Assembly (NCBI GenBank): GCA_031763025.1
Contig: JASSKH010000038.1
Span: forward strand, 1,777,001 to 1,841,000
Length of the DNA stretch: 64,000 bases
From: Macrocystis pyrifera
Taxonomy: Eukaryota > Sar > Phaeophyceae > Laminariales > Laminariaceae
Reading direction: 5' to 3'
Under the pieces are notes generated by a model. The model was not told the DNA's origin and ran no database searches. It worked only from the letters and a program-made list of their open reading frames with translations. Both the position numbers and the translations under genes were made by a program. Of this stretch, positions 1 to 64,000 are shown piece after piece. Numbering within the stretch: the first letter of the stretch is position 1; each line of letters opens with the position of its first letter.

Positions 1-760
1 CACCAAAATTCGGAATGTGTCCCAAGTTGCACGATACATTCTTGTCTTGAAATGATAGAAGCCTAACCGGACATGCGCTGATTTTGATGTTCTGTTCTGA
101 ACCCGGGCTAAACCGCACGGACCGGAAGAAAGCAGATAGCCAACTCCAAACTAGTATAATACCAGGTATGTATGTATATAGTTTTCAACAACCAGGCAGG
201 CAGTAACAGAATCAAACCGCGCGCGGAATTCTAGAACGCCAAAATTTCCTCAGTGCCTCAAACCGCAGCATGATGAGAGAATACAAGCCGAAGCAGGTAC
301 CAGCTATAACATAATTTTGAGATTAGGATGAAAACCCACATAGCTTTGCGCCGGAATAAAGCAGGCAAACAAAGCCCAATCAAGACCAACAATAAGGTGC
401 ATACCATGCATGCACTGGTGGAAAATAAATCGTACCAGAACAAAGCGTGCGTGAAGTTCAACATAGAACACTATCCCCAAATTTCCCCGAACCGAACTAT
501 AAAACCATGAGACAATAAAAGCCGAACCGGCCAGGACCGATTGTTGAGAGTATGTTGAGAAAGCTCCCTGAACCGCACTGGACAAGATAGCTGACAACCA
601 ACGATCTGTTTCAAAATGAAAACGATAGTGTTATGTGACTATGCTAGTAGAGAGATGTACCGTGCCGTTCACGAAAAAAGTTCTACTGAGAGCTATTAAT
701 AGCTGTCAACAGCACTGAACCACACCAGAAGGAAGCGGACAAAACTGACAACAAACACTA
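1..760. repeat. Degenerate A/C-rich repeat tract
   Basis: The tract is rich in A and C and repeats a loose motif. Two stretches near 245 and 479 align: both run from AAATTTCC through an ACCG-containing block, a TGAGA..AATA block and AAGCCGAA. Further 'gaACCGcac' blocks occur near 110, 550 and 717. The unit length is about 230 bp but the copies are badly diverged. It resembles the AC-rich satellites at 13.4, 35 and 46.6 kb in composition and in the AACCGCA word. No gene is supported here. Confidence 0.45.
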
Positions 761-790
761 TACATACGGTGCCAGGGCCAGGTATCGATC

Positions 791-1018
791 ATGCTCTTAT
801 TAAAAGTAACGTACTACAGCAGTGACTACAGCAGTGGTACGAGTAGGACCGCGGCTTTTGTAAAAAAAAACAATTACGTATACGAAGAGAGATTCACCGT
901 CGAAGAAAAGCCGCCGGTATTGCACACTCTACTGTCTATTGAAATACATGGTGGCGTGAAGTTTGAACTGTCGACGCGAAAAATGCGATACCGAGGGTGC
1001 ACATATGGCATGGTATGA
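791..1018 (+). CDS. Small hypothetical open frame, 75 residues
   Basis: An ATG-started frame of 75 codons ends in TGA just before the AGT microsatellite. Its second half is mixed polar and hydrophobic with an unremarkable composition (for example the stretch ERFTVEEKPPVLHTLLSIEI). There is no signal peptide, membrane segment or motif that I recognise, and no homologous copy elsewhere in the window. It could be a chance frame or a single exon of a larger gene. It is listed only because its residue composition is more protein-like than that of surrounding frames. Confidence 0.2.
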   Translation: MLLLKVTYYSSDYSSGTSRTAAFVKKNNYVYEERFTVEEKPPVLHTLLSIEIHGGVKFELSTRKMRYRGCTYGMV

Positions 1019-1093
1019 CATGACACGACATGACCACGGGAGGAAGCGACACGAAACTCACTCTCCACCGCAGTCCGAGTGAAGAGCAAACCA

Positions 1094-1230
1094 GCAGTAG
1101 TAGTAGCAGTAGTAGTAGTAGTAGTATTAGTAGTAGCAGTAGTAGTATAGTACTAGTAGTACTAGTAGTACTATTAATAGTAGTATAGTAGTAGTAGTAC
1201 TAGTAGTACTAGTAGTAGTACTAGTATTAA

Positions 1231-1273
<43 letters not shown>

Positions 1274-1392
1274 TAGTAGTACTAGTAGTAGTAGTAGTGG
1301 TAGTAGCAGTAGTAGTGGTAGTAGTAGTAGTAGTGGTAGTAGTGGTAGTAGTACTAGTAGTACTAGTAGCACTAGTAGCACTAGTAGTAGTA
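1094..1392. repeat. (AGT)n microsatellite, about 300 bp
   Basis: This is an almost pure AGT/TAG trinucleotide array with scattered ACT, ATT, GGT and AGC variants. Interspersed ACTAGT blocks make parts of it self-complementary. Apparent Thr- or Leu-rich open frames through it are artefacts of the repeat. Confidence 0.95.
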
Positions 1393-1419
1393 CGTGCTGG
1401 CATGTGAGATTTCTCCTAA

Positions 1420-2345
1420 GAATTTTAACGTATACAAGTACGCTCGTGCTTATTACTTTCCGTTTGCTTTTTGCCCACCGTTAGCATGCTGTTGTTGTTG
1501 TTGTTGTCGTTGTTTTCTTGACATTAAATGAACCGTTATTTCTACCCGTCGACGTCCAGCACAGCCAGAGTCCGTGCCGATTCTTCAATCCCATTAATTT
1601 ACAGAGAGATACAAGCTCTGTGGCCACGAAGCATGCCAGGTATTGAAATAGGACTGGCACTCTGATTTCTAAAACTTTACGTTTAAAATCAATCGAGATC
1701 ATAAGACAGGAGTACGTATTAATGAGAATAAAGGAGCGAACGACCGCAAACGTAGTAGCATTGATAGATGTAACTCAAGCCGGAAGTGGGCACAGAACAG
1801 AGTTAGACCTTATGGAGAGGGCTCTAATTATTTCCGTGTTTTTTTCATTCGGAGTGCTTATTTATGAGTGATCAACCGTGAAGCTCAATGACACGCTACA
1901 CATTTGTCGGATGATCAGAATAATTATAATGATAGAGCCCGCCACAGTCCGAATGAAACTAAACCAGTACGTAGCGGAACGTGATATTTGTCTTCGACTC
2001 TAGGCGTATACGTACGCGCGTGACCTTTGTTGTCTTCTTTTTTACCTTCTGTTAGCATGCCAGGTATTTGTAATAGGAGCGAATGTTGTATCGGCAATCC
2101 TCTTTCCAAAAATTGAAGTGTGAAATAATTTGAGCTTGCGATAAAAAGGAGTACGTAACGAGAAAGAAGGAGCAACGACAGCAAGTGGACTACGTAGAAC
2201 TCAAGTCGGAAGCATGTATGTATGTACAGCAGCGTACAGAACGGAGCTTGACTTCATGCGCAGCGGCCTATTGTTTTCCTTGTTCTTTTTTTTTTTCGGA
2301 GTTCTAGTGAGTGATCAACGGCGAAGCTCATGGTAGAAAATTGTC
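1420..2345. repeat. Diverged tandem duplication (about 1420-1893 and 1993-2341)
   Basis: The two halves share a colinear series of blocks. They are a 'gtatac..acgC.CGTG' start, GTTAGCATGC, 'CAGGTATT..ATAGGA', 'GGAGTACGTA', 'GGAGC.ACGAC.GCAA', 'ACTCAAG.CGGAAG', 'ACAGAAC.GAG', a T-run followed by CGGAGT, and 'TGAGTGATCAAC..GAAGCTCA'. The first half carries an extra 147-bp insert (1490-1636) that the second half lacks. No coding function is apparent. TAA, TGA and TAG codons interrupt all frames. Confidence 0.75.
1490..1636 (-). mobile_element. Short retroposon-like insert with (AAC)n tail and GCATGC flanks
   Basis: The sequence interrupts the first half of the tandem duplication exactly at GCATGC, and GCATGC stands on both sides (1484-1489 and 1631-1636). 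The other half has a single GCATGC at this point. On the minus strand the insert ends in an AAC-rich tail next to the flank, as a retroposon would. Its body matches 22870-22965 on the plus strand, where the same bases read as G-I-E-E-S-x-R-T-L-x-V-L-D-x-D-G. Here that frame is broken by a stop after D-G. Best read as a processed fragment of a coding sequence, or a SINE-like copy. Confidence 0.5.
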
Positions 2346-5074
2346 AGATGGCAAGAATCATGTCAATTGAGTTCAACACGGTCGTGTGCTCCCGCCACGG
2401 AATCATTTATTTATTCGAACACGCCGCCGGATGAGGTGTTACCTGGTATAATACGTTATTTATTGACGGTGTTGGTGTCCAACCAAAATAAGCGTGCTTA
2501 CTTGAACTTTTTATGGTGCTTACGGCGCTAATAGCAAGCACCATGAAAACAACTGGGCCTTGCTCATTTTGTGCGAATTATACCTCTATTTAGCGGTACC
2601 GGCTGCGGGATTTTCTGGATGGTGTGCTAAACGCCATACAAACGACAAATAAATATTGGACTGCGCTTGGCCGTTGTAAACTCTTCACGAACGAAGCATG
2701 TGCCAGGTGCACAAACAAAAAATGTACGAGGTACGAGCTACGTTGTGTGTTTTACGTTGGAAGTGCAGCCTAACATGCTTGGGTTTTGCTGTGGTATGGC
2801 CAGACTTGAACGGCAAACAAAAAAAATACATAGATGTTTCAGTATGCTATATTAACTAAACGCCACACGTTCAGACCAAAGAAGGAAGCAAGTTGGTTAA
2901 CCGAGCAACCAAGGGACCAAATAAGCAGCATGCGAAGCAAAACCCCTTTACTCCGCTCCTTGCCAACATCGCATATTATGCACGGAGTGTGCCGGGTCGA
3001 CAAGGACGGGTGGTGGGCAGCTGTCAAAGACTAATTGGCCAGGCTCCCATTGTTCGTAGCAGGTATACACCAATGGGGAGTGCGGGAGGCCGATCGTTCT
3101 TTTTGAGGAGTTGACGAGAAGGTCGAAAGGTGCCAGCAGTGACGTAATGCGCTTCGCCTCCCTGAACAAAAACGCATAAAGAATATCTGGAGGGTCCGGA
3201 TATCTCGGTTTCGTAATACACGAAGAAAACCGAAACAATATTTTTTTGTTTTTGTTTTTGTTCAGCGCACCCCCCGCATCTGAACCGCTCGCTCGCCTGG
3301 ACCACACGACCACCCGCCGCGTGCTACGCACCACTTAGTTCATCCTGCTCGGCGGTGATGCCACTCCCGCACCGTCTGCAACGTGGGAAGAGAGGTACCG
3401 GGAAAACAAACCCTCACAGCCTGGGAATATGCCGACCTAAAAGCATGAGTGCATTGACATGCAGACTATGTTAACCGAGAGCTTCAAAGTTTCATTTCCT
3501 AGACAAGCTCCGCCAATGAGGGTACAGACACCTTGGGTACCTCAAACGCACTGATGGTGCCAGGTGCTCGTTTGTGGTTGGGTCCGGGTCCGGGGGGCCC
3601 CCGATGCGGCGATCCCCCCACCGTACCACAGCAGTGGCAGGAATCGAACAAAAGGAGGGTATGCTACCTTGAAACGTAGCGAAAAGCGCAGCTATCTCGC
3701 AACGCACCCAGTTGCGCTCACCGGATGTTCCCGGGTCATCATCATGGCCAAGTGGGGGTCGGCGTGGCTACAACAAAGGAACCACTCACAACCGTTTACT
3801 CAAAATGAAACGCGCGAAAGCTCAGGTCTCGAGTGCACTGAGCCGCAAGTTCAAATGAGGTTGGGGGGGTGGCTTTCTTCGGTTTCACCTGCAACATGCA
3901 CCAATCGCGCAGACTCTACTGGAACCAAGATCACAGAGTCTTTTAACCGAGCAGCCCCTCCGTTCTACCTCCTCCGTGGGATCGTGAAGCCCTGGCCAAC
4001 CACACGGGACGATGTGTGTAGACGAAGAAAAAGCGTACGCTGCTCCTGCTGCTTCTTCTGCTGCTGAGCTTTGGTCGCCGGCAGATACATGGGCGACTGC
4101 AGAGAGCGACAGCACCACCACACAACATGTAGCCGAAGTAAGTGGTGACTTAGTCTGCGTGAAACTACCATTCCACGAGATTTTCTAAGAGCCAACACTA
4201 CCACGCACATCAAACCGCACCGAAGAACGTATACTGTAGTTTCGTTAGCCTGCGGCTGGCCGTGATCTGTTAGTCGGGGTTGGGGTTGAGGCGAAGGTCA
4301 CCATCGGGAACGGACCCGTACCGTAGCTCTGTTCGCTCACTCGGCCAAACGCACGATACATCAGGGGAGCACCTACGGTGTGCTTTTGTTGGGGCTGTAG
4401 TCTTGAAGAACTCTATAACTTGTCCGAAACACTAGACTAATCCAGCGAAACACCAAAGCGCGGCCCGACGACCTAGACAAACAACGAAAAACGTGTTGAA
4501 ACACGATGGCGATCCAACGATACTGGTATCTGGTTCCTCGCTTGCGCAGGCCCCGCAGTCAGAAATGGCTCAGCCAAACATTTCCCTCAAATCGTAGCAC
4601 GCGTCGTCGTCGGTCTTCTGCCTATTGTGCCTGGGGACGGTCTCGCTAGCGCGACTGAAACCATGCTTCCGGTACCGCGGGGGGGGGCGATTGTTGGGCC
4701 CAACAATTCCTGACCGACGGAGCTCCCCAATTTCAGAGCTACCCCGCATTTTGGAATCCCATTTTGTGTTATAACCCCTACGTACCAGGGTTGTGCCGGC
4801 GTAGTCCATGTGGTATTGCTCGTAAAGTTTGGAGTCCAGGTTCGTTCTCGAAGCCGAGCCGACTGTTGGGTGAGGTACTGAGTTCATTATGTGAGGACCC
4901 CTGCCGAAGCTCGCGTCGCGGGTCCCTCGCGCGAATTTCATCAGCAACCGAACGGCACCGAACTGAACCGGACCGAACCTCCAGCTTTCAAGCATGTGCT
5001 TGAAGTAGTTCTCGTCGAAGCGCTTCGCACATACTTGACGTGAGGTGGGCTACGCTAGGGATAACACCTTTAGG
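2346..5074. other. No gene recognised
   Basis: I see only short frames with random-looking composition. The longest, 167 codons on plus at 3564-4067, has no recognisable domain and a Cys-rich tail produced by a TGC/TTC run. Local features are a T/TTTTTG run at 3239-3262 and imperfect ACCGAAC-type iterations at 4938-4978. The 141-codon minus-strand frame at 4570-4995 overlaps that iteration and is probably not a gene. Confidence 0.5.
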
Positions 5075-5183
5075 TATTACGGGGGACCATAGTAAATAGG
5101 ACCAGACGTTGTTGGTAAAAAAAGCGATATTTAGTGTTTTCTGTGTGTACCGTAGGTCCTATTTGATATGGTCCCCCTTAATA
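5075..5183. mobile_element. Palindromic MITE, copy 1 of 6
   Basis: The element begins TATTACGGGGGACC and ends with its inverse, GGTCCCCC-TTAATA. The inverted arms extend through 'ATAGTAAATAGGACC' and 'GGTCCTATTTGATAT', with an AT-rich centre. The same roughly 109-bp structure recurs at 24616, 25059, 26920, 43391 and 58452. It has no coding capacity, so it would need a transposase supplied elsewhere. TA just outside TTACGGGGG and CCCCCGTAA in most copies is compatible with a TA target duplication. Confidence 0.85.
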
Positions 5184-6160
5184 AAATAAACGAACCAATG
5201 CTAGGGCTTGTGGACTGCGGGACTACCCAATGTCGTTGGAGTTTATCCTGTATTAGCACAATGGTAATCAGGCCCATAACCCAGCAGCGGGCAGTGGCAT
5301 GCCACCGGCATGTACACCTCCGCCGAGCCTGGCGCAGATATGCACGCCAAGCTACAGGCCCTCACGAATGAGCTGTAGGGGTCGGACTGGACATGGACGC
5401 TGGAGGGTGCTGAATTCCTCTTCTATCCCTTGCCGTTGACCGAAACAAAAGTCGGTAGAGCCCATGACCACAATCAAAAACGTTCATCCATCGGTGCTCG
5501 ATGAAACTCACGTTTCACTTCGTCCTGTGTACAAACTTGAACATTTTATGTTGGCCGCCGAACTAATTGTTGGTCGGGCTGTGGTATAATTTCATATCAA
5601 CTCGATTATTGAGTTTGTTATGTTGAAACAATCTCCTCAACCAAGTGGGGAGCTTCAGGAAACCGTACTGTTAGTACAATGCCACGGCAGCTCGCTTTTG
5701 ATAGAACAACATGATGCAGCGTCGCGCTCGAGACTAACCAAGCGCAACCGCACCTTCTCTGTAAGGTGCATATGATACCAACCAGTGGAAGCCGAACCGC
5801 GGTTGGGTCGCAACCCGATAGCGGACCCCTGCAAAAACGGACCAATAGCATCTTCCACCTACGAACCACTGAATGCATGAGGCTTAGTATCCGCACGAGA
5901 AGGTATCTCTTCAAAGCTGCTCTTATGCGCCTACATCTCGGTGATACGAAGCCAACGCCTGTCATCGTAGGACACGCCTACTTATGTAGGAGATCTCCTA
6001 GTTTCTATGCATCCATCTAAGCCGCGGTGCTGGCACGCCAACGCGTGTGATCATAGGATATTCCTGATCGTGTATTTTCGTACCAGACGCGTACTACAAC
6101 AGAGGAAACCGTATTCGGCGAAAATGCTGTCTGACCGAGCCCCTTGACCCCAATGTCCCT
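5184..6160. other. No gene recognised
   Basis: Only short overlapping frames occur on both strands, the longest being 115 codons on minus at 5618-5965. None has a recognisable motif, and there is no second copy in the window with which to test coding constraint. Confidence 0.5.
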
Positions 6161-6164
6161 TCGA

Positions 6165-6262
6165 GATCCCATCAGGATCTCATCAGGATACCATCAAGAT
6201 ACCATCAGGACACCATCAGGATATCAACAGGATACCATCAAGACACCATCAGGACACCATGA
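6165..6262. repeat. Minisatellite of CCATCAGGATA-like units
   Basis: About nine imperfect copies of a 10-11 bp unit (ccatcAGGATa, with AAGATA, AGGACA and TCATCAGGAT variants) stand head to tail. A frame crossing it reads Ser/Thr/Asp/Tyr-rich repeats, which reflect the DNA repeat rather than a gene. Confidence 0.85.
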
Positions 6263-9200
6263 GACGCTTTCTACGACAGGAGTATTGGCCAAACATATCT
6301 CTGAAAATATCGAACTACTCGACGGAAGTAGCCCCCGGCAGCGTTTGTTTTTACGACTTGCGATTCGTTGCAGACCTCGGGCCATGGTGACTGTTGATCG
6401 GGTTCGTTGAGTGCGCGATGTTTCTTGAAAGCCAGCTGTCGGGTGACGTACACGGGTCGTTGAGCGAGAAGCTTCAGAAAATGGCAGGCGCACCCCTTCC
6501 GCGGCATGCGTCATCAGTGCTTCCCAACGTCTTTCTTCGTGATACACCTACTAGGCTTCGGGATTGCGCATCAGGGCGCAATTTTTCCATTTTCAAAATC
6601 AGCCTTGGGCTTGGGTGAGGTCTGGAGCAGCTCCTCAAGCGAGGAAAGCTCACGAAACAACACATCATGTATTACCCCCACAGAAACACACGCCTGCAGG
6701 TAAAAACACATCTCGGGGCTTTTAGTCCATTACCGGTGTACAGGCTTTTCTGGACAAGGAGATGGAATTCCGATTCGGTCCTGAAGGCGGACGGTATTGA
6801 TTCCGCCACGGTGAGTCCCATCGTATTTAGCATTTCCGTGGCGTTGCTACCCGAAGCGACTAACGTCTACGATAGGCGTTAGGCCCGAACCTGAAGCATC
6901 AGACAAGGGGGGTTGCTGCCTGCTAGGAGCGGTGGACACGAGACAGCAGCGGACAGCTATCGGGCGCGAATCGGCACTGCAACCCGATGTTTGCCCGTGG
7001 CCATTCTGCGTGTTAAGTAGCAGCATGTGCCTGCGAGTGTCCTGCGCATATCAGAGAGAAGGGCGCTTGGGAGCTGGGGCAGTACGATGGCATGCAAAGA
7101 AGCTGTCGTGATCGCTCAAATCCTGTTGTGTTCCGGGCGTCGTTGAAACAGCACTTACTTCCATCCATTTTAATGCCACAAAATGGCAGACGAAGCTCCA
7201 TCTGCATCAAAAGGGCCCTGCCGTTTGGACGGCCCAGTGCGCGGTCATAAAACAAGCAGGAGCATGGATGGAATGGCTTTGATAACAGTGTCGTATTAAA
7301 TTGACTGGTGTGCGCCTACAACGTTGCACCTGTCCAGATTGGATGCTGATGTTTGCTTCTTTTTGTGCCTCTATATTGCCATGCGCCCCTTTTCAACGTC
7401 TATTGTTGTGGTTTGGGGTACGCCATACGTTAGGCGGAAAACCCAGTCGTGGATACGGGATATGAAGTGCACCTTAATCGCTGCACCGGACGCATGATGA
7501 TGACGAGCTTGGGGTAACTTAGGTCTGGAACCATACCGTAGCACACACATAGTCTTTCCAACTGTATGTGTCACCCCCCCCTACACCCCTAATATACAAC
7601 CAAGATCGTGCACCGAGAGGCAGGCTTCCCAGTGACTGGAAGTGGTGCTCGGGCTCCGCCAGTGTGGTCAGGTCCAACCACCAGGCATCGTTCACCATAT
7701 CATACGTACAAAGTTTTTCCTGTCGAAGACACGGGGTGTATTTCTATCAGGGGCGGAACTCACAACTCCCACGGCAGCCATTTATACCGTTGTTGGCCAA
7801 TGCCATAGCTTGTGTATTTCGGCCCTTCAGGGTGTCATCTCCTATGCCTTTAACGCCGCAGTGTTTTGCCGATAGGTACATGCGCGACTAACGCAAATAC
7901 CAAGCACGTGTTTCCTGCTGCCACCATGCCATGATAACTGTCGATGAAAAGCAAATTCGGGACAATAATCTAAACAAATATGTATTGAACAGAGAACGTG
8001 CTTGCTGCTACCTACACCGGCTGTCCGACGGTCGTTGCCCGCACCTGATGACCGTGTGGTGTTATAGCAGCCAACCCCAGCCGTATGATGAGCTTGAGGC
8101 CGACGTGGTCGAAGAAGGCTGTCAAAAACGAACGGTAAAAATGGCGGTAAGGGTTTAGAGCAGGCGCATTTGCCGTACAACAGGTTGATATCACACGTGT
8201 CCACAAGGTCGCAGCGCAAAATGGGATCGCGTACCATTTGAGGCCAGTACGTAGGTCTGGCCTTCGCTCCTCATTCATTCCTCCGTGCTTAAGGAGCAGT
8301 CGTACATCCCAATCCGGGTATTGTCCGCTACCCCTATGCCTTACTGCGGCTAGTGGGCTACCGACGTATTCACTATCGCATTTAGAATAAAGGTGTCGCG
8401 CTGTACCTCAGTAAACAATTATATACCCTGGGGTATTCGTTGTTCACCCCGCTTAATAAACGATACAATGTGGTTGCTTATCATGAAATTACAAACGAAC
8501 GGAGTGTGAAGACCACATACATAATTATGGTGGTCATTCGACGGAGTGGCTCTTAGTAGCTGAAACAAAGGACTTCATGAGCGACCGTCCCATCGTGGCC
8601 CATGAACCTCCAGAGTCGTACACTGGGCTGCCAACGGCTAGTCAGTCGCTTGTAGTCCAAATCCTCTTAACCTCTTAGTACTGCCATTCCCTCGCTGAGC
8701 CAGCTGCTATCATCAACCGGCATATCGGAAGCCATCATGAGCAACGTCGTACTGCATGGGGCAACGGGAGGACCTTGACAACAGGGTACTTGGCTCTTGA
8801 CCTTCGACCACAGGATCAACCAGGTGAGAGAGGCCCGGTGGGGAGCAGGCGACTGGTTTGCTCCTTTTGGCCCGTAACATTGGCGGCTAACCTTCGCGGG
8901 CGCTTTGATCGACGGGGCCACCGTGTTGACGTGTCGCTCACGTTCGACGATTTTAACCCCTTCATAGATCTCGTTGTTGAATTTCCTCGTAGAAGACACG
9001 TGTTTTCTAGTTTTTCTTACGTTTTAGCCTTAAGTTATGAAATGTTCACCTGATTTGGATATCCGTACAGGACGCTTCGTTAGGCAACCCATGATGTGCC
9101 TCTATCCACGGCGACATTAGTACAACCGTGCTACTGACTATGACAACCTCTTTGAGACTTCCGAGGGACAAAGTGTCAGGAACAAACCGGATTTTAGCAT

Positions 9201-9672
9201 CGGCCGCTGGACGTCACTCGAGCTACTGGGACAGGGAAAGTACCTAACGTGAAACGTAACGGACGACCACATGGCACGCGCAAATCACGGTTGTCGATCG
9301 TTTGACATCCATTGTTGCTGAGTCGCTGTACGACGGAGATTCACCCCAACGTTTCTGAGGCTCTCATGTCCCCATACGGTACGGAATTCAACGGGGACGA
9401 ACATATGAACACGACTAATGCTTGGGGTGTGTGGGGCGCGCACCTTCGATACTTCGATACATATATCCCCACGATCTGGCTGTGATACTGCTGTAGCTCC
9501 TTGCTTCAACTGCCGCCCAGTAAGGAGGCCGTGGTGGCTCCGTCCGAAAGTTTTTTTTGCCCCCCCCAATGATGTGATACCTCTATCGTAGAACGCGCGT
9601 CTGCTCTGGGGTTGATGATATGGACCATCTCGACGCTCTCGTCGTACTCATTGTGGCTGCCAAAGGTCTTGG
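6263..9672. other. No gene recognised; possible coding debris
   Basis: Several 60-130 codon frames overlap on opposite strands, for example minus 8667-8999, plus 8775-9053 and minus 7842-8237. Around 8800-8880 a plus-strand frame outside the longest frames also reads protein-like before a stop, so this may be a decayed transposon or gene. No polymerase, integrase or transposase motif could be read with confidence. Confidence 0.4.
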
Positions 9673-9737
9673 TGGCGGCCGTCTAACCGATGTTATGATG
9701 AATCGCCATCACGATAACATCGGTTAGACGGCCGCCA
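9673..9737. repeat. Perfect 24-bp inverted repeat with 17-bp spacer
   Basis: The left arm 9673-9696 (TGGCGGCCGTCTAACCGATG plus TTAT) is the exact reverse complement of the right arm 9714-9737. The spacer contains a further GATG/CATC pair. The arms are GC-rich and there is no T-run after them, so this is not a simple intrinsic terminator. It could be a protein-binding palindrome, a stem-loop RNA or the remains of a small transposon. Confidence 0.9.
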
Positions 9738-11085
9738 GAGAGCACGGTCTGCAAAATACGGTAACGTATTGAGCCACGAGATGGCGGACGCCTACTGGAA
9801 AACGCTGTCATCTCGCGTTGGAGAGGAGGGCAATTTGGATAATCTCGCGGAAGCCGTGCTACGTACGACCTGTGGAAGTTTGGGTGGTAGGGCAGATCCA
9901 GGATTCAACATGAAAGGTACTCCCTTGGGACGCACCAAGAGGTCTGATATACAACGTATCCGGGTATACCACCACCATGAAACCTAATCTCCAAGATATA
10001 CCATGAATAGACGTAGCGGCAGGGGTATTATGTGAGCGTTGGTAGCATCCTCCGACGGAACGGCGATGGCGCCAAGATTGACGCGCAAGCCTGAAACACC
10101 ACAAGGATAGTGATAGACGAAGATAAATGTGATGACGCTGCTCGCTGCCGAAGACTCTCCCTCGCGCCGTCAACCAATCTCAAGCGGATCGAGAGGAGAC
10201 ATAAAGAGAAGGCCGAATATGTTTTGCGGGGGAAGGAGCACCGGGGTATTGATGAGCCTGTATCCGGGAGATGGGGTGCCACGCTCGGAGGTGAGAGCGA
10301 GGTAGCAGATGGAAGAATTCTAAATATTTCTAATCCTTCCCACCATATGAGTGCACGTAAGGCTCAACCTTATAGCGCTTCCACATCCAACTGCATTGTG
10401 TGTCAGTTATACTCTGTCATAGAACACAGCTACGCTGTCGCAGCCCGCCGCAAGCGTGGGGATGTCCACCCGACCCGATGGTGCCGCTGAGCATAAGGTG
10501 CCGTGGATACATATATGCGGGGTGAATACATCCGCAACGCCATAAGGATGCCGACCCGCCCCGATCTTCCCGCTGTAGTATGAGGCCTAGCGAATACCGT
10601 AATGCCGGAAGGATACGTCTCTGGGTGGTGTGGGAATGAGCAATATGGTGCGCTTCATCTCCACCATGTCTATGATGGGGATCCACGATCTCCGTAAAGA
10701 CAAACCTCGAAGTCGGCACGTGCTCGGAGCGAGGTGAGTTACTTATACGGCCACCTGAACGACAGGGTCCCTTTTGAAAAACAGAAAAGCACAATGCTCG
10801 TTCGGGGGTGGTGGCGTGTTGTCTGAGCTTGATACACGAGGACACCGGTATCTCACCCCAAACATGACGTCGAAGAACAGTTTTCCGCACAATCCGACCG
10901 ACATTTCTATTCGATTTCTAATATTACCGAATTTACAAGGACTATATGTACCGTGTTGATTGGTGCTAATAGTAGACTTGGAATACTGCAATGGGTCGAC
11001 TTGATACTGTCTTTGCACGATACCCTCTGGTCGAAATGAGATATTTCGATCATTAGTCAACCAAAACTTGAGAACGGCCAGGGGA
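9738..11085. other. No gene recognised
   Basis: Frames of 100-157 codons exist, the longest being minus 10417-10890 (157 codons). They overlap on both strands, lack domains or hydrophobic segments I can name, and have no duplicate in the window. Confidence 0.45.
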
Positions 11086-11142
11086 GCGGCCTGTGCACAG
11101 TTCTCACGCTGCAAGCGGCCTGTGCACAGTTCTCACGCTGCA
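11086..11142. repeat. 29-bp direct repeat, two adjacent copies
   Basis: The unit beginning GCGGCCTGTGCACAGTTCTC occurs at 11086-11114 and again at 11115-11142, and the copies are identical over 28 bp. This implies a recent local duplication. Confidence 0.9.
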
Positions 11143-13399
11143 GTTTTTTTAAAGTAATTGATGGCTTCTCTGCCGAAGAGCTATCCATACATACCAGTAC
11201 ACCCCTTTCCACGCAAGGAAACAGGGCTGACTCCGTGACAGAGGAAATGACGCGGCTAGCGCATTCCCCAGACGTTTTATTTGTTAATCCTCCGGGGGAT
11301 TGGCTTGGTTTCAATGAGATTATCGGTTGAGCTTGCCACACGTCTACCACAAGACACTTGCCGTGTGTCAATCTAACCCGTTGCTCCCGTTGCAACAGCA
11401 GAACCGACTGCAGCTACCACAGGCGCGTGAGTATGTTGTCCAGACCTGACCTCCTAGAGGGGCAGGTGCCGCAGATATTGCCACTTAGGGGAGTTATCTC
11501 CTCCCGGTTGTGTGGGACTGACTCGCGCGTGTTCACCCACGAACAAACACTTGGGGTATGAGACCTGTCCGCCGGAGTCGGTCCAGTTCCGGTCCACCCC
11601 ACCCCTTAGGGCGTTGGTCTTCAGACGCATTACGCAGTGTTACATCTCGCGGTAAGCAATGGGCTCACCCCATGCACTCAGCATGTCTGGGAGACTGACC
11701 ATATGTAGTGTGACAGTAGTACAATATGCAGAAGCGAATGAATGCAGCCGTGTTGTCATCCCCACTCTAACACCGTACGCAGTACACTCTACGCAGTACA
11801 AGGAAGCATCTTCGTTATTGTCGACAGGCTTGGCTGGCTGTAATGGAACGCATTGTGCGTGGTGCCACGTACGCCAATATTCCACAGAGGTTCAGTCCAA
11901 AGAACGGAACTACAGAACGCTGCGCTGTCAACGATCCGATTGTGCACGGCGACCAGAAACATAATGCAGTCATGTGTCAGTCAGGCAAACAGAGAGGCGA
12001 GTGAAGGCGAAAACCATGTATGTCAACGCACGTTGGTTGCACATGTAGCACGATGCAGACGCAACGAGGGCGTGGGATACGTTGTTGTTGAGGCTCGCAT
12101 ACTATTGATAACTCGTCGCCACAATACAATGCAGTCCGTGGTCGCTGGAGAGGCTCCAATAGCACTTCTCTGGAGTGGAAGAATACCTCGGTAAAAAGAT
12201 AAAACATACACCAGGTATATATGTATATGCATATTGAAGGGGCTTCGTGCTTAGGCATATTATCTTTTCTGTTGGAACACGCGCCTCTGGGAGTATTACA
12301 TCGGACCTTTGCTAGGATGTGTCGGCCTAGCATCTCTTTCGAGTCTAACACAGTTTGACGTCTCCACCATCCGCTTCAAAACATGCCTACAGTCTGCATC
12401 TCTCAACGCGTGCTAATCTTGTCTACGCGCGTTCATCTTGCGGTGAGAGCATGAAGTATTGTTACTGAAAGAAGAAAAGGATCGCTTGAAAACCGACCCA
12501 AGCAAGTTCGTGGTTGTGGCCATCTGACGGCCCAATCATCGGAACGCACGCTATCTGGGGGATGTCTCCAACTTTCTCACTTCAGCATATAGTTAGGTAT
12601 ACACGTTTTTTATTTCTTCGGCCATCACGATTGCTTTCTCTCTCAACTCGCACGAGCTTCAGCGCTCGACGAACGTCTGCACAAGCCATGGACACGCGTT
12701 TCTTCCCTCCACGCCCCGCACATGAAATGAGTTGTTTCGTGATCTCGCAAAAGTGCTTAACAACACGTGTGTTTTCGTTCCCCGCTCCCGTATTGTATCG
12801 AAAGTGAGAGAATTTTTAGAACACTTGCGCTGCTCGCCGTTTGCCATCGAACCTGTTCTACTACGTAACGCGCTTCAGAAACAGGAACATTGTATTCGTT
12901 TACCAGGGATCGCACCCAACCAACTTGCACCGACAGGATATGGTCAAGCGACCGCAACAACGAGAATAAATCGACCGCTAAACATTCCTCCGGCAGATCC
13001 CGGCAGCGAAAGGTCTTCGCTGTCAGTGGAAGTGAAAAGGAGAGGGTGACTCGGTTAGTGAAGACAAGAATCCAACCCGAAGATCCAAAACCAAAAGGCA
13101 ATGGTAACCCCCAGTACAATCCATCCCCTATTCCCGATGCTCATCGCCCACGCATATTGTGCAACGACCAGAACGCTGCACCTCAACCCTTTTCCCACCG
13201 CATACGCGGCCCAATCCTGATGCCATGTACGTATAGGTCCGATCCGAGACGTGGGTACAGCTCCAGCAAGCCCCCCACACACCGGTTACGACGATGATTT
13301 TCCACTGTAGTTAACAAACCCTTACGTTTGCATTCCCTTGGGGAACAACGCTCCATCTCTATATACTCCCCTTAGAGAAAAGCGGACGACATAGCTCCC
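11143..13399. other. No gene recognised
   Basis: Only short frames are present, none above 135 codons. An 'accaggtatatatgtatatgc' block at 12211-12231 is one of many copies of the ACCAGGTA motif in this window. From about 12.9 kb the plus strand becomes progressively A/C-rich toward the satellite. Confidence 0.45.
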
Positions 13400-15010
13400 A
13401 AAGGGGCGGAAAAAGTCTCCATACCCCGCAAAACCGCAAAACCTTACTCATCCCCCGCAGAGCTGTCGTGGTTGCATAATCGCGTACGTGCCAGCGTGTC
13501 AGGTTCCTGCCTGAGTCTCCCCCCGTTGGATGTAGTTTTCCTGTCCCGACGATCTTCAACAACACACTATTAAACGCATCATGCTGTTGGTAACTCGGCC
13601 TTTCTCGTTCCGTTCCCGCAAAACTCCGGCGGCATACCACTGAACGCGTGGAAGCATTGACGACCCTATCTTTCTCGTTCCGGACTCGAACCGCCCACAA
13701 CAGACAAAACCTCAAGGCTCCTTCAGGTGCTGCGAAAACGCCTGTGCCTGCGCTAGCTGACTCACCCCTCGTCGAGCTACCCTAGCTATATAAATGCCAC
13801 ACATGCCAGCACGTACCACGCTCGTGAAATCACACTTTAGTCTACACCAAATGACGCAATACTCTACCCCGTAAAACTGAAGAGGTACAGCTTTCCACGC
13901 ATCTCGCCGTTAGCTATTTGAATTTCTACGTTTCCGGATCCAAACCGCAGACAACGAGATACTGACACCCCTCCCCCCCAGAGCTGCCCTGTCTTCACAC
14001 CTACCGCAATCACCACTTTCTGAATTCAATCTCGATTCTGCCGCCTTGGGTCGCATTGCTCTGTCCCACAGAACTTCAACAGCCTACCGGTAAACGCATG
14101 GACAACATTGGCGACTCAACTTTTCTCATTCCGGACTCAAACCGCATACAACACACACAACAAAGCACCTTCGCGTGCCACGAAAACACCTGTAACCGCA
14201 ATGGGCGACTCACCCCCCACGGAGCTGTCCTGTCTGAACAAAAATACCATACGTACCACGTGATTGAGTTCGCAATTGAGTCTGCCACCCTGGAATGTAT
14301 TTCTCTATCTCGTCCAAACCCAACGGCGTACCATTCAAAGCATCACGACAACAACTCGAATATTCACGTTCCGGACTCCAATCACACACAGCAACGCGCT
14401 GGCTCGTCCCCAGCGGACCCGTTCCGGCTAAAGAACAAACATACTTACCACGGGTGAGTATCCGAACTTGAAGTCTGGTTCCAGGTGGCACCTTACTTCA
14501 TCTTGTCAATGCCTCAACGACTAGCCGTTCAATGCATCACGTCACTGGTAACTCGATTATTTACGTGCCGAACTCAAACCGCACACACCAACAAGTTGAC
14601 TCGTCCCCCACAGAGCTGACATGGCGTCATGAATACCGAACACACCAAGGTTAAGCTCCAGGGGACACATTGCTGTATACCCCGTCCAATCTCGACGACA
14701 TACCGTTTAAGCCGTAACGTCATTGGCAGATCGCCAGTTTTCGGTTCAGGTTCCAACCGCATGCACGTGCAACAAACTTCTTCGCCCCCCGTGTTTTCGA
14801 ACTTCCGTACGTACCAAATTTTCTTCATTTGAACTCGAGTCCGTCGCGAGAATACGCATTACCACATCTCCGTCGAACGTCAAGTGCATACCGTTCAAGC
14901 CGCCATGCCAATCACAACCCGACCTGGTCTTTCCGGACTCAAACCGTACACAACACACAATAAAACTGAAAACCGTACGTCACTGCTACCAACAATACCA
15001 TTGCTATGGG
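13400..15010. repeat. AC-rich degenerate satellite A
   Basis: The phrase TTCCGGACTCAAACCGCA, followed by an ACAACACACAA-type block, recurs with changes near 13676, 13928, 14125, 14363, 14561, 14736 and 14927. Spacings are about 175-250 bp. Between these lie shared blocks such as 'CCCC.C.GAGCTG.C.TG' and 'CATACCGTTCAA.GCATCACG'. The plus strand is strongly enriched in A and C. The tract ends about 630 bp beyond the stop codon of family copy A, the position that similar tracts occupy for copies B and C. Frames through it are not credible genes. Confidence 0.75.
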
Positions 15011-15435
15011 CCTAGTATCAGTAGCCGTGGATGATAGCATCTCTTTGCTATGTTTTCTGCGCTCCATCACATCGAAAAACGTTTCTACAACATGCTGCCA
15101 ATGAGCGTAGAGTACATGCTACCTCACCGTCAAGCAAATAAAAATCGCACACGGTGCTTCTGTGCACAACTAAATCACCCCCCCCCACCTCCGATAATCA
15201 AACTTGGATTAGACAACCATGCCAACCACCTGGTGTATGGTTACCTTCGAGGTATTTTACAGCGGGACAAGAAAAAACCGCTACGTCCTATATATATACA
15301 ACCTCATGCTGCTCATCGAGCGTCCTGTGTAATGTCTGGTTTAAGCCCACACCCATATTGGCCTGCGGCCTGTTTACACTCCCAGCGTCATTGACCAAAT
15401 GCAACGACTCGCACGGACTGAACAGGCAGAAAATT

Positions 15436-15575
15436 CCGAACAAGCTGCCAGCAAGCTGTCAATAAGCTGTGAGTATACTCTCAAGATACTGTGGCAGACC
15501 GTCAGTGAGCAGCCAGTAAACTGCCAGAAAACCGCTTAAACATGCCAGCAAGCTGACAGCAAGTTGCGGGCAAAC
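15436..15575. repeat. Short interspersed CCAGCAAGCTG iterations
   Basis: Words of the type GCCAGCAAGCTG(T/A)CA recur roughly every 13-20 bases with substitutions. The equivalent positions downstream of copies B (near 36530-36580) and C (near 48800-48860) hold related 'CAACGTACCA.CCAGGCC.T.AGCAA' text. The segment therefore belongs to the duplicated unit's 3' flank. No coding function is visible. Confidence 0.5.
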
Positions 15576-15636
15576 TCTCCACCCTCCCTCGTCAGTCGAT
15601 GACATCTCGCGTTTCCGTCGAGCTCGGCCTCCCCAC

Positions 15637-18600
15637 TCAGTACATAATGCTTGCAGTCACTTCGTCGGCAACCTGCAGTGTGTCGATCTCCTTCAGCCCT
15701 CGGTACAGCTGCTTGTAAAACTGGTTGGTGCTGCACCTGAAAAACAACGTAACGGTACGGCACAATAAGCGGGTCGTCGTTAGTCTCGCAGCCCGTTCGG
15801 CTGATAGGAAACCGTGCTGCTGATGCCGGCTGCGATAGGGGTGCACCTACATTTGCCTTCTGAGGCTTCCCACTCGAGGAGCACCACATCCCAACCATAA
15901 GAACCCGACCTTGAGAGAGATGAAAGTGAAACCCGAGGAAGAGCACCATGGCCTACATGCACTAGATATTTATTAAATACGTATCGATCAACACAAATGG
16001 CATACCAGGTACATCTCAGCGACTTTTTAGATGAGAACCCCTCCCCCCCCGCCGGTCAAACTGAATGTTAACAGAACGTGCTGCACCCCCTGTCGTTGAG
16101 CGCCTCACATACTTTCCCTCAGGACCCTCTGTTGAGGAGTTCCTACGACCATTTGTTGGATTAAAGTTGACTCCACGTTAGGGGGGGAGGGTGTCGCATT
16201 GTATGGGGTTTTTACTTTCAGCCAATCAGAGCCGCCTGGCCAAGTGGCCGCCTTATTTGTTGCCCAATCATACGTAACCCTTCAACATGCCCCCCCCCCC
16301 CCCGACGATATGCGCCGCCATGGGGTTCTTCGCCCTACTCCAAAACAACCAGAGACGTATCCATACATGTTTAGTGGGGAAAAGAGCTACTCGCCCGAGT
16401 GGCCTAACGCTATGATGAAAATAAAGGTACCATACCCCCCCTCCCCCTCTACCGTAGCACCAGTCTAAATTTTAAAGCTAAGCCCGGTACACATTCACTT
16501 GGGCAAGGCTATCTACGGACGACACGTTATTTAATCGTTCGGGTCCGACGATAACGGGTAGCTCCTTGGTCGCAGAGCTCTGTCGCGAAGAAATACTTGA
16601 ACTGAAAAGTGCAACCATTTCCGTGGCGTTGCTCTTGACTCACGTACGGGTAAACTTCCAGCCCAGATATTTATACGCCCACAACACGTTACGAGTACAG
16701 CGCATGTTACTTAAATAGCGCCACAGTCGGTAGGCTACGTAAAAATTGCCGCAAGCGACGCACGAAGAGTTACAGGCACGTGCAATCGCTCCATCCTATG
16801 TTTTCTCGATGCAAGAAGAAGTATATACGGGCAAGTGCAACTGCTTGGTCGTTCTCTCTCTGCAAGTCGATGCAACTCCGTCAATAATCTCGTACCGTAT
16901 TTTGTTGTGGTAGAACGGGTGGAGTGTCGGAGCCATCCACATGAAGCTCCAGCAGGCGCTTTCGCCTTGGTCAGTCCTGGCTCGTCACGAAGGAGCGAGA
17001 TAGACGGGACATTGGAACAAAGGCGGGGGGGGGAGGGGTGTACTCATTATCATGCATGGCCGTAGTCGTATGACCGTATACCCTCGCATCCGTACAATGC
17101 CGGGACGAAGCGCGTCGGATTTTCACCGAGCAGGCAGACATTGCTTGCACCAAACTCGAAGCGCCGTGAGGTGTTGGGCGAGTCGCACAAAGGGTGAGCT
17201 GTATCCTACTAAGAACCGCTTTAGAGGCGGATTTTCTTGCATATGGATGACAGCATCAATGAATTGATGTTATTTCTGGTGTGACCACTTCCAGAGACAG
17301 CAATGGGGTTACTATGTAACTGCCTCGTGGGCGCCTCACCATATACATACTGCGTGATACGAGCATCCCCCTTGTGCGGAGTAAATGTTATCCCCGCACA
17401 AAAATGATCTAGCTTGACCGCCAGCCGTGGTAACCTCCAAAAACAAAAAACTATAAAAACGGGACCCTGACTGTATAGCTCACGTAGTGAGAGGCGTGTT
17501 TTCAAGCGTCGTCGCCAACCGACACCAACCCAACCTATATATATATATATACCAGGAACAAAGACCAGGGGGAGGAGCCACAAGCAGCGTGGTGAAGACC
17601 AGAGGGAACGCACAGCATCGTCCCCATCGAGAAGATACATTTTCATTCGTTGGAAGCATTTTTCGGACAAGGTAAATACGTTCCCACCTCGAGACAAAGT
17701 CCTGCATCTTTAGTCCTCCTTCCTACCATGTAATCTGCGTTTTAATTCCGCCGTATTTTCACGCCAATCTCCAGGTGTTAAGAAAATCGCGGTGGCCTTA
17801 ATCGTCGAAACTCACCACGTTGTGCTTTCGTTGTTAAAGTCGATTTTGTATTTGATCCCCCAAAGAATCCTGGCGCCGAGGACGTGGTCGATTGCGTGCA
17901 TGATGCAAGACAAGAAGAGGCCTTCTTGCAGATCGAGCGGGATGTCGTTGTCTCGCATGGCCCTATAATGAAAGCGAACGTAGAGAGGTTCGTCCGTAAG
18001 TAGGCTCTGCGAGCGCGATGGACGCAGGGTCCGTTAAAGGCGGCAGGTCCCAAAATTTTGCCACCATGTGTTCGATACTGTGTGAGGTACAGGGACAAGT
18101 GCTACGACAGGGGATCAAAGTATCGAGCACTTTTTGGTCGAAGTATGCCTTACAGATCGAACTCCTCAACTGATGAAACTACTCGGTATCCCATTTGTGT
18201 TGTACGGTATCATTCGTTAGAATGTACACCTACAGTATGAACACGGCCACGACAATATTTATTTGGTTATGCCAACTAATTTAGTGAAAGTCAATTTTTG
18301 GGCGAGGTATCTCAGCTGCTGCCCTTCTCATGAAATGCGGCCAGGAGAGTGAGTAATCGTGTCACCCGTTGCGAACATTATCGGTGCTTGCCACGGAGAA
18401 AACGCCTCTATCCGCTCCGTACAAAACCAAGCCTCGAATGCACAACCGCAGGAAGGACACTAACGAATGCCTATTCGGCGCCAGAATCGCTATTTGCTGA
18501 CCATACATCGTCACGTTCACGCTGCACGTACCAAACTAGAAAGCTATACCAGGCGTGAAGCTCGAGAGGTTGGGGGGGAGTTGTACAAGTATCTGTGGTT

Positions 18601-20838
18601 AAGTACGGTATTGCGCACGAACCCAGCTGGCAGAAAGATGCTTCGACGGAACGTGGGCACTGCTAGTGTTGCTCCTTACAATCTACGGCAGTGTATCCGA
18701 GGGTTGGAGATGGGACTGTCTCACCTGCGCAGAACGTGCCGGGCTCCCATCATGAAGCCCGACAGCGGCAGCTCCAGCTCGCTCCAACGTTCAGTCCGTG
18801 CATGGTCAGCACCACCAAGGGGGGACATGTTGCGCGACTCCGCCACAAGAGAGTCCCGCTTTGTCGGCGAACCCAGCCCCATCCACTTGTTTCCCTCAGT
18901 CCTGATAGCATGCAAAATGTGAGTCTAGTGGCTCAGATACCACTGCGTGCACCGCGTTCAAGTATAGGAAAAATTGGACGTTTGGAGCTTGTACTGGTGG
19001 TATAGATCCGGCAGGAACCCTATCCTTTGCAATGACCACAGTGAGGCGGCTGTGCTGCACACTGTGAGAAAGGGATGCTTGGAAGAAGCGTCGTGTGATC
19101 ATTCAGAGATGCTTTTTTTTTCGTTCTTCAAGAACATGTCCACTATCTCAACACTCTACCCGCAATAACAGAGCGCAACGTTTTCGTATAACCAGCATTA
19201 TTAAAATGTGACCACGACATATACACCAGCTAGCTGCACCCGGACAAATCACAGGAAATATCTCGTTTTGCCACTTGGAAAAACATCTTGGCAATACTAC
19301 CTGTATTTCAGGCACTCAACGTTCGGTTGAGGATCGACCACGAACTGGCTCATCACCATGGCACCGAGTGAGTAGGGTCTTTGACGCAAATCACAGGGAG
19401 CCACAAGTACTCCCGCACACTTTGAAATTGCTCCATATATTCAAACCTGGTGGTCGTAAGGGGCCCCAGGGATCCGTGAAGAAGCCCATGGTGCAGCCAA
19501 GTCGTAGTCCACGTCGACTCCATTAGCTTAGTTTTCAGGCTGTCGTCCGACACGATACGCTCGACCAGCGCGTTGCCGAGTGCGTGACACTTGGTGTGAG
19601 CAGCCGTTGTCCAGTAAAAGTGGAGGAAAGACACCTGGCTTTCCGGGTCGCTCACCGGTTCTCCGTTGACAAGAAACGACGTGATGTTCACCGCCCATTT
19701 TTCGTCCTGGCCGCCGCATCTGTTTTTGGTGTACTTCATGCTCCACGATTTTATGGGGGTGACTACTCCTTCGTCGTACTTGCTGCCGCGTTCGCGAGCA
19801 ACGTGTTCCAGCATGCATTCGTCAACGCGAATGTAATAGTGGTGCTCCTCGCACGAGCGCTGTTTTTCGCCGTTGGATTGTCGTGCAGAGAGTGCAGCGC
19901 GCTCGGATGTCCGATCACGGCGAAGGACAGTGACAAGACTGGTGCCTTCGATGAACGCCACCACATCTTCTGTCGTGGGCGTACGCCAGAAAAGGGCGCT
20001 CCAAATGCCCAGTAAAACTGCAAAGGGGAACTTGATGAAGTACCTGTCGTGGGCAGCACGAGGAGGGAGGGGGATGGGTGATATGATCAGGGGGCTTTGG
20101 CGCTTCGTGTTGTATTCGGTGTCGCTATTATTCACGTCATGGGTAACGACGGCCGTGTACATGGGGAGCTACGCACCCCCGCAAAGTTCTTTTTTGAAAA
20201 ACACAACATGTTCTCTCTTCCGAGAAGAAGCATGCCAAACGAAAGGCATGCCGTTTTAGCCCTCGATAGCCGACGACGTGATCGTGTGCCTACCGCATAT
20301 TCCTACGCTTCACGAAAGAAATGATCCGCCTCGCCTACCGTATTAGTACGTCGCTAGCGCTTGCCAACATATACGTAATACTGCTACTTACCTGGTACGT
20401 ACTTATCAGGCGCGCGTGAACCGCATCAGCTTTGGTGATTGCTGGTGCAAGGCAAGATTCGCACGTGGACCCGGCAACGTGAACCAACGACGGGGGAATA
20501 CGATTTTCATCAGCGGAAAGCAGACACTACGCCACAACGCGGATGTGAGCGAAAACCCTTTAATGGCCGCCGATCTGATGGTGCACCCAACGCGCACGTC
20601 ACAGTAGCACACCAAGCACGCATGACGCACTAACTTGACCTGTCAACGAATGCTAGAAATCTCTGCCAAACGTTTTGCCGCAGGAACTACACGCTAGCAG
20701 ACATCATATCACCGCCCACATTGGAATTTGTAGGAAGTAGTGGGCCAGATATCGGAGCAAGGGCTGCTTGAAGCTGTCTAGGTCGACATCGACGTTGGCG
20801 CTGATGGGCTTGTATGAAGCTTGCTCCACCTTAGAGAC
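15637..20838 (-). CDS. Tandem-family protein, copy A (split gene, His-rich, membrane-anchored?)
   Basis: I reconstructed six exons on minus: 20838-20720, 20043-19447, 18901-18725, 17962-17816, 16976-16896 and 15736-15637, the last ending in TGA. All edges have GT/AG, and every junction restores frame at phase 2. The 406-residue product starts V-S-K. It has a likely membrane segment early in the second exon (YFIKFPFAVLLGIWSALFW) and histidine clusters conserved in copy C: HFYWTTAAHTKCH, WLHH, HAIDH, LHPFYH. It ends in TASIMY. The start codon is missing. A possible first exon is listed separately. By eye, exon 2 of this set is about four-fifths identical to copy C. I do not recognise the family. 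A membrane enzyme using metal or haem bound by histidines is an inference only. The intron between the last two exons is over 1.1 kb and holds a 14-base C run. Confidence 0.75.
16290..16303. repeat. Poly-C run (14)
   Basis: Fourteen consecutive C lie within the last intron of copy A. Similar long G or C runs occur at 23198, 29808, 35047 and 55987. Confidence 0.9.
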
Positions 20839-21119
20839 CTGTGGCAAAATGGAAGGAAGGACCGGTGTGAGGTTTACTCAGATTGGTTAGTTAGAGCGGC
20901 AGTCTGGGATTGAAATCGTGCACTAGGTACGCCGTAACGTCCACTACCTACACCTAAGGGCAGTCCTCTACCGCGGCGCCACGAGGAAATCACGCGACAT
21001 TAGGGCAAACCTATATATATATATATATCTGGTATGTAACATCACCTGATGTATTGCACACATGCTATCGACCCGCAAGTGGCCTTCAAGCATCGAGTGT
21101 ACCCGGGAAGCTGGCGTAC

Positions 21120-21209
21120 ATACAACAGAACCGCGTTGGCCAGTAAGATCAATAAGTAGACCTTGACAAACATAGGCGCAAGCCAACGTTTAAAAGCTAA
21201 TGTCCACAT
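21120..21209 (-). CDS. Candidate first exon of family copy A (signal-anchor-like)
   Basis: Reading on minus from an ATG at 21209, 30 codons encode a basic start followed by a strongly hydrophobic stretch (VYLLILLANAVLLY). They stop at TAT|GTACGC, a usable donor in phase 0. The first confirmed family exon starts in phase 0 after CCACAG at 20838, so the join is in frame and would supply a membrane anchor. No matching exon was found upstream of copies B and C, and another donor (CAG|GTGATG) lies further downstream in a different phase. This is therefore a proposal, not a firm call. Confidence 0.3.
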
Positions 21210-21249
21210 TCCAGGTACGGTATACGTGATACGTACCAATACATACATT

Positions 21250-22080
21250 TCTAAGTAGTACCGAATAACACACGCGTGATAAGATAAGACACACCCAGGC
21301 AGGGATGAATTTCAGAGCCGATTTTCTCCAAAATATGGGCGCGCACACGCAACGAAAATAATGGTTTTGGAAACATATCGTGGAGATCTTTCCGTAGACG
21401 CGTGTCGCTCACCGGCGGCGTTTCGCCGCAACCGTTGTAGAGAAAATCAGCTGGTGAATTCGTCCAAGAGGGTGTGCTTTCTTGCGTGGGTTTACGGCAG
21501 AAGTTCAGGTTTGTATGTATATGTGTATCGCGTGTACACTCCCGCGAGCCCGACTGGTTTGCTGAAAGCCAAATAACCGCACCCTATAGGTATTGATTGG
21601 TGCGTTCCGTCGCGAGTATTGAAAGCCGATTTTGGGGCGAGCAGGCTCTTCTTGGTGTCTCGCAGCACTGCGCGGCTGAGCCCAATGCACACATTATACG
21701 ATACCCACAACAGCGAGTTTTCTAGTCAACAATTCCTCGCGCTCCTATGCTAAACTCATTAGAGCAGGCAGACCACTTCCACTAAGAGCTGATTCGTAAA
21801 AAAGTCTTGAACACCCCCCTTGAATCACGTGGAGGAGGTTTGTTCACGGATTTAGACGTACTTGCCGTTATAGGCGGCACCTGAAATCAGGTATAACAAA
21901 ACAATCCCTGGTATATACTACACATACTACACACGCCACAGGAGAGCGCGATACCCCGCCTGTTTTTTCTTTTCACGACCCGTTGTCTTCGAGTTAGCCC
22001 GTGATGTACTGCTAATACTTTCTACTACGACCTTTGACCAAGCGAAATGTGCTTACAACGCCTATTGATAGTGTGCGAGT
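21250..22080. other. No gene recognised
   Basis: An alternating TATATA run at 21011-21026 lies just before this stretch. A minus-strand frame starting with ATG at 21710 has a GC-rich third position for about 43 codons and could be an exon. It shows no duplicate and no domain. Confidence 0.4.
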
Positions 22081-22084
22081 GTAC

Positions 22085-22440
22085 GCGATGCAATGCACGC
22101 TACGAGGTTGGAGTGTTGCTGTTACAGCAGTAGGAAGGCAGAAACCGGTGCTGACCGGACGGTGGAGAGGAGGGGTGTGTTTGTGCTCACGTCATGCAGA
22201 GAGAAGGGGTACTATGCCATTGATTCCACCGTGATGCCTTCACCTACCATATTTGAACTGCATGATGCGATGCACGCCATCGAGGTTTACACCGTTATTG
22301 TCGATAAAGCAGGAAGGCAGTACCCGGTACTGGCTCAAGGGAAAGGAGAGGTGGGGGTATCAGTGGCAGTGGGTGTACTGCTGGTTTGGTCTCGAGTCTG
22401 CAACAATAGTTCCATCGTGACTCCACCTATATATTTATGA
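22085..22440 (+). repeat. Two diverged repeat units with coding-like text
   Basis: Two stretches about 190 bp apart share 'ATGCACGC.(A)CGAGGTT', a TGTTGCTGTT/CCGTTATTGT block and AGGAAGGCAG...CCGGT.CTG. Translated, they read S-V-A-V-T-A-V-G-R-Q-K-P-V-L and T-V-I-V-D-K-A-G-R-Q-Y-P-V-L. The amino-acid agreement at G-R-Q-x-P-V-L suggests an ancient protein repeat rather than random DNA. The segment at 22885-22960 (T-L-V-V-L-D-A-D-G-K-K-E-R-F) may be a third, more distant relative. Confidence 0.4.
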
Positions 22441-22869
22441 AAGCTGCAACAGCAGCAGTAGCAGTATTACACCTACAATATCTGGTAGCCTGTAACAACA
22501 TCAGTAGTGAGTGATCACGAACCCCAATTAGTTACCGTGTCTACTGAAGAACACGGGTTGAACACGACAACTGTTGAATACAACTATTACTCTACAATCT
22601 TCATATCATGCACCTGGTACCATACCGTACAAATGCCGAAAAACGACGAGTAGAAGAACGGTTCAATCCCCTTTCATACCGCAGTGTACATAACCTTACT
22701 GTAAATTTGAATCCCATTCCAAGTGTATGGTTCCCACAACAGGACTGTTGTCCTAGAGGGCTTAATGGGAATATCACAGGCACACATCACTCACTGCAGA
22801 AATGATAGTCGATCGTGGCTATACTGGAATACTTGTGTATCTTACTCCTGGGACAAGAGTAGCACCGCT

Positions 22870-22965
22870 TTATCTCTATTGTTAATAATGGGATTGAAGA
22901 ATCGTCACGGACTCTGGTTGTGCTGGATGCCGACGGGAAGAAAGAACGGTTTAATGTGAAGAACA
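22870..22965 (+). pseudogene. Coding remnant, relative of the 1490-1636 insert
   Basis: The plus-strand frame reads N-G-I-E-E-S-S-R-T-L-V-V-L-D-A-D-G-K-K-E followed by R-F-N-V-K-N. The same frame is recognisable, with two stops, on the minus strand at 1518-1606. Differences between the two leave the amino acids largely conserved up to the D-G. No complete gene surrounds it. Confidence 0.4.
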
Positions 22966-23197
22966 CACACAACATACCACTTGACTCAACGCAAATTTTA
23001 TTCGAACCGCAAGTCGAACACGTATCATATGGTCATGTGTACGTATTCTACGTATTGGAAGCGTTGGAGGCTGTGATATTTTTGTCGAGTGTCGTAGTTT
23101 GTGTTACCGGCACGTACTCGTACTTGTAAAGAGCATTGGTTGTTTGGAGTCGCAGCGGTGTGCGATCGATCGTGTTTCAACGCTCGATTTTTCCAGA

Positions 23198-23212
23198 GGG
23201 GGGGGGGGGGGG
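23198..23212. repeat. Poly-G run (15)
   Basis: Fifteen consecutive G. No gene feature is attached to it. Confidence 0.9.
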
Positions 23213-23473
23213 AGTAGGTTGCCAAGACCGAGCAGGCGTTTTCGGAAATATCTGGTCGAGAGCCATCCAAAAATACATTTTCGGACTGCTGTATGTAGTA
23301 CTCTTCTTGCCGTTTTCGAGTAAACGATTGCTGAAAAACGATCGCACCCACCCTGTTCGAAGCCACCGTTCTTTTCTCGTACAGCAGTATTTCCACGGCA
23401 TATACCTGGTAGAATGTACATACATACCTGGTATACACTACTGTATAACAACACGTGTCCCATGCATCATCAG

Positions 23474-23581
23474 CTTGACGCAAGCGCGGAAGATCCTCGA
23501 GCTCTTAAAGAAGGCACGTTGGAACTCTATTCAAAGTCAAAGCGTTTGTGGGCTCTTGTTGTCTGTGCTTTATATATACGA
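23474..23581 (+). CDS. Candidate internal exon, 36 codons
   Basis: The sequence is bounded by CATCATCAG| on the left and CGA|GTGAGT on the right and is open in phase 0 throughout. It encodes L-D-A-S-A-E-D-P-R-A-L-K-E-G-T-L-E-L-Y-S and then a hydrophobic end (LWALVVCALYI). The strong donor and matching frame make a real exon plausible. I could not find the neighbouring exons with certainty, so the parent gene and its product are unknown. Confidence 0.35.
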
Positions 23582-24152
23582 GTGAGTATGCTTCTTCTAC
23601 GCGTACTTGCCTGTGAACGGGGACAACGGAGAGTCTTTGATTGTCTACAGCCGGAGTCAAAGCTGCTGACAAACTAAACGCGCCCACGCCCGTTCCCATT
23701 GGGCGAGTCATTCTTATCCCTACGAACACTGCTGATGATGCAAAATGTATCGGATTGCGTACAACGACCCACTTTATATGCACTTGCTACATTCTTTGCA
23801 TTTTAGTTCGAAGTTAGTTTTAAAGTATAGATGTGTACCAGGTATTTGTTGCTCCTTAAAACGGGCACGTACAGTTAGCCGTAAAGAGGTGAATATCCTG
23901 CTATTTTACTGTATATCTGGCACAACATTATTAAACGCCCTGGCACCAGGCTTAAACTGTAAAAACGTTCAGCGAATCGCTCACTTTAGAGAAGTGGTGC
24001 TGAGAGCTTAGAATGAACACGTTGCCACAGAAAGACAGGAGAGAGGAGAGCAGTTATTGCTACATTGCCACGTCTGGGAAAGTTACCCGCTCCGTCATTC
24101 ATTTGTACGCGCTGTTCTTCTATTGCCATGCCCGAACGATGCTACCCCTGCT

Positions 24153-24306
24153 ATGACTACTGCAATCATAATTGCTACTAAACTACTACTAATAACAGCA
24201 GCAGTCAGTCAGTCAGTCAGTGTGGTTTTTGATAAACAAGGATGGATGCAAAACCCCCCTATTAATCAAAGGTATGCCAAATTTGTCGCAGCAGGGCGTA
24301 CTACGA
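24153..24306 (+). CDS. Candidate first exon of a secreted protein
   Basis: An ATG at 24153 opens 51 codons that begin with a textbook signal-peptide pattern (MTTAIIIATKLLLITAAVSQ). A mixed mature part follows, containing W-M-Q-N-P-P-I-N-Q-R-Y. It ends at CTACGA|GTAAGT, a strong donor in phase 1. Without splicing the frame closes two codons later. The following exon is not certain. The nearest in-phase continuation after 'aaag' at about 24363 would add about 18 residues and a stop, giving a very small secreted peptide. The cysteine-rich frame at 25925 is another possible partner. Confidence 0.4.
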
Positions 24307-24317
24307 GTAAGTATTAA

Positions 24318-24340
24318 TATTGATATTATTAATATCAATA
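24318..24340. repeat. AT-rich perfect palindrome, 11-bp arms
   Basis: The arms TATTGATATTA and TAATATCAATA flank a single T. A (TACA)n run follows at 24342-24360. Both lie in a presumed intron. Confidence 0.85.
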
Positions 24341-24615
24341 GTATACATACATACATACATAAAGCTTCGTTCGCGGAAAGAACACTCAACAGCCAATCTC
24401 GACAAGGCGGCATATAAAATGTGAGTTTTGAGAATTTTTTCGATCTCAAAAAGCTTCGGTTTATTTTTCTTTCAAAAAGGGAGTGGTGGCGTTGGTTTAC
24501 CCTTCTAGAACTACCGCAGTCCCGTTCTGTGGACAGACCACTCTAATTCTAAGTACTTTGTCTCCAAAACGGTACTGCGGTCCCCAAACGCGGTGGGGAG
24601 CTCCAACGGCAGTAG

Positions 24616-24725
24616 TATTACGGGGGTCCATAGTTAACGGGACCAAATTTTGTTAGTAAAAATAGGAAAAAAAATATATGTTTTTATGTATACCATAGGT
24701 CCTATTAACTATGGACCCCCGTAAA
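24616..24725. mobile_element. Palindromic MITE, copy 2 of 6
   Basis: It begins TATTACGGGGGTCCATAGTT and ends AACTATGGACCCCCGTAA, the exact inverse over most of 30 bases. The centre is 'taaaaatagg..tatatgttttt'. The right-hand TA is lost (GTAAAT). Confidence 0.9.
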
Positions 24726-25058
24726 TCGCCCGACGGGATATAGTTGTAGCTGTTGTCAACTTCTTCTGCAACGCTTAGGATGGCGTACGGCGTAGTATTG
24801 CTGTCGCACGTCGGACGATGCCCAAAAAGGGCCCCCTATACTGTCATGCTTAGCGCCGTCAAGACTAAATAAAACAAAACTCTCCTTCGCTCGTACCGAT
24901 CGATATAGATAATGTTTCCAGTGGTGTCTATCGTCATCGGGGTGACATGGTGGGAGAATGAGTGTCGTCCGGACGCGCTGCGTATGATAACAGAATGGAC
25001 TTCACGTGTTACAACAACAAAGTTACCGAACACAAGAATAGGTAGGGTGTTTTTATAC

Positions 25059-25174
25059 TAATACGGGGGACTATAGTAAATAGGACCTACGGTACATACA
25101 AAAACCTATATATTTGCCTATTTTTAGTAGCAATATTTGGTCTTATATAATATATACTGTGGTCCCCCGTAATA
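25059..25174. mobile_element. Palindromic MITE, copy 3 of 6
   Basis: It has the same ends (TAATACGGGGGACTATAGT, and its inverse ending CCCCCGTAATA) and the same 'GGACCTACGGTACATACAAA' inner segment as copies 4 and 6. It lies only 330 bp from copy 2, in the same orientation class. Confidence 0.9.
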
Positions 25175-25241
25175 CAACAACGATAAATTTGATCAGGTAT
25201 ACCTGGTGTTGTTTGGGTAGCTACAATCTACCGGCCAACGA

Positions 25242-25645
25242 GTGAGTGTGCGCACCACCACAGCGACCTTGTACTCGCTTGAATGGGATAGTTCGACGAT
25301 GACAGCATACAAATCGGTGTTGGCCTTGTTGGAGGAAGAGAGAAAGCTTCATGGATCTGACACCCTTCCCTGCATAGCAACCACAATCAATCAATGCCGT
25401 CGTGCATGCATGTATGCATGTGCATGCTCGCATGCATGCATCGTATCGTAGATAATACTACTACAAGAATATATTATGCAACGCAGCGAGCTTTGGTGTT
25501 TAACGTCTACGTGTCTACTCTGTGCATATATTGTCAGTCAAGACTCTGTCATGTGTATAAGACCAGCTCAGTCTTAGACACACCGAAAGCAAGAAAGAGG
25601 CGTTTGAAAATACTGGTCCTACTTGTACAAGAGACAAGATGGTGA
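25242..25645 (+). CDS. Possible exon(s) of an unrecognised plus-strand gene
   Basis: Two protein-like stretches occur. One (about 25225-25400) reads Y-S-L-E-W-D-S-S-T-M-T-A-Y-K-S-V-L-A-L-L followed by E-E-E-R-K-L-H. The other (about 25549-25643) is bounded by TATTGTCAG| and GATG|GTGAGT and encodes a basic stretch (TPKARKRRLKILVLLVQETR). The second has good splice signals. The phases of the two do not join directly, so further exons or another model are needed. A GCATGCAT-rich run at 25403-25442 separates them. Confidence 0.25.
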
Positions 25646-25924
25646 GTATTTCGTGTCTCCACCCGCATATTTGCATTTTGAATGCAACCCAATTCAACGC
25701 GAAAAAACTTACATACCGGGAACCTGGTATCATATTACACGTACGTACGTGCGTATGATATACCGAAAACTACAGTAGGCACGTTACGCCCGGATGTTCA
25801 CTTTTCATGACTCACGGCGATTCGGGTCTGTGTTTCTGTGCGGTTCATCCACGTCTCTCTCCTTGACGCGAACCCGGTTTTGTCGAACACGAACATACTA
25901 CGTGTGCACCATCGCCGTCATCAT

Positions 25925-26207
25925 GCACGCGGTCTTTTCCACTGGCTGCCACCCAGCAGGGGTCATCAAAAGGCTGGCAAAGCCGGTGAAGCCCGCGCCG
26001 ACAACAGGCGGTGGCGAGTGCTTGCAGGACAAACTTACGCCGAGTGGCCCGAGGACTGCGTCATGTATTTTCCAGAAAGACGAGGACACGATAGGTGCTG
26101 AAATTTTAAATATTTGCATTCACCGCTGCAACCACCCGGACGCCTGCAACTGCTGGGCGGTCGGTCACTATGCGTTGGACCGCCTGAAACTGCTCCACGA
26201 TTCATAG
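25925..26207 (+). CDS. Cysteine-rich small protein (94 codons from first internal ATG)
   Basis: The open frame from the ATG at 25925 to TAG at 26205-26207 stands out by GC-rich third positions and by seven cysteines: a TGCHP near the start, GECLQD, TASCIF, NICIHRC and NHPDACNCW. It ends L-K-L-L-H-D-S. The frame stays open upstream to 25794, and a spliced N-terminus is possible. A secreted, disulphide-bonded peptide is a reasonable reading and would fit the signal-peptide exon 1.6 kb upstream, but no splice chain linking them could be proven. I do not recognise a family, and no copy exists in the other two units. Confidence 0.4.
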
Positions 26208-26919
26208 CTTTGAGACACCTAGATACCTTGCGATCCACAACACGCCCATCGCGCCGCGTGGGCACTGATACTCATTATCCCTTCAGCTGTATAATAGTGC
26301 TTCTGTTAACAATATTAACTATTAATAGTTGCCCACAATGCGGCTGCTCTTTTCTCCTGTGTTTTTTGTCGACGCCTCGTCTTCCGTTCCGGGAACGTGC
26401 GGCCAATTTCAGCAATACGCCAATATATTATTAATAATATTATAGTAATACGCTCACACATAGCATGCTATTAATACCGTACACTCGTGTCTCCATTGTT
26501 CTGGATCTGAACCGTGAATACTTCTTTTTTTTTTCTTCCATCAATAAGTAATGGAACACTTTCTTCCTCCTGTTTCATTTTCCCCCCGTTCCTTCATCTT
26601 GAAGCAATACAAGCAGCAAGTTTTGTACGTGATTGCGACGCGCGCTAGGGCGGCATGTTCTCTCCTCTTCTCTTGCGCTTGTCGTTACGGTAGAGAAAAA
26701 GTTACGCTGCATTTTATCTCCCGACTGCTGCGCGGAGCACCAAACAAAGTGCACTGCCTCTGTCTTTCTCTTCGTCTTTCCTACGTACCAGATACAGCAT
26801 AGCAAGCCGCTTCGTCGCCGATCATGTCCTACTGTAAGGTTCATCAAGCACCCCAGGGTAAAATTTGGCGTGTGTAAAGTGTTGCCGCCTTCGGCATATT
26901 TCCCATCGGTCTTGGAAGC
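26208..26919. other. No gene recognised
   Basis: Small AT palindromes (AACTATTAATAGTT near 26318 and ATATTATTAATAATAT near 26424) and a T-run at 26524-26534 are the only structures. Short frames on both strands look random. Confidence 0.45.
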
Positions 26920-27028
26920 TATTACGGTAATCCATAGTTAGTAGGACCTACGGTACACACAAAACCCTATATATTTCCCTAATTTTACTAACAATATTTG
27001 GTCCTGTTAACTATGGTCCCCCGTAATA
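26920..27028. mobile_element. Palindromic MITE, copy 4 of 6
   Basis: It starts TATTACGGTAATCCATAGTT (two mutations in the G block) and ends AACTATGGTCCCCCGTAATA. Inner text matches the other copies ('aggacctacggtacacacaaa', 'ttactaacaatatttggtcc'). Confidence 0.9.
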
Positions 27029-28162
27029 GCTGTAATCCAAACGCTATTATCAGGAGGAGCAGAACAAACCGAAACTGTCTTGTAGAGGGATTACATGTTG
27101 TGCCCGAAATAGCCAGTACGTGCATAACCCGGAGACACCCAGCCTGCTCTAATGTGACGTTATTCTTTTGTCTGGAACTCCGAGTCTAGCTAGCTAGCTG
27201 TTTGAACCCGTCAGCCTTTCACTTCAGTTTTCGTGGTAACACTCGAACAAACACAGTGCAGACTGTGACCCACCTGTTTCTACTCTTAGCAACGGTTGTG
27301 GGTGTGCATATGAACAGTCTAATGCATGTTGTGCAGGCAAACGAGCTAATTCCGAGTACAAAAAGGAGGCGCTCACCATTTTAAATCTGGTGCTCAAAGT
27401 CCACCCGAAATAGATTAATCGACCTGACCGTTCGTTGTCGACAAAATGTGCACAGGTAGACCTGCGCGCGTTACACCAATACAACACGAAGAGCCCTCAT
27501 TGTCACGGTATGTTTGGCATGCCTAACGCGAGGGCCACCATCTACCTAGCGTGTCGATACAATACAGCGCTTATCTTAGACGGTATCGCTGCAGAAAAAT
27601 AGCAATCACGCGTGCTCTGACTTGCATACACACCCGCTCACTTCGCGCATCCATGCACGCATGCATGTATTATGAAGTATACCAGCTAAGAACAACTTCC
27701 ATGACAGAGTCATACCACGTCTACTAAGGTAATTTCGTTGTCGTGCGCATGTAAAAATCGAAGTTTGGCCGTGAAATAGCCCTTCAGCTACGTATCGCAG
27801 CTGTGGAGAACATGAAACAACACAAATATTTCGCAACATCGACCTTTGCCTACGTACCGCGGCGCGTGATCATGAGCGGCACAGACGCGGCGAACATTGA
27901 TCTGCAACAGGTATCATCCGTAGTATGCCTTAAACCCACACCTGAAACTCAGGCAAGGGAATCAACATGAGAGGAGCGAGCAGCTTCGCGTACGAGCAAG
28001 ACCACTATGAATATTTTGGACCCCACGTGTTATATACGTACACTAATAGTCTTCCCCACGCCGTCGGAATTTGCTGTTCAAATATGAACACATGTTTTCG
28101 GTACGCGGGAACTTCACCTGAAAGGAGAGCGCGTGGACTTTGGTTCGCTCTCCCGGGGGTAG
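27029..28162. other. No firm gene; possible upstream part of the plus-strand partner gene
   Basis: Near 27930-28000 the text 'aaacccacacc' and, further on, 'TCGCGTACGAGCA' resemble 'aaacccacgccagctgacttcatg' and 'TCGCGTATGAACA' at 42231-42290 (B) and 54451-54510 (C). This part of the unit is therefore probably homologous. The B and C text reads A-D-F-M-L-Y-V-E-S-D-x-V-A-Y-E-H-R but is not clearly preserved here. Confidence 0.3.
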
Positions 28163-28375
28163 GTGTCGAAAGCTGCAGCAGGAGATGCAAATCAAGAGCC
28201 TCGTTGTTGGCGTGCCGAAGTCGTGATGGGTGCACAGCGATCAGGCGGTTTCTTTGTGAAGGGTGTAGAAATGCTGTTTCCTTGTGGGAGTGAGGCAATG
28301 GGGGATCGCAAATTCCCTGTGGGTTCGGGTGACGAAAGAAGCAAAAAACAACGGAAGGATAGAGCGGCACTTTGA
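28163..28375 (+). CDS. Exon-like segment of plus-strand partner gene, unit A
   Basis: The segment follows GGGGGTAG| and reads V-S-K-A-A-A-G-D-A-N-Q-E-P-R-C-W-R-A-E-V then V-M-G-A, with the frame open to a stop at 28375. Units B (42589) and C (54798) carry the same start after CTGTAG|. The C version reads V-S-K-A-N-A-A-A-A-E-E-Q-E-R-P-P-C-W-Y-T and then E-I-V-M-G-A. Conservation of C-W-x-x-E-(I/V)-V-M-G while DNA changes supports coding. Beyond V-M-G the similarity is weaker (V-E...P-C-G). The exon may end at ATGG|GTGCA or run to the stop. Its function is unknown. Confidence 0.4.
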   Translation: MSKAAAGDANQEPRCWRAEVVMGAQRSGGFFVKGVEMLFPCGSEAMGDRKFPVGSGDERSKKQRKDRAAL

Positions 28376-29272
28376 TTTTTTTTGTTTCGGAAAGGTTGCG
28401 GGCTTACTCGCGGACGAAGATGCCTTCACCGTTGGATTTATGCGGGCCGTTGTTCTCAAGCTTGTACCCGCATGCTTTATACCGCGGATGCCACGCCACG
28501 AGAGAGCGCGTGGTACTTTTTCGCGCTAACCTAGACCCTGGTACTATGTTTTTGGTGAGGCAGCATGCACGTTGAGACCAACGGGCGTGGGTGACAATGA
28601 CCCGAGCCTCTTCCCAGACCGACCGACGAAAACTTCAAACCGACTGGTCCACCGGGGATACCGGAGGTACACGCCTGGTGGCTTTTGTCGGTTGGCTGCT
28701 TGAACACGCTTCTAAAACATGACCTAAGAAACATGGGCTGTGTGTCCCGTGCGGCGATCCACCTGCCTCTAGGCTGGGCACAAAGAGGGAGTTATCCTGT
28801 TTTCGCTCATACGTAGGCGACACAGGAGTGCAAAGCAATGACGGTTATACCTCAACCAACGGGAAGAGTCCAACATGCAGGCCTCCATGGAGTACCCGGA
28901 TTCGTGTCGATATCGCCTTTCGCCGGCCGAAAACTGATGTTCAACACGAAAGGAGAGCGACACGTTGTGGCATACGTGCGAACAAGACAGGGCGGAAGCA
29001 GAGTAGTCGCGTAGTTGGTGTACATACGGCAACCCTAGAGGCGCTGCAGCCAAGTAAGCAGTACGCCTATACACCAACAACTTGGTCACTCCCTCGCCAG
29101 GCACCCTGTACGTATGAAGTCCCCTGGTATCCGTGATAAAACGATTTCTTGCCGAGCGTGAGCTGAAACACTCCCGCGCTGCTCTGTGCGCAACTAAAAA
29201 CGGCTTTTGAACGAATGTGCCGCCAGGGAGAGTCGGCAAGGACAACACGCGAGAGCGACGACCATAACTTAC

Positions 29273-29524
29273 ATGGAAGTAGCCCATGAAATGGGTCAAC
29301 AAATTGATAGCGGCTTCTACCGCACGTGTCACGTACTGTATGTGCCTTTCATTTTTTATTGAGTCCGTAAACGTTCGTAGAGTCACCCTCGCAGCTTCTC
29401 CACCTCTACATCTTGGTGACATCAAGTGATTTGGTGCATCTGAGGTGGGCCGCAAATCTCCAGAGACACTAGCCAAACTGCCAACATCTGTGAAGGCCGA
29501 CTCAATCAACACCTCGTGCACCGC
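29273..29524 (-). CDS. Candidate exon, 84 codons, unrecognised protein
   Basis: On minus the segment lies between GGCATAG| and CAT|GTAAGT and is open for exactly 84 codons, phase 0 at both ends. It encodes a soluble-looking stretch with T-F-T-D-S-I-K-N-E-R-H-I-Q-Y-V-T-R-A-V-E followed by A-A-I-N-L-L-T-H-F-M-G-Y-F-H. The donor is a perfect GTAAGT. The frame happens to stay open for a further 166 codons past the donor, which is probably chance. No flanking exons were established, and no copy was seen in units B or C. Confidence 0.4.
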
Positions 29525-29807
29525 CTATGCCTCTCTCCGTAGTGCATTGCTGTTCTCGGAATGATGACAATGGGATTGTTTCGGTGAAGTACATAGCCAT
29601 CCGCGATGGCGGTACCGTATGGGTTGGCTGACCGGTCCACAGTCCCAGCACCATGAGGGGGTGGGCGGGGCATTTTTTTTCGATTAACTCAACCCAGGAC
29701 AAGGGATAAAAACGACAACTCTCCAGCTTCGACTGCGGGATATCACCCCAACGATGATCTTGACAATTGAAACAGCCGATCGGTCCGCAATTCAAGAACC
29801 CTGGCGC

Positions 29808-29829
29808 GGGGGGGGGGGGGGGGGGGGGG
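29808..29829. repeat. Poly-G run (22)
   Basis: Twenty-two consecutive G, the longest homopolymer in the window. It produces poly-Pro or poly-Gly in frames crossing it. It could form a four-stranded structure. Confidence 0.9.
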
Positions 29830-30062
29830 AGGGCAATTTGCCGCAGAGACATCGTCGAGAACATGGGGCTACCGCGAGCAGTTTTCAGCGCCAAATACGG
29901 GCTATGGCACTAAGCGGCGCATCGCCCGTTTCCACGTCGAATATCAGGAACATGGTATCAGGCTACATCGACAAAACATCTTGGGCACAGGAGGGTCGTA
30001 TGGCTTGGTCGATTCTGTGATTCTACGCCAAGGCGCTACTGAGATTTCTCCTATCCAACGTG

Positions 30063-30437
30063 TCGTGCGATATTGTACCGCGGCTCGAGTATGAACAGTT
30101 TACACTGTTCGAGGAAGACAAGCCACACGTTCTAATGTTGACAATACTTCAGACAGAGCGGATGGAGACTTCAAAGAGGCCAGCAGCACAGAGCGTAAAC
30201 AGAAGCGGCGGCAGCACCATTTATTGCGCGGGCAAGATGTATGACGGGACAACGAGCATACCCCACCGGCCGGACCTTACCGTGACGTACGTCGCGCCTG
30301 TTTGGTGCTTTTCGTTGTGTCTCTACGGCGAGCTTCTCGCTCGCAAACATCAAACTACCTGCTTCGGAAAAGGCCTTCCACATGTCAAGTATCCGGCGGG
30401 TTATGGAGCCCGACCCAGGACTTACCCTTACGATTTG
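30063..30437 (+). CDS. Candidate exon of an unrecognised plus-strand gene
   Basis: The frame runs from about 30063 to the donor TTG|GTGAGC at 30437 with no stop. It encodes C-D-I-V-P-R-L-E-Y-E-Q-F-T-L-F-E-E-D-K-P, then a Ser/Thr-rich part and a hydrophobic stretch (VTYVAPVWCFSLCLYGELL). The acceptor is unclear: a TGA lies 11 codons upstream, and GCCAAG|GCG is a weak candidate. A possible last exon with a very good acceptor (TTTTTTGTTCAG|) lies at 31189-31284. The phase-0 donor and a phase-0 reading of that exon would join, giving a short Leu-rich tail. No family is recognised. Confidence 0.35.
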
Positions 30438-30842
30438 GTGAGCAGCAGTTCAAGATGAGCAAGTGGGTATCATTAGTAATCACTGGCGGAGGGAAAACAA
30501 TAACTGGTCCCCCCCTGTTGAGCACGACACACATACCTCACGAGCATGCGTACAAAGTCGATTTGGAACGGCGGACGGGGTTGAAAAAAAAGGTCGATTA
30601 CAAAGGCATTGCATAGCCAACGAACGATTGCGTAGTAAACAGGCCAAGACTGCGAAACTACGAAATATTGGTGCTTCCGATCGAGTGATATTGTCAATGA
30701 AAAAACTGTGATTTCTCGTGATGTGTTGTCAGGTGTCTATCGCTGTCATTGCCCCACCGCGTACTTGTGGTTCAACCTGCCAGGATCGTTTGCCATGTTT
30801 TTTTAGAGCAGTAGATCCGTCGATAGGGGATCGTTACTTCTT

Positions 30843-31284
30843 ATGCGAACTTCGACGGAGCCATGCTTCTACAATGCGGTAGACGGGGTACGTTGGGGTT
30901 TTTATCGCTTTTGGCGGAGGGGTGCACTGAACCGATCAACTGCCCTTTTGCATGAGACAATACACGCAAGCAACATATTGCGTGATTTGAAGAGTTATGT
31001 GACGAGACGCGTGCTACGATTGAGGCAGCGATTCTTTGCCAAAACAAGTCCGACTGTTTACTGCACTCCTACGCCGAGGGAGGCACCAAATCTTGAATCG
31101 TGTTTCTCATTGTTTTTCGTCACGCCCCTTGGCCATGCGCGGTATTGGTAGGGCTAATCGTGATTGTTTTTCCGACTTTTTTGTTCAGGCTGGAGATATG
31201 GCGGCCCTCGTATTGCGAGCCTTGCAAACGTTGGGCGAATCGCTACCGCAGCATGCGTCTGTTTGCGTTATATGCCCACTATAG
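30843..31284 (+). CDS. Candidate two-exon gene end with a 41-nt intron
   Basis: An ATG at 30843 opens a frame (start M-R-T-S-T-E-P-C-F-Y-N-A-V-D-G-V-R-W-G-F) that reaches R-Y-W just before a stop. TATTG|GTAGGG at 31147 gives a phase-2 donor, and TTTTTTGTTCAG|G at 31188 gives the acceptor. Joining them yields W-L-E-I-W-R-P-S-Y-C-E-P-C-K-R-W-A-N-R-Y and more to a TGA near 31288. The alternative is that the same terminal exon belongs in another frame to the exon ending at 30437. Only one of the two can be right. The composition of this reading (higher GC at third positions) favours it slightly. Confidence 0.3.
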
Positions 31285-31289
31285 CTGAT

Positions 31290-34200
31290 GGGATTTTTTC
31301 TATCGGGTTGGGCGTACATCTATTCTCGCGGTAGACGTTTAGATGATGCCCAGCGCTCTTCATATTCGAAACCCAAAAAGATGCACGTGCTCCCTCAAGT
31401 ATGCCAGCATATCCGTACTCTAGGTCTCCATTCACCGAGGCAAGATTAGGAGTAGCCCTTCGACGGTTTGATTCATCCACCCCGAACGCCGCGGCTTATC
31501 GGTCGAATGGCCATGCAGTCCGTGGAAATCCAACGGCGCGTAGACGACACATGCATCCATCCTCTTCTATCGTGTTTCGTTAACATTGTTGTTCCCATCC
31601 GCTAGGTGAATCCAGAGGAAAACACATAATATACGGAGTACAGTAGTTCAACTCGCTACTGGCACGCTTTATCAATACGTTCCTGGAACATGGTGGGCCC
31701 CTTGCGCATCGCCGCCGAGACAACAGGCGAGTTTGCTTCGCGTCAAATATGGCATTGGCTGGCGCAACCCCGCTGGGCGGGCGGGGGAGAGGGGGTGAGG
31801 GGTGTGGCGGGCACGATGTTTAAGCGGAAGAAACGTTTTTTTTTTTTATTCTATGTCATTCTTGATATATGGGGAATACAATGATGAAGAGATAGGTAGG
31901 GCTCCTATGGGGTTGGTGCCGGCAAGGACGGGGGGGAGAGGACTGGTCGAGAATGATGTCGTTGTGTGCACCCGAAACGTGGTTAGCGTACGAGTATGGA
32001 AAGAGGGTTATAGACTGCACAGGGTCATATGGCAATCATATTGTCAGTGTGAACATCACAGTATAGCAAGATCCCTTATACACCGCGATCACCGTGTTCC
32101 GTTATATTCAACATGGTGCAGACAGATCGGTCACGATATTGGCGGAAGCGGGCAGTGGGTATGTCGTCATAGCCTTTCGGGCATGTTTGCAATTCTTGCG
32201 TTTCCCACACTGCAGGAGTGGTGAAAAATCACAACCAGCGCCAACCTAGGTACGAAAAGTGATGACTCAACTTAGCAGCTCCGAAACCTGTGTTCAAGCT
32301 TCGAGCAGAAACAAGATTCACCAGCTCCATCCCAAGACTGTACTATGCGCATGCACATGGATCGAAACCTGGCATGTAGCAGTAAGATGAGAAAGTTCAC
32401 GAAATACTTGGTACACATATTCAATGTAGTTGATCTTGTTTGCCCATGAATTGTCGTACCCGGTACGCGTCTGGCGATGATTTTCCCTTTCGACGTTTCC
32501 TTTCAAAATACATCTGTGGGCAATAGTAGTCACGAGCAAACATGGATGGGTGCATACTTACACCACTCTCTGTTTGTATGTTCTAGATTTCTCCCGGGTT
32601 GTGCTCGCCTGCAAACGCCCATGACCTGTATATTATGTGGTTGTGTTGTATCATGTTGTTAAGTACTGGCGTATTTCTTCCTTCGGGAGGTATAGCGTCT
32701 GCGAGTGGACCAAGTGAAAACTGCTTGGTGGGCACCCACCCAACAACTGCCGCATGCGCATACTCTGAGGACAAAGTACAGCCATGCAGTGGACGGCATG
32801 GATCGCGGTCGAAACGGCAAAGCCAAGGGACATGTCGGCTAGCGACTTATTGTATTGAGCGGCTGAGTACTGATGATCAGTCGCGAGGCCTGGAAACCCC
32901 GTTACAAATTATTCTTTTGTATCTCCGTAAGGGATCCGTTCATGGATGGTGCAACATAATTTCGAACTCTAGGTATGTTAGGCCTAACCAACGAGGATCG
33001 CGGTCGCACTAACTGTCTAGGGAGAATGACGTGTGCATGACGACAATGCTTCGAGCATGCATGCAACGCCTCCCAGTATCATAGATACATTATAAATGTG
33101 TCCTGTTGCTCTCATCAATATTTGTTTCTTCCCTGTTCGCAACTCGATCCCACTCGGGGCAATGCCGTGCATGTCATCAGCCGTACTGGGGTCGCGACCA
33201 GTTACGGTGGCCATGGTGCGACAGCAATTGGTGTCAACACGTTTCGAGAAGACAGTACAAGAAAGCTGAGGAGCGGAGCCTACTAGGAAGCAGTAAGACG
33301 CTTTGAGGCCACCAGTCAACGTCAAGGAAACACCAAGGTTTTCTGAAATCGGAGACGCCGTTAATGGAGAACGATGTGTGTCGACGCTCTTCTCTGATGT
33401 ACTCGAAGGATGCACAGCCGGTTAAGTCGCCGGAGTGCAACTAGACATGGTGATAGGGCGCCTGGAAGCTGCTTTTTTTCTTGGGATTGGAGGGTAAGTC
33501 CCACAAAAAACACCCCGCCTGCGGCTGTTTGGGCTGTGACTATTGTATAGGCACGGCCGAAGAACACTGCGGTGGTAACTAGCAGCAGAGGCAGAACTCG
33601 GCCAAGGCATGTGTGGAGGCATGCTGCCTTAGGGGTGCACCTGCACGTTTCGGAATCTCCTCGCTTGAGAAGATATGCATCTCTCCCCAACAGACTGGCC
33701 AAATATGCACATGTAGTTGACAGATCTAAGGGCCTACAGTAGTAGGTCCGCGACGAGCGCGGGCGATTGTAAAAACAAACGATATTGAGTAGTTGCTGAC
33801 TTCAGATTCTCCATCGGTCAGAAATACGTCTGGTCGAAAAATGCTACCGATATCGTTTCATGCGTCTGCATCAAAACCAACTACATAATTGGTCCGCCGA
33901 AGGCTCCAACATATTTTGGAGGATACATGTGGAACGTTTCAATCAGGTGCGACAGGTGAGAATGTGACCGAGCGATCCACGAAGGGGTGCGTCCACGTCC
34001 GGCGAAATAGGTGCGATTTCGGCGTTCTTAAATAGCTGGAGTAAGGGTCGCTCGAACGTAGGTGACGGGAGGCTCTTCAGGCGCTTCAAGTACGCGGACG
34101 GATGTTGCACCCTTTTTACGTCCCTCTGAAAACGTATGTTGCCCAAGGGAACTAGCCCAGACCTTTATCAAAAGTCAAAAAAAGCATTGGAAGTGGCCTC

Positions 34201-34899
34201 TACCAACCGTAGATGAAACCTCAGATACACGGCAGGATCGATTGGACACAAAACAGTGATGAACGAAAGTATGATAAAAAACCCGACGGAACGTTTCATG
34301 GTTCATAGTAGCTGTTATCCGGGGACAAGATGAACCACCACCTTCGTTGCACTAGCCATGTCCTACAGGATGCCCAAGTCCGCTTGGGCGCATTCGTGGT
34401 GGAAACAGGAGAGGTGGTGGTGTCCTATCCACAAGCGTAGAAACCTCCCCGGACAAACGATCCACCCAATAAAAGAATCCATCTATGATGAACGCCGATG
34501 ACAATGTGGGCGACTTGCAACATCAGAGGGAGCTCCACCATCCTTAGCAGCACAAACGCAGCAGTCGCAGTAAAGGCCGTTGATCACAAAACCTTTGTGG
34601 CCCTTGAAAGACTAGTCTGGACGCGACAGTTCAACTTAATTTAGCGCTCGTGTGCTAGCAACGTCAACAAGTCCGTACCCAGCTACGGCGCTCATCGGAA
34701 GATGAGTTGCGTATTGAACAAGCTCCTGCTATACGTGGGCCTCGGGTTTGGATCACGTCCAGTACCCATACGTTCGACCCGCGAATTTTATATCGCATAG
34801 CCAAAGATATGCATTGTCAGCTCCCTTAGTGATGCGTCAACTGGGTACGTCACGCGATGCGGTGGTTCTAATCCGCGTAACACATTTTCCTTGCTGAGC
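31290..34899. other. Accessory stretch without a firm gene
   Basis: Protein-like fragments appear but no consistent gene model. They are plus 31690-31884 (64 codons with a hydrophobic C-end), plus about 31940-32224 (two competing frames), minus 33361-33702 (113 codons with a hydrophobic segment VLPLLLVTTAVFFG) and plus 34062-34259. The poly-T at 31838-31849 and GGGCGGGCGGGGGAGAGGGGG near 31776 are low complexity. This stretch corresponds to the distal part of unit A and may hold decayed exons. Confidence 0.35.
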
Positions 34900-36330
34900 T
34901 GCAGTACATCGCCTCTCCACCCCAACCGACCCAAACTTCATCGTCTCTCCACCCCAAACGACGGTATACATACATTGTTGTACCGTGCTCAACATTACAC
35001 ACCTTGGAAGAATTATGCACCAACCTAACATAACGTATACCCCCTCCCCCCCCCCCCCCCGTCGAATATCAAGCAGCATAGCCGAACAAACCGTTAATAA
35101 CCTCTAACGGGGTGACTTTCACGCCTCCCACGACATGTACCTCTCGATCGGACATCACGCTGCACAGCCAAGACCGACAAAACCGGCGGCCTGTCATCAT
35201 CTCTATCAACTAAGGCTATACCGTCTTACTTCACTCGGGACTAACCCTTCCACAAGCACCTCATGTACTTCATAGGCTAGATACAGTTGGCAAACTACCC
35301 CACGATCACCCCAAACTGGGTGACTACGAAAGAGTCAACCTTGTATGACACATACCTCTCCACCATACCTCAGGCAGCCTCGCCGAGTCTGGCCCTAACT
35401 AATACCTGCTGTCTTACCAAAGGTATATACCTATCTACACGTTGTCATGCGTTTCAAATCCTAGTACGAACTAAAGCCACTGCCTGCTATCATACCCGTT
35501 GCCTAATGTACCACCTGATTTTATCGCTTCGGGTTTCGCTGCCTTTCCGTTATATCGAAGGAAGCGATCACCAAAACGCCAACCCTTTATGACATATACC
35601 GCCCCTACCCCCGTGTATTTCCAGGTTAAACAGTCGGATCCGCCCAAACTCGCATCTTCACCGGCTAACGACATTACTGGATGCTTCTTTCCGGACTGGG
35701 ACGCAACACAACCACATCACACACACCGTTCCACACACATCGACGTTGAACACCCCCCCCGTCTACGAAAACGTCAGGGCACACTACTGAGGACTTCCAA
35801 TATCCTATTTACAAATCTCTAGACGCACGTTGCTACCGAACATTGTAGTCTGCCCACAATCGCACCGGCTGAAGCAAAACCCGACACGGGACGTAGGCAC
35901 ATCAACGCTGAGCAAACCGTTTTGTTTGGTAGTAAACGTATTGTAAGCTAGCTGTGTGGAAACCAGAGACACTACTGTGCGCTTCCGAAGTGCCGTACAA
36001 CACGATGAAGACACACCGTGCTAGCGTAAATGGCGGCATGCTCGTCATCGAAAGCAGAAACATACACCAAACGTGCACAACATTTACACCAATGGTAACT
36101 TTTTTTTGGGTGTAGAGCTGATTCCAAGCTCGCGTAGTAGAGATAAGGTACACTGCCGTGGATTTCCAAAGTGCCATGTAAACAACTCGGAACACACGTG
36201 CTAGGCGAGAAGGGTTTATGCCCACCACCACGCTGGTTCAAACAAAACCCTACACAGAACATATATCAAAAACTCGAGCCGCCTCTCCCCCGACGACGAA
36301 CTCAGATCATATGTCCAGGTGCATTGACGT
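34900..36330. repeat. AC-rich degenerate satellite B
   Basis: The tract is A/C-rich on plus with loosely repeating blocks about 170-200 bp apart: 'CCTGCTATCATACCC' type phrases, a 'TTCATTCGGG' type phrase, 'CCCATGACATATACC', and toward 36 kb 'GTGCCRTACAACA..GAACACACCGTGCTAG' twice about 177 bp apart. It contains a C14 run at 35047-35060. It ends about 300 bp from the stop codon of family copy B and matches satellite C (46.6-48.5 kb). Confidence 0.7.
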
Positions 36331-36634
36331 GTGCTTGAACCTACGACTAAGAGTAACCGTTATATCAATACTGCGTTTGCTGTATGTTTGGCCAACAAGT
36401 TACAAACAGCTACGAGCTCAAGTGTATATGAGATACGCCTTGTATTCCCGTTTGTTCCGATTTCTCGAGTATTCTAGCTTGCCAGTCTATTGTGCATGCT
36501 GACAAGACAACCTTCCAACTGGGACGGCCTGGTCTTGCGGACTCATCAACGTACCAGCCAGGCCGTCAGCAAGCTATCGCCCTTCTCACTTCTTTTGATG
36601 GTGTTTCATGCTATGCTCTTCAAATTCAGCATTC

Positions 36635-39600
36635 TCAATACATTATACTCGCGGTAATTTCGTCGACGACCTTAAGAGTATCGATCTCCTTTAGTCCTCG
36701 GTAGAGCTGCTGGTAGAAAGGATTGATGCAGCACCTGTTACATACAACACAACAAGGCAGGGCAGACGGGGCAGGGCGTCAGCGTTAGATGGTGACTGAC
36801 CGGTCGGCTCCTGCGTAGATTGATCTACAGACGTCGGGATCACCAGAGCAACGGTATTAACTTGGGCGTTGCCATACGTATGATACCCTCATAATCCTTA
36901 GGATCGGGAGTGTTCAGCGGGGTCTTCATGCATGCCCTCACCGGATCTTATTATGGTAGAACGGGTGCAGTGTCGGAGCCATCCACATGAAACTCCAGCT
37001 GGCGCTTTCACAGTGGTCAGTCCTGCTTGAAACAATATAAACCACAATCAAAACGTGAATCCGAGCTTTTAAGAATGGCAGGTATATCAATGAAACATGA
37101 AGGAGACGGCAAAGTCATTCACTACGCGCATTAGCATATTGAAAATCGAAGGCATGCCAACGGATAGACAACGCCATGCCTACATCGTCAGACGATAGAC
37201 CTGTGGGTCTTATTCTATTCGTCTGTAAGCGGTATCACGATACAGCGCCGACTAAACGTATTAAAGCTCAAGCGCTCCATTGGGTGACTGCTTGTGGCGG
37301 TAGCTCATAGCCATTTTCACTGCAGCAGCTGAAGGCAATATTTTAGGCTTTATAGTGAAGGACAGATGACCGTCGTAGACACTAGCTTCGCTGTTGAAGT
37401 CGATCTCGTATTTTATTCCCCATAGGATCCTCGCACCGAGTACGTGATCTATCGCGTGAATGATGCAGGACAGGAAGATGGCTTCTTGCAGGTCAAGTGG
37501 GGTGGCGTTGTCCCGCATGGCCCTACCACGGAAGAGGAATGTGAGCGATTGTTTATGAGCGAGGGTTGCCAGTGGTATGTACGCGTGCTCGATTGTTCGT
37601 GACACATTCATGCTGATAACCCACACCAGTGAAACCTGCTCATCCGGCAATGCTCATCCAGCAAGAGTCAAGACCTCTTAGCGTCACCCACTCTTCATTT
37701 TGGCAGTCATGGTCAGCTGTGTTCGACGGCAAGGCCAGTCTAGCGCGCCGTGGAATATCAAGAGCGCCAATCATGCTTTCGCATACAGTATGTAGACTGC
37801 GTCATGGCAATCGTCACACTGGCGTCGCTTTCTCAAGAGGCCGATATATGGATGCGTACTGTACGGTGTGGTGCTGCAATTCCCCTTGATATAGCACGTT
37901 GTGTGTCAACAAAGGGCCCAGCTATACATTCGCGCTCAGGCGAAACATTTGGGCTGTCGTTTCGCGGTGACGGAAAATGAAATTCAGGGTGACCGGTAGG
38001 ACCGTCTTACCTGCGCAGAACGTGCCGCGCCCTCATCATGAAGTCCGACATGGGAAGCTCCAGCTCGCTCCAACGTTCAGTCCGTGCGTGGTCAGCACCA
38101 CCAACGGGGGACATGTTGCGCGATTCCGCCACAAGAGAGTCCCGCTTTGTCGGCGAACCCAGCCCCATCCACTTGTTTCCCTCCGTCCTGTGCCACACAA
38201 ACGATCGCGGGATACGGGTTAAGCTTTACAGCCTTCAGATGATGTCAACGGTGGCGTAGTCGACGGTCGCCACGTTGCGTTCTGAACCTTTCAGAATGTC
38301 AACAATCGAGGTGGCGGTCGGCCAGCCTTGCGAAGACGGAAAGGCTATCTATACTCTGCTGCGCGCCGACCGGTCTGGGTCTGGTATGGGCTCCCCTCGC
38401 CGGCAGGGTATTTGCCCTTATAGGGGCAGCAATAGTTCAACGGAACTCGAAGAAGTAAAACATGCAACGAGTGCGGCAGTACAACCAGCAATAGACGGAA
38501 ACGTAACAGCACCTTCCCGATCAACATTAAAAACGTAAACACACCCCTTTTCAAAACCAACGATGTATCCCTCTTCCCGATACGGCGGTGGGGTAGGCTT
38601 ACACGAAACATGGGTTGCTGCTTAAAACGCACGTCGAAAGCATCAGGCACTCGATTTTTTCTAGATCTCTACCTGGTGGTCGTGAGGGGACCCAGGGTAC
38701 CGTGAAGGAGCCAGTGGTGCAGCCAAGTTTTTGTCCACGTCGACTCCATTAGCTTGGTCTTCAAATCATCATCTGACACGATGCGCTCAACCAGCGCGTT
38801 GCCAAGCGCGTGACACTTGGTATGGGCAGCCGTTGTCCAGTAAAAGTGGAGGAATGAAACCTGGCATTCCGGGTCAGTCACCGGCTGTCCATTGACAATG
38901 AACGAGGAGATGACCACGGCCCACTTTCCGTCTTCTCCGCCGCATCTGGTTTTGGTGTACGTCATGCTCCATGATTTGATGGGTGTCACTACCCCTTCGT
39001 CGTACATGCTGCCGCGTTTGCGACTGACGTGTTCCAGCATGCATTCATCGACCCGGATGTAGTAATGACGCTCTCGGTCGACCGCTGTAGCGCACAGTTT
39101 GTTTCTCTTGACGATGCTAGTGCAGCACGCTCGGCCACCCGATCACGACGAAGGACGGTGACTAGACTGGTGCCTTCGACGAATGTCACAACATCTTCGG
39201 CCGTAGGCGTCCGCCAGAAGAGGGCGCTCCAGATCCCCAGCAAGACCGCAAAGGGGAACTTGATGAAGTACGTATGGGTTGAAACACGAGAAACGAGGGG
39301 GGGGTCATATGATGAGATGGTCGTTGTTTAGGGCATTCCTCCACACTATCATAACGCGACACTTATCAACTTTGATTTGGTTGTGGCAGCATCAATGTAG
39401 CAAATACGCATGAGCTTCCTCTGTTTCGGGGGGGTGGAGAGGCTGTAATCTAGAAACGATTTTCGTTCACAATTCAGATGGAATTCCTCATTGTAATAAT
39501 CTTACACAACATGGTGGCTGACTGGCACAACGTGGCATACAACCATGGACGCTCCTCACACAATTGACCAATCAGGAAGCTGGGAGCAATATATCCAGTT

Positions 39601-40038
39601 TTTCTAGTGCACGCAACGTACACCATACGCCATTCCCATTAACGTGGTGGGCAAATGTGTGGCAAATGTAAGTATCTTCGTTAGGTTCTCTGTTATTGTC
39701 GTTAGGGTGCTGTGGGCCAGGAAAATCTTATCCATTTTTCCCCTGACCAAGCGATGGTGACACGAGATTGTTTCAAATGTGAAGGCTAAGCCTACGCCTG
39801 AGCAACGTGCAAATGATTGGGACATCTAAACCTCAGAGATCTGAAATCTTGAGGCGAAATAAACAGAACAAAAAACAATGTTGGGCAGCGGGTACAAGGA
39901 ACGGCACGCAACAACATACATTGGAATTTGTAGGAAGTAGTGGGCCAGGTATCGCAGCACGGGCTGCTTGAAGCTGTTCAGGTCAACATCCACATTGGCG
40001 CTGAAAGGCTTGGAAGAAGGTTTCGTCGCCTTAGAGAC
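36635..40038 (-). pseudogene. Tandem-family gene, copy B, disabled
   Basis: All six exons are recognisable on minus: 40038-39920, 39271-38673, 38187-38011, 37522-about 37381, 37022-36942 and 36734-36635. Three lesions break it. The acceptor before the second exon reads AC instead of AG (39272-39273). One base is missing in that exon (near 39074, where C has CTCTTCGG and B has CTCTCGG), shifting the frame after A-L-Q-R-S. About 11 bases around the donor of the fourth exon are gone, removing GTGAGT. Elsewhere protein similarity to copy C is very high, including H-A-I-D-H and A-P-T-L-H-P-F-Y-H, so inactivation looks recent. Individual exons still appear as open frames. Confidence 0.8.
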
Positions 40039-42588
40039 CTGTGGCCGAATGGAAAGAGGACGGGGTATGGGGGTTTAGTCAGGCCTGCTAGAGGTGATCC
40101 TCGATTATTGCAATGGACATCTATTAGTACTGTAGGATGAGGATGCCCTTGCTATATCTACGGAATGGACAGCCGACGCTCGGCGTGCCCCCGGAACAAA
40201 TTATTGCGCGGGCAATGGTCTGCACTGGATACCGCTATTACTAGACTTATTTTGAAGCATTTCGGGCTTTTGCGACTATTCGGATCGGTTCGCGCTTCCG
40301 ACTGTGGTTACACCGGGATGCCCGCAGCATATGCGGTACCTACAGTCGCATCTGTATCCCTATGCGTTGCTGTGGTTCTTAGATGCATGCGCGATTGTCT
40401 GGCCAGAAGGCTTCGTCGAGTGTTGGTAGCGAGACTGAACTGCTAACCCCACTACTGGGTGTGGTGCGCGTTGCAGCCGGCTACGGCCTGCTGGACAGCC
40501 GATAATCAATACGCTGAGCGGTTGCCCGACGTGTTGCACCACTACAGACAACTCACAGCAAGGAGCTAAGACGTTCCGACTCCCAAAAGTGATGCCGTGG
40601 GACACAACGCCATCTGAACGTATGCTTCGAAGAATGTTAACGAGTAGAATCGGGTTCAGTCGTGACAGTCCCGCCCGCATAGAGTACGCATGTCGATAGT
40701 ATTGGCCGTTCTTTGCTGCGCCTGATAATGGGTGAAGCCCAGGTGTGAGCAGGAGTAGTAGGCACGTTGTTCTGGCGGTTGTGGCTCGACATAACTCCGT
40801 GTAGCGGCACCCCAGCGGATCAGACGAGCCGAGAGGATCTTCGGTTTGGGGTGGGCATCCGTCGTGTCCACTGAAAATATTCGCGCACGCCGGTTTGTGT
40901 CTCAGCAACCTTTACAATCGACGACCAGTTGGGGAGCTGAAAATGAGACTGTCAACTCTGCAACCATCCTTAAAATTCAACTGATTTTTTTGTTTGTGGG
41001 TCTTGTGCAAATTACCCACACATTGTACCGATATTTGCAATCTGTTACCTGCTACAAGTGAAGACAATCGGTTACTCCCATCGCTTCATCAAAGAGATTG
41101 GTCTCCATGGGGGGGTGAAACGCCTCGGTGGAAATCGTCCACTCTCTTGCGAGCATTTCTATCCGGCCAAACGGTCACACCTCCTTTGCGCAAGGTGGCT
41201 CTAACGGCGTTGCTTCGTGTTCGCTCCGTCATTGTGCCGACCTCCTCCGGGCCTATCGGTTTGTTCTTTCCACATGGGTAGAAATAATATCCTACTGTTT
41301 TGCCGCCAGAGTACTCGCGCTACATGCCCAGTGCTCCCTTACTCACTCACGGTGCCGCAGGGGTACCTTATAGTGTATGGTAGTCTTCATGCGTCGGGTG
41401 AATATACCGCGTGTTATCACCCTATTCTACTAGCTTGTGCCAAACAAACATACACCGGCAGCACGAGTGTTGATAGTAAATGTGTGCATTTTTTCTTGGC
41501 TGGCCACTAATGCGCACCGAACTTCATCAAGTACGTACCTCGTGCTCAATGTCATGCACGTGATGCTTATCAGCTAGTCCCGAGTGTGCGAGAAGTGCGT
41601 TTCCCAGATTCGCCATGGGCCCGGTAATTATCAACCGTTGGATCGACCGACCAAATATCGATAATCGAGTTTGAGATGGATGGTCAGTTTCAATTCACAT
41701 TTGCAAGTGAACGGTATACACGCTACACTCACGGTCAAAAGGCTAGTTATCATCTTCCTTAGAGCTGACTTATGAACACGCTAGACCCTCTAGATCTGCG
41801 GGTACGTACGCATCTATGGAACGTTTACGCATGCGGTACAAATCCAACACAATAGTGGTGCCCGCTTGCTGCCACAAGTACTGCTGCAGGTTTGATATTC
41901 ATATATTGTCGTAGTGAAGGAGTTAGAGGGAGACAGCGAACGAACATTCCGCCATGCACTCACCATTTCGTATTCGACAGCCAAAGTCCGCCCGGAAAGT
42001 GAGCAGTCCAAACGTCGGTGCTGTAAGCAGTGAAGCGCGAGCCCCTGCACATCGCAATGCCGGGCAAATAAAACTGTTTGTCACGGGATGGGATCTATCG
42101 AGACGCAGCAGAACCTTACCGCTCGATACGTGACAATGGCCTACCTTTCGCAGCACGTTTGCTGCAGTCATACGCAGTACATTTTTGACTACTGCTGTAG
42201 TCCTATCAAACGAAATATCGAGTATGCATGAAACCCACGCCAGCTGACTTCATGTTATACGTTGAAAGTGATACCGTCGCGTATGAACACCGGGCTGTTC
42301 AATTTTTACTGCCGTGTTGAGACAAAAGAGAACCCAGACCACGTAAAAGCTGGAACAATTCACTTACAGTATATTTTTTACCGCGCACAAACGGCAAACC
42401 CCCAAGCACCACAGCGAGGCAACGCAAGGACGTCGACGTATAGAAACTTGTCTGGCCTTTGGGCAAGCTCATAGGAAACACTACGTGCCTCGTGTGGACA
42501 CTGGGCACAAAGAAACACATCATGCCACGCTCTTACCTGAGAAATGGATGATGTGAAAGCAAGTGCTTGTTCTCTCCAGATACTGTAG
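40039..42588. other. Unit B inter-gene stretch; plus-strand exon candidates
   Basis: The stretch aligns with 52278-54797. The best candidate exon follows TGCCGCAG| at 41362: G-Y-L-I-V-Y-G-S-L-H then T-A-C-Y-H-P-I-L-L-A. In unit C the same exon start (53575) reads G-Y-L-I-A-Y-G-S-L-H and T-A-C-F-H-P-I-P-L-A. Replacement changes are frequent, so constraint is weak. On minus, the text near 40940 reads M-V-A-E-L-T-V-S-F-S-A-P (C: M-V-A-K-L-T-V-L-F-S-A-P near 53190). No unit A match was found for either. Confidence 0.3.
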
Positions 42589-42656
42589 GTTGTCGAATGC
42601 TGCAGCGGCAGAAAAACAAGAACCCCCCCCTTGTTGGATAACCGAAATTGTGATGG
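42589..42656 (+). pseudogene. Exon-like segment of partner gene, unit B, frameshifted
   Basis: The segment follows the same 'CCAGATACTGTAG|' as unit C, but an extra T (GTTGTCG for GTGTCG) shifts the frame. With that base ignored it reads V-S-N-A-A-A-A-E-K-Q-E-P-P-P-C-W-I-T-E-I and then V-M-G. A stop follows soon after. This adds to the evidence that unit B as a whole is decaying. Confidence 0.45.
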
Positions 42657-43390
42657 GTACAACGATATAGTTGATTACTCGGGTGTGCGTACTTGTGGAA
42701 ATGCGAGTTCCTTGTGGTTGTGGAGGGGGTGCGGTTTTCGTGTGATGTGTTTGGAAACAATCCCTAAAGCTAAAAGATGTGCCGATACAAGAAGCGACAT
42801 TAACATATTTTGTCCGTATTCTCACGCGAAATCTGAAACAAACAACCATGGCCATCTACGCCAATCCGGAATGTTTGCACCGTTGAGTGTATGACCAGCC
42901 GATTTCTTCACGCACGGGCTCCTTTACACCCGCTACTGCAACTGGTCCACCGGCTTTTGTAAAAGTTATCCCGTGCGCGTGCACGTTTCGTTCCGCAGCT
43001 AAACGTTGAGGGCAACGTGCTGCTGCAGAACACGCTGACACCAACGTGTCTCACTCTCCAGTCGAGCTGTGTGGACGTTCCAAGAGGTGCTTACTCTCGA
43101 AATTCTGTCATGTGCCTTCCTCGTGCCTTGTTCAACGGGTGGTTACCTTTTCACATTTTTGAATCGTTTCTTCAGGTTTGAATCTGAAAATAATCCAACC
43201 GCCGCTGATCGTTCTATATAGCACTCGCGCTCAGAGGGATCCATCACACGGTAGGTGATGAGCGTTTAAGATCAACAGGCTATTTCTGACAGATATCATC
43301 AGCTCTGGAAATTACTACTACCTACCTGGTCCACAAGAACGCAAGCACACATGTATTCCCGTTAGCGTTATAGTAACGTTGTTCGATAGA

Positions 43391-43499
43391 TATTACGGGG
43401 GTCCATAGGTAACAGGACCAAATATTGTTGGTAAAAATACCTAAATATATAGGTTTTTATGTATGCCATAGGTCCTGTTAACTATAGACCCCCGTAATA
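43391..43499. mobile_element. Palindromic MITE, copy 5 of 6
   Basis: The ends TATTACGGGGGTCCATAGGT and AACTATAGACCCCCGTAATA are inverse to each other. The 109-bp element sits in unit B. Unit C lacks it at the corresponding position (near 55480, where 'GCTAGATAGTACC' is uninterrupted), so it inserted after the duplication or was lost from C. Confidence 0.9.
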
Positions 43500-45180
43500 G
43501 TACCCCTTATAGCTGCGACAATGACTATCGAGTTAGACGTGCCATACTTCTCGCAGTCAATATGTACAGGGGATTATAAAGCTGCCCGTGATATAGACCT
43601 CTAAAGGTATAGGTGATCCCGGTTTTACCGCGTTTTGACTCCAAGTCCAAACTAAAAAAGCAAGACTAGGCCAGCCTCCCAGAGGCGTATCCCACTCAAC
43701 CGGAATGACGAACGATTCGACACTTGAACTGCATGCAAGCAGGTCACGACGAGAGAAAAGCACCGCAGCAAAGGCATCTCTTCTTGCGTCCTTGCCCAGC
43801 GGATAATGTTCCAATGACATATTCGTATCTATCACTCAACAACTGCAGGTATAATCAGTCTCTTGGTCAACTCTAGAACAGCTGAAATTTCTCTATAAAG
43901 TAGTTGGTCGTGCGCAATGTGAACCTTCTCAGCGCCGCCACGACTCAAACTTTCTTTGTTCACTTCATAAACTACTGTACATATTCAGTTACCAGAACAG
44001 ACGACGGGCGAGGGGGGGTCGAGATGTGGTCGTTCATGTCTTTGAACAAACTAAGAGTTCTTCAATCGCTGGTATGTACGTAAAATGGGGAATACACTGA
44101 CGGAGATATACTGTAGGTGTCGTGAGTTAAATCGGGGGAAACATGACGGGAACTAACCAAGAGCGATACAATTATAAAAGTTGTAAGGTAGGTGCTCTAT
44201 GTCCGAATATAGGCGACAAATAGCTCGAAATGGGACGGATGTCGAATTAGCGTACATATTGTAAATACTGCACATTGTCAGGTGGTGTAGGATACAGTAT
44301 ACAAGTAGTAAGCAGTTTTAGCCTGCCTGATACACCATGCGCACGACGGTTGGTGTGGAAGGTCGGATAGACGGCTTGGTCACGAAATTAAAGCAACCTT
44401 CAGAGTTGGCTTTTCACGGATGACGACAAGTTCCCCGCCGACAATTCACAAGGGATGTGATCGATGAAATCTGCGTATAGCTCAGGGACGAGCGATGAAC
44501 GTTTAAAAATACGGATCTAGTATTAACCGCTGTTCGTGGCGAGAGCATGAAATGCCCGCATGAGTGCGCACGCACTTAGGACCAACTCTGGCAATCGTCA
44601 CAACGGTTGCCGAGAGCATAACATGCCTGATATACATGCCATGGAGTGGTTTGGTGTAGTGCAGTCAGTGGCCTCGTGGCTGCCTCGTGTACGCTTTGGT
44701 CGGCGATGTATGGTTTCTGTCACGCTCCTATGATACGTAGCTACAGAGTTAGAGAGTCTTCATTCAGGAATAATGATCAGTGCGGAACTTGGGCGTGTTT
44801 TTTTAAACACTGGGTTTCATGTGCAATATAGCGTACATGCTCAACACACCAATAATCACACTATAAGGTGCAACGACACAATATTTAACCGGATACTGCC
44901 TTTTGATCGAGCGTCTAGAACAAATGCAATTTCTGGCCGCGTCCCTTGTTGACGGGGAGCTATTTAGATCAATGTGCTTGGATATTGATCTGAAGCATTT
45001 GTTGGTGCCGCTTAACGCCGGTGGATCCACACGAAATGTCCAGCTGTAAGCTCTACTTGGGCCTTCTATGTGGTGCGCCGGCCTGAGATGCGCACTGGGC
45101 AATGTACTTCGCATGTTGTGTTGTCGTGAACTAGGTACCAGGCATTGTGTGTCGCTGACATGTACCTCACGTGGATAGGT
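43500..45180. other. No firm gene
   Basis: A 92-codon minus frame at 43557-43835 (Y-P-L-G-K-D-A-R-R-D...) is not maintained in unit C and so is unlikely to be functional. About 400 bp near 44.1-44.8 kb have no counterpart in unit C. Nothing else is recognised. Confidence 0.4.
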
Positions 45181-45325
45181 AGATTGTCTGCGAGTGAGGC
45201 GCGTAAAACATACGCAGTGGCTAAGGTAGATTGTCTGCGAGTGAAGCACGTAAAACATACGCAGTGGCTAAGAGTGCATTGTCTGCGAGTGAAGCACGAA
45301 AAACATACGTGGTGGCTATTCGCCC
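45181..45325. repeat. 47-48 bp tandem repeat, three copies
   Basis: Units beginning AGATTGTCTGCGAGTGA start at 45181, 45228 and about 45276. Each contains GTAAAACATACGCAGTGGCT. Unit C has one copy (from about 56812), so the triplication arose in unit B. The length is not a multiple of three and shifts any frame. Confidence 0.9.
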
Positions 45326-45732
45326 TAAAGATTCCTTGTACGTATGCATGCTCTGAGCACGAAATGGACGATGGCGCTAGGCGATGGATGACGTTGACAG
45401 CAGTCAAACCACCGCGATATTGGGCACCATGGTGACCAGATTTATTCACTTGACTCCATTGTGCCCCGTGTTGTGTAGCCTTGGTGTATTGAGCTTCTGG
45501 GTTGTGCTGATTGATTGGCCACGAGGCGTCCTCATCATTTCTCTGTAGACGCCATACAGGATGAATGACTGCCGATGTAGACCGGCATTTCCTCCGAGCC
45601 TGTGTATAGCCCCTTGCAGCATGGTGCCGGGACTAAAATATCAACCTCGAGCGCGGTTACGTGTCGTTCATGTTAAAACCGCCTCTTGTTCCGTCGCTGC
45701 TACATTAACTCCCAATCGGGAAAATACCGAGC

Positions 45733-46333
45733 GTGGCATCAATGACATCGGAGTCAACCAGCGGAGGCGAATTTAATGCCACCGAATGCCGAGCCAGCGA
45801 GATGATGTCGGTAGGACACAACTTAACTGAGGGGAGGCCTTATCATATAAGGAAACCGTTAGTAGCTCTCGCTCCCGTTATACTTACTTATATCAACCAG
45901 ATACCAAGCTTGAATCACATGTGGGATTTAGAAAAGTTTGGGCCGAGCCGGTCTTCTCCTTTGCTATCCTTGAAGGTGAAACGAGCGGTGAAGGCTCTGG
46001 GGCACAACTGGCGACGGCGAGCAAGCGCTGACGTTGTTGGTACTCTAGGGCAATGAGCGAGAAGCACCATCCGCGAACACTTCAATTGCCATGCACGACG
46101 CGAGCAGATATGACGGTCCGTACAAATATTTTTATGAAGTAGGCGTTCGATCCGCTGTACGTTCCCACGAATTCGAGATATTGGCAGGAATTGCCATATC
46201 AGGTGTAACGCAGGTACATCAATGCCTATGGCTCGGAGACGAGGGAAGAGCGATATTGGTGGGTACTGGTATCACAGGCGAGAGAAGGGGTCCAGCTATC
46301 GTGGGCGGGCTCTTCAGCTGTCAGGATAGCTAG
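45733..46333 (+). CDS. Candidate exons in the spacer between units B and C
   Basis: Two plus-strand frames look protein-like. The first, 45733-46056, contains R-K-P-L-V-A-L-A-P-V-I-L-T-Y-I-N-Q-I-P-S. The second starts at the ATG at 46091, runs M-H-D-A-S-R-Y-D-G-P-Y-K-Y-F-Y-E-V-G-V-R and reaches CAG|GTACAT at 46213, a fair donor, though the frame continues to 46333. There is no counterpart in unit C or A, no motif and no proof of splicing. They are listed as unverified. Confidence 0.2.
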
Positions 46334-46599
46334 AGTACCTTCTCCACATCCCTCAACATACCTCCTCCTATGTATGGGGGCTAGCCCGGGCATTTGGCAA
46401 ACATGTATTGTATAAACAGTTTCGGACCCGTACACAGCTTTCTTGGGCTATTTAGTCGGCTAGGAACGTCACACGATACTGTCCGTCTAACACGGGCAAA
46501 GCAGAATAAATAAACGCTGCAGAATATCGCTCGTCGACTTCCAAAGGCCCAAACCATCTCCGTTGTCCTGCACATGACGACTTTACAGTGTATCATGCC

Positions 46600-48500
46600 C
46601 TACATACATCTGAACTTCCGCCGCAGCACCTCGAAGGGAGATACAAGCAATGCCCTGCCTTCCCACGACATCACCCCCCTGGCTCGTCCATCCGACACTT
46701 ACGCTAACCGTCCTAATACATCACCTCACACGGAGCGTTTGCCACGCATTCCATGACGTACACCTCTGACATACACCTCCCCATCTTTTATGAGGCTGCC
46801 AAATCAAGTATAACCGAACCAATCGCCTGCTATTATTCCCATTAACAAACGCCATACCTGTTTTCTTCAATCGAGAGTAGCTGCCCCTCGTGCACACCAG
46901 AGGGAGCGACCCCCAACACACACCTCTTCGTACGCCACCAGGCTTCATGGCTGAGTATTGCAAACTCAACGAATGTCAGTATCCCCATCGTACCTCGCTA
47001 CTTCGTCGCGGATGCGTTTGCCCCCCAGGCATACCCACGAGAACGATCACCGAAACACAAACCACCCATGACATATATCTCCCTCTAGTTTATCAGGATT
47101 GTTAACGCGTTTGACCACACCAAATGCCTGCTATCCCACCCATCAACAAACAACATTCCAGGCCACTTCATTCGGGGTTAATATTTTCCTTGAGCATCTG
47201 ACAAGGAGCAACTACCCTCCCATAACTTAAACCTCCCTGTCGGCTATCCAGCTGCATACCCGAGTCCAGCTAAACCCAGTAGCTGCCATATTCCCCTTCA
47301 ACTAACGCCATGCCGAGTTACCCCATTCGGGAGTAAGCATCTCCTTGAACACGTTCACAAGAGCCGACTGCCAAAGCGTCGACCTCCCATGACATATACC
47401 GCGCTAAGCTGTTATCCGGCCGGATGGCCAGACTACCCATCGGTCGCCTCAAAGAGTCAAGCTATCAATATACGTGCCTCCAAATCTAGTCTCAGGCTGT
47501 ATAGCCGAGTCTGACCTAACCTAACATCGCCTTTGGTATTCACCAACTACCGTGGTATCTAGTCACTTCATCTGAGATGAAGCTTCCATCCAAGCATCTC
47601 CAGTGAAGTACAATAAGTACAAAAACGGAACTCCTTACAAGATTCCATCTATTCGTGTATTGTCAGGCTGCACATCCTAGTCCTAACCAAATCCACCGCC
47701 TGCTATCATACCCATCAACAAATGTCGTACGTGAATTCCTCGCTGCGGATTGCGTTGCCCCTCGGTCACCCCGAAGATAATGACAACTCTAGAGCGTCAA
47801 CCCTTAACGTCATATACCCCACCACATATGTTCTGGCTGCATCGCCGATCCTGACACAAACTGCATCCCCACCAACTAACGACATCATCCCTGGGTTCCT
47901 TATTCGGGAAAGAGACGTGCGCATCAACAACACACAACACACACATCACACGCACACTACTGCACACACGTTCACGCTACATGTACCCTGCATCTTGGTG
48001 AGTAACAATATCCTCCCACGCTCCCTAGTCCAAACTCCTAGACTATACTACTTTGGACTTTCAGATATCTTACGAAACCCTCTACAGTAGACTGATGCAA
48101 CACATAACATTGTAGTTAACTCACCGGCTACATCCAACGCCTACACGGACCGTATACACACCAACCATGAACAAACTGTATGTTGTGGTGCAGAGCAATT
48201 ATTTGCTCGCTACGAAGGAAAATGGTACACCACTGTCGACTTCCAACTGCCATACAAAAACCTCTGGGCTCACAGCGCTATTCCAAATGTCAGCATGCCT
48301 GTCATGAAAGCATACCGTTGTCCTGAACATTCACCAACCCACTTTGATCAAACCACTAAGGCTGGTGTAGAGCTAAACCAATCTCGCGTACACAAAATCT
48401 AAAATACTGCTGCTGTGCATTTTCAACGAGCCATACATACAACTCTGAAAACACGTGCTAGGGGAAGCGGTTCTGCATTATGCCGGCCACGCACTGAAAA
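46600..48500. repeat. AC-rich degenerate satellite C
   Basis: The clearest of the satellites. It repeats 'GCCTGCTATCATACCCATCA', then 'TTCATTCGGG.TTAA', 'TCCTTGA.CA', 'CTCCCATGACATATACC' and 'GGCTGCATA.CCGAGTC'. Copies start near 46826, 47126, 47282, 47528, 47697 and 47868. Spacing is irregular, most often about 155-170 bp. It ends about 400 bp from the stop codon of family copy C. Frames through it are not credible genes. Confidence 0.75.
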
Positions 48501-48911
48501 AATTCAAAACACCACAAGGAACATATAAGAAATAACCAAGCCGCCCATCCCCCGACAAGGGAATGGAACCAGATGACGACTGAGACAACCTGCTTCGGGG
48601 TTGCTGTCCGAGCGCCATGAGTGCTCGTTGATTGCACCCGTAACGACTGCGCTTTCCCTACGGGCAGCCAACCGGCCGCGGGCCAGTTTCGAACTTGCGT
48701 GTATATTCGATACGCCTGGTGATTCCGCTCGTGTTGATCTCTCGATTGTTCCACCTTCCCTGCCCATTGTCCATGCCGGCAATGCAATCTTCCAACTACG
48801 ACAGCCTGGTCTCGCTGACTCATCAACGTACCAACCAGGCCATGAGCAACCTATCGCCGCCCGCACTTCTTGGGGTTTCGTTTCATGTTGTAAACCTGAA
48901 ATTCAACAGTC

Positions 48912-51900
48912 TTAATACATTATACTTGCGGTGATTTCGTCGACGACCTTAAGATTATCGATCTCCTTCAGTCCTCGGTACAGTTGCCGGTAAAATGCAT
49001 TGGTGCTGCACCTGTTACATACGACACAACATGGCATAGCAGACGGAGCAGGGCGTCGATGTTTGGTGGTCATTGACCGCTCGGCTTCTGCGTGGACAGA
49101 TCGGCAGACGCGGAGATCACAACCAGTTTGGGCGTTCCGAAACGTATATTGACCTCATTGCAAGAAGGGTCAGGTTTATCAAACGATTTCCTCATGCATG
49201 GCCTCACCGGATCTTATTATGGTAGAACGGGTGCAGCGTCGGAGCCATCCACATGAAGCTCCAGCTGGCGCTTTCACAGTGGTCAGTCCTGCTCGTAACA
49301 ACATGGGCCAGATTCAAAACGTGAATGCGAGCGATATGGCAGAGATACCGATGAGACATGAAGGGAAGAGCGAAGTCAATGCAATGCTTTGTCAACGAGG
49401 TGTCGCAACGCTGAAGGTAGGCCAACGGACGGACAACGCCACGCCTACATCATCGGACTGTAGAGCTTTGGGTCTGCTTTTGTTCGTCATTAATGGGTAA
49501 CACGGGACAGCGCCGACCATACGTACTACAGCTCAAGCGCTCCGTTAGGTGGGTAATTGTGGCGGTACCTCGAAACCGGTTCTACTGCAATTCAAGGCTG
49601 TCCTTCAGGCTATATAATGAAATACACATGTCCATCGTCCACACTCACCAGGTAGTGGTTTCGCTGTTGAAGTCGATCTTGTATTTTACTCCCCACAAGA
49701 TCCTTGCGCCGAGTACGTGGTCTATCGCGTGAATGATGCAAGACAGGAAGATGCCTTCTTGTAGGTCAAGTGGGATGCCGTTGTCTCGCATGGCCCTACC
49801 ACAAAAGAGAAATGTAAGCGGTTTTCGATGAACATGGGTTGTCCGTGGCATGAAGGCGTAGTCCATCATGCATGACACATTTCATGTTGATAACAAACTT
49901 CGATGACGCCCACTCGTCCAGCAAGGCCCAAGACCGCTTCGCCTCATCAACTCACCATGTTTGCAGTCTTGGTTTGTTGTGTTCGACAGCAAGGCCAGTC
50001 TATCGCGCCGTGGGATGACATGGGCGACAATTCAACCTTCGTGTTCAGTATATACACTGTGTCATGGCAATCTTCACGGTGACGTTGGTTTCTTAAGAGG
50101 CCGATACATGGATGAGCATTGAGGAGTGTGGTGGTGCAAATGCCATCTTTATTGCTATTTGTGTGTCGACAAAGGGCACAGATATGCATTTACGCTCAGG
50201 CGAAACATTTGGGCTGTCGTTTCGCGGTGACGGAAAATGAAAATCAGGGTAAGTGATAGGATCGTCTTACCTGCGCAGAACGTGCCGCGCCCTCATCATG
50301 AAGTCCGACATAGGAAGCTCCAGCTCGCTCCAACGTTCAGTCCGTGCGTGGTCAGCACCACCAAGGGGGGACATGTTGCGCGACTCCGCCACAAGAGAGT
50401 CCCGCTTTGTCGGCGAACCCAGCCCCATCCACTTGTTTCCCTCCGTTCTGTAGAATACAAACGATCGCGGGATACGGATTCAGCTTCACAGTCTTCAGAT
50501 GATGTCAACGGCGGCGTAGTCGACGGCCGCCACGTTGCGTTCTGAACCGTTCAGAATGTAAGCAATCGAGGGGGTGGTCGGCCAGTCTTGCGAAGACGGA
50601 AAGGGTATCTATACTCTGCTGCGCGCGGACCGGTATGGATCTGGCATAGGCTCCCCTCGCCGGCAGGGTATCTGCCCTGAAAGTGCCAGCAATAGTTCTA
50701 CGGAACTTGAGGAAGTAAAACACGCAACGAGTGCGGCCGTACAACCATCAAGATGATAGAAGCGTAACAGCACCTTCCCGATCAACATTAAAAACGTAAA
50801 CACAACCCTTTTCAAAACCAACGATATATCCCTCTTCGCGATACGGTGGTGGGGTAGGCTTACACGAGACATGGGTTGCCGCTTGAAACGCACGTCGAAA
50901 GCATCAGGCACTCGATTTTATCTAGATCTCTACCTGGTGGTCGTGAGGGGACCCAGGGTACCGTAAAGGAGCCCGTGGTGCAGCCAAGTTGTTGTCCACG
51001 TCGACTCCATTAGCTTGGTTTTCAAATCATCATCTGACACGATGCGCTCAACCAGCGCGTTGCCAAGCGCGTGACACTTGGTATGGGCAGCCGTTGTCCA
51101 GTAAAAGTGGAGGAATGATACCTGGCATTCCGGGTCGGTCACCGGCTGTCCATTGACAATGAACGAGGAGATGACCACGGCCCACTTTCCGTCTTCTCCA
51201 CCGCATCTGGTTTTGGTGTACGTCATGCTCCATGATTTGATGGGTGTCACTACCCCTTCGTCGTACGTGCTGCCGCGTTTGCGACTGACGTGTTCCAGCA
51301 TGCATTCATCGACCCGGATGTAGTAATGACGCTCTTCGGTCGACCGCTGTAGCGCACAGTTTGTTTCTCTTGACGATGTTAGTGCAGCACGCTCGGCCAC
51401 CCGATCACGACGAAGGACGGTGACTAGACTGGTGCTTTCGACAAATGTCACAACATCTTCGGCCGTAGGTGTCCGCCAGAAGAGGGCGCTCCAGATCCCC
51501 AGCAAGACCGCAAAGGGGAACTTGATGAAGTACCTGTCGGTTGAAACACGAGAAACGAGGGGCAGGGTCATACGTGCGATGGTCGTGATTTAGGGCATTG
51601 GTCCACACTATCAATACTCGACACTTTAGCAGCTTTGATTTGGTTGTGGCAGCATCAATGTAGTAAATACGCATGAGTTTCCTCCGTTTCGGAGGGGTGG
51701 AGAGGCTATAATCTAGAAACGATTTTCTTTCACAATTCAGATGAGTTCCTTATTGTAATTATCGTAGACAATATAGTGGCTGACTGACATATAACGATTT
51801 GCAACCTTGGACGCTACTTACACAATTGACCAATCCGGAATCTTGAAGCACCGAACACAACTTTTCGGGTGCAGGAACATGCATTGTACGCACACGTGAT

Positions 51901-52277
51901 GGGAAACGTCAAGCACCATCGATGCGTTCGTTGTTGTCGTTTGGGTGCAGTGGGAAAGGAAGACTGATACATTTTGTTTTCCATGACCAAGCGATGGTGA
52001 CACGAGATCGCTTCAAATGTGGCGGCTAAAACTACGCCCGAACACAGTGCATCGGATTGAGGCAAATATATCTTAGACCTCTGAAATCTTGAGGCGTAAC
52101 AGATAGCACAAAACCAATGCTCGTCAGTGGGAACAAGCAACGGTACGCAACAGCATACATTGGAATTTGTAGGAAGTAGTGGGCCAGGTATCGCAGCAAG
52201 GGCTGTTTGAAGCTGTTCAGGTCAACGTCCACATTGGCGTTGATGGGCTTGAAAGAAGGTTTCGTCGCCTTGGAGAC
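48912..52277 (-). CDS. Tandem-family protein, copy C (intact over six exons)
   Basis: The exons on minus are 52277-52159, 51533-50934, 50447-50271, 49795-49649, 49288-49208 and 49011-48912 (stop TAA). Donors are GTATGC, GTAGAG, GTAAGA, GTGAGT and GTGAGG, and every acceptor is AG. All introns are phase 2 and exon lengths match copy A except for one codon. Counting from the first V-S-K, the 407 residues hold a hydrophobic segment at 41-59 (YFIKFPFAVLLGIWSALFW), H182/H190/H194 in HFYWTTAAHTKCH, H225-H226 in WLHH, H321/H325 in HAIDH, H367/H371 in LHPFYH, and R/K-rich stretches. The N-terminal exon is not found. The family is unknown to me. Clustered conserved histidines beside hydrophobic stretches suggest a membrane-associated metalloenzyme or haem enzyme, as inference. 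Confidence 0.8.
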
Positions 52278-54797
52278 CTGTGGTCGAATGACAAGAGGTC
52301 GGAGTGTGCGGTTTTAATCAGGCCTGCTAGAGGTGACACTCCATGATTGCAATGGGCAACTACGGTAGGACTAGGATACCCTCGCAATATCTGTGGAATC
52401 GACAGCCCACGCTCGGCTTGACCTAGAATCAACAATTGCGCGTGTATTGGGCACAATAGCTGTACTCTCTATCGCTAGACTTGATTTGGAACATTTCGGG
52501 ACATTGCACACATTTCGGATTGGTTATCGCTTCTGACTTTTGTTATACCGGGATGAGTTCGGCATATACGTGCAGACACATCTGTATCATTATGTGCTGC
52601 TGTGTTTCTTTGGTGCATATTCGGCTTTGTGGCCAGAAGGCTCCGCCAGGTGCTGGCAGCGATGCTGTTACGACCATCGTCACTACTCAGTGTGGTGTGT
52701 GCTACAGCTTGTAGAACCGCCCAGCACTCATGCGCTAAGCGGTTAACTGAAGTGTCGCAGAGCCAAAGATATTACACACCGAACGGATAAGATATTCCGG
52801 CTTCCAAAAGTGAATCCGTGGGACTCAATACTATCTAAACGTATGCTCCAAAAAATGTTACTGAGTAAAATCGGGTTCAGTCGTGACAGTCCCGCATGGA
52901 AAATGCACGACGCTTGGGTCGGCCGTCCAGTACGTCGCCTGCAAAGGGTGAAAGCCCAGGTGTGAACAGGAGCGGTATGTACGTTATTATGGTGATTTTG
53001 GCCTGACACACTTTGGTGTAGCGGTACCCGACAGCGGATCAGACAAGCAGAGAGGATCTTCGGTTTGGGGTGGGCATCCGTCGTGTCCGCTGAAAATATT
53101 CGCACGTACATATTTGTGGCTCAGCAACTGTTACCCATGACGACCAGCGAGGGAGCTGAAAATAAGACAGTCAACTTTGCAACCATCGATGAAATTCCAC
53201 AGCTAATAAAGGCCATATTCGTGGGTTCCGTGTTGCTCCATGCATAAACCGGATACATCGAAACGGCCACCTGCTGCAACTGAAGACAAGTGGGTTACTC
53301 CCATCACGCATCGAAGGGCTCGGTCGCCATTCGTGAAACGCGTCTGCTGCACCATGCACCCTCTTACGAGCATTTCTATACGGTCAACAGATCACACAAC
53401 CTTTACGCAAGGTGGCTTTTCATGGCGTTGGTTCATGTCACTACCGTCATTATTGCGGGCTCCTCCGGGCCTTTGAATGTGTTCTTCCCTGATTGACAGG
53501 AAAGTATATTACCATTTTGCCGTCAGAATACTCGCGCTACGCGCGCAGTGCTCACTTACTCACTTACCGTGCCGCAGGGGTACCTTATAGCGTATGGTAG
53601 TCTTCATGTTCCGGGTAAACATACCGCGTGTTTCCACCCTATTCCACTAGCTCGTCCCAAACATACACTGGCATTGCGAGTCTTTATGGTTCATTTTGTA
53701 CGATTTCCCGCGCTGGCAACCAATTCAAACCGAACCTCATCACGTATCTAACCTGTGCTCTTTGTCATGCACGTTTGATAGTCCCGAGTCTGTGAAAAGT
53801 GCCTTTCCCAGATTCTCCAGTGTCAACTATTAATACAATTATTCCGACGATCAAGTATTGATGATTGCCATCGAGATCGGTAGTCAGGTACCAATTACAT
53901 TTTCGACTACACGGTATACTTTGTTCACGCTACCCTCACGGTCACAGGGATACAAGTAGTTGTCTTCTTCCTTAAAGCTGACACCACGAGCACAGTAGAC
54001 CCTTTAGGTCTTTGGTGCATATATACCTACGAAACGCTTACCTTTGTACGGTACGAATCCAAAAGAATATTGGTGCCCGCTGGCTGCTACTGCTGCAGGT
54101 TTAGTATCGAAATAGTTTCTTTCGTAATATGGTTGTTACAGGGGCACAGCGAAGGAGTATTCCGCCATGCGCTCACCATTATTTTGCAGCTCGATAGCCG
54201 AAGTCCGCCCAGAAAGTGAGCAGTCCAATCGTCGGTGCTGTACGCAGCCAAGCGTGCGCCCCTGCTCATCACAATGACGGGCAAACAGGCAAATAAGCAG
54301 TTTATCGCCGGGTGTGGTCTATCGAGAGGTCGCAGAGCTTTACCGCTCGATACACGACAATGGCTTACTTTCTGCAACACGTTTGCTGCACTCGTACGCA
54401 GTATATTCTTGACTACTGCAGTACTATGAAACGAACTATCAAGCATGCCTGAAACCCACGCCAGCTGACTTCATGTTATATGTTGAAAGTGATGCCGTCG
54501 CGTATGAACACCGGTTAAATAAATTTTGACTGCTGTTGAAACCAAAGAGAACCCAGACCTCGTTTAACTAGGACAAATTTACCTAAAGTATAATATTTAG
54601 CGCGCACCAAAGGGTCTCCTCTATAAACCACAGCGAGGCAACGCGAGGACTTCAACGCAATACCCACTTCTCTGGCAATCGGGCAGGGTTGTGGGCAACA
54701 CTACGTGTCTCGCGTGGTCATTGGGTACCAAAAAGTACATGATACCTGAGATATGGATGATGGGGGAGGGAGGGTTTGTTCCCTCCAGATACTGTAG
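52278..54797. other. Unit C inter-gene stretch
   Basis: This is the counterpart of 40039-42588. The 119-codon minus frame at 54087-54446 and the plus frame at 54235-54429 overlap, and neither is kept open in unit B. The 5' end and promoter of family copy C should lie here, but I could not place them. Confidence 0.35.
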
Positions 54798-54980
54798 GTG
54801 TCGAAAGCTAATGCAGCAGCAGCGGAAGAGCAAGAACGTCCCCCTTGTTGGTATACCGAAATTGTGATGGGTGCAACGATGAAGCTGATTTCTCGGGTGT
54901 GTGTGCGTGTGGAAACGCGAGTTCCTTGCGGGTGTGTGGGTGTGCGGATTCCTTGCGGTGGCTTTAGAAAAAAAGCCTGA
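54798..54980 (+). CDS. Exon-like segment of plus-strand partner gene, unit C
   Basis: The segment follows CCAGATACTGTAG| and reads V-S-K-A-N-A-A-A-A-E-E-Q-E-R-P-P-C-W-Y-T then E-I-V-M-G-A-T, and remains open for 60 codons to a stop. It corresponds to 28163 (unit A) and 42589 (unit B, frameshifted). Agreement of C-W-x-x-E-I-V-M-G between A and C, despite DNA divergence, is the main support. Whether it ends at ATGG|GTGCAA or at the stop is unresolved. No function is assigned. Confidence 0.4.
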   Translation: MSKANAAAAEEQERPPCWYTEIVMGATMKLISRVCVRVETRVPCGCVGVRIPCGGFRKKA

Positions 54981-56780
54981 AGCTAAAAGATGAGCCGACA
55001 CCAGAAACGACAATATTCTTTATATTCGTATTCTTACGCGAAATCTATAAAAACAACCGTGGCCATCTACGCCAATTCGGAATGTTTGCACCGCTGAATG
55101 CATGGCCAGTCAATTTCTTAACGGCCTCCTTTATACCCGCGACTGCAACTGGTCCACCGACTACGGTTGAGTTTCTTCTGCATGCATGCATGTTCCGTGC
55201 CACGGCTAAACGTTGAGAGCAACGGACTGTTGTAGAACACGTTGACACCAACGTGTCTCACTCTCCAGTCGAACTGTGTGGACATTCCAGGATGTAGTTC
55301 CTCTCGATATTAATTTGCCTTCCTCTTTACCTTGTTTAACGGTTTATTTACTTTTTACGGTGAACATACCATTTCTGAGAAATATGATGAGCTCAGGCAA
55401 TATATATTACCTGGTCCACAAGAATCACAAGCACACATGTAGTCCCGTTAGCGTTTAGCAACGGTGTTCGCTAGATAGTACCTATTGTAGCCGCGCCAAT
55501 GATCTTCGAGTTGGACGTGCAATACTTCTCGCAGTCAATATGTACGGGGAATTATGAAGCTGTCCATGATAGAGACCTCTGAAGGTATGGGTGATCCCGG
55601 CTTCACCGTTCTATGACTCCAAGTCTCAACTCACCGAAGGAAGACTTATAGAAGTCTCCCGAGGGCTTATCTCACCCGAACGGAATGCCGGACCACTTCG
55701 GACTTGAACGACATGTACGCAGGTTACGACGAGAAAAACACAAAACTTAAACAATCTTCTGGCACTTTTGCCCAGTCGATCATTTTAGAATGCCACACTC
55801 GTCACAATCCCCCCGATGACTGCAGGGCGTCCTCAGCAGTTTGATCAACTCCTCACCTAGTTGCATGCTGCATGTGTTTCTCGTGCACCACGTATTCTTC
55901 GTCAACGCTGGCGTGACCCAGTGTTTGTTTGTTCGCCGTAAACTACTGTACTGTACATCCTCGGTTGACAGAAAATCATGGGGCAAGGGGGGGGGGGGGG
56001 GGCGAGGTTGAGATGTGATTGCCATAAACTTTAAGCTATCCTAGCTTTATTTTTTCCAAGAGGACCGTGAACAATGAAATCAAGCCCCAGCTCCGGTACG
56101 AGCGACAACCCTGAAGTACACGTCTATGATGCTTGCCCTGAGGTTTATCCGAAACAAGAATACCAGCCCGTGCTCAGGTACGCAAGGAGCACATGTAATT
56201 ATGGCACACTTTGACGATCGTAACGAGGATTTCCGATGACATAATATGCCTCTTTGAGTATTTTGGCGTAGGGCCCTCGCTGTCGCTGGGATTGCCTCGG
56301 GTACAATTTCGTTGTCGATGGAACTTTTCTGCCTCAGTATGATATGCAGCCACAAACGCCTACCAGGTACCTGGTATGTCTCTAGCAAGAGCGATCAGTA
56401 CGTATCTTGAACGTGCTTGACGACGTAAAGGAAAACACTGGGTGCCACGTAGAAGATAGTATACGTCGCCAACACAGCAGCAGATCAAACCATGGTGCAG
56501 CGACATAACATTTGGCCGGATATTTTTGCCGTTTTGGCCGAGCATCCAGGACAGATGCCAATTTGACTACGTGCCTTCTCGACGGCAAGCTATTTGATGC
56601 AATGCGCTTCAACAGCGATCTGTACTTTGTGTGTAGGTGCAGCGTAACGTCGGTGGGTCTAAAAGGCACCACTGTCTGTAGACTCCAGCCCTTCTCCGTG
56701 TTGCGGTGGCCTACAAAGCCCACTGGGCAATGTACTTCGCATTTCCTTGGTTTTATCCTGTAGCTGGGGTCAGGTATTGT
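54981..56780. other. No firm gene
   Basis: A minus frame of 223 codons (56382-57053) covers the end of this stretch and overlaps the plus frame described next. Its composition is less convincing (Arg, His and Cys scattered), and it is not open in unit B. A G16 run lies at 55987-56002, and an ACCAGGTACCTGGTAT double motif at 56363-56378. Confidence 0.4.
55987..56002. repeat. Poly-G run (16)
   Basis: Sixteen consecutive G. The corresponding site in unit B (near 44010) has seven, so the run has changed length since the duplication. Confidence 0.9.
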
Positions 56781-56805
56781 GTGTCTTTGATATGTTTGTT
56801 TAGCC

Positions 56806-57104
56806 GGGCATATAGATTGTCTCTCAGTGAGGCATGTAAAACATGCGCAGTGGTCATCCACCCTGAAGATCCCATGTATGCCTGCTCTATGCACGACATA
56901 TTTTACGCCGCTATACGACGGGTGACATCGATGGCGGTCGAATCCACCGTGGTATCCAGTACCACGTCGATCGACTTGACCAGTGTGAGGCCACCGTGCC
57001 TGGCAATGTGTAGCCTTGGCGTATACAGCTCCCAGGTATTGCTGATTGGTCACCAGGCGTCCTTGTCAATTCTCCGTAAAAAGTCGTCTAGGGTGAACGG
57101 CTAG
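56806..57104 (+). CDS. Candidate exon of plus-strand partner gene, unit C
   Basis: After a possible acceptor TATGTTTGTTTAG| the frame reads through C-K-T-C-A-V-V-I-H-P-E-D-P-M-Y-A-C-S-M-H, then an even mix of residues with GC-rich third positions, including L-G-V-Y-S-S-Q-V-L-L-I-G-H-Q. It ends at a TAG at 57102, with a possible donor (CTAGG|GTGAAC) just before. Unit B carries related text with a 4-base insertion near 45343 that shifts the frame, after which Y-A-C-S-x-H...A-x-R-R still align. A coding exon intact only in unit C is the simplest reading. Confidence 0.35.
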
Positions 57105-57395
57105 ATTAGTGCGGCCGAATTGTCTCCGAGTGTGTGCCTAGCCCCTTGCAGCATGATTCCATATCTAACTAAAAATACCACCCCTGGGTGCGGATACGTG
57201 TCGATGGTGCTCTGTTGATTGTACTCAGAAACACGACATATAAAAATCCATCGTAGATGGAAAGGGATTCCGGCAATAATAGGGTGTTGGGATATCGGGG
57301 TAATGGGTGCCCACCAATGCCACTCGTTAGATGTAGTTCCATTTGAGGCGAGTCGACTCGACAGCTCCGATGTCGTGTAAGAGGCGTTCCGTGTG

Positions 57396-57620
57396 ATGTC
57401 TGGAGTCCGTCTCGCGTTCCCGTGCCAGCTGCGTCTATACCTTCAGAGATCGATCAACACACTAGTGAAAACCGGTGATCTTCTATTGGCAAGCATAGCC
57501 CAGGCCAACCTACAGTGGTGGGAATCTGCTTCCAGCATGTCTATTCTTGGTGCGGCAACGTGTGTAGGCACATGTTTTTGCTGGGCCATGTTGAAAAAAA
57601 CACAGAACCAACAAGCGTAA
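57396..57620 (+). CDS. Small protein with C-terminal membrane segment
   Basis: An ATG at 57396 opens 74 codons ending in TAA. It begins M-S-G-V-R-L-A-F-P-C-Q-L-R-L-Y-L-Q-R-S-I, has an N-L-Q-W-W-E centre and a hydrophobic C-terminal stretch (SILGAATCVGTCFCWAML) followed by a short Lys/Gln tail, as in tail-anchored proteins. It may be a stand-alone gene or the last exon of the partner gene whose exon ends near 57100. There is no copy in units A or B. Confidence 0.4.
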   Translation: MSGVRLAFPCQLRLYLQRSINTLVKTGDLLLASIAQANLQWWESASSMSILGAATCVGTCFCWAMLKKTQNQQA

Positions 57621-57939
57621 AATATTACAACGGTTTTTGTTTTTTGAGTCTACCTAACGAAACCCAGCTCTACGAGTACTCGTAGGCAGACTGTGCCTGT
57701 CCACAGCAACGAGCGTGCGGGTCATGTCCTCGAGACATGCTGCAGGTGGTATTGTCAGGCCCACCCTCCTACTGATGAGGGGACGAAGAAGCAGGAGATG
57801 ATCTGCTGTAGTTGTTGTACAGCAGTAGTAGTGGTGGCACTTGCTGTTAGAAGCTCTGTTGGACACACGTCAGGTTGTAGATTTTTCGTCTTCAGATTAT
57901 GAGTGCTGAACCAGGAAACACATATACGAAGGGTTCACA

Positions 57940-58410
57940 CACAAGCCGAGCGTACAGCGACGCTGACCCTGGGCTCGTGCGTCCTACTGGTACTGCTGCT
58001 GCTGCTGTTTTGCTGCTGGAGAAGCTCTGCTGTAGATGTCGTACATCAGTATTAATAGTAGCGGCGGCACCTGCTACCTGCCACGAGAAGTTCTCTCTCT
58101 TGGACAGAGCATGTCGGGTGCAGATTTTCCGGTTTCAAATTGGTAGACCGAATATCGAGTTCGGAACCAACACAGGACAAAATCGAGTACGTGTACAAAA
58201 GGTTCAAGGGTTAGATTGACAAGCCGAGCGTAAAGCGACGCTGATGCTAGCCTCGTGTGTCCTACTGCTACTGCTGCTGCTGCTGTTTTGCTGCTGGAGA
58301 AGCTCTGCTGTTGACGTCGTACATCAGTAGTAGCGGTGGCACCTGCTACCTGCTACGAGAAGTTTTCTCTCTTGAACAGAGCGTGTCGGGTGCAGATTTA
58401 AATAGCTTCC
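57940..58410. repeat. 278-bp tandem duplication, two copies
   Basis: AAGCCGAGCG starts at 57943 and again at 58221. Both copies continue with GCGACGCTGA, TCCTACTG.TACTGCTGCTG, GGAGAAGCTCTGCTGT, GTACATCAGTA and CATGTCGGGTGCAGATTT or close variants. A partial third copy (GTTGTACAGCAGTAGTAGTG..GGCACTTGCTGTTAGAAGCTCT) lies just upstream at about 57810-57890. No credible coding frame spans it. Confidence 0.85.
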
Positions 58411-58451
58411 CTCACTGACGTTCGAGTTATCCTGTAGACGCATTGCGGGAC

Positions 58452-58559
58452 TATTACGGGGGACCATAGTTAATAGGACCTACGGCACACACAAAAAACT
58501 ATACATTTCTTTTTTTTACTAACAATATTTGGCCTTACTTGCCATGCCCCCCCGTAATA
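58452..58559. mobile_element. Palindromic MITE, copy 6 of 6
   Basis: It begins TATTACGGGGGACCATAGTT and ends with a slightly eroded inverse (GCCATGCCCCCCCGTAATA). The inner segment is 'aggacctacggcacacacaaa'. Confidence 0.9.
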
Positions 58560-58956
58560 TGACGTCTGCCTGTTTTATGCTTGACTGGTCGAGGGCTCTG
58601 GCTGGGCATCGATGCGAGTATGAGTCTGGAATGAAAAGGGTAAAGGTACTCTAGAATTTTGTTTAGATACGTGCGAATGATGTGAGCTCAATGACTGCAC
58701 GAAGACCCTTCGCCCATGTATGTGCACCTTTTAGAAGTCATTACGTATCATATACAGTAAGAGGATTGATATGCCCCCTCCATGGCTGAGTTGGCATTGC
58801 GTTGGTCTGGTGCTGGCAGAACCGAGCAAGTACAGCAGAAAGAGGTCTATGTGTTGAACTCTTGTGCCCAAGTACAGCAGCAACACGTCTGTTTGCGGCA
58901 TTTCACATATTTATATCTTTATATGCGGGTAACTCGTTTTTGTGTCATGGGGTTGA

Positions 58957-59518
58957 TGTTACAGCGGGTGGCGCCAGGGAGGGAGGTTCATAGAGCTGCG
59001 ACTGTCGTGACCAGCGCTATGGGGAGGATAATACGGCGCGAGACAACTGTCCAGATCAGGGTCACGCGTCGGGTTTAATCGATAGGTACAGGGCAAGCTT
59101 TTATTAGCATCCTCTGGGCGGATCTTGTAGGGGCAGGGAGGATCCCCGGTGTGGGAACACCTTCGGTCTCGGATACAGAGCCAGTAACGAGGTTCTGGGG
59201 CCACACGGTGTTTACTAAACATCACCAAGTGAAGAAAGAAAGTCAAAGCCAAGTGATCTGTGATACCGGTCCTATCGACCCCCAGCTCCTTGGGCCCTGC
59301 CTTGCCCGTCGCGCCCATCATCGTGTCTGTGGTGCTTCGTTGAGTGTTCACGCGGACTGCTTGCATCTACCGCATTGCATCTATCCACGTTCTGCGTGAC
59401 CCGATCACTACTGCTTGAAGGTACTTCCTCGAGCTCTCAAACAACAGGTGAGCCGGCGTCAGAGATCTAACGAGCACAGGTCCTTTTTAGGGCCTGAGAG
59501 CTGTACCCTGCTGTAACA
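58957..59518 (+). mobile_element. 562-bp LTR-like unit, left copy
   Basis: The unit begins TGTTACAGC and ends GCTGTAACA, the TG...CA form with short inverted ends typical of LTRs. It is about 85% identical to 62892-63452 in opposite orientation, and the similarity stops exactly at these ends on both sides. TTGA stands directly outside both ends, a possible 4-base target duplication. A frame along it would read as the right copy does, but for one TAA at 59076-59078. The downstream part (59151-59399) encodes a Cys/His cluster with the second Cys replaced by Gly. It could be a solo LTR or a small transposon. No internal retroelement genes are present. Confidence 0.65.
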
Positions 59519-59829
59519 TTGATGCGTAGCTGTGTAGCACGACCCGTGCTACTTGTTACGTGCCTAAAGGCAAGATATTTATGGACGCAGCAATATATTT
59601 TCTACTAGTACGGCAGCAAAAGTAGTATGGTCCTGAGAGCGAAACATCAGGAATAATACATTGCACAGCATTGAGTAAAATACTGACTGGAATGCAGAGT
59701 AGAACACCCCCCCGTCCAGCGTCTGTTGTCCCGGTACTTACTACTGATGATGGTAGCGGAATGGGTATGAGCTGAGACGAAAACAGGTTGCTTGATACTG
59801 CTGTATATGTTCACTAAGTACGTACTGCT
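59519..59829. other. Ordinary-composition spacer
   Basis: No gene is recognised. The base composition is unremarkable, in contrast to the GT-rich island that follows. Confidence 0.5.
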
Positions 59830-62800
59830 GTATACAGTGGTAGTAGAACAATGCGTTTTTATGTATAATTACGGAATTACAATGGAATACGTGTATCCTT
59901 GCGTAGACTTTCGTTCTTTTCTTTGCGTTGTTCTTCCGTGCGGTGACACCTTGGTACCTGTCTGTAGGTTTTTGTCCATTACCCGCTATACTTTATTGTC
60001 TGTAGTGTTTACGTCGTCTTTTGCGTTGCGTTTGGGGTTGGGAGTGCCCGACCTTGATTCTTTATGATTACGCGCTCCCCTGCGCCGATAGAACGCATGT
60101 GCGGCCTTTCGTGTTCATTGTCTTTACTGAACGACCTGTTTCCGATGCTGCTCCCTTTTTGTACTTCGGTGGGTCTCGTTGGGTGGTACTTCATGAACGG
60201 TGACGTTTACGTGATTGGATCCTGTTGACCATTTCGAACTTACTTAAGTAGACAGGACGGGCTCACTATCTTACGTTTTCCTGTTCGGGGGAACGCTGCT
60301 AACGAGTGTGTTCTGCCGGGCTACTGACCGCCTTAGTTGAGCTGTAGAGGACACCACCTTTCCCTTGTCTTCACTTATTTTTGCTTTTTGTGCTCTCGTG
60401 CGTGTTATCGTCTATGACGCCCCTTGATATGTTTAATTACATCCGAGTCTTTCACTTTTTCTTTTCGGTATTTAACTGTCACCGACTCTCTTGTGAGTCC
60501 GTCGTGGCTGTCTTGGATTGGTAGGTTCTGAACGCCTGGCTCGCGTGGCGCTTGTTCGGTTGTTGACCGTCTAAGCTCTTCGATACTGATTGCTGTAGTC
60601 TTCTGACGTCTTGCTTCTGATACCGGTCGTTCGCCGACTTGAGTGGGTGGGGGCCATAGATGCTATCTTAGTGGCAGGCTGTGCTGCTGTTCATCACTCG
60701 TCGTTGGTTCTGGCGGTGTGCACTTGGTGGACCTTTTGTCACACATTTGTCGTGGGTCCACTTTGTTGTTACCCTTGTTCCACTTTCCGACGTCGCCGCG
60801 CGGATTAACGTCTGGTTGGTGACGAGCGTTGGGCCTTGTGTGCTTCTTTCTCAATAGTTGCCTGGCCGGTGTAGTACTGTTCCGGCTGGTGTAATCCACA
60901 TGAAGATTTCTTTGATCTAGTTGTCGTATCTTGTCTCTTGTTCCGCGGTGGTTAGTGTTGTACTTGTCTGGGGTTTTCGTTTGTCAAATACAGGGCGGTG
61001 TTGGGGTACTGGGGTAATGCCCGTGCTGAGTGTGGTTTCATCCTCTACACTGTTGTCGGGGGGATGGTTGATTGTCGTCTTGGGTTCTTGTTTTTTTGGC
61101 GTTGCGAATGTATAATAATCTCTTCGAATGACGGTAACTGCTTTTTCACCGTCTCTTTATAGTTGTGCTTGTCGTCCGTGTGTTCGCTTCTCTTTGTTAT
61201 AATTCTTGCCTTACTAGTGCCCTGGGGACCACCACAGGTTGGACTTTCTTCGTGACTTTCTTTTTGTTGTCGCCTCTTTCACTCACAGTTTTTTTGCACG
61301 CGGTGCAGTTGGTACCACAGTACCTGAGACTTCTTTTGGCTCGCGTCTTTGGTCGCTTGTGCTCACGTTTTGGACTGAAACCCCCACTTCCTTCTTTGGG
61401 TGCCCTACAGGCACTGCTAGCTGGTGGGCTTTTTCGTGTGACTTGTTCTCTGTACTTTAGGTTACGTTTTCACTGCGTAGTGAGTCTTTCGGAGTATTAT
61501 TATTGTTTGTGGTGACCTTCTGCTCGTCCGCTTATTTGCTACCCCTTTCTCCGGTCTTCGATCTTTACTTATTGTCGCTTTGCCGCCACTACACGTGTTT
61601 GGCGATTTGGTGCTCTTACACTTGTACTTTTGTCGTACTTGTGCGCCTGCTAGTAGGCCTCTTACGTAGGGTGGTTTTGTTCCTGTCGACGGGCCTTTGT
61701 CGGAGTTTTGCTATACTTGTGTGATGCTTTCTTACTCTGTTGACTACGGTTAGTCTCGGACTGTTCCGTCTGCCGTCTAGCCCTTAGTGTATTCTGTCTG
61801 TATCTGGTAAACTCCGGTGCTGGTCTTTGGTGGTTTTTGCTGTTATGAGCTTGACGTGCTCTCGTTAGTGTTTTCGCTGGAGCTTGTATGTCGTTGCCAT
61901 TCGTGCCTCACACCCTGACTTGAGCAGCTGCCTGTACTTTTTCTTCTGGTATCGGGCTTGATTTCTTACTTGTTTTTTTTGGGACACTTTCGTGAGACTT
62001 TCTTGGGTTAGTGCTGCATTGTTTTTTTTGATTCGCTCGGGTCGTTATTTAGCCTGCTGTAGGCCTGACCCTCTTTTCTCGCTTCTTTCTACTCTTAGCA
62101 ATTTTTACTAACCTGCTTTAGTTTCTTCGACGGTCGGTTTCATTCTTACCAGCGTACTTTATTCCCGTCTTTTGTTTGTTTTTACGACTTCCTATGGGTG
62201 TACGACCCCCCGTTTTTGCTTACCTGTTTTTCGGGCGTTACTTTTCTTTACCTCTTATTCTTGTCTTCTTCTGTCCGGTAAAACATTTGGCTGTTCGTAT
62301 TTTGTTCGGGTGGCACTTGGTCGTCGTATTTGACTTTGGCTTACTCGCTTAACTGTTTAGGAATACTAACGTACTGTTCGGTTTGTACTCGTGTTTGTTT
62401 GTAACGACCGGGCGCCTGCTACCCCCTATACTCCTGTTTCCTCGCCTTTCTTTCGACGTTTTTGGACTCCCGTTGCTTGTTTGCGGTGGGGGCCGGTCTC
62501 GCTACTTTGGTTGTTTTTTTCTTGCTGGGGGGGGGTGTTGTTCGGTCTCTGTTTGATAGTTTTATTCTGTGGGGCTGGCTGTTTGTTGTGCCTTTAGCCT
62601 TGACCCCCCCTTGACTGCCAACCCTTAACGGGTGTTGGGGGGGTAGTGGCCTCGTTGTGATTTGCCTTCGACCGACTGGACCTGTGGGTGGGGCCTGTTC
62701 GTACCTTCTGCACGTTTCGGTGTACTTTACGTGTTTGTGTCGGTTGTTTTCCCTTACCTTCTTTTTTTGTTCCGGTTGGGGTTGATACTTGTATTTGTTT

Positions 62801-62880
62801 GCTCTTCCGCGGTCCTTGATGACTGCTACGACCGGTGCACGTTACTGCTTTTTAACCGGCATTTGGATGAGCTTCATGTG
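59830..62880. other. GT-rich, A-poor 3-kb island
   Basis: For about 3 kb the plus strand is dominated by T, G and C with very little A (some 60-base lines hold only 2-8 A). Frames of 60-116 codons through it are Val/Leu/Phe/Ser/Cys-rich simply because of the T and G. They are split by stops and are not convincing genes. The strand asymmetry mirrors, on the opposite strand, that of the AC-rich satellites, but I could not show a shared repeat unit. No periodicity was evident by eye. Confidence 0.7.
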
Positions 62881-62891
62881 GGACCAGGTAT

Positions 62892-63452
62892 TGTTACAGC
62901 AAGTACAGCTCTCAGACCCTAAGAAGGACCTGCGCTCGTTAGATCTCTGAGGCCGGCTCACCTGTTGTTTGAGAGTTCGAGGAAGTTCCTTCAAGCAGAA
63001 ATGATCGGGTCACGCAGAACGTGGATCGATACAATGCGGTAGATGCAAGCAGCCAGCGTGAACAACCAACGAAGCACCACAGACACGATGACGGGCACGA
63101 CGGGCAAGGCAGGGCCCAAGGGGCTGGGGATCGATAGGACAGGTGTCACAGATCACTTGGCTTTGACGTTCGTTTCTCACCTGGTGGGGTTTAGTAAACA
63201 CCGGGTGGTCCCGGAACCTCGTTACTGGCTCTGTACCCGAGACCGAAGGCGTTCTAGCACCAGGGATCCTCCCTGCCCCTAAAATATCCGCCCAGATAAT
63301 GCTAACCAAAGCTTGCCCTCTGCCTATCGAATAGACCCGACGCGTGACCCTGATCTGGACAGTTGTCTCGCGCCGTAATATCCTCCCCATAGCGCTGGTC
63401 ACGACAGTCGCAGCGCTATGAATCTCTATCCCTGGCGCCACTCGCTGTAACA
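62892..63452 (-). mobile_element. 561-bp LTR-like unit, right copy (inverted), with open frame
   Basis: This is the inverse copy of 58957-59518, with the same TGTTACAGC and GCTGTAACA ends. No target duplication is visible (flanks 'ggtat' and 'ccccc'). On minus a frame of 158 codons (63486-63010) crosses most of it without a stop and ends I-D-P-R-S-A. Its C-terminal part holds C-x2-C-x9-C-x9-C-x6-H-x2-C-x4-H-C, a zinc-binding-like arrangement. Differences from the left copy in the coding frame are often conservative (Leu/Phe, Val/Ile, Ile/Leu), hinting that the frame was once under constraint. I cannot name the domain. Confidence 0.6.
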
Positions 63453-63504
63453 CCCCCCCTGCCCGACGCATAACCATCGTCGGCACAAAGCCGACGCCCC
63501 GGTG

Positions 63505-63993
63505 CTAGCCCGGCGACAGCGTGTGCGCTTTCCTCCTCAGACATCCCTCCAGCCCGGCACATATGAACGACGGTGCCCAGCGGGAATCACGATCACGGAC
63601 CGCTGCAGCGCGTGCGCCTTCCACCTCCACACCTCGCAGTCGGCTCGATGTTGTAGCCCCTCTCCTTTCCTCAGTGTTGCCCTCAGACGGTGGTAAGAAG
63701 AGCGGCGGTCCGACCTTCGTCCAGACGTTCTTCAGCGTTCCTCTTCCGCCCATCGCTGTCGGCTCGATGTTGCAGCGCCCTTCCTTTCCGCGCTGTTGCC
63801 CAGGGACGGTGGTAAGAAGAGCGGCGGTTCTGACCTTAGTCCAGACGCTCTTCAGCTTTCCTCTTCCGTCCATCGCCGTCGGCCCGATGTTGCAATGCCT
63901 CTTATTCCAGCGGTGCTGACATTGGACAGTGTTGAGAAGAGCGGCGAACCTGACCCTCGTACGTTCTTCACCACTTGCAACTGCCAGCGCCAC
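63505..63993 (-). CDS. Tandem-repeat protein frame (40-residue repeats)
   Basis: The minus frame of 162 codons is built on a 119-120-bp DNA repeat whose units start on plus near 63639, 63758 and 63878 (GTCGGC(T/C)CGATGTTG). In protein, two good repeats read A-A-L-L-x-T-V-x-x-Q-x-R and C-N-I-x-P-T-A-M-x-G-R-G-x-L then K-x-V-W-T-K-V. The third is shifted by the 119-bp unit. A single TAG separates this frame from the 158-codon frame in the neighbouring 561-bp unit, and the two are in the same register. The plus strand is also open (63521-63919), so strand and coding status are uncertain. The repeat probably continues beyond the window. Confidence 0.35.
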   Translation of the reverse strand: MALAVASGEERTRVRFAALLNTVQCQHRWNKRHCNIGPTAMDGRGKLKSVWTKVRTAALLTTVPGQQRGKEGRCNIEPTAMGGRGTLKNVWTKVGPPLFLPPSEGNTEERRGATTSSRLRGVEVEGARAAAVRDRDSRWAPSFICAGLEGCLRRKAHTLSPG

Positions 63994-64000
63994 ATCTGTC
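63639..64000. repeat. 119-120 bp tandem repeat, about three units, running off the window end
   Basis: Each unit contains GTCGGCTCGATGTTG, 'GGTGGTAAGAAGAGCGGCGG', 'CCAGACG.TCTTCAGC.TTCC' and 'TCTTCCG.CCATCGC'. Divergence between units is about 10-20% by eye, and the third is the least conserved. Confidence 0.9.

Follow-up and report, generated by a model that had tools for sequence, protein, structure and literature searches.

The window analysed here, a stretch of 64,000 nucleotides from the genome of the giant kelp Macrocystis pyrifera, carries three members of a family of histidine-rich genes, copies A, B and C, which align in six blocks on the minus strand. An earlier note described these as a three-copy tandem family. 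The tandem arrangement is confirmed, but the three belong to a cluster of 11 copies on one contig, 7 of them intact, and further copies exist outside it: one decayed inverted copy, four diverged paralogs (all on contigs other than that of the cluster) and one remnant.

Gene structure and selection

The gene models of the family are real, with copies A and C intact over six exons. In copy A (all coordinates on the minus strand), these are exon 1 as found (20720..20838, 119 nt), exon 2 (19447..20043, 597 nt), which encodes a hydrophobic segment, the HTKCH motif and WLHH, exon 3 (18725..18901, 177 nt) with H272, exon 4 (17816..17962, 147 nt) with the HAIDH motif, exon 5 (16896..16976, 81 nt), where MWxxP is conserved and LHPFYH variable, and exon 6 with the stop codon (15637..15736), which encodes the C-terminus TASIMY. 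The corresponding exons of copy C, on the same strand, are located at 52159..52277 (exon 1 as found), 50934..51533, 50271..50447, 49649..49795, 49208..49288 and 48912..49011 (exon 6 with stop). Each of the two genes has five introns, all GT-AG and all in phase 2, and the joined exons encode 406 residues (A) and 407 residues (C) up to a stop.

The claim that all three copies share six exons with matching splice sites and frame thus holds for A and C, while copy B (36635..40038, minus strand) is a pseudogene: its exon 2 carries a frameshift of one base and has no AG acceptor ahead of it, and its exon 4 has diverged at the 3' end. Copy B lies within a tandem unit (36109..41271) that is a duplicate of 48364-53489, with a period of about 12.26 kb and about 80% identity. 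What looks like a gene-conversion tract raises the similarity between B and C to some extent. Weaker similarity between the duplicated units extends to about 43.6 and 55.6 kb.

Among the seven copies of the cluster that could be joined, all donors are GT (35/35) and all acceptors AG (35/35). An AG acceptor also directly precedes exon 1 in all seven, so that the exon is not the first and the models lack one or more 5' exons. An exon with the start codon was not found within 3 kb upstream in several copies, nor further out within the window.

Copies A and C differ by a dN of 0.073 and a dS of 0.665. The resulting dN/dS of 0.11 is not near 1, the value that the earlier note had named as speaking against its reading, and shows that selection on the protein is real. 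Values of 0.09–0.25 were obtained in 20 of 21 pairs; the remaining pair gave 0.89 at a dS of 0.007, with a number of changes too small for a verdict. This strong selection, and introns that occupy corresponding positions across the seven joined copies, make a transposon gene unlikely.

Conserved residues and a bacterial homologue

The layout of the protein is a hydrophobic N-terminal segment, a middle region and a C-terminal region. A single hydrophobic segment had been proposed to follow the first shared exon; the segment with the highest hydropathy, MYFIKFPFAVLLGIWSALF (mean 1.71), spans the junction of exons 1 and 2, and the second-ranked segment (mean 1.48) includes HAIDH itself. An AlphaFold model of exon 2 (mean pLDDT 41.6) was useless and was discarded.

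Of the motifs that the earlier note had listed as conserved, only HAxDH, LHxG and the core HTKxH persist throughout an alignment of nine kelp sequences, in which the first histidines show the spacing H-x3-H-x30-H and H224 is invariant. LHPFYH, also on that list, is replaced in the paralogs. The C-terminal TASIMY with its stop is retained in all seven joined cluster copies, as well as in the four paralogs outside the contig of the cluster.

A single relative was found, the hypothetical protein WP_066217003.1 (444 residues), encoded on plasmid NZ_CP003562.2 (58791-60125) of the marine bacterium Flammeovirga sp. MY04. Its tblastn E-values are 6e-3 with copy A and 9e-5 with the C220 paralog; hhalign of the kelp family against this protein gives a probability of 96% and an E-value of 3.7e-9, with a score of 71.0 compared to at most 23.0 in 150 shuffles, and hmmsearch gives 37.5 bits compared to at most 5.4 in 500 shuffles. 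With the bacterial protein added, 38 columns of the alignment are identical in all ten sequences, including H189, H193, N197, H272, E311, H320, D323, H324 and, at the very end, S403-I404-x-Y406. The motifs common to the kelp and bacterial proteins are HxxxHxxxN, a lone histidine, HxxDH, MWxxP and the C-terminal S-I-x-Y, occurring in the same order at an overall identity of 20–24%.

The signal is unevenly distributed. The C-terminal 156 residues (251-406) yield 35.7 bits against the bacterial protein, whereas residues 1-250, which include the first histidine pair, yield 8.0 bits (best shuffle 4.3) and the stretch with HTKxH alone yields -3.1 bits. The match of H189/H193 to the bacterial HPLLH thus rests on colinear alignment, in which hhalign and MAFFT concur. 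The column of H224 is occupied by Tyr in the bacterial protein. Judged by these comparisons, we consider the distant homology of the two to be firm, being strong in the C-terminal part and weak but colinear before it. The bacterial protein differs in an N-terminal extension of about 100 residues, in which two strong hydrophobic segments occur, and its gene is one uninterrupted frame, unlike the intron-containing kelp genes. Bacterial contamination is unlikely in view of these introns and of the low identity to the bacterial protein. When the kelp genome was searched with WP_066217003.1, no match was obtained, such a search being blind at this distance.

Comparison with known families

No credible match was encountered in any of the libraries searched. 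In Pfam, copy A matches no family, and the nine members together yield one match with an E-value of 7, in one of them. The matches in NCBIfam and PHROGs are weak, confined to one of the nine members each, and not credible; the best of these, an aminoglycoside nucleotidyltransferase model from NCBIfam (E 0.0081), is taken as a chance match. Neither did sequences from the PDB provide a credible match, and none of the PADLOC models for anti-phage defence matches copy A or WP_066217003.1 up to an E-value of 1. A virus or phage origin found no support, as the scanning of viral contigs by protein and by profile revealed no confirmed relative; two exact matches from a scan by pattern are in or beside reading frames without any resemblance, and a match in a Leptospira phage (E 0.3) was dropped, being antisense to an annotated gene. 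Scans of GTDB genomes, one of them with a single poor pattern, likewise gave no confirmed relative. The view that the family is unrecognised is supported within Pfam, NCBIfam, PHROGs, PADLOC and PDB, although a homologue does exist in Flammeovirga. Giant kelp maintains at least seven intact, strongly constrained tandem copies of a gene for a protein that has no name in these libraries.

The arrangement of the histidine pairs and C-terminus resembles the iron ligation of lipoxygenases. According to PMC5712309, the ligands of the P. aeruginosa enzyme are His377, His382, His555, Asn559 and Ile685, and brown algae have prokaryote-like, single-domain lipoxygenases that are tandem-expanded in a kelp. 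The kelp residues H189, H193, H320, H324 and Y406 occur in the order of the P. aeruginosa ligands as listed there, with two histidine pairs followed by a conserved C-terminus, which in lipoxygenases provides the fifth ligand. The second ligand pair of lipoxygenases is HxxxN or HxxxH, and HxxDH in the ten aligned sequences has this form. However, the spacings are shorter in the kelp family, its invariant C-terminus ends in Tyr rather than Ile, and the lipoxygenase pattern His-x4-His-x4-His-x17-His-x8-His, as given in PMC5712309, is absent. PF00305 (lipoxygenase) is not among the Pfam matches of copy A, the nine members or WP_066217003.1 up to an E-value of 10, though it does detect true lipoxygenase exons elsewhere in the kelp genome. 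A comparison of A1 and A2 with three plasmid-encoded bacterial lipoxygenases by hhalign gave a probability of 0.1% each, with thin profiles and limited power. Because the profile comparisons are negative, we do not file the family as lipoxygenases despite the resemblance in histidine pairs and C-terminus.

Possible functions

The earlier proposal of a membrane-associated metal or haem enzyme is plausible for the predicted protein, as kelp and bacterium agree in the paired histidines, in N197 and D323, and at the C-terminus; the part of it that relied on LHPFYH falls, as this motif is replaced in the paralogs. Of the more specific readings we favour, tentatively and with less than even confidence, a new family of non-haem metalloenzymes that are anchored in the membrane and work in a lipoxygenase-like manner, perhaps as oxygenases of lipids. 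The mechanism we have in mind is likewise tentative. The hydrophobic segment would tether the protein to the membrane, and the two histidine pairs, with one turn between the members of each, would lie on two helices and bind a single redox metal (iron or manganese), with further ligation from either a third histidine or the carboxylate at the C-terminus. In this view the protein would function in the manner of a small lipoxygenase of one domain, or of a comparable oxygenase without haem, with unsaturated lipids derived from the membrane as substrates, and the tandem expansion may diversify oxylipin-type or defence chemistry.

The conserved set of His, Asp, Asn and Glu would also suit hydrolysis, and none of the data point specifically to O2 chemistry. 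One rival is therefore that the membrane lipids are substrates of a metal-dependent hydrolase, acyltransferase or isomerase; we regard this as somewhat less probable than an oxygenase, and there is no credible match to any hydrolase or transferase family, the nucleotidyltransferase match being the best. A non-enzymatic membrane or structural protein with structural histidines is slightly more doubtful still. Many aromatic and hydrophobic residues are conserved to an equal degree, but the identical set includes five histidines, four of them in two i,i+4 pairs, along with a Glu, an Asn and several Asp, at the low identity that separates kelp from bacterium.

Type-3 copper proteins such as haemocyanin and tyrosinase also have HxxxH pairs, and in the CuA pattern of arthropod haemocyanin a third histidine follows about 26–31 residues on, which speaks for a dinuclear metal enzyme (di-iron, or similar to type-3 copper proteins) tethered to the membrane, in which HxxxH and H224 or H272 would form one site and HxxDH and E311 the other. 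The invariance of H224 in kelp and the identity of H272, E311 and D323 in all ten sequences are in line with this. We nevertheless consider it unlikely, since the bacterial protein has Tyr in place of H224, no invariant histidine follows HxxDH once the variable LHPFYH is set aside, and a Pfam match is absent for copy A, the nine members and WP_066217003.1; three histidines at each of the two copper sites are not seen in the ten-sequence alignment, the third being missing from the second site. Even less probable is a haem protein with two of the paired histidines as ligands. The second pair does lie inside a hydrophobic stretch, and WP_066217003.1 has weak phmmer matches to myoglobin, but the best of these (E 0.26) is at chance level, the kelp profile, with no matches at all up to an E-value of 10, does not show it, and we have rejected the globin reading.

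Returning to the lipoxygenase-like oxygenase, a broader version of it, which we put forward as rather unlikely as it stands, is a hitherto unrecognised superfamily of membrane-anchored mononuclear metallo-oxygenases, common to kelps and marine members of the Bacteroidota. It would either mimic the lipoxygenase arrangement or be its remote descendant, with two helical histidine pairs closed by a C-terminal carboxylate. If the kelp proteins were lipoxygenase-like oxygenases, algal oxylipin chemistry would gain a branch not known before, and metal ligation by a C-terminus would have occurred a second time. The bacterial homologue, as a single frame, is easy to express, which opens its metal content, fold and substrate to direct tests.

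Gene models and extent of the family

The gene family that lies partly in the window (1777001-1841000 of contig C128) is real, orphan and constrained, and it has a homologue in a bacterium; its reading as an enzyme is an informed guess. DNA comparison within the window resolved six aligned blocks in each of three minus-strand copies, A (15637-20838), B (36635-40038) and C (48912-52277). The earlier note had described six exons with matching splice sites and frame in all three, and this holds for A and C, with GT-AG introns and phase 2 junctions, but not for B: its exon 2 is frameshifted and follows AC rather than AG, and the end of its exon 4 has diverged. B is a pseudogene. Seven copies were joined (A, C and the further kelp loci L032, L035, L036, L037 and L038): their introns start with GT and end with AG in 35 of 35 cases each, the junctions of the five introns are phase 2 in every copy, and the joined frame runs for 406 or 407 residues to a stop.

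The gene models lack at least one 5' exon, since an AG acceptor directly precedes the first shared exon in all seven joined copies, stops occur in the frames immediately upstream of this exon in A, B and C, and DNA similarity ends close to it. Where A was compared with other copies (12 comparisons), similarity on the 5' side was lost at a point ranging from 26 bases inside exon 1 to 85 bases ahead of it, the exception being a single 51-base patch in L039, about 1.9 kb upstream. The recent duplicates C and L035 remain similar over the full 2.9 kb compared upstream, and C and L037 are similar there in patches. The 5' exon was sought without success as far as 3 kb upstream and at greater distances inside the window.

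A scan of the genome (537,376,219 bases in 223 contigs) gave copy counts that are lower bounds. The three-copy tandem family of the earlier note is indeed a tandem cluster, but its number has to be revised, as contig C128 alone holds 11 minus-strand copies spanning about 0.31 Mb, and others occur elsewhere. Judged from their exons, seven of the 11 have open frames that can be joined. The other four are broken: B, L033 by an in-frame stop in exon 2, and both L034 and L039 by frame breaks in that exon. On the plus strand there is a decayed copy at 2164787, whose later exons fall near 2189488-2194350; C200 carries a remnant of exon 6 with a stop. Diverged paralogs, recognised at the level of exon matches, are located on C204, C220, C210 and C194. 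The C210 paralog has Gln/His-rich low-complexity inserts in exon 2 and keeps the HTKxH and LHxG motifs, while in the C194 paralog exon 2 is matched in two pieces with a gap between them, which points to one additional intron.

Selection and gene conversion

The dN/dS ratio between A and C, which had been proposed as a test, is 0.11 (0.073/0.665, Nei-Gojobori) and thus not near 1. By the same method, 20 of 21 pairs fall between 0.09 and 0.25; the value of 0.89 for L035-L036 is uninformative at a dS of 0.007. The similarity of B and C should not be attributed to selection alone, because the tract from exon 2 to exon 3 (38010-39270 vs 50270-51532) looks like a recent gene conversion between the pseudogene and the intact copy or a relative of the latter. 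Identity is 98% in exon 2, 91% in intron 2 and 98% in exon 3, versus 72-79% in the remaining introns; exons 1, 4, 5 and 6 are 93%, 91%, 98% and 88% identical, the high value for the 81-base exon 5 falling outside the conversion tract. Both copies, with several kb upstream of each, lie on a tandem duplication of about 12.26 kb (36109-43600 and 48364-55600).

Known families and a bacterial homologue

That the family is an unrecognised one was borne out for the libraries searched, as no credible match was obtained in Pfam (one member only, E 7), NCBIfam, PHROGs, PADLOC or PDB sequences. Among nine members, six NCBIfam models each matched a single protein (best E 0.0081, to a model for aminoglycoside nucleotidyltransferase, regarded as a chance hit), as did two PHROGs families (best E 0.23). 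In the literature consulted, including the accessible portions of PMC5712309, PMC6612559, PMC10498591 and PMC11836290, nothing was recognised as the kelp family; as literature is not searchable by sequence, an unnamed UniProt or algal-annotation cluster likely exists.

Searching plasmids by tblastn matched one record, from Flammeovirga sp. MY04 (E 6e-3 with copy A, 9e-5 with the C220 paralog, 0.4 with the C194 paralog), where the gene encodes a hypothetical protein of 444 residues. Profile comparison with hhalign gave a probability of 96% and E 3.7e-9 over residues 159-406, with a score of 71.0, whereas the reversed sequence scored 13.9 and none of 150 shuffles exceeded 23.0; hmmsearch gave 37.5 bits, versus at most 5.4 in 500 shuffles. 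Judged from these sequence scores, the homology signal is uneven along the protein: residues 251-406 alone reach 35.7 bits (against a maximum of 5.8 in 500 shuffles), residues 1-250 reach 8.0 (best shuffle 4.3), and the HTKxH stretch on its own scores -3.1 bits. Identity is 20-24%, and the 10-sequence alignment has 38 identical columns, including H189, H193, N197, W218, H272, R293, E311, H320, D323, H324, W360, P363, S403, I404 and Y406 (kelp numbering), and not H224. The strongly supported part holds H320, H324 and the C-terminus; the equivalence of H189, H193 and H272 is alignment-based, with hhalign and MAFFT in agreement. The bacterial protein has two more hydrophobic segments, upstream, and itself matches nothing in Pfam or NCBIfam. 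Its gene neighbours (ParB-like, CoiA-like protein, phospholipase D) give no functional clue, and scans of viral contigs, GTDB genomes and phages yielded no further confirmed relative.

Conserved residues and the comparison with lipoxygenases

The alignment of kelp proteins comprised nine sequences, from five copies of the cluster and the four diverged paralogs, three of the nine lacking exon 6; L035 and L036, which are near-duplicates, were omitted, as was every broken copy. Six histidines are invariant: H189, H193, H224, H272, H320 and H324. LHPFYH, thought to be spared by protein changes, is not, as five variant forms occur (LHPLYN, LLPFYN, INPLYN, LHPFLQ and LNPIWN). The most hydrophobic segment sits at the exon 1/2 junction. 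All seven joined copies end in TASIMY and a stop, as do the paralogs on C204, C210, C220 and C194; the two decayed ends are TAGIMF and TASIMC. Conservation of the C-terminus right up to the final residue, in kelp and bacterium alike, speaks for a structural or catalytic role rather than a eukaryotic sorting signal.

The HxxxHxxxN and HxxDH pairs would sit in helical stretches. The Pseudomonas aeruginosa lipoxygenase uses His377, His382, His555, Asn559 and the C-terminal Ile685 (PMC5712309), and that of Myxococcus His372, His376, His549 and Asn553 (PMC6612559). The kelp residues occur in the same order as the P. aeruginosa ligands, a resemblance noticed post hoc, with mostly shorter spacings (4, 127, 4, 82 vs 5, 173, 4, 126). 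By this analogy the kelp protein may work like a small lipoxygenase; we do not say that it is one, because hhalign profile comparisons gave a probability of 0.1%, the lipoxygenase His-rich pattern is missing and the last residue is Tyr. The proposed mechanism rests mainly on the first histidine pair, invariant within the kelp family. A structure model of exon 2 alone had a mean pLDDT of 41.6. True lipoxygenase exons in the same genome gave seven matches over the cut-off and cluster on two contigs (C208, about 10.90-11.18 Mb; C213, about 0.63-0.80 Mb), in agreement with the expansion reported for Saccharina in PMC5712309. A light-harvesting protein encoded by this genome is closest, among PDB sequences, to fucoxanthin chlorophyll proteins.

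Elsewhere in the window, six of seven long frames outside the family had no Pfam match up to E 0.1, and a DUF4789 match at 10420-10917 (minus strand; E 0.0027, 18.6 bits) lies under the 27-bit cut-off. GC content is 43-54% per 2-kb step; 50.37% is given for the giant-kelp genome (537 Mb, 223 contigs) in PMC10498591. AT skew in the last two steps (60001-64000), at -0.50 and -0.31, departs strongly from that elsewhere in the window. Close to the window end (63634-63955), a 120-base unit is repeated in tandem about 2.3 times. A long AGT triplet array occupies 1096-1392. A short dispersed repeat of about 96 bases, which may be a small mobile element, occurs at 25058-25153, 26919-27014 and 58451-58546, its copies being 66-80% identical to the reference copy; there are related pieces around 24.7 and 43.4 kb.
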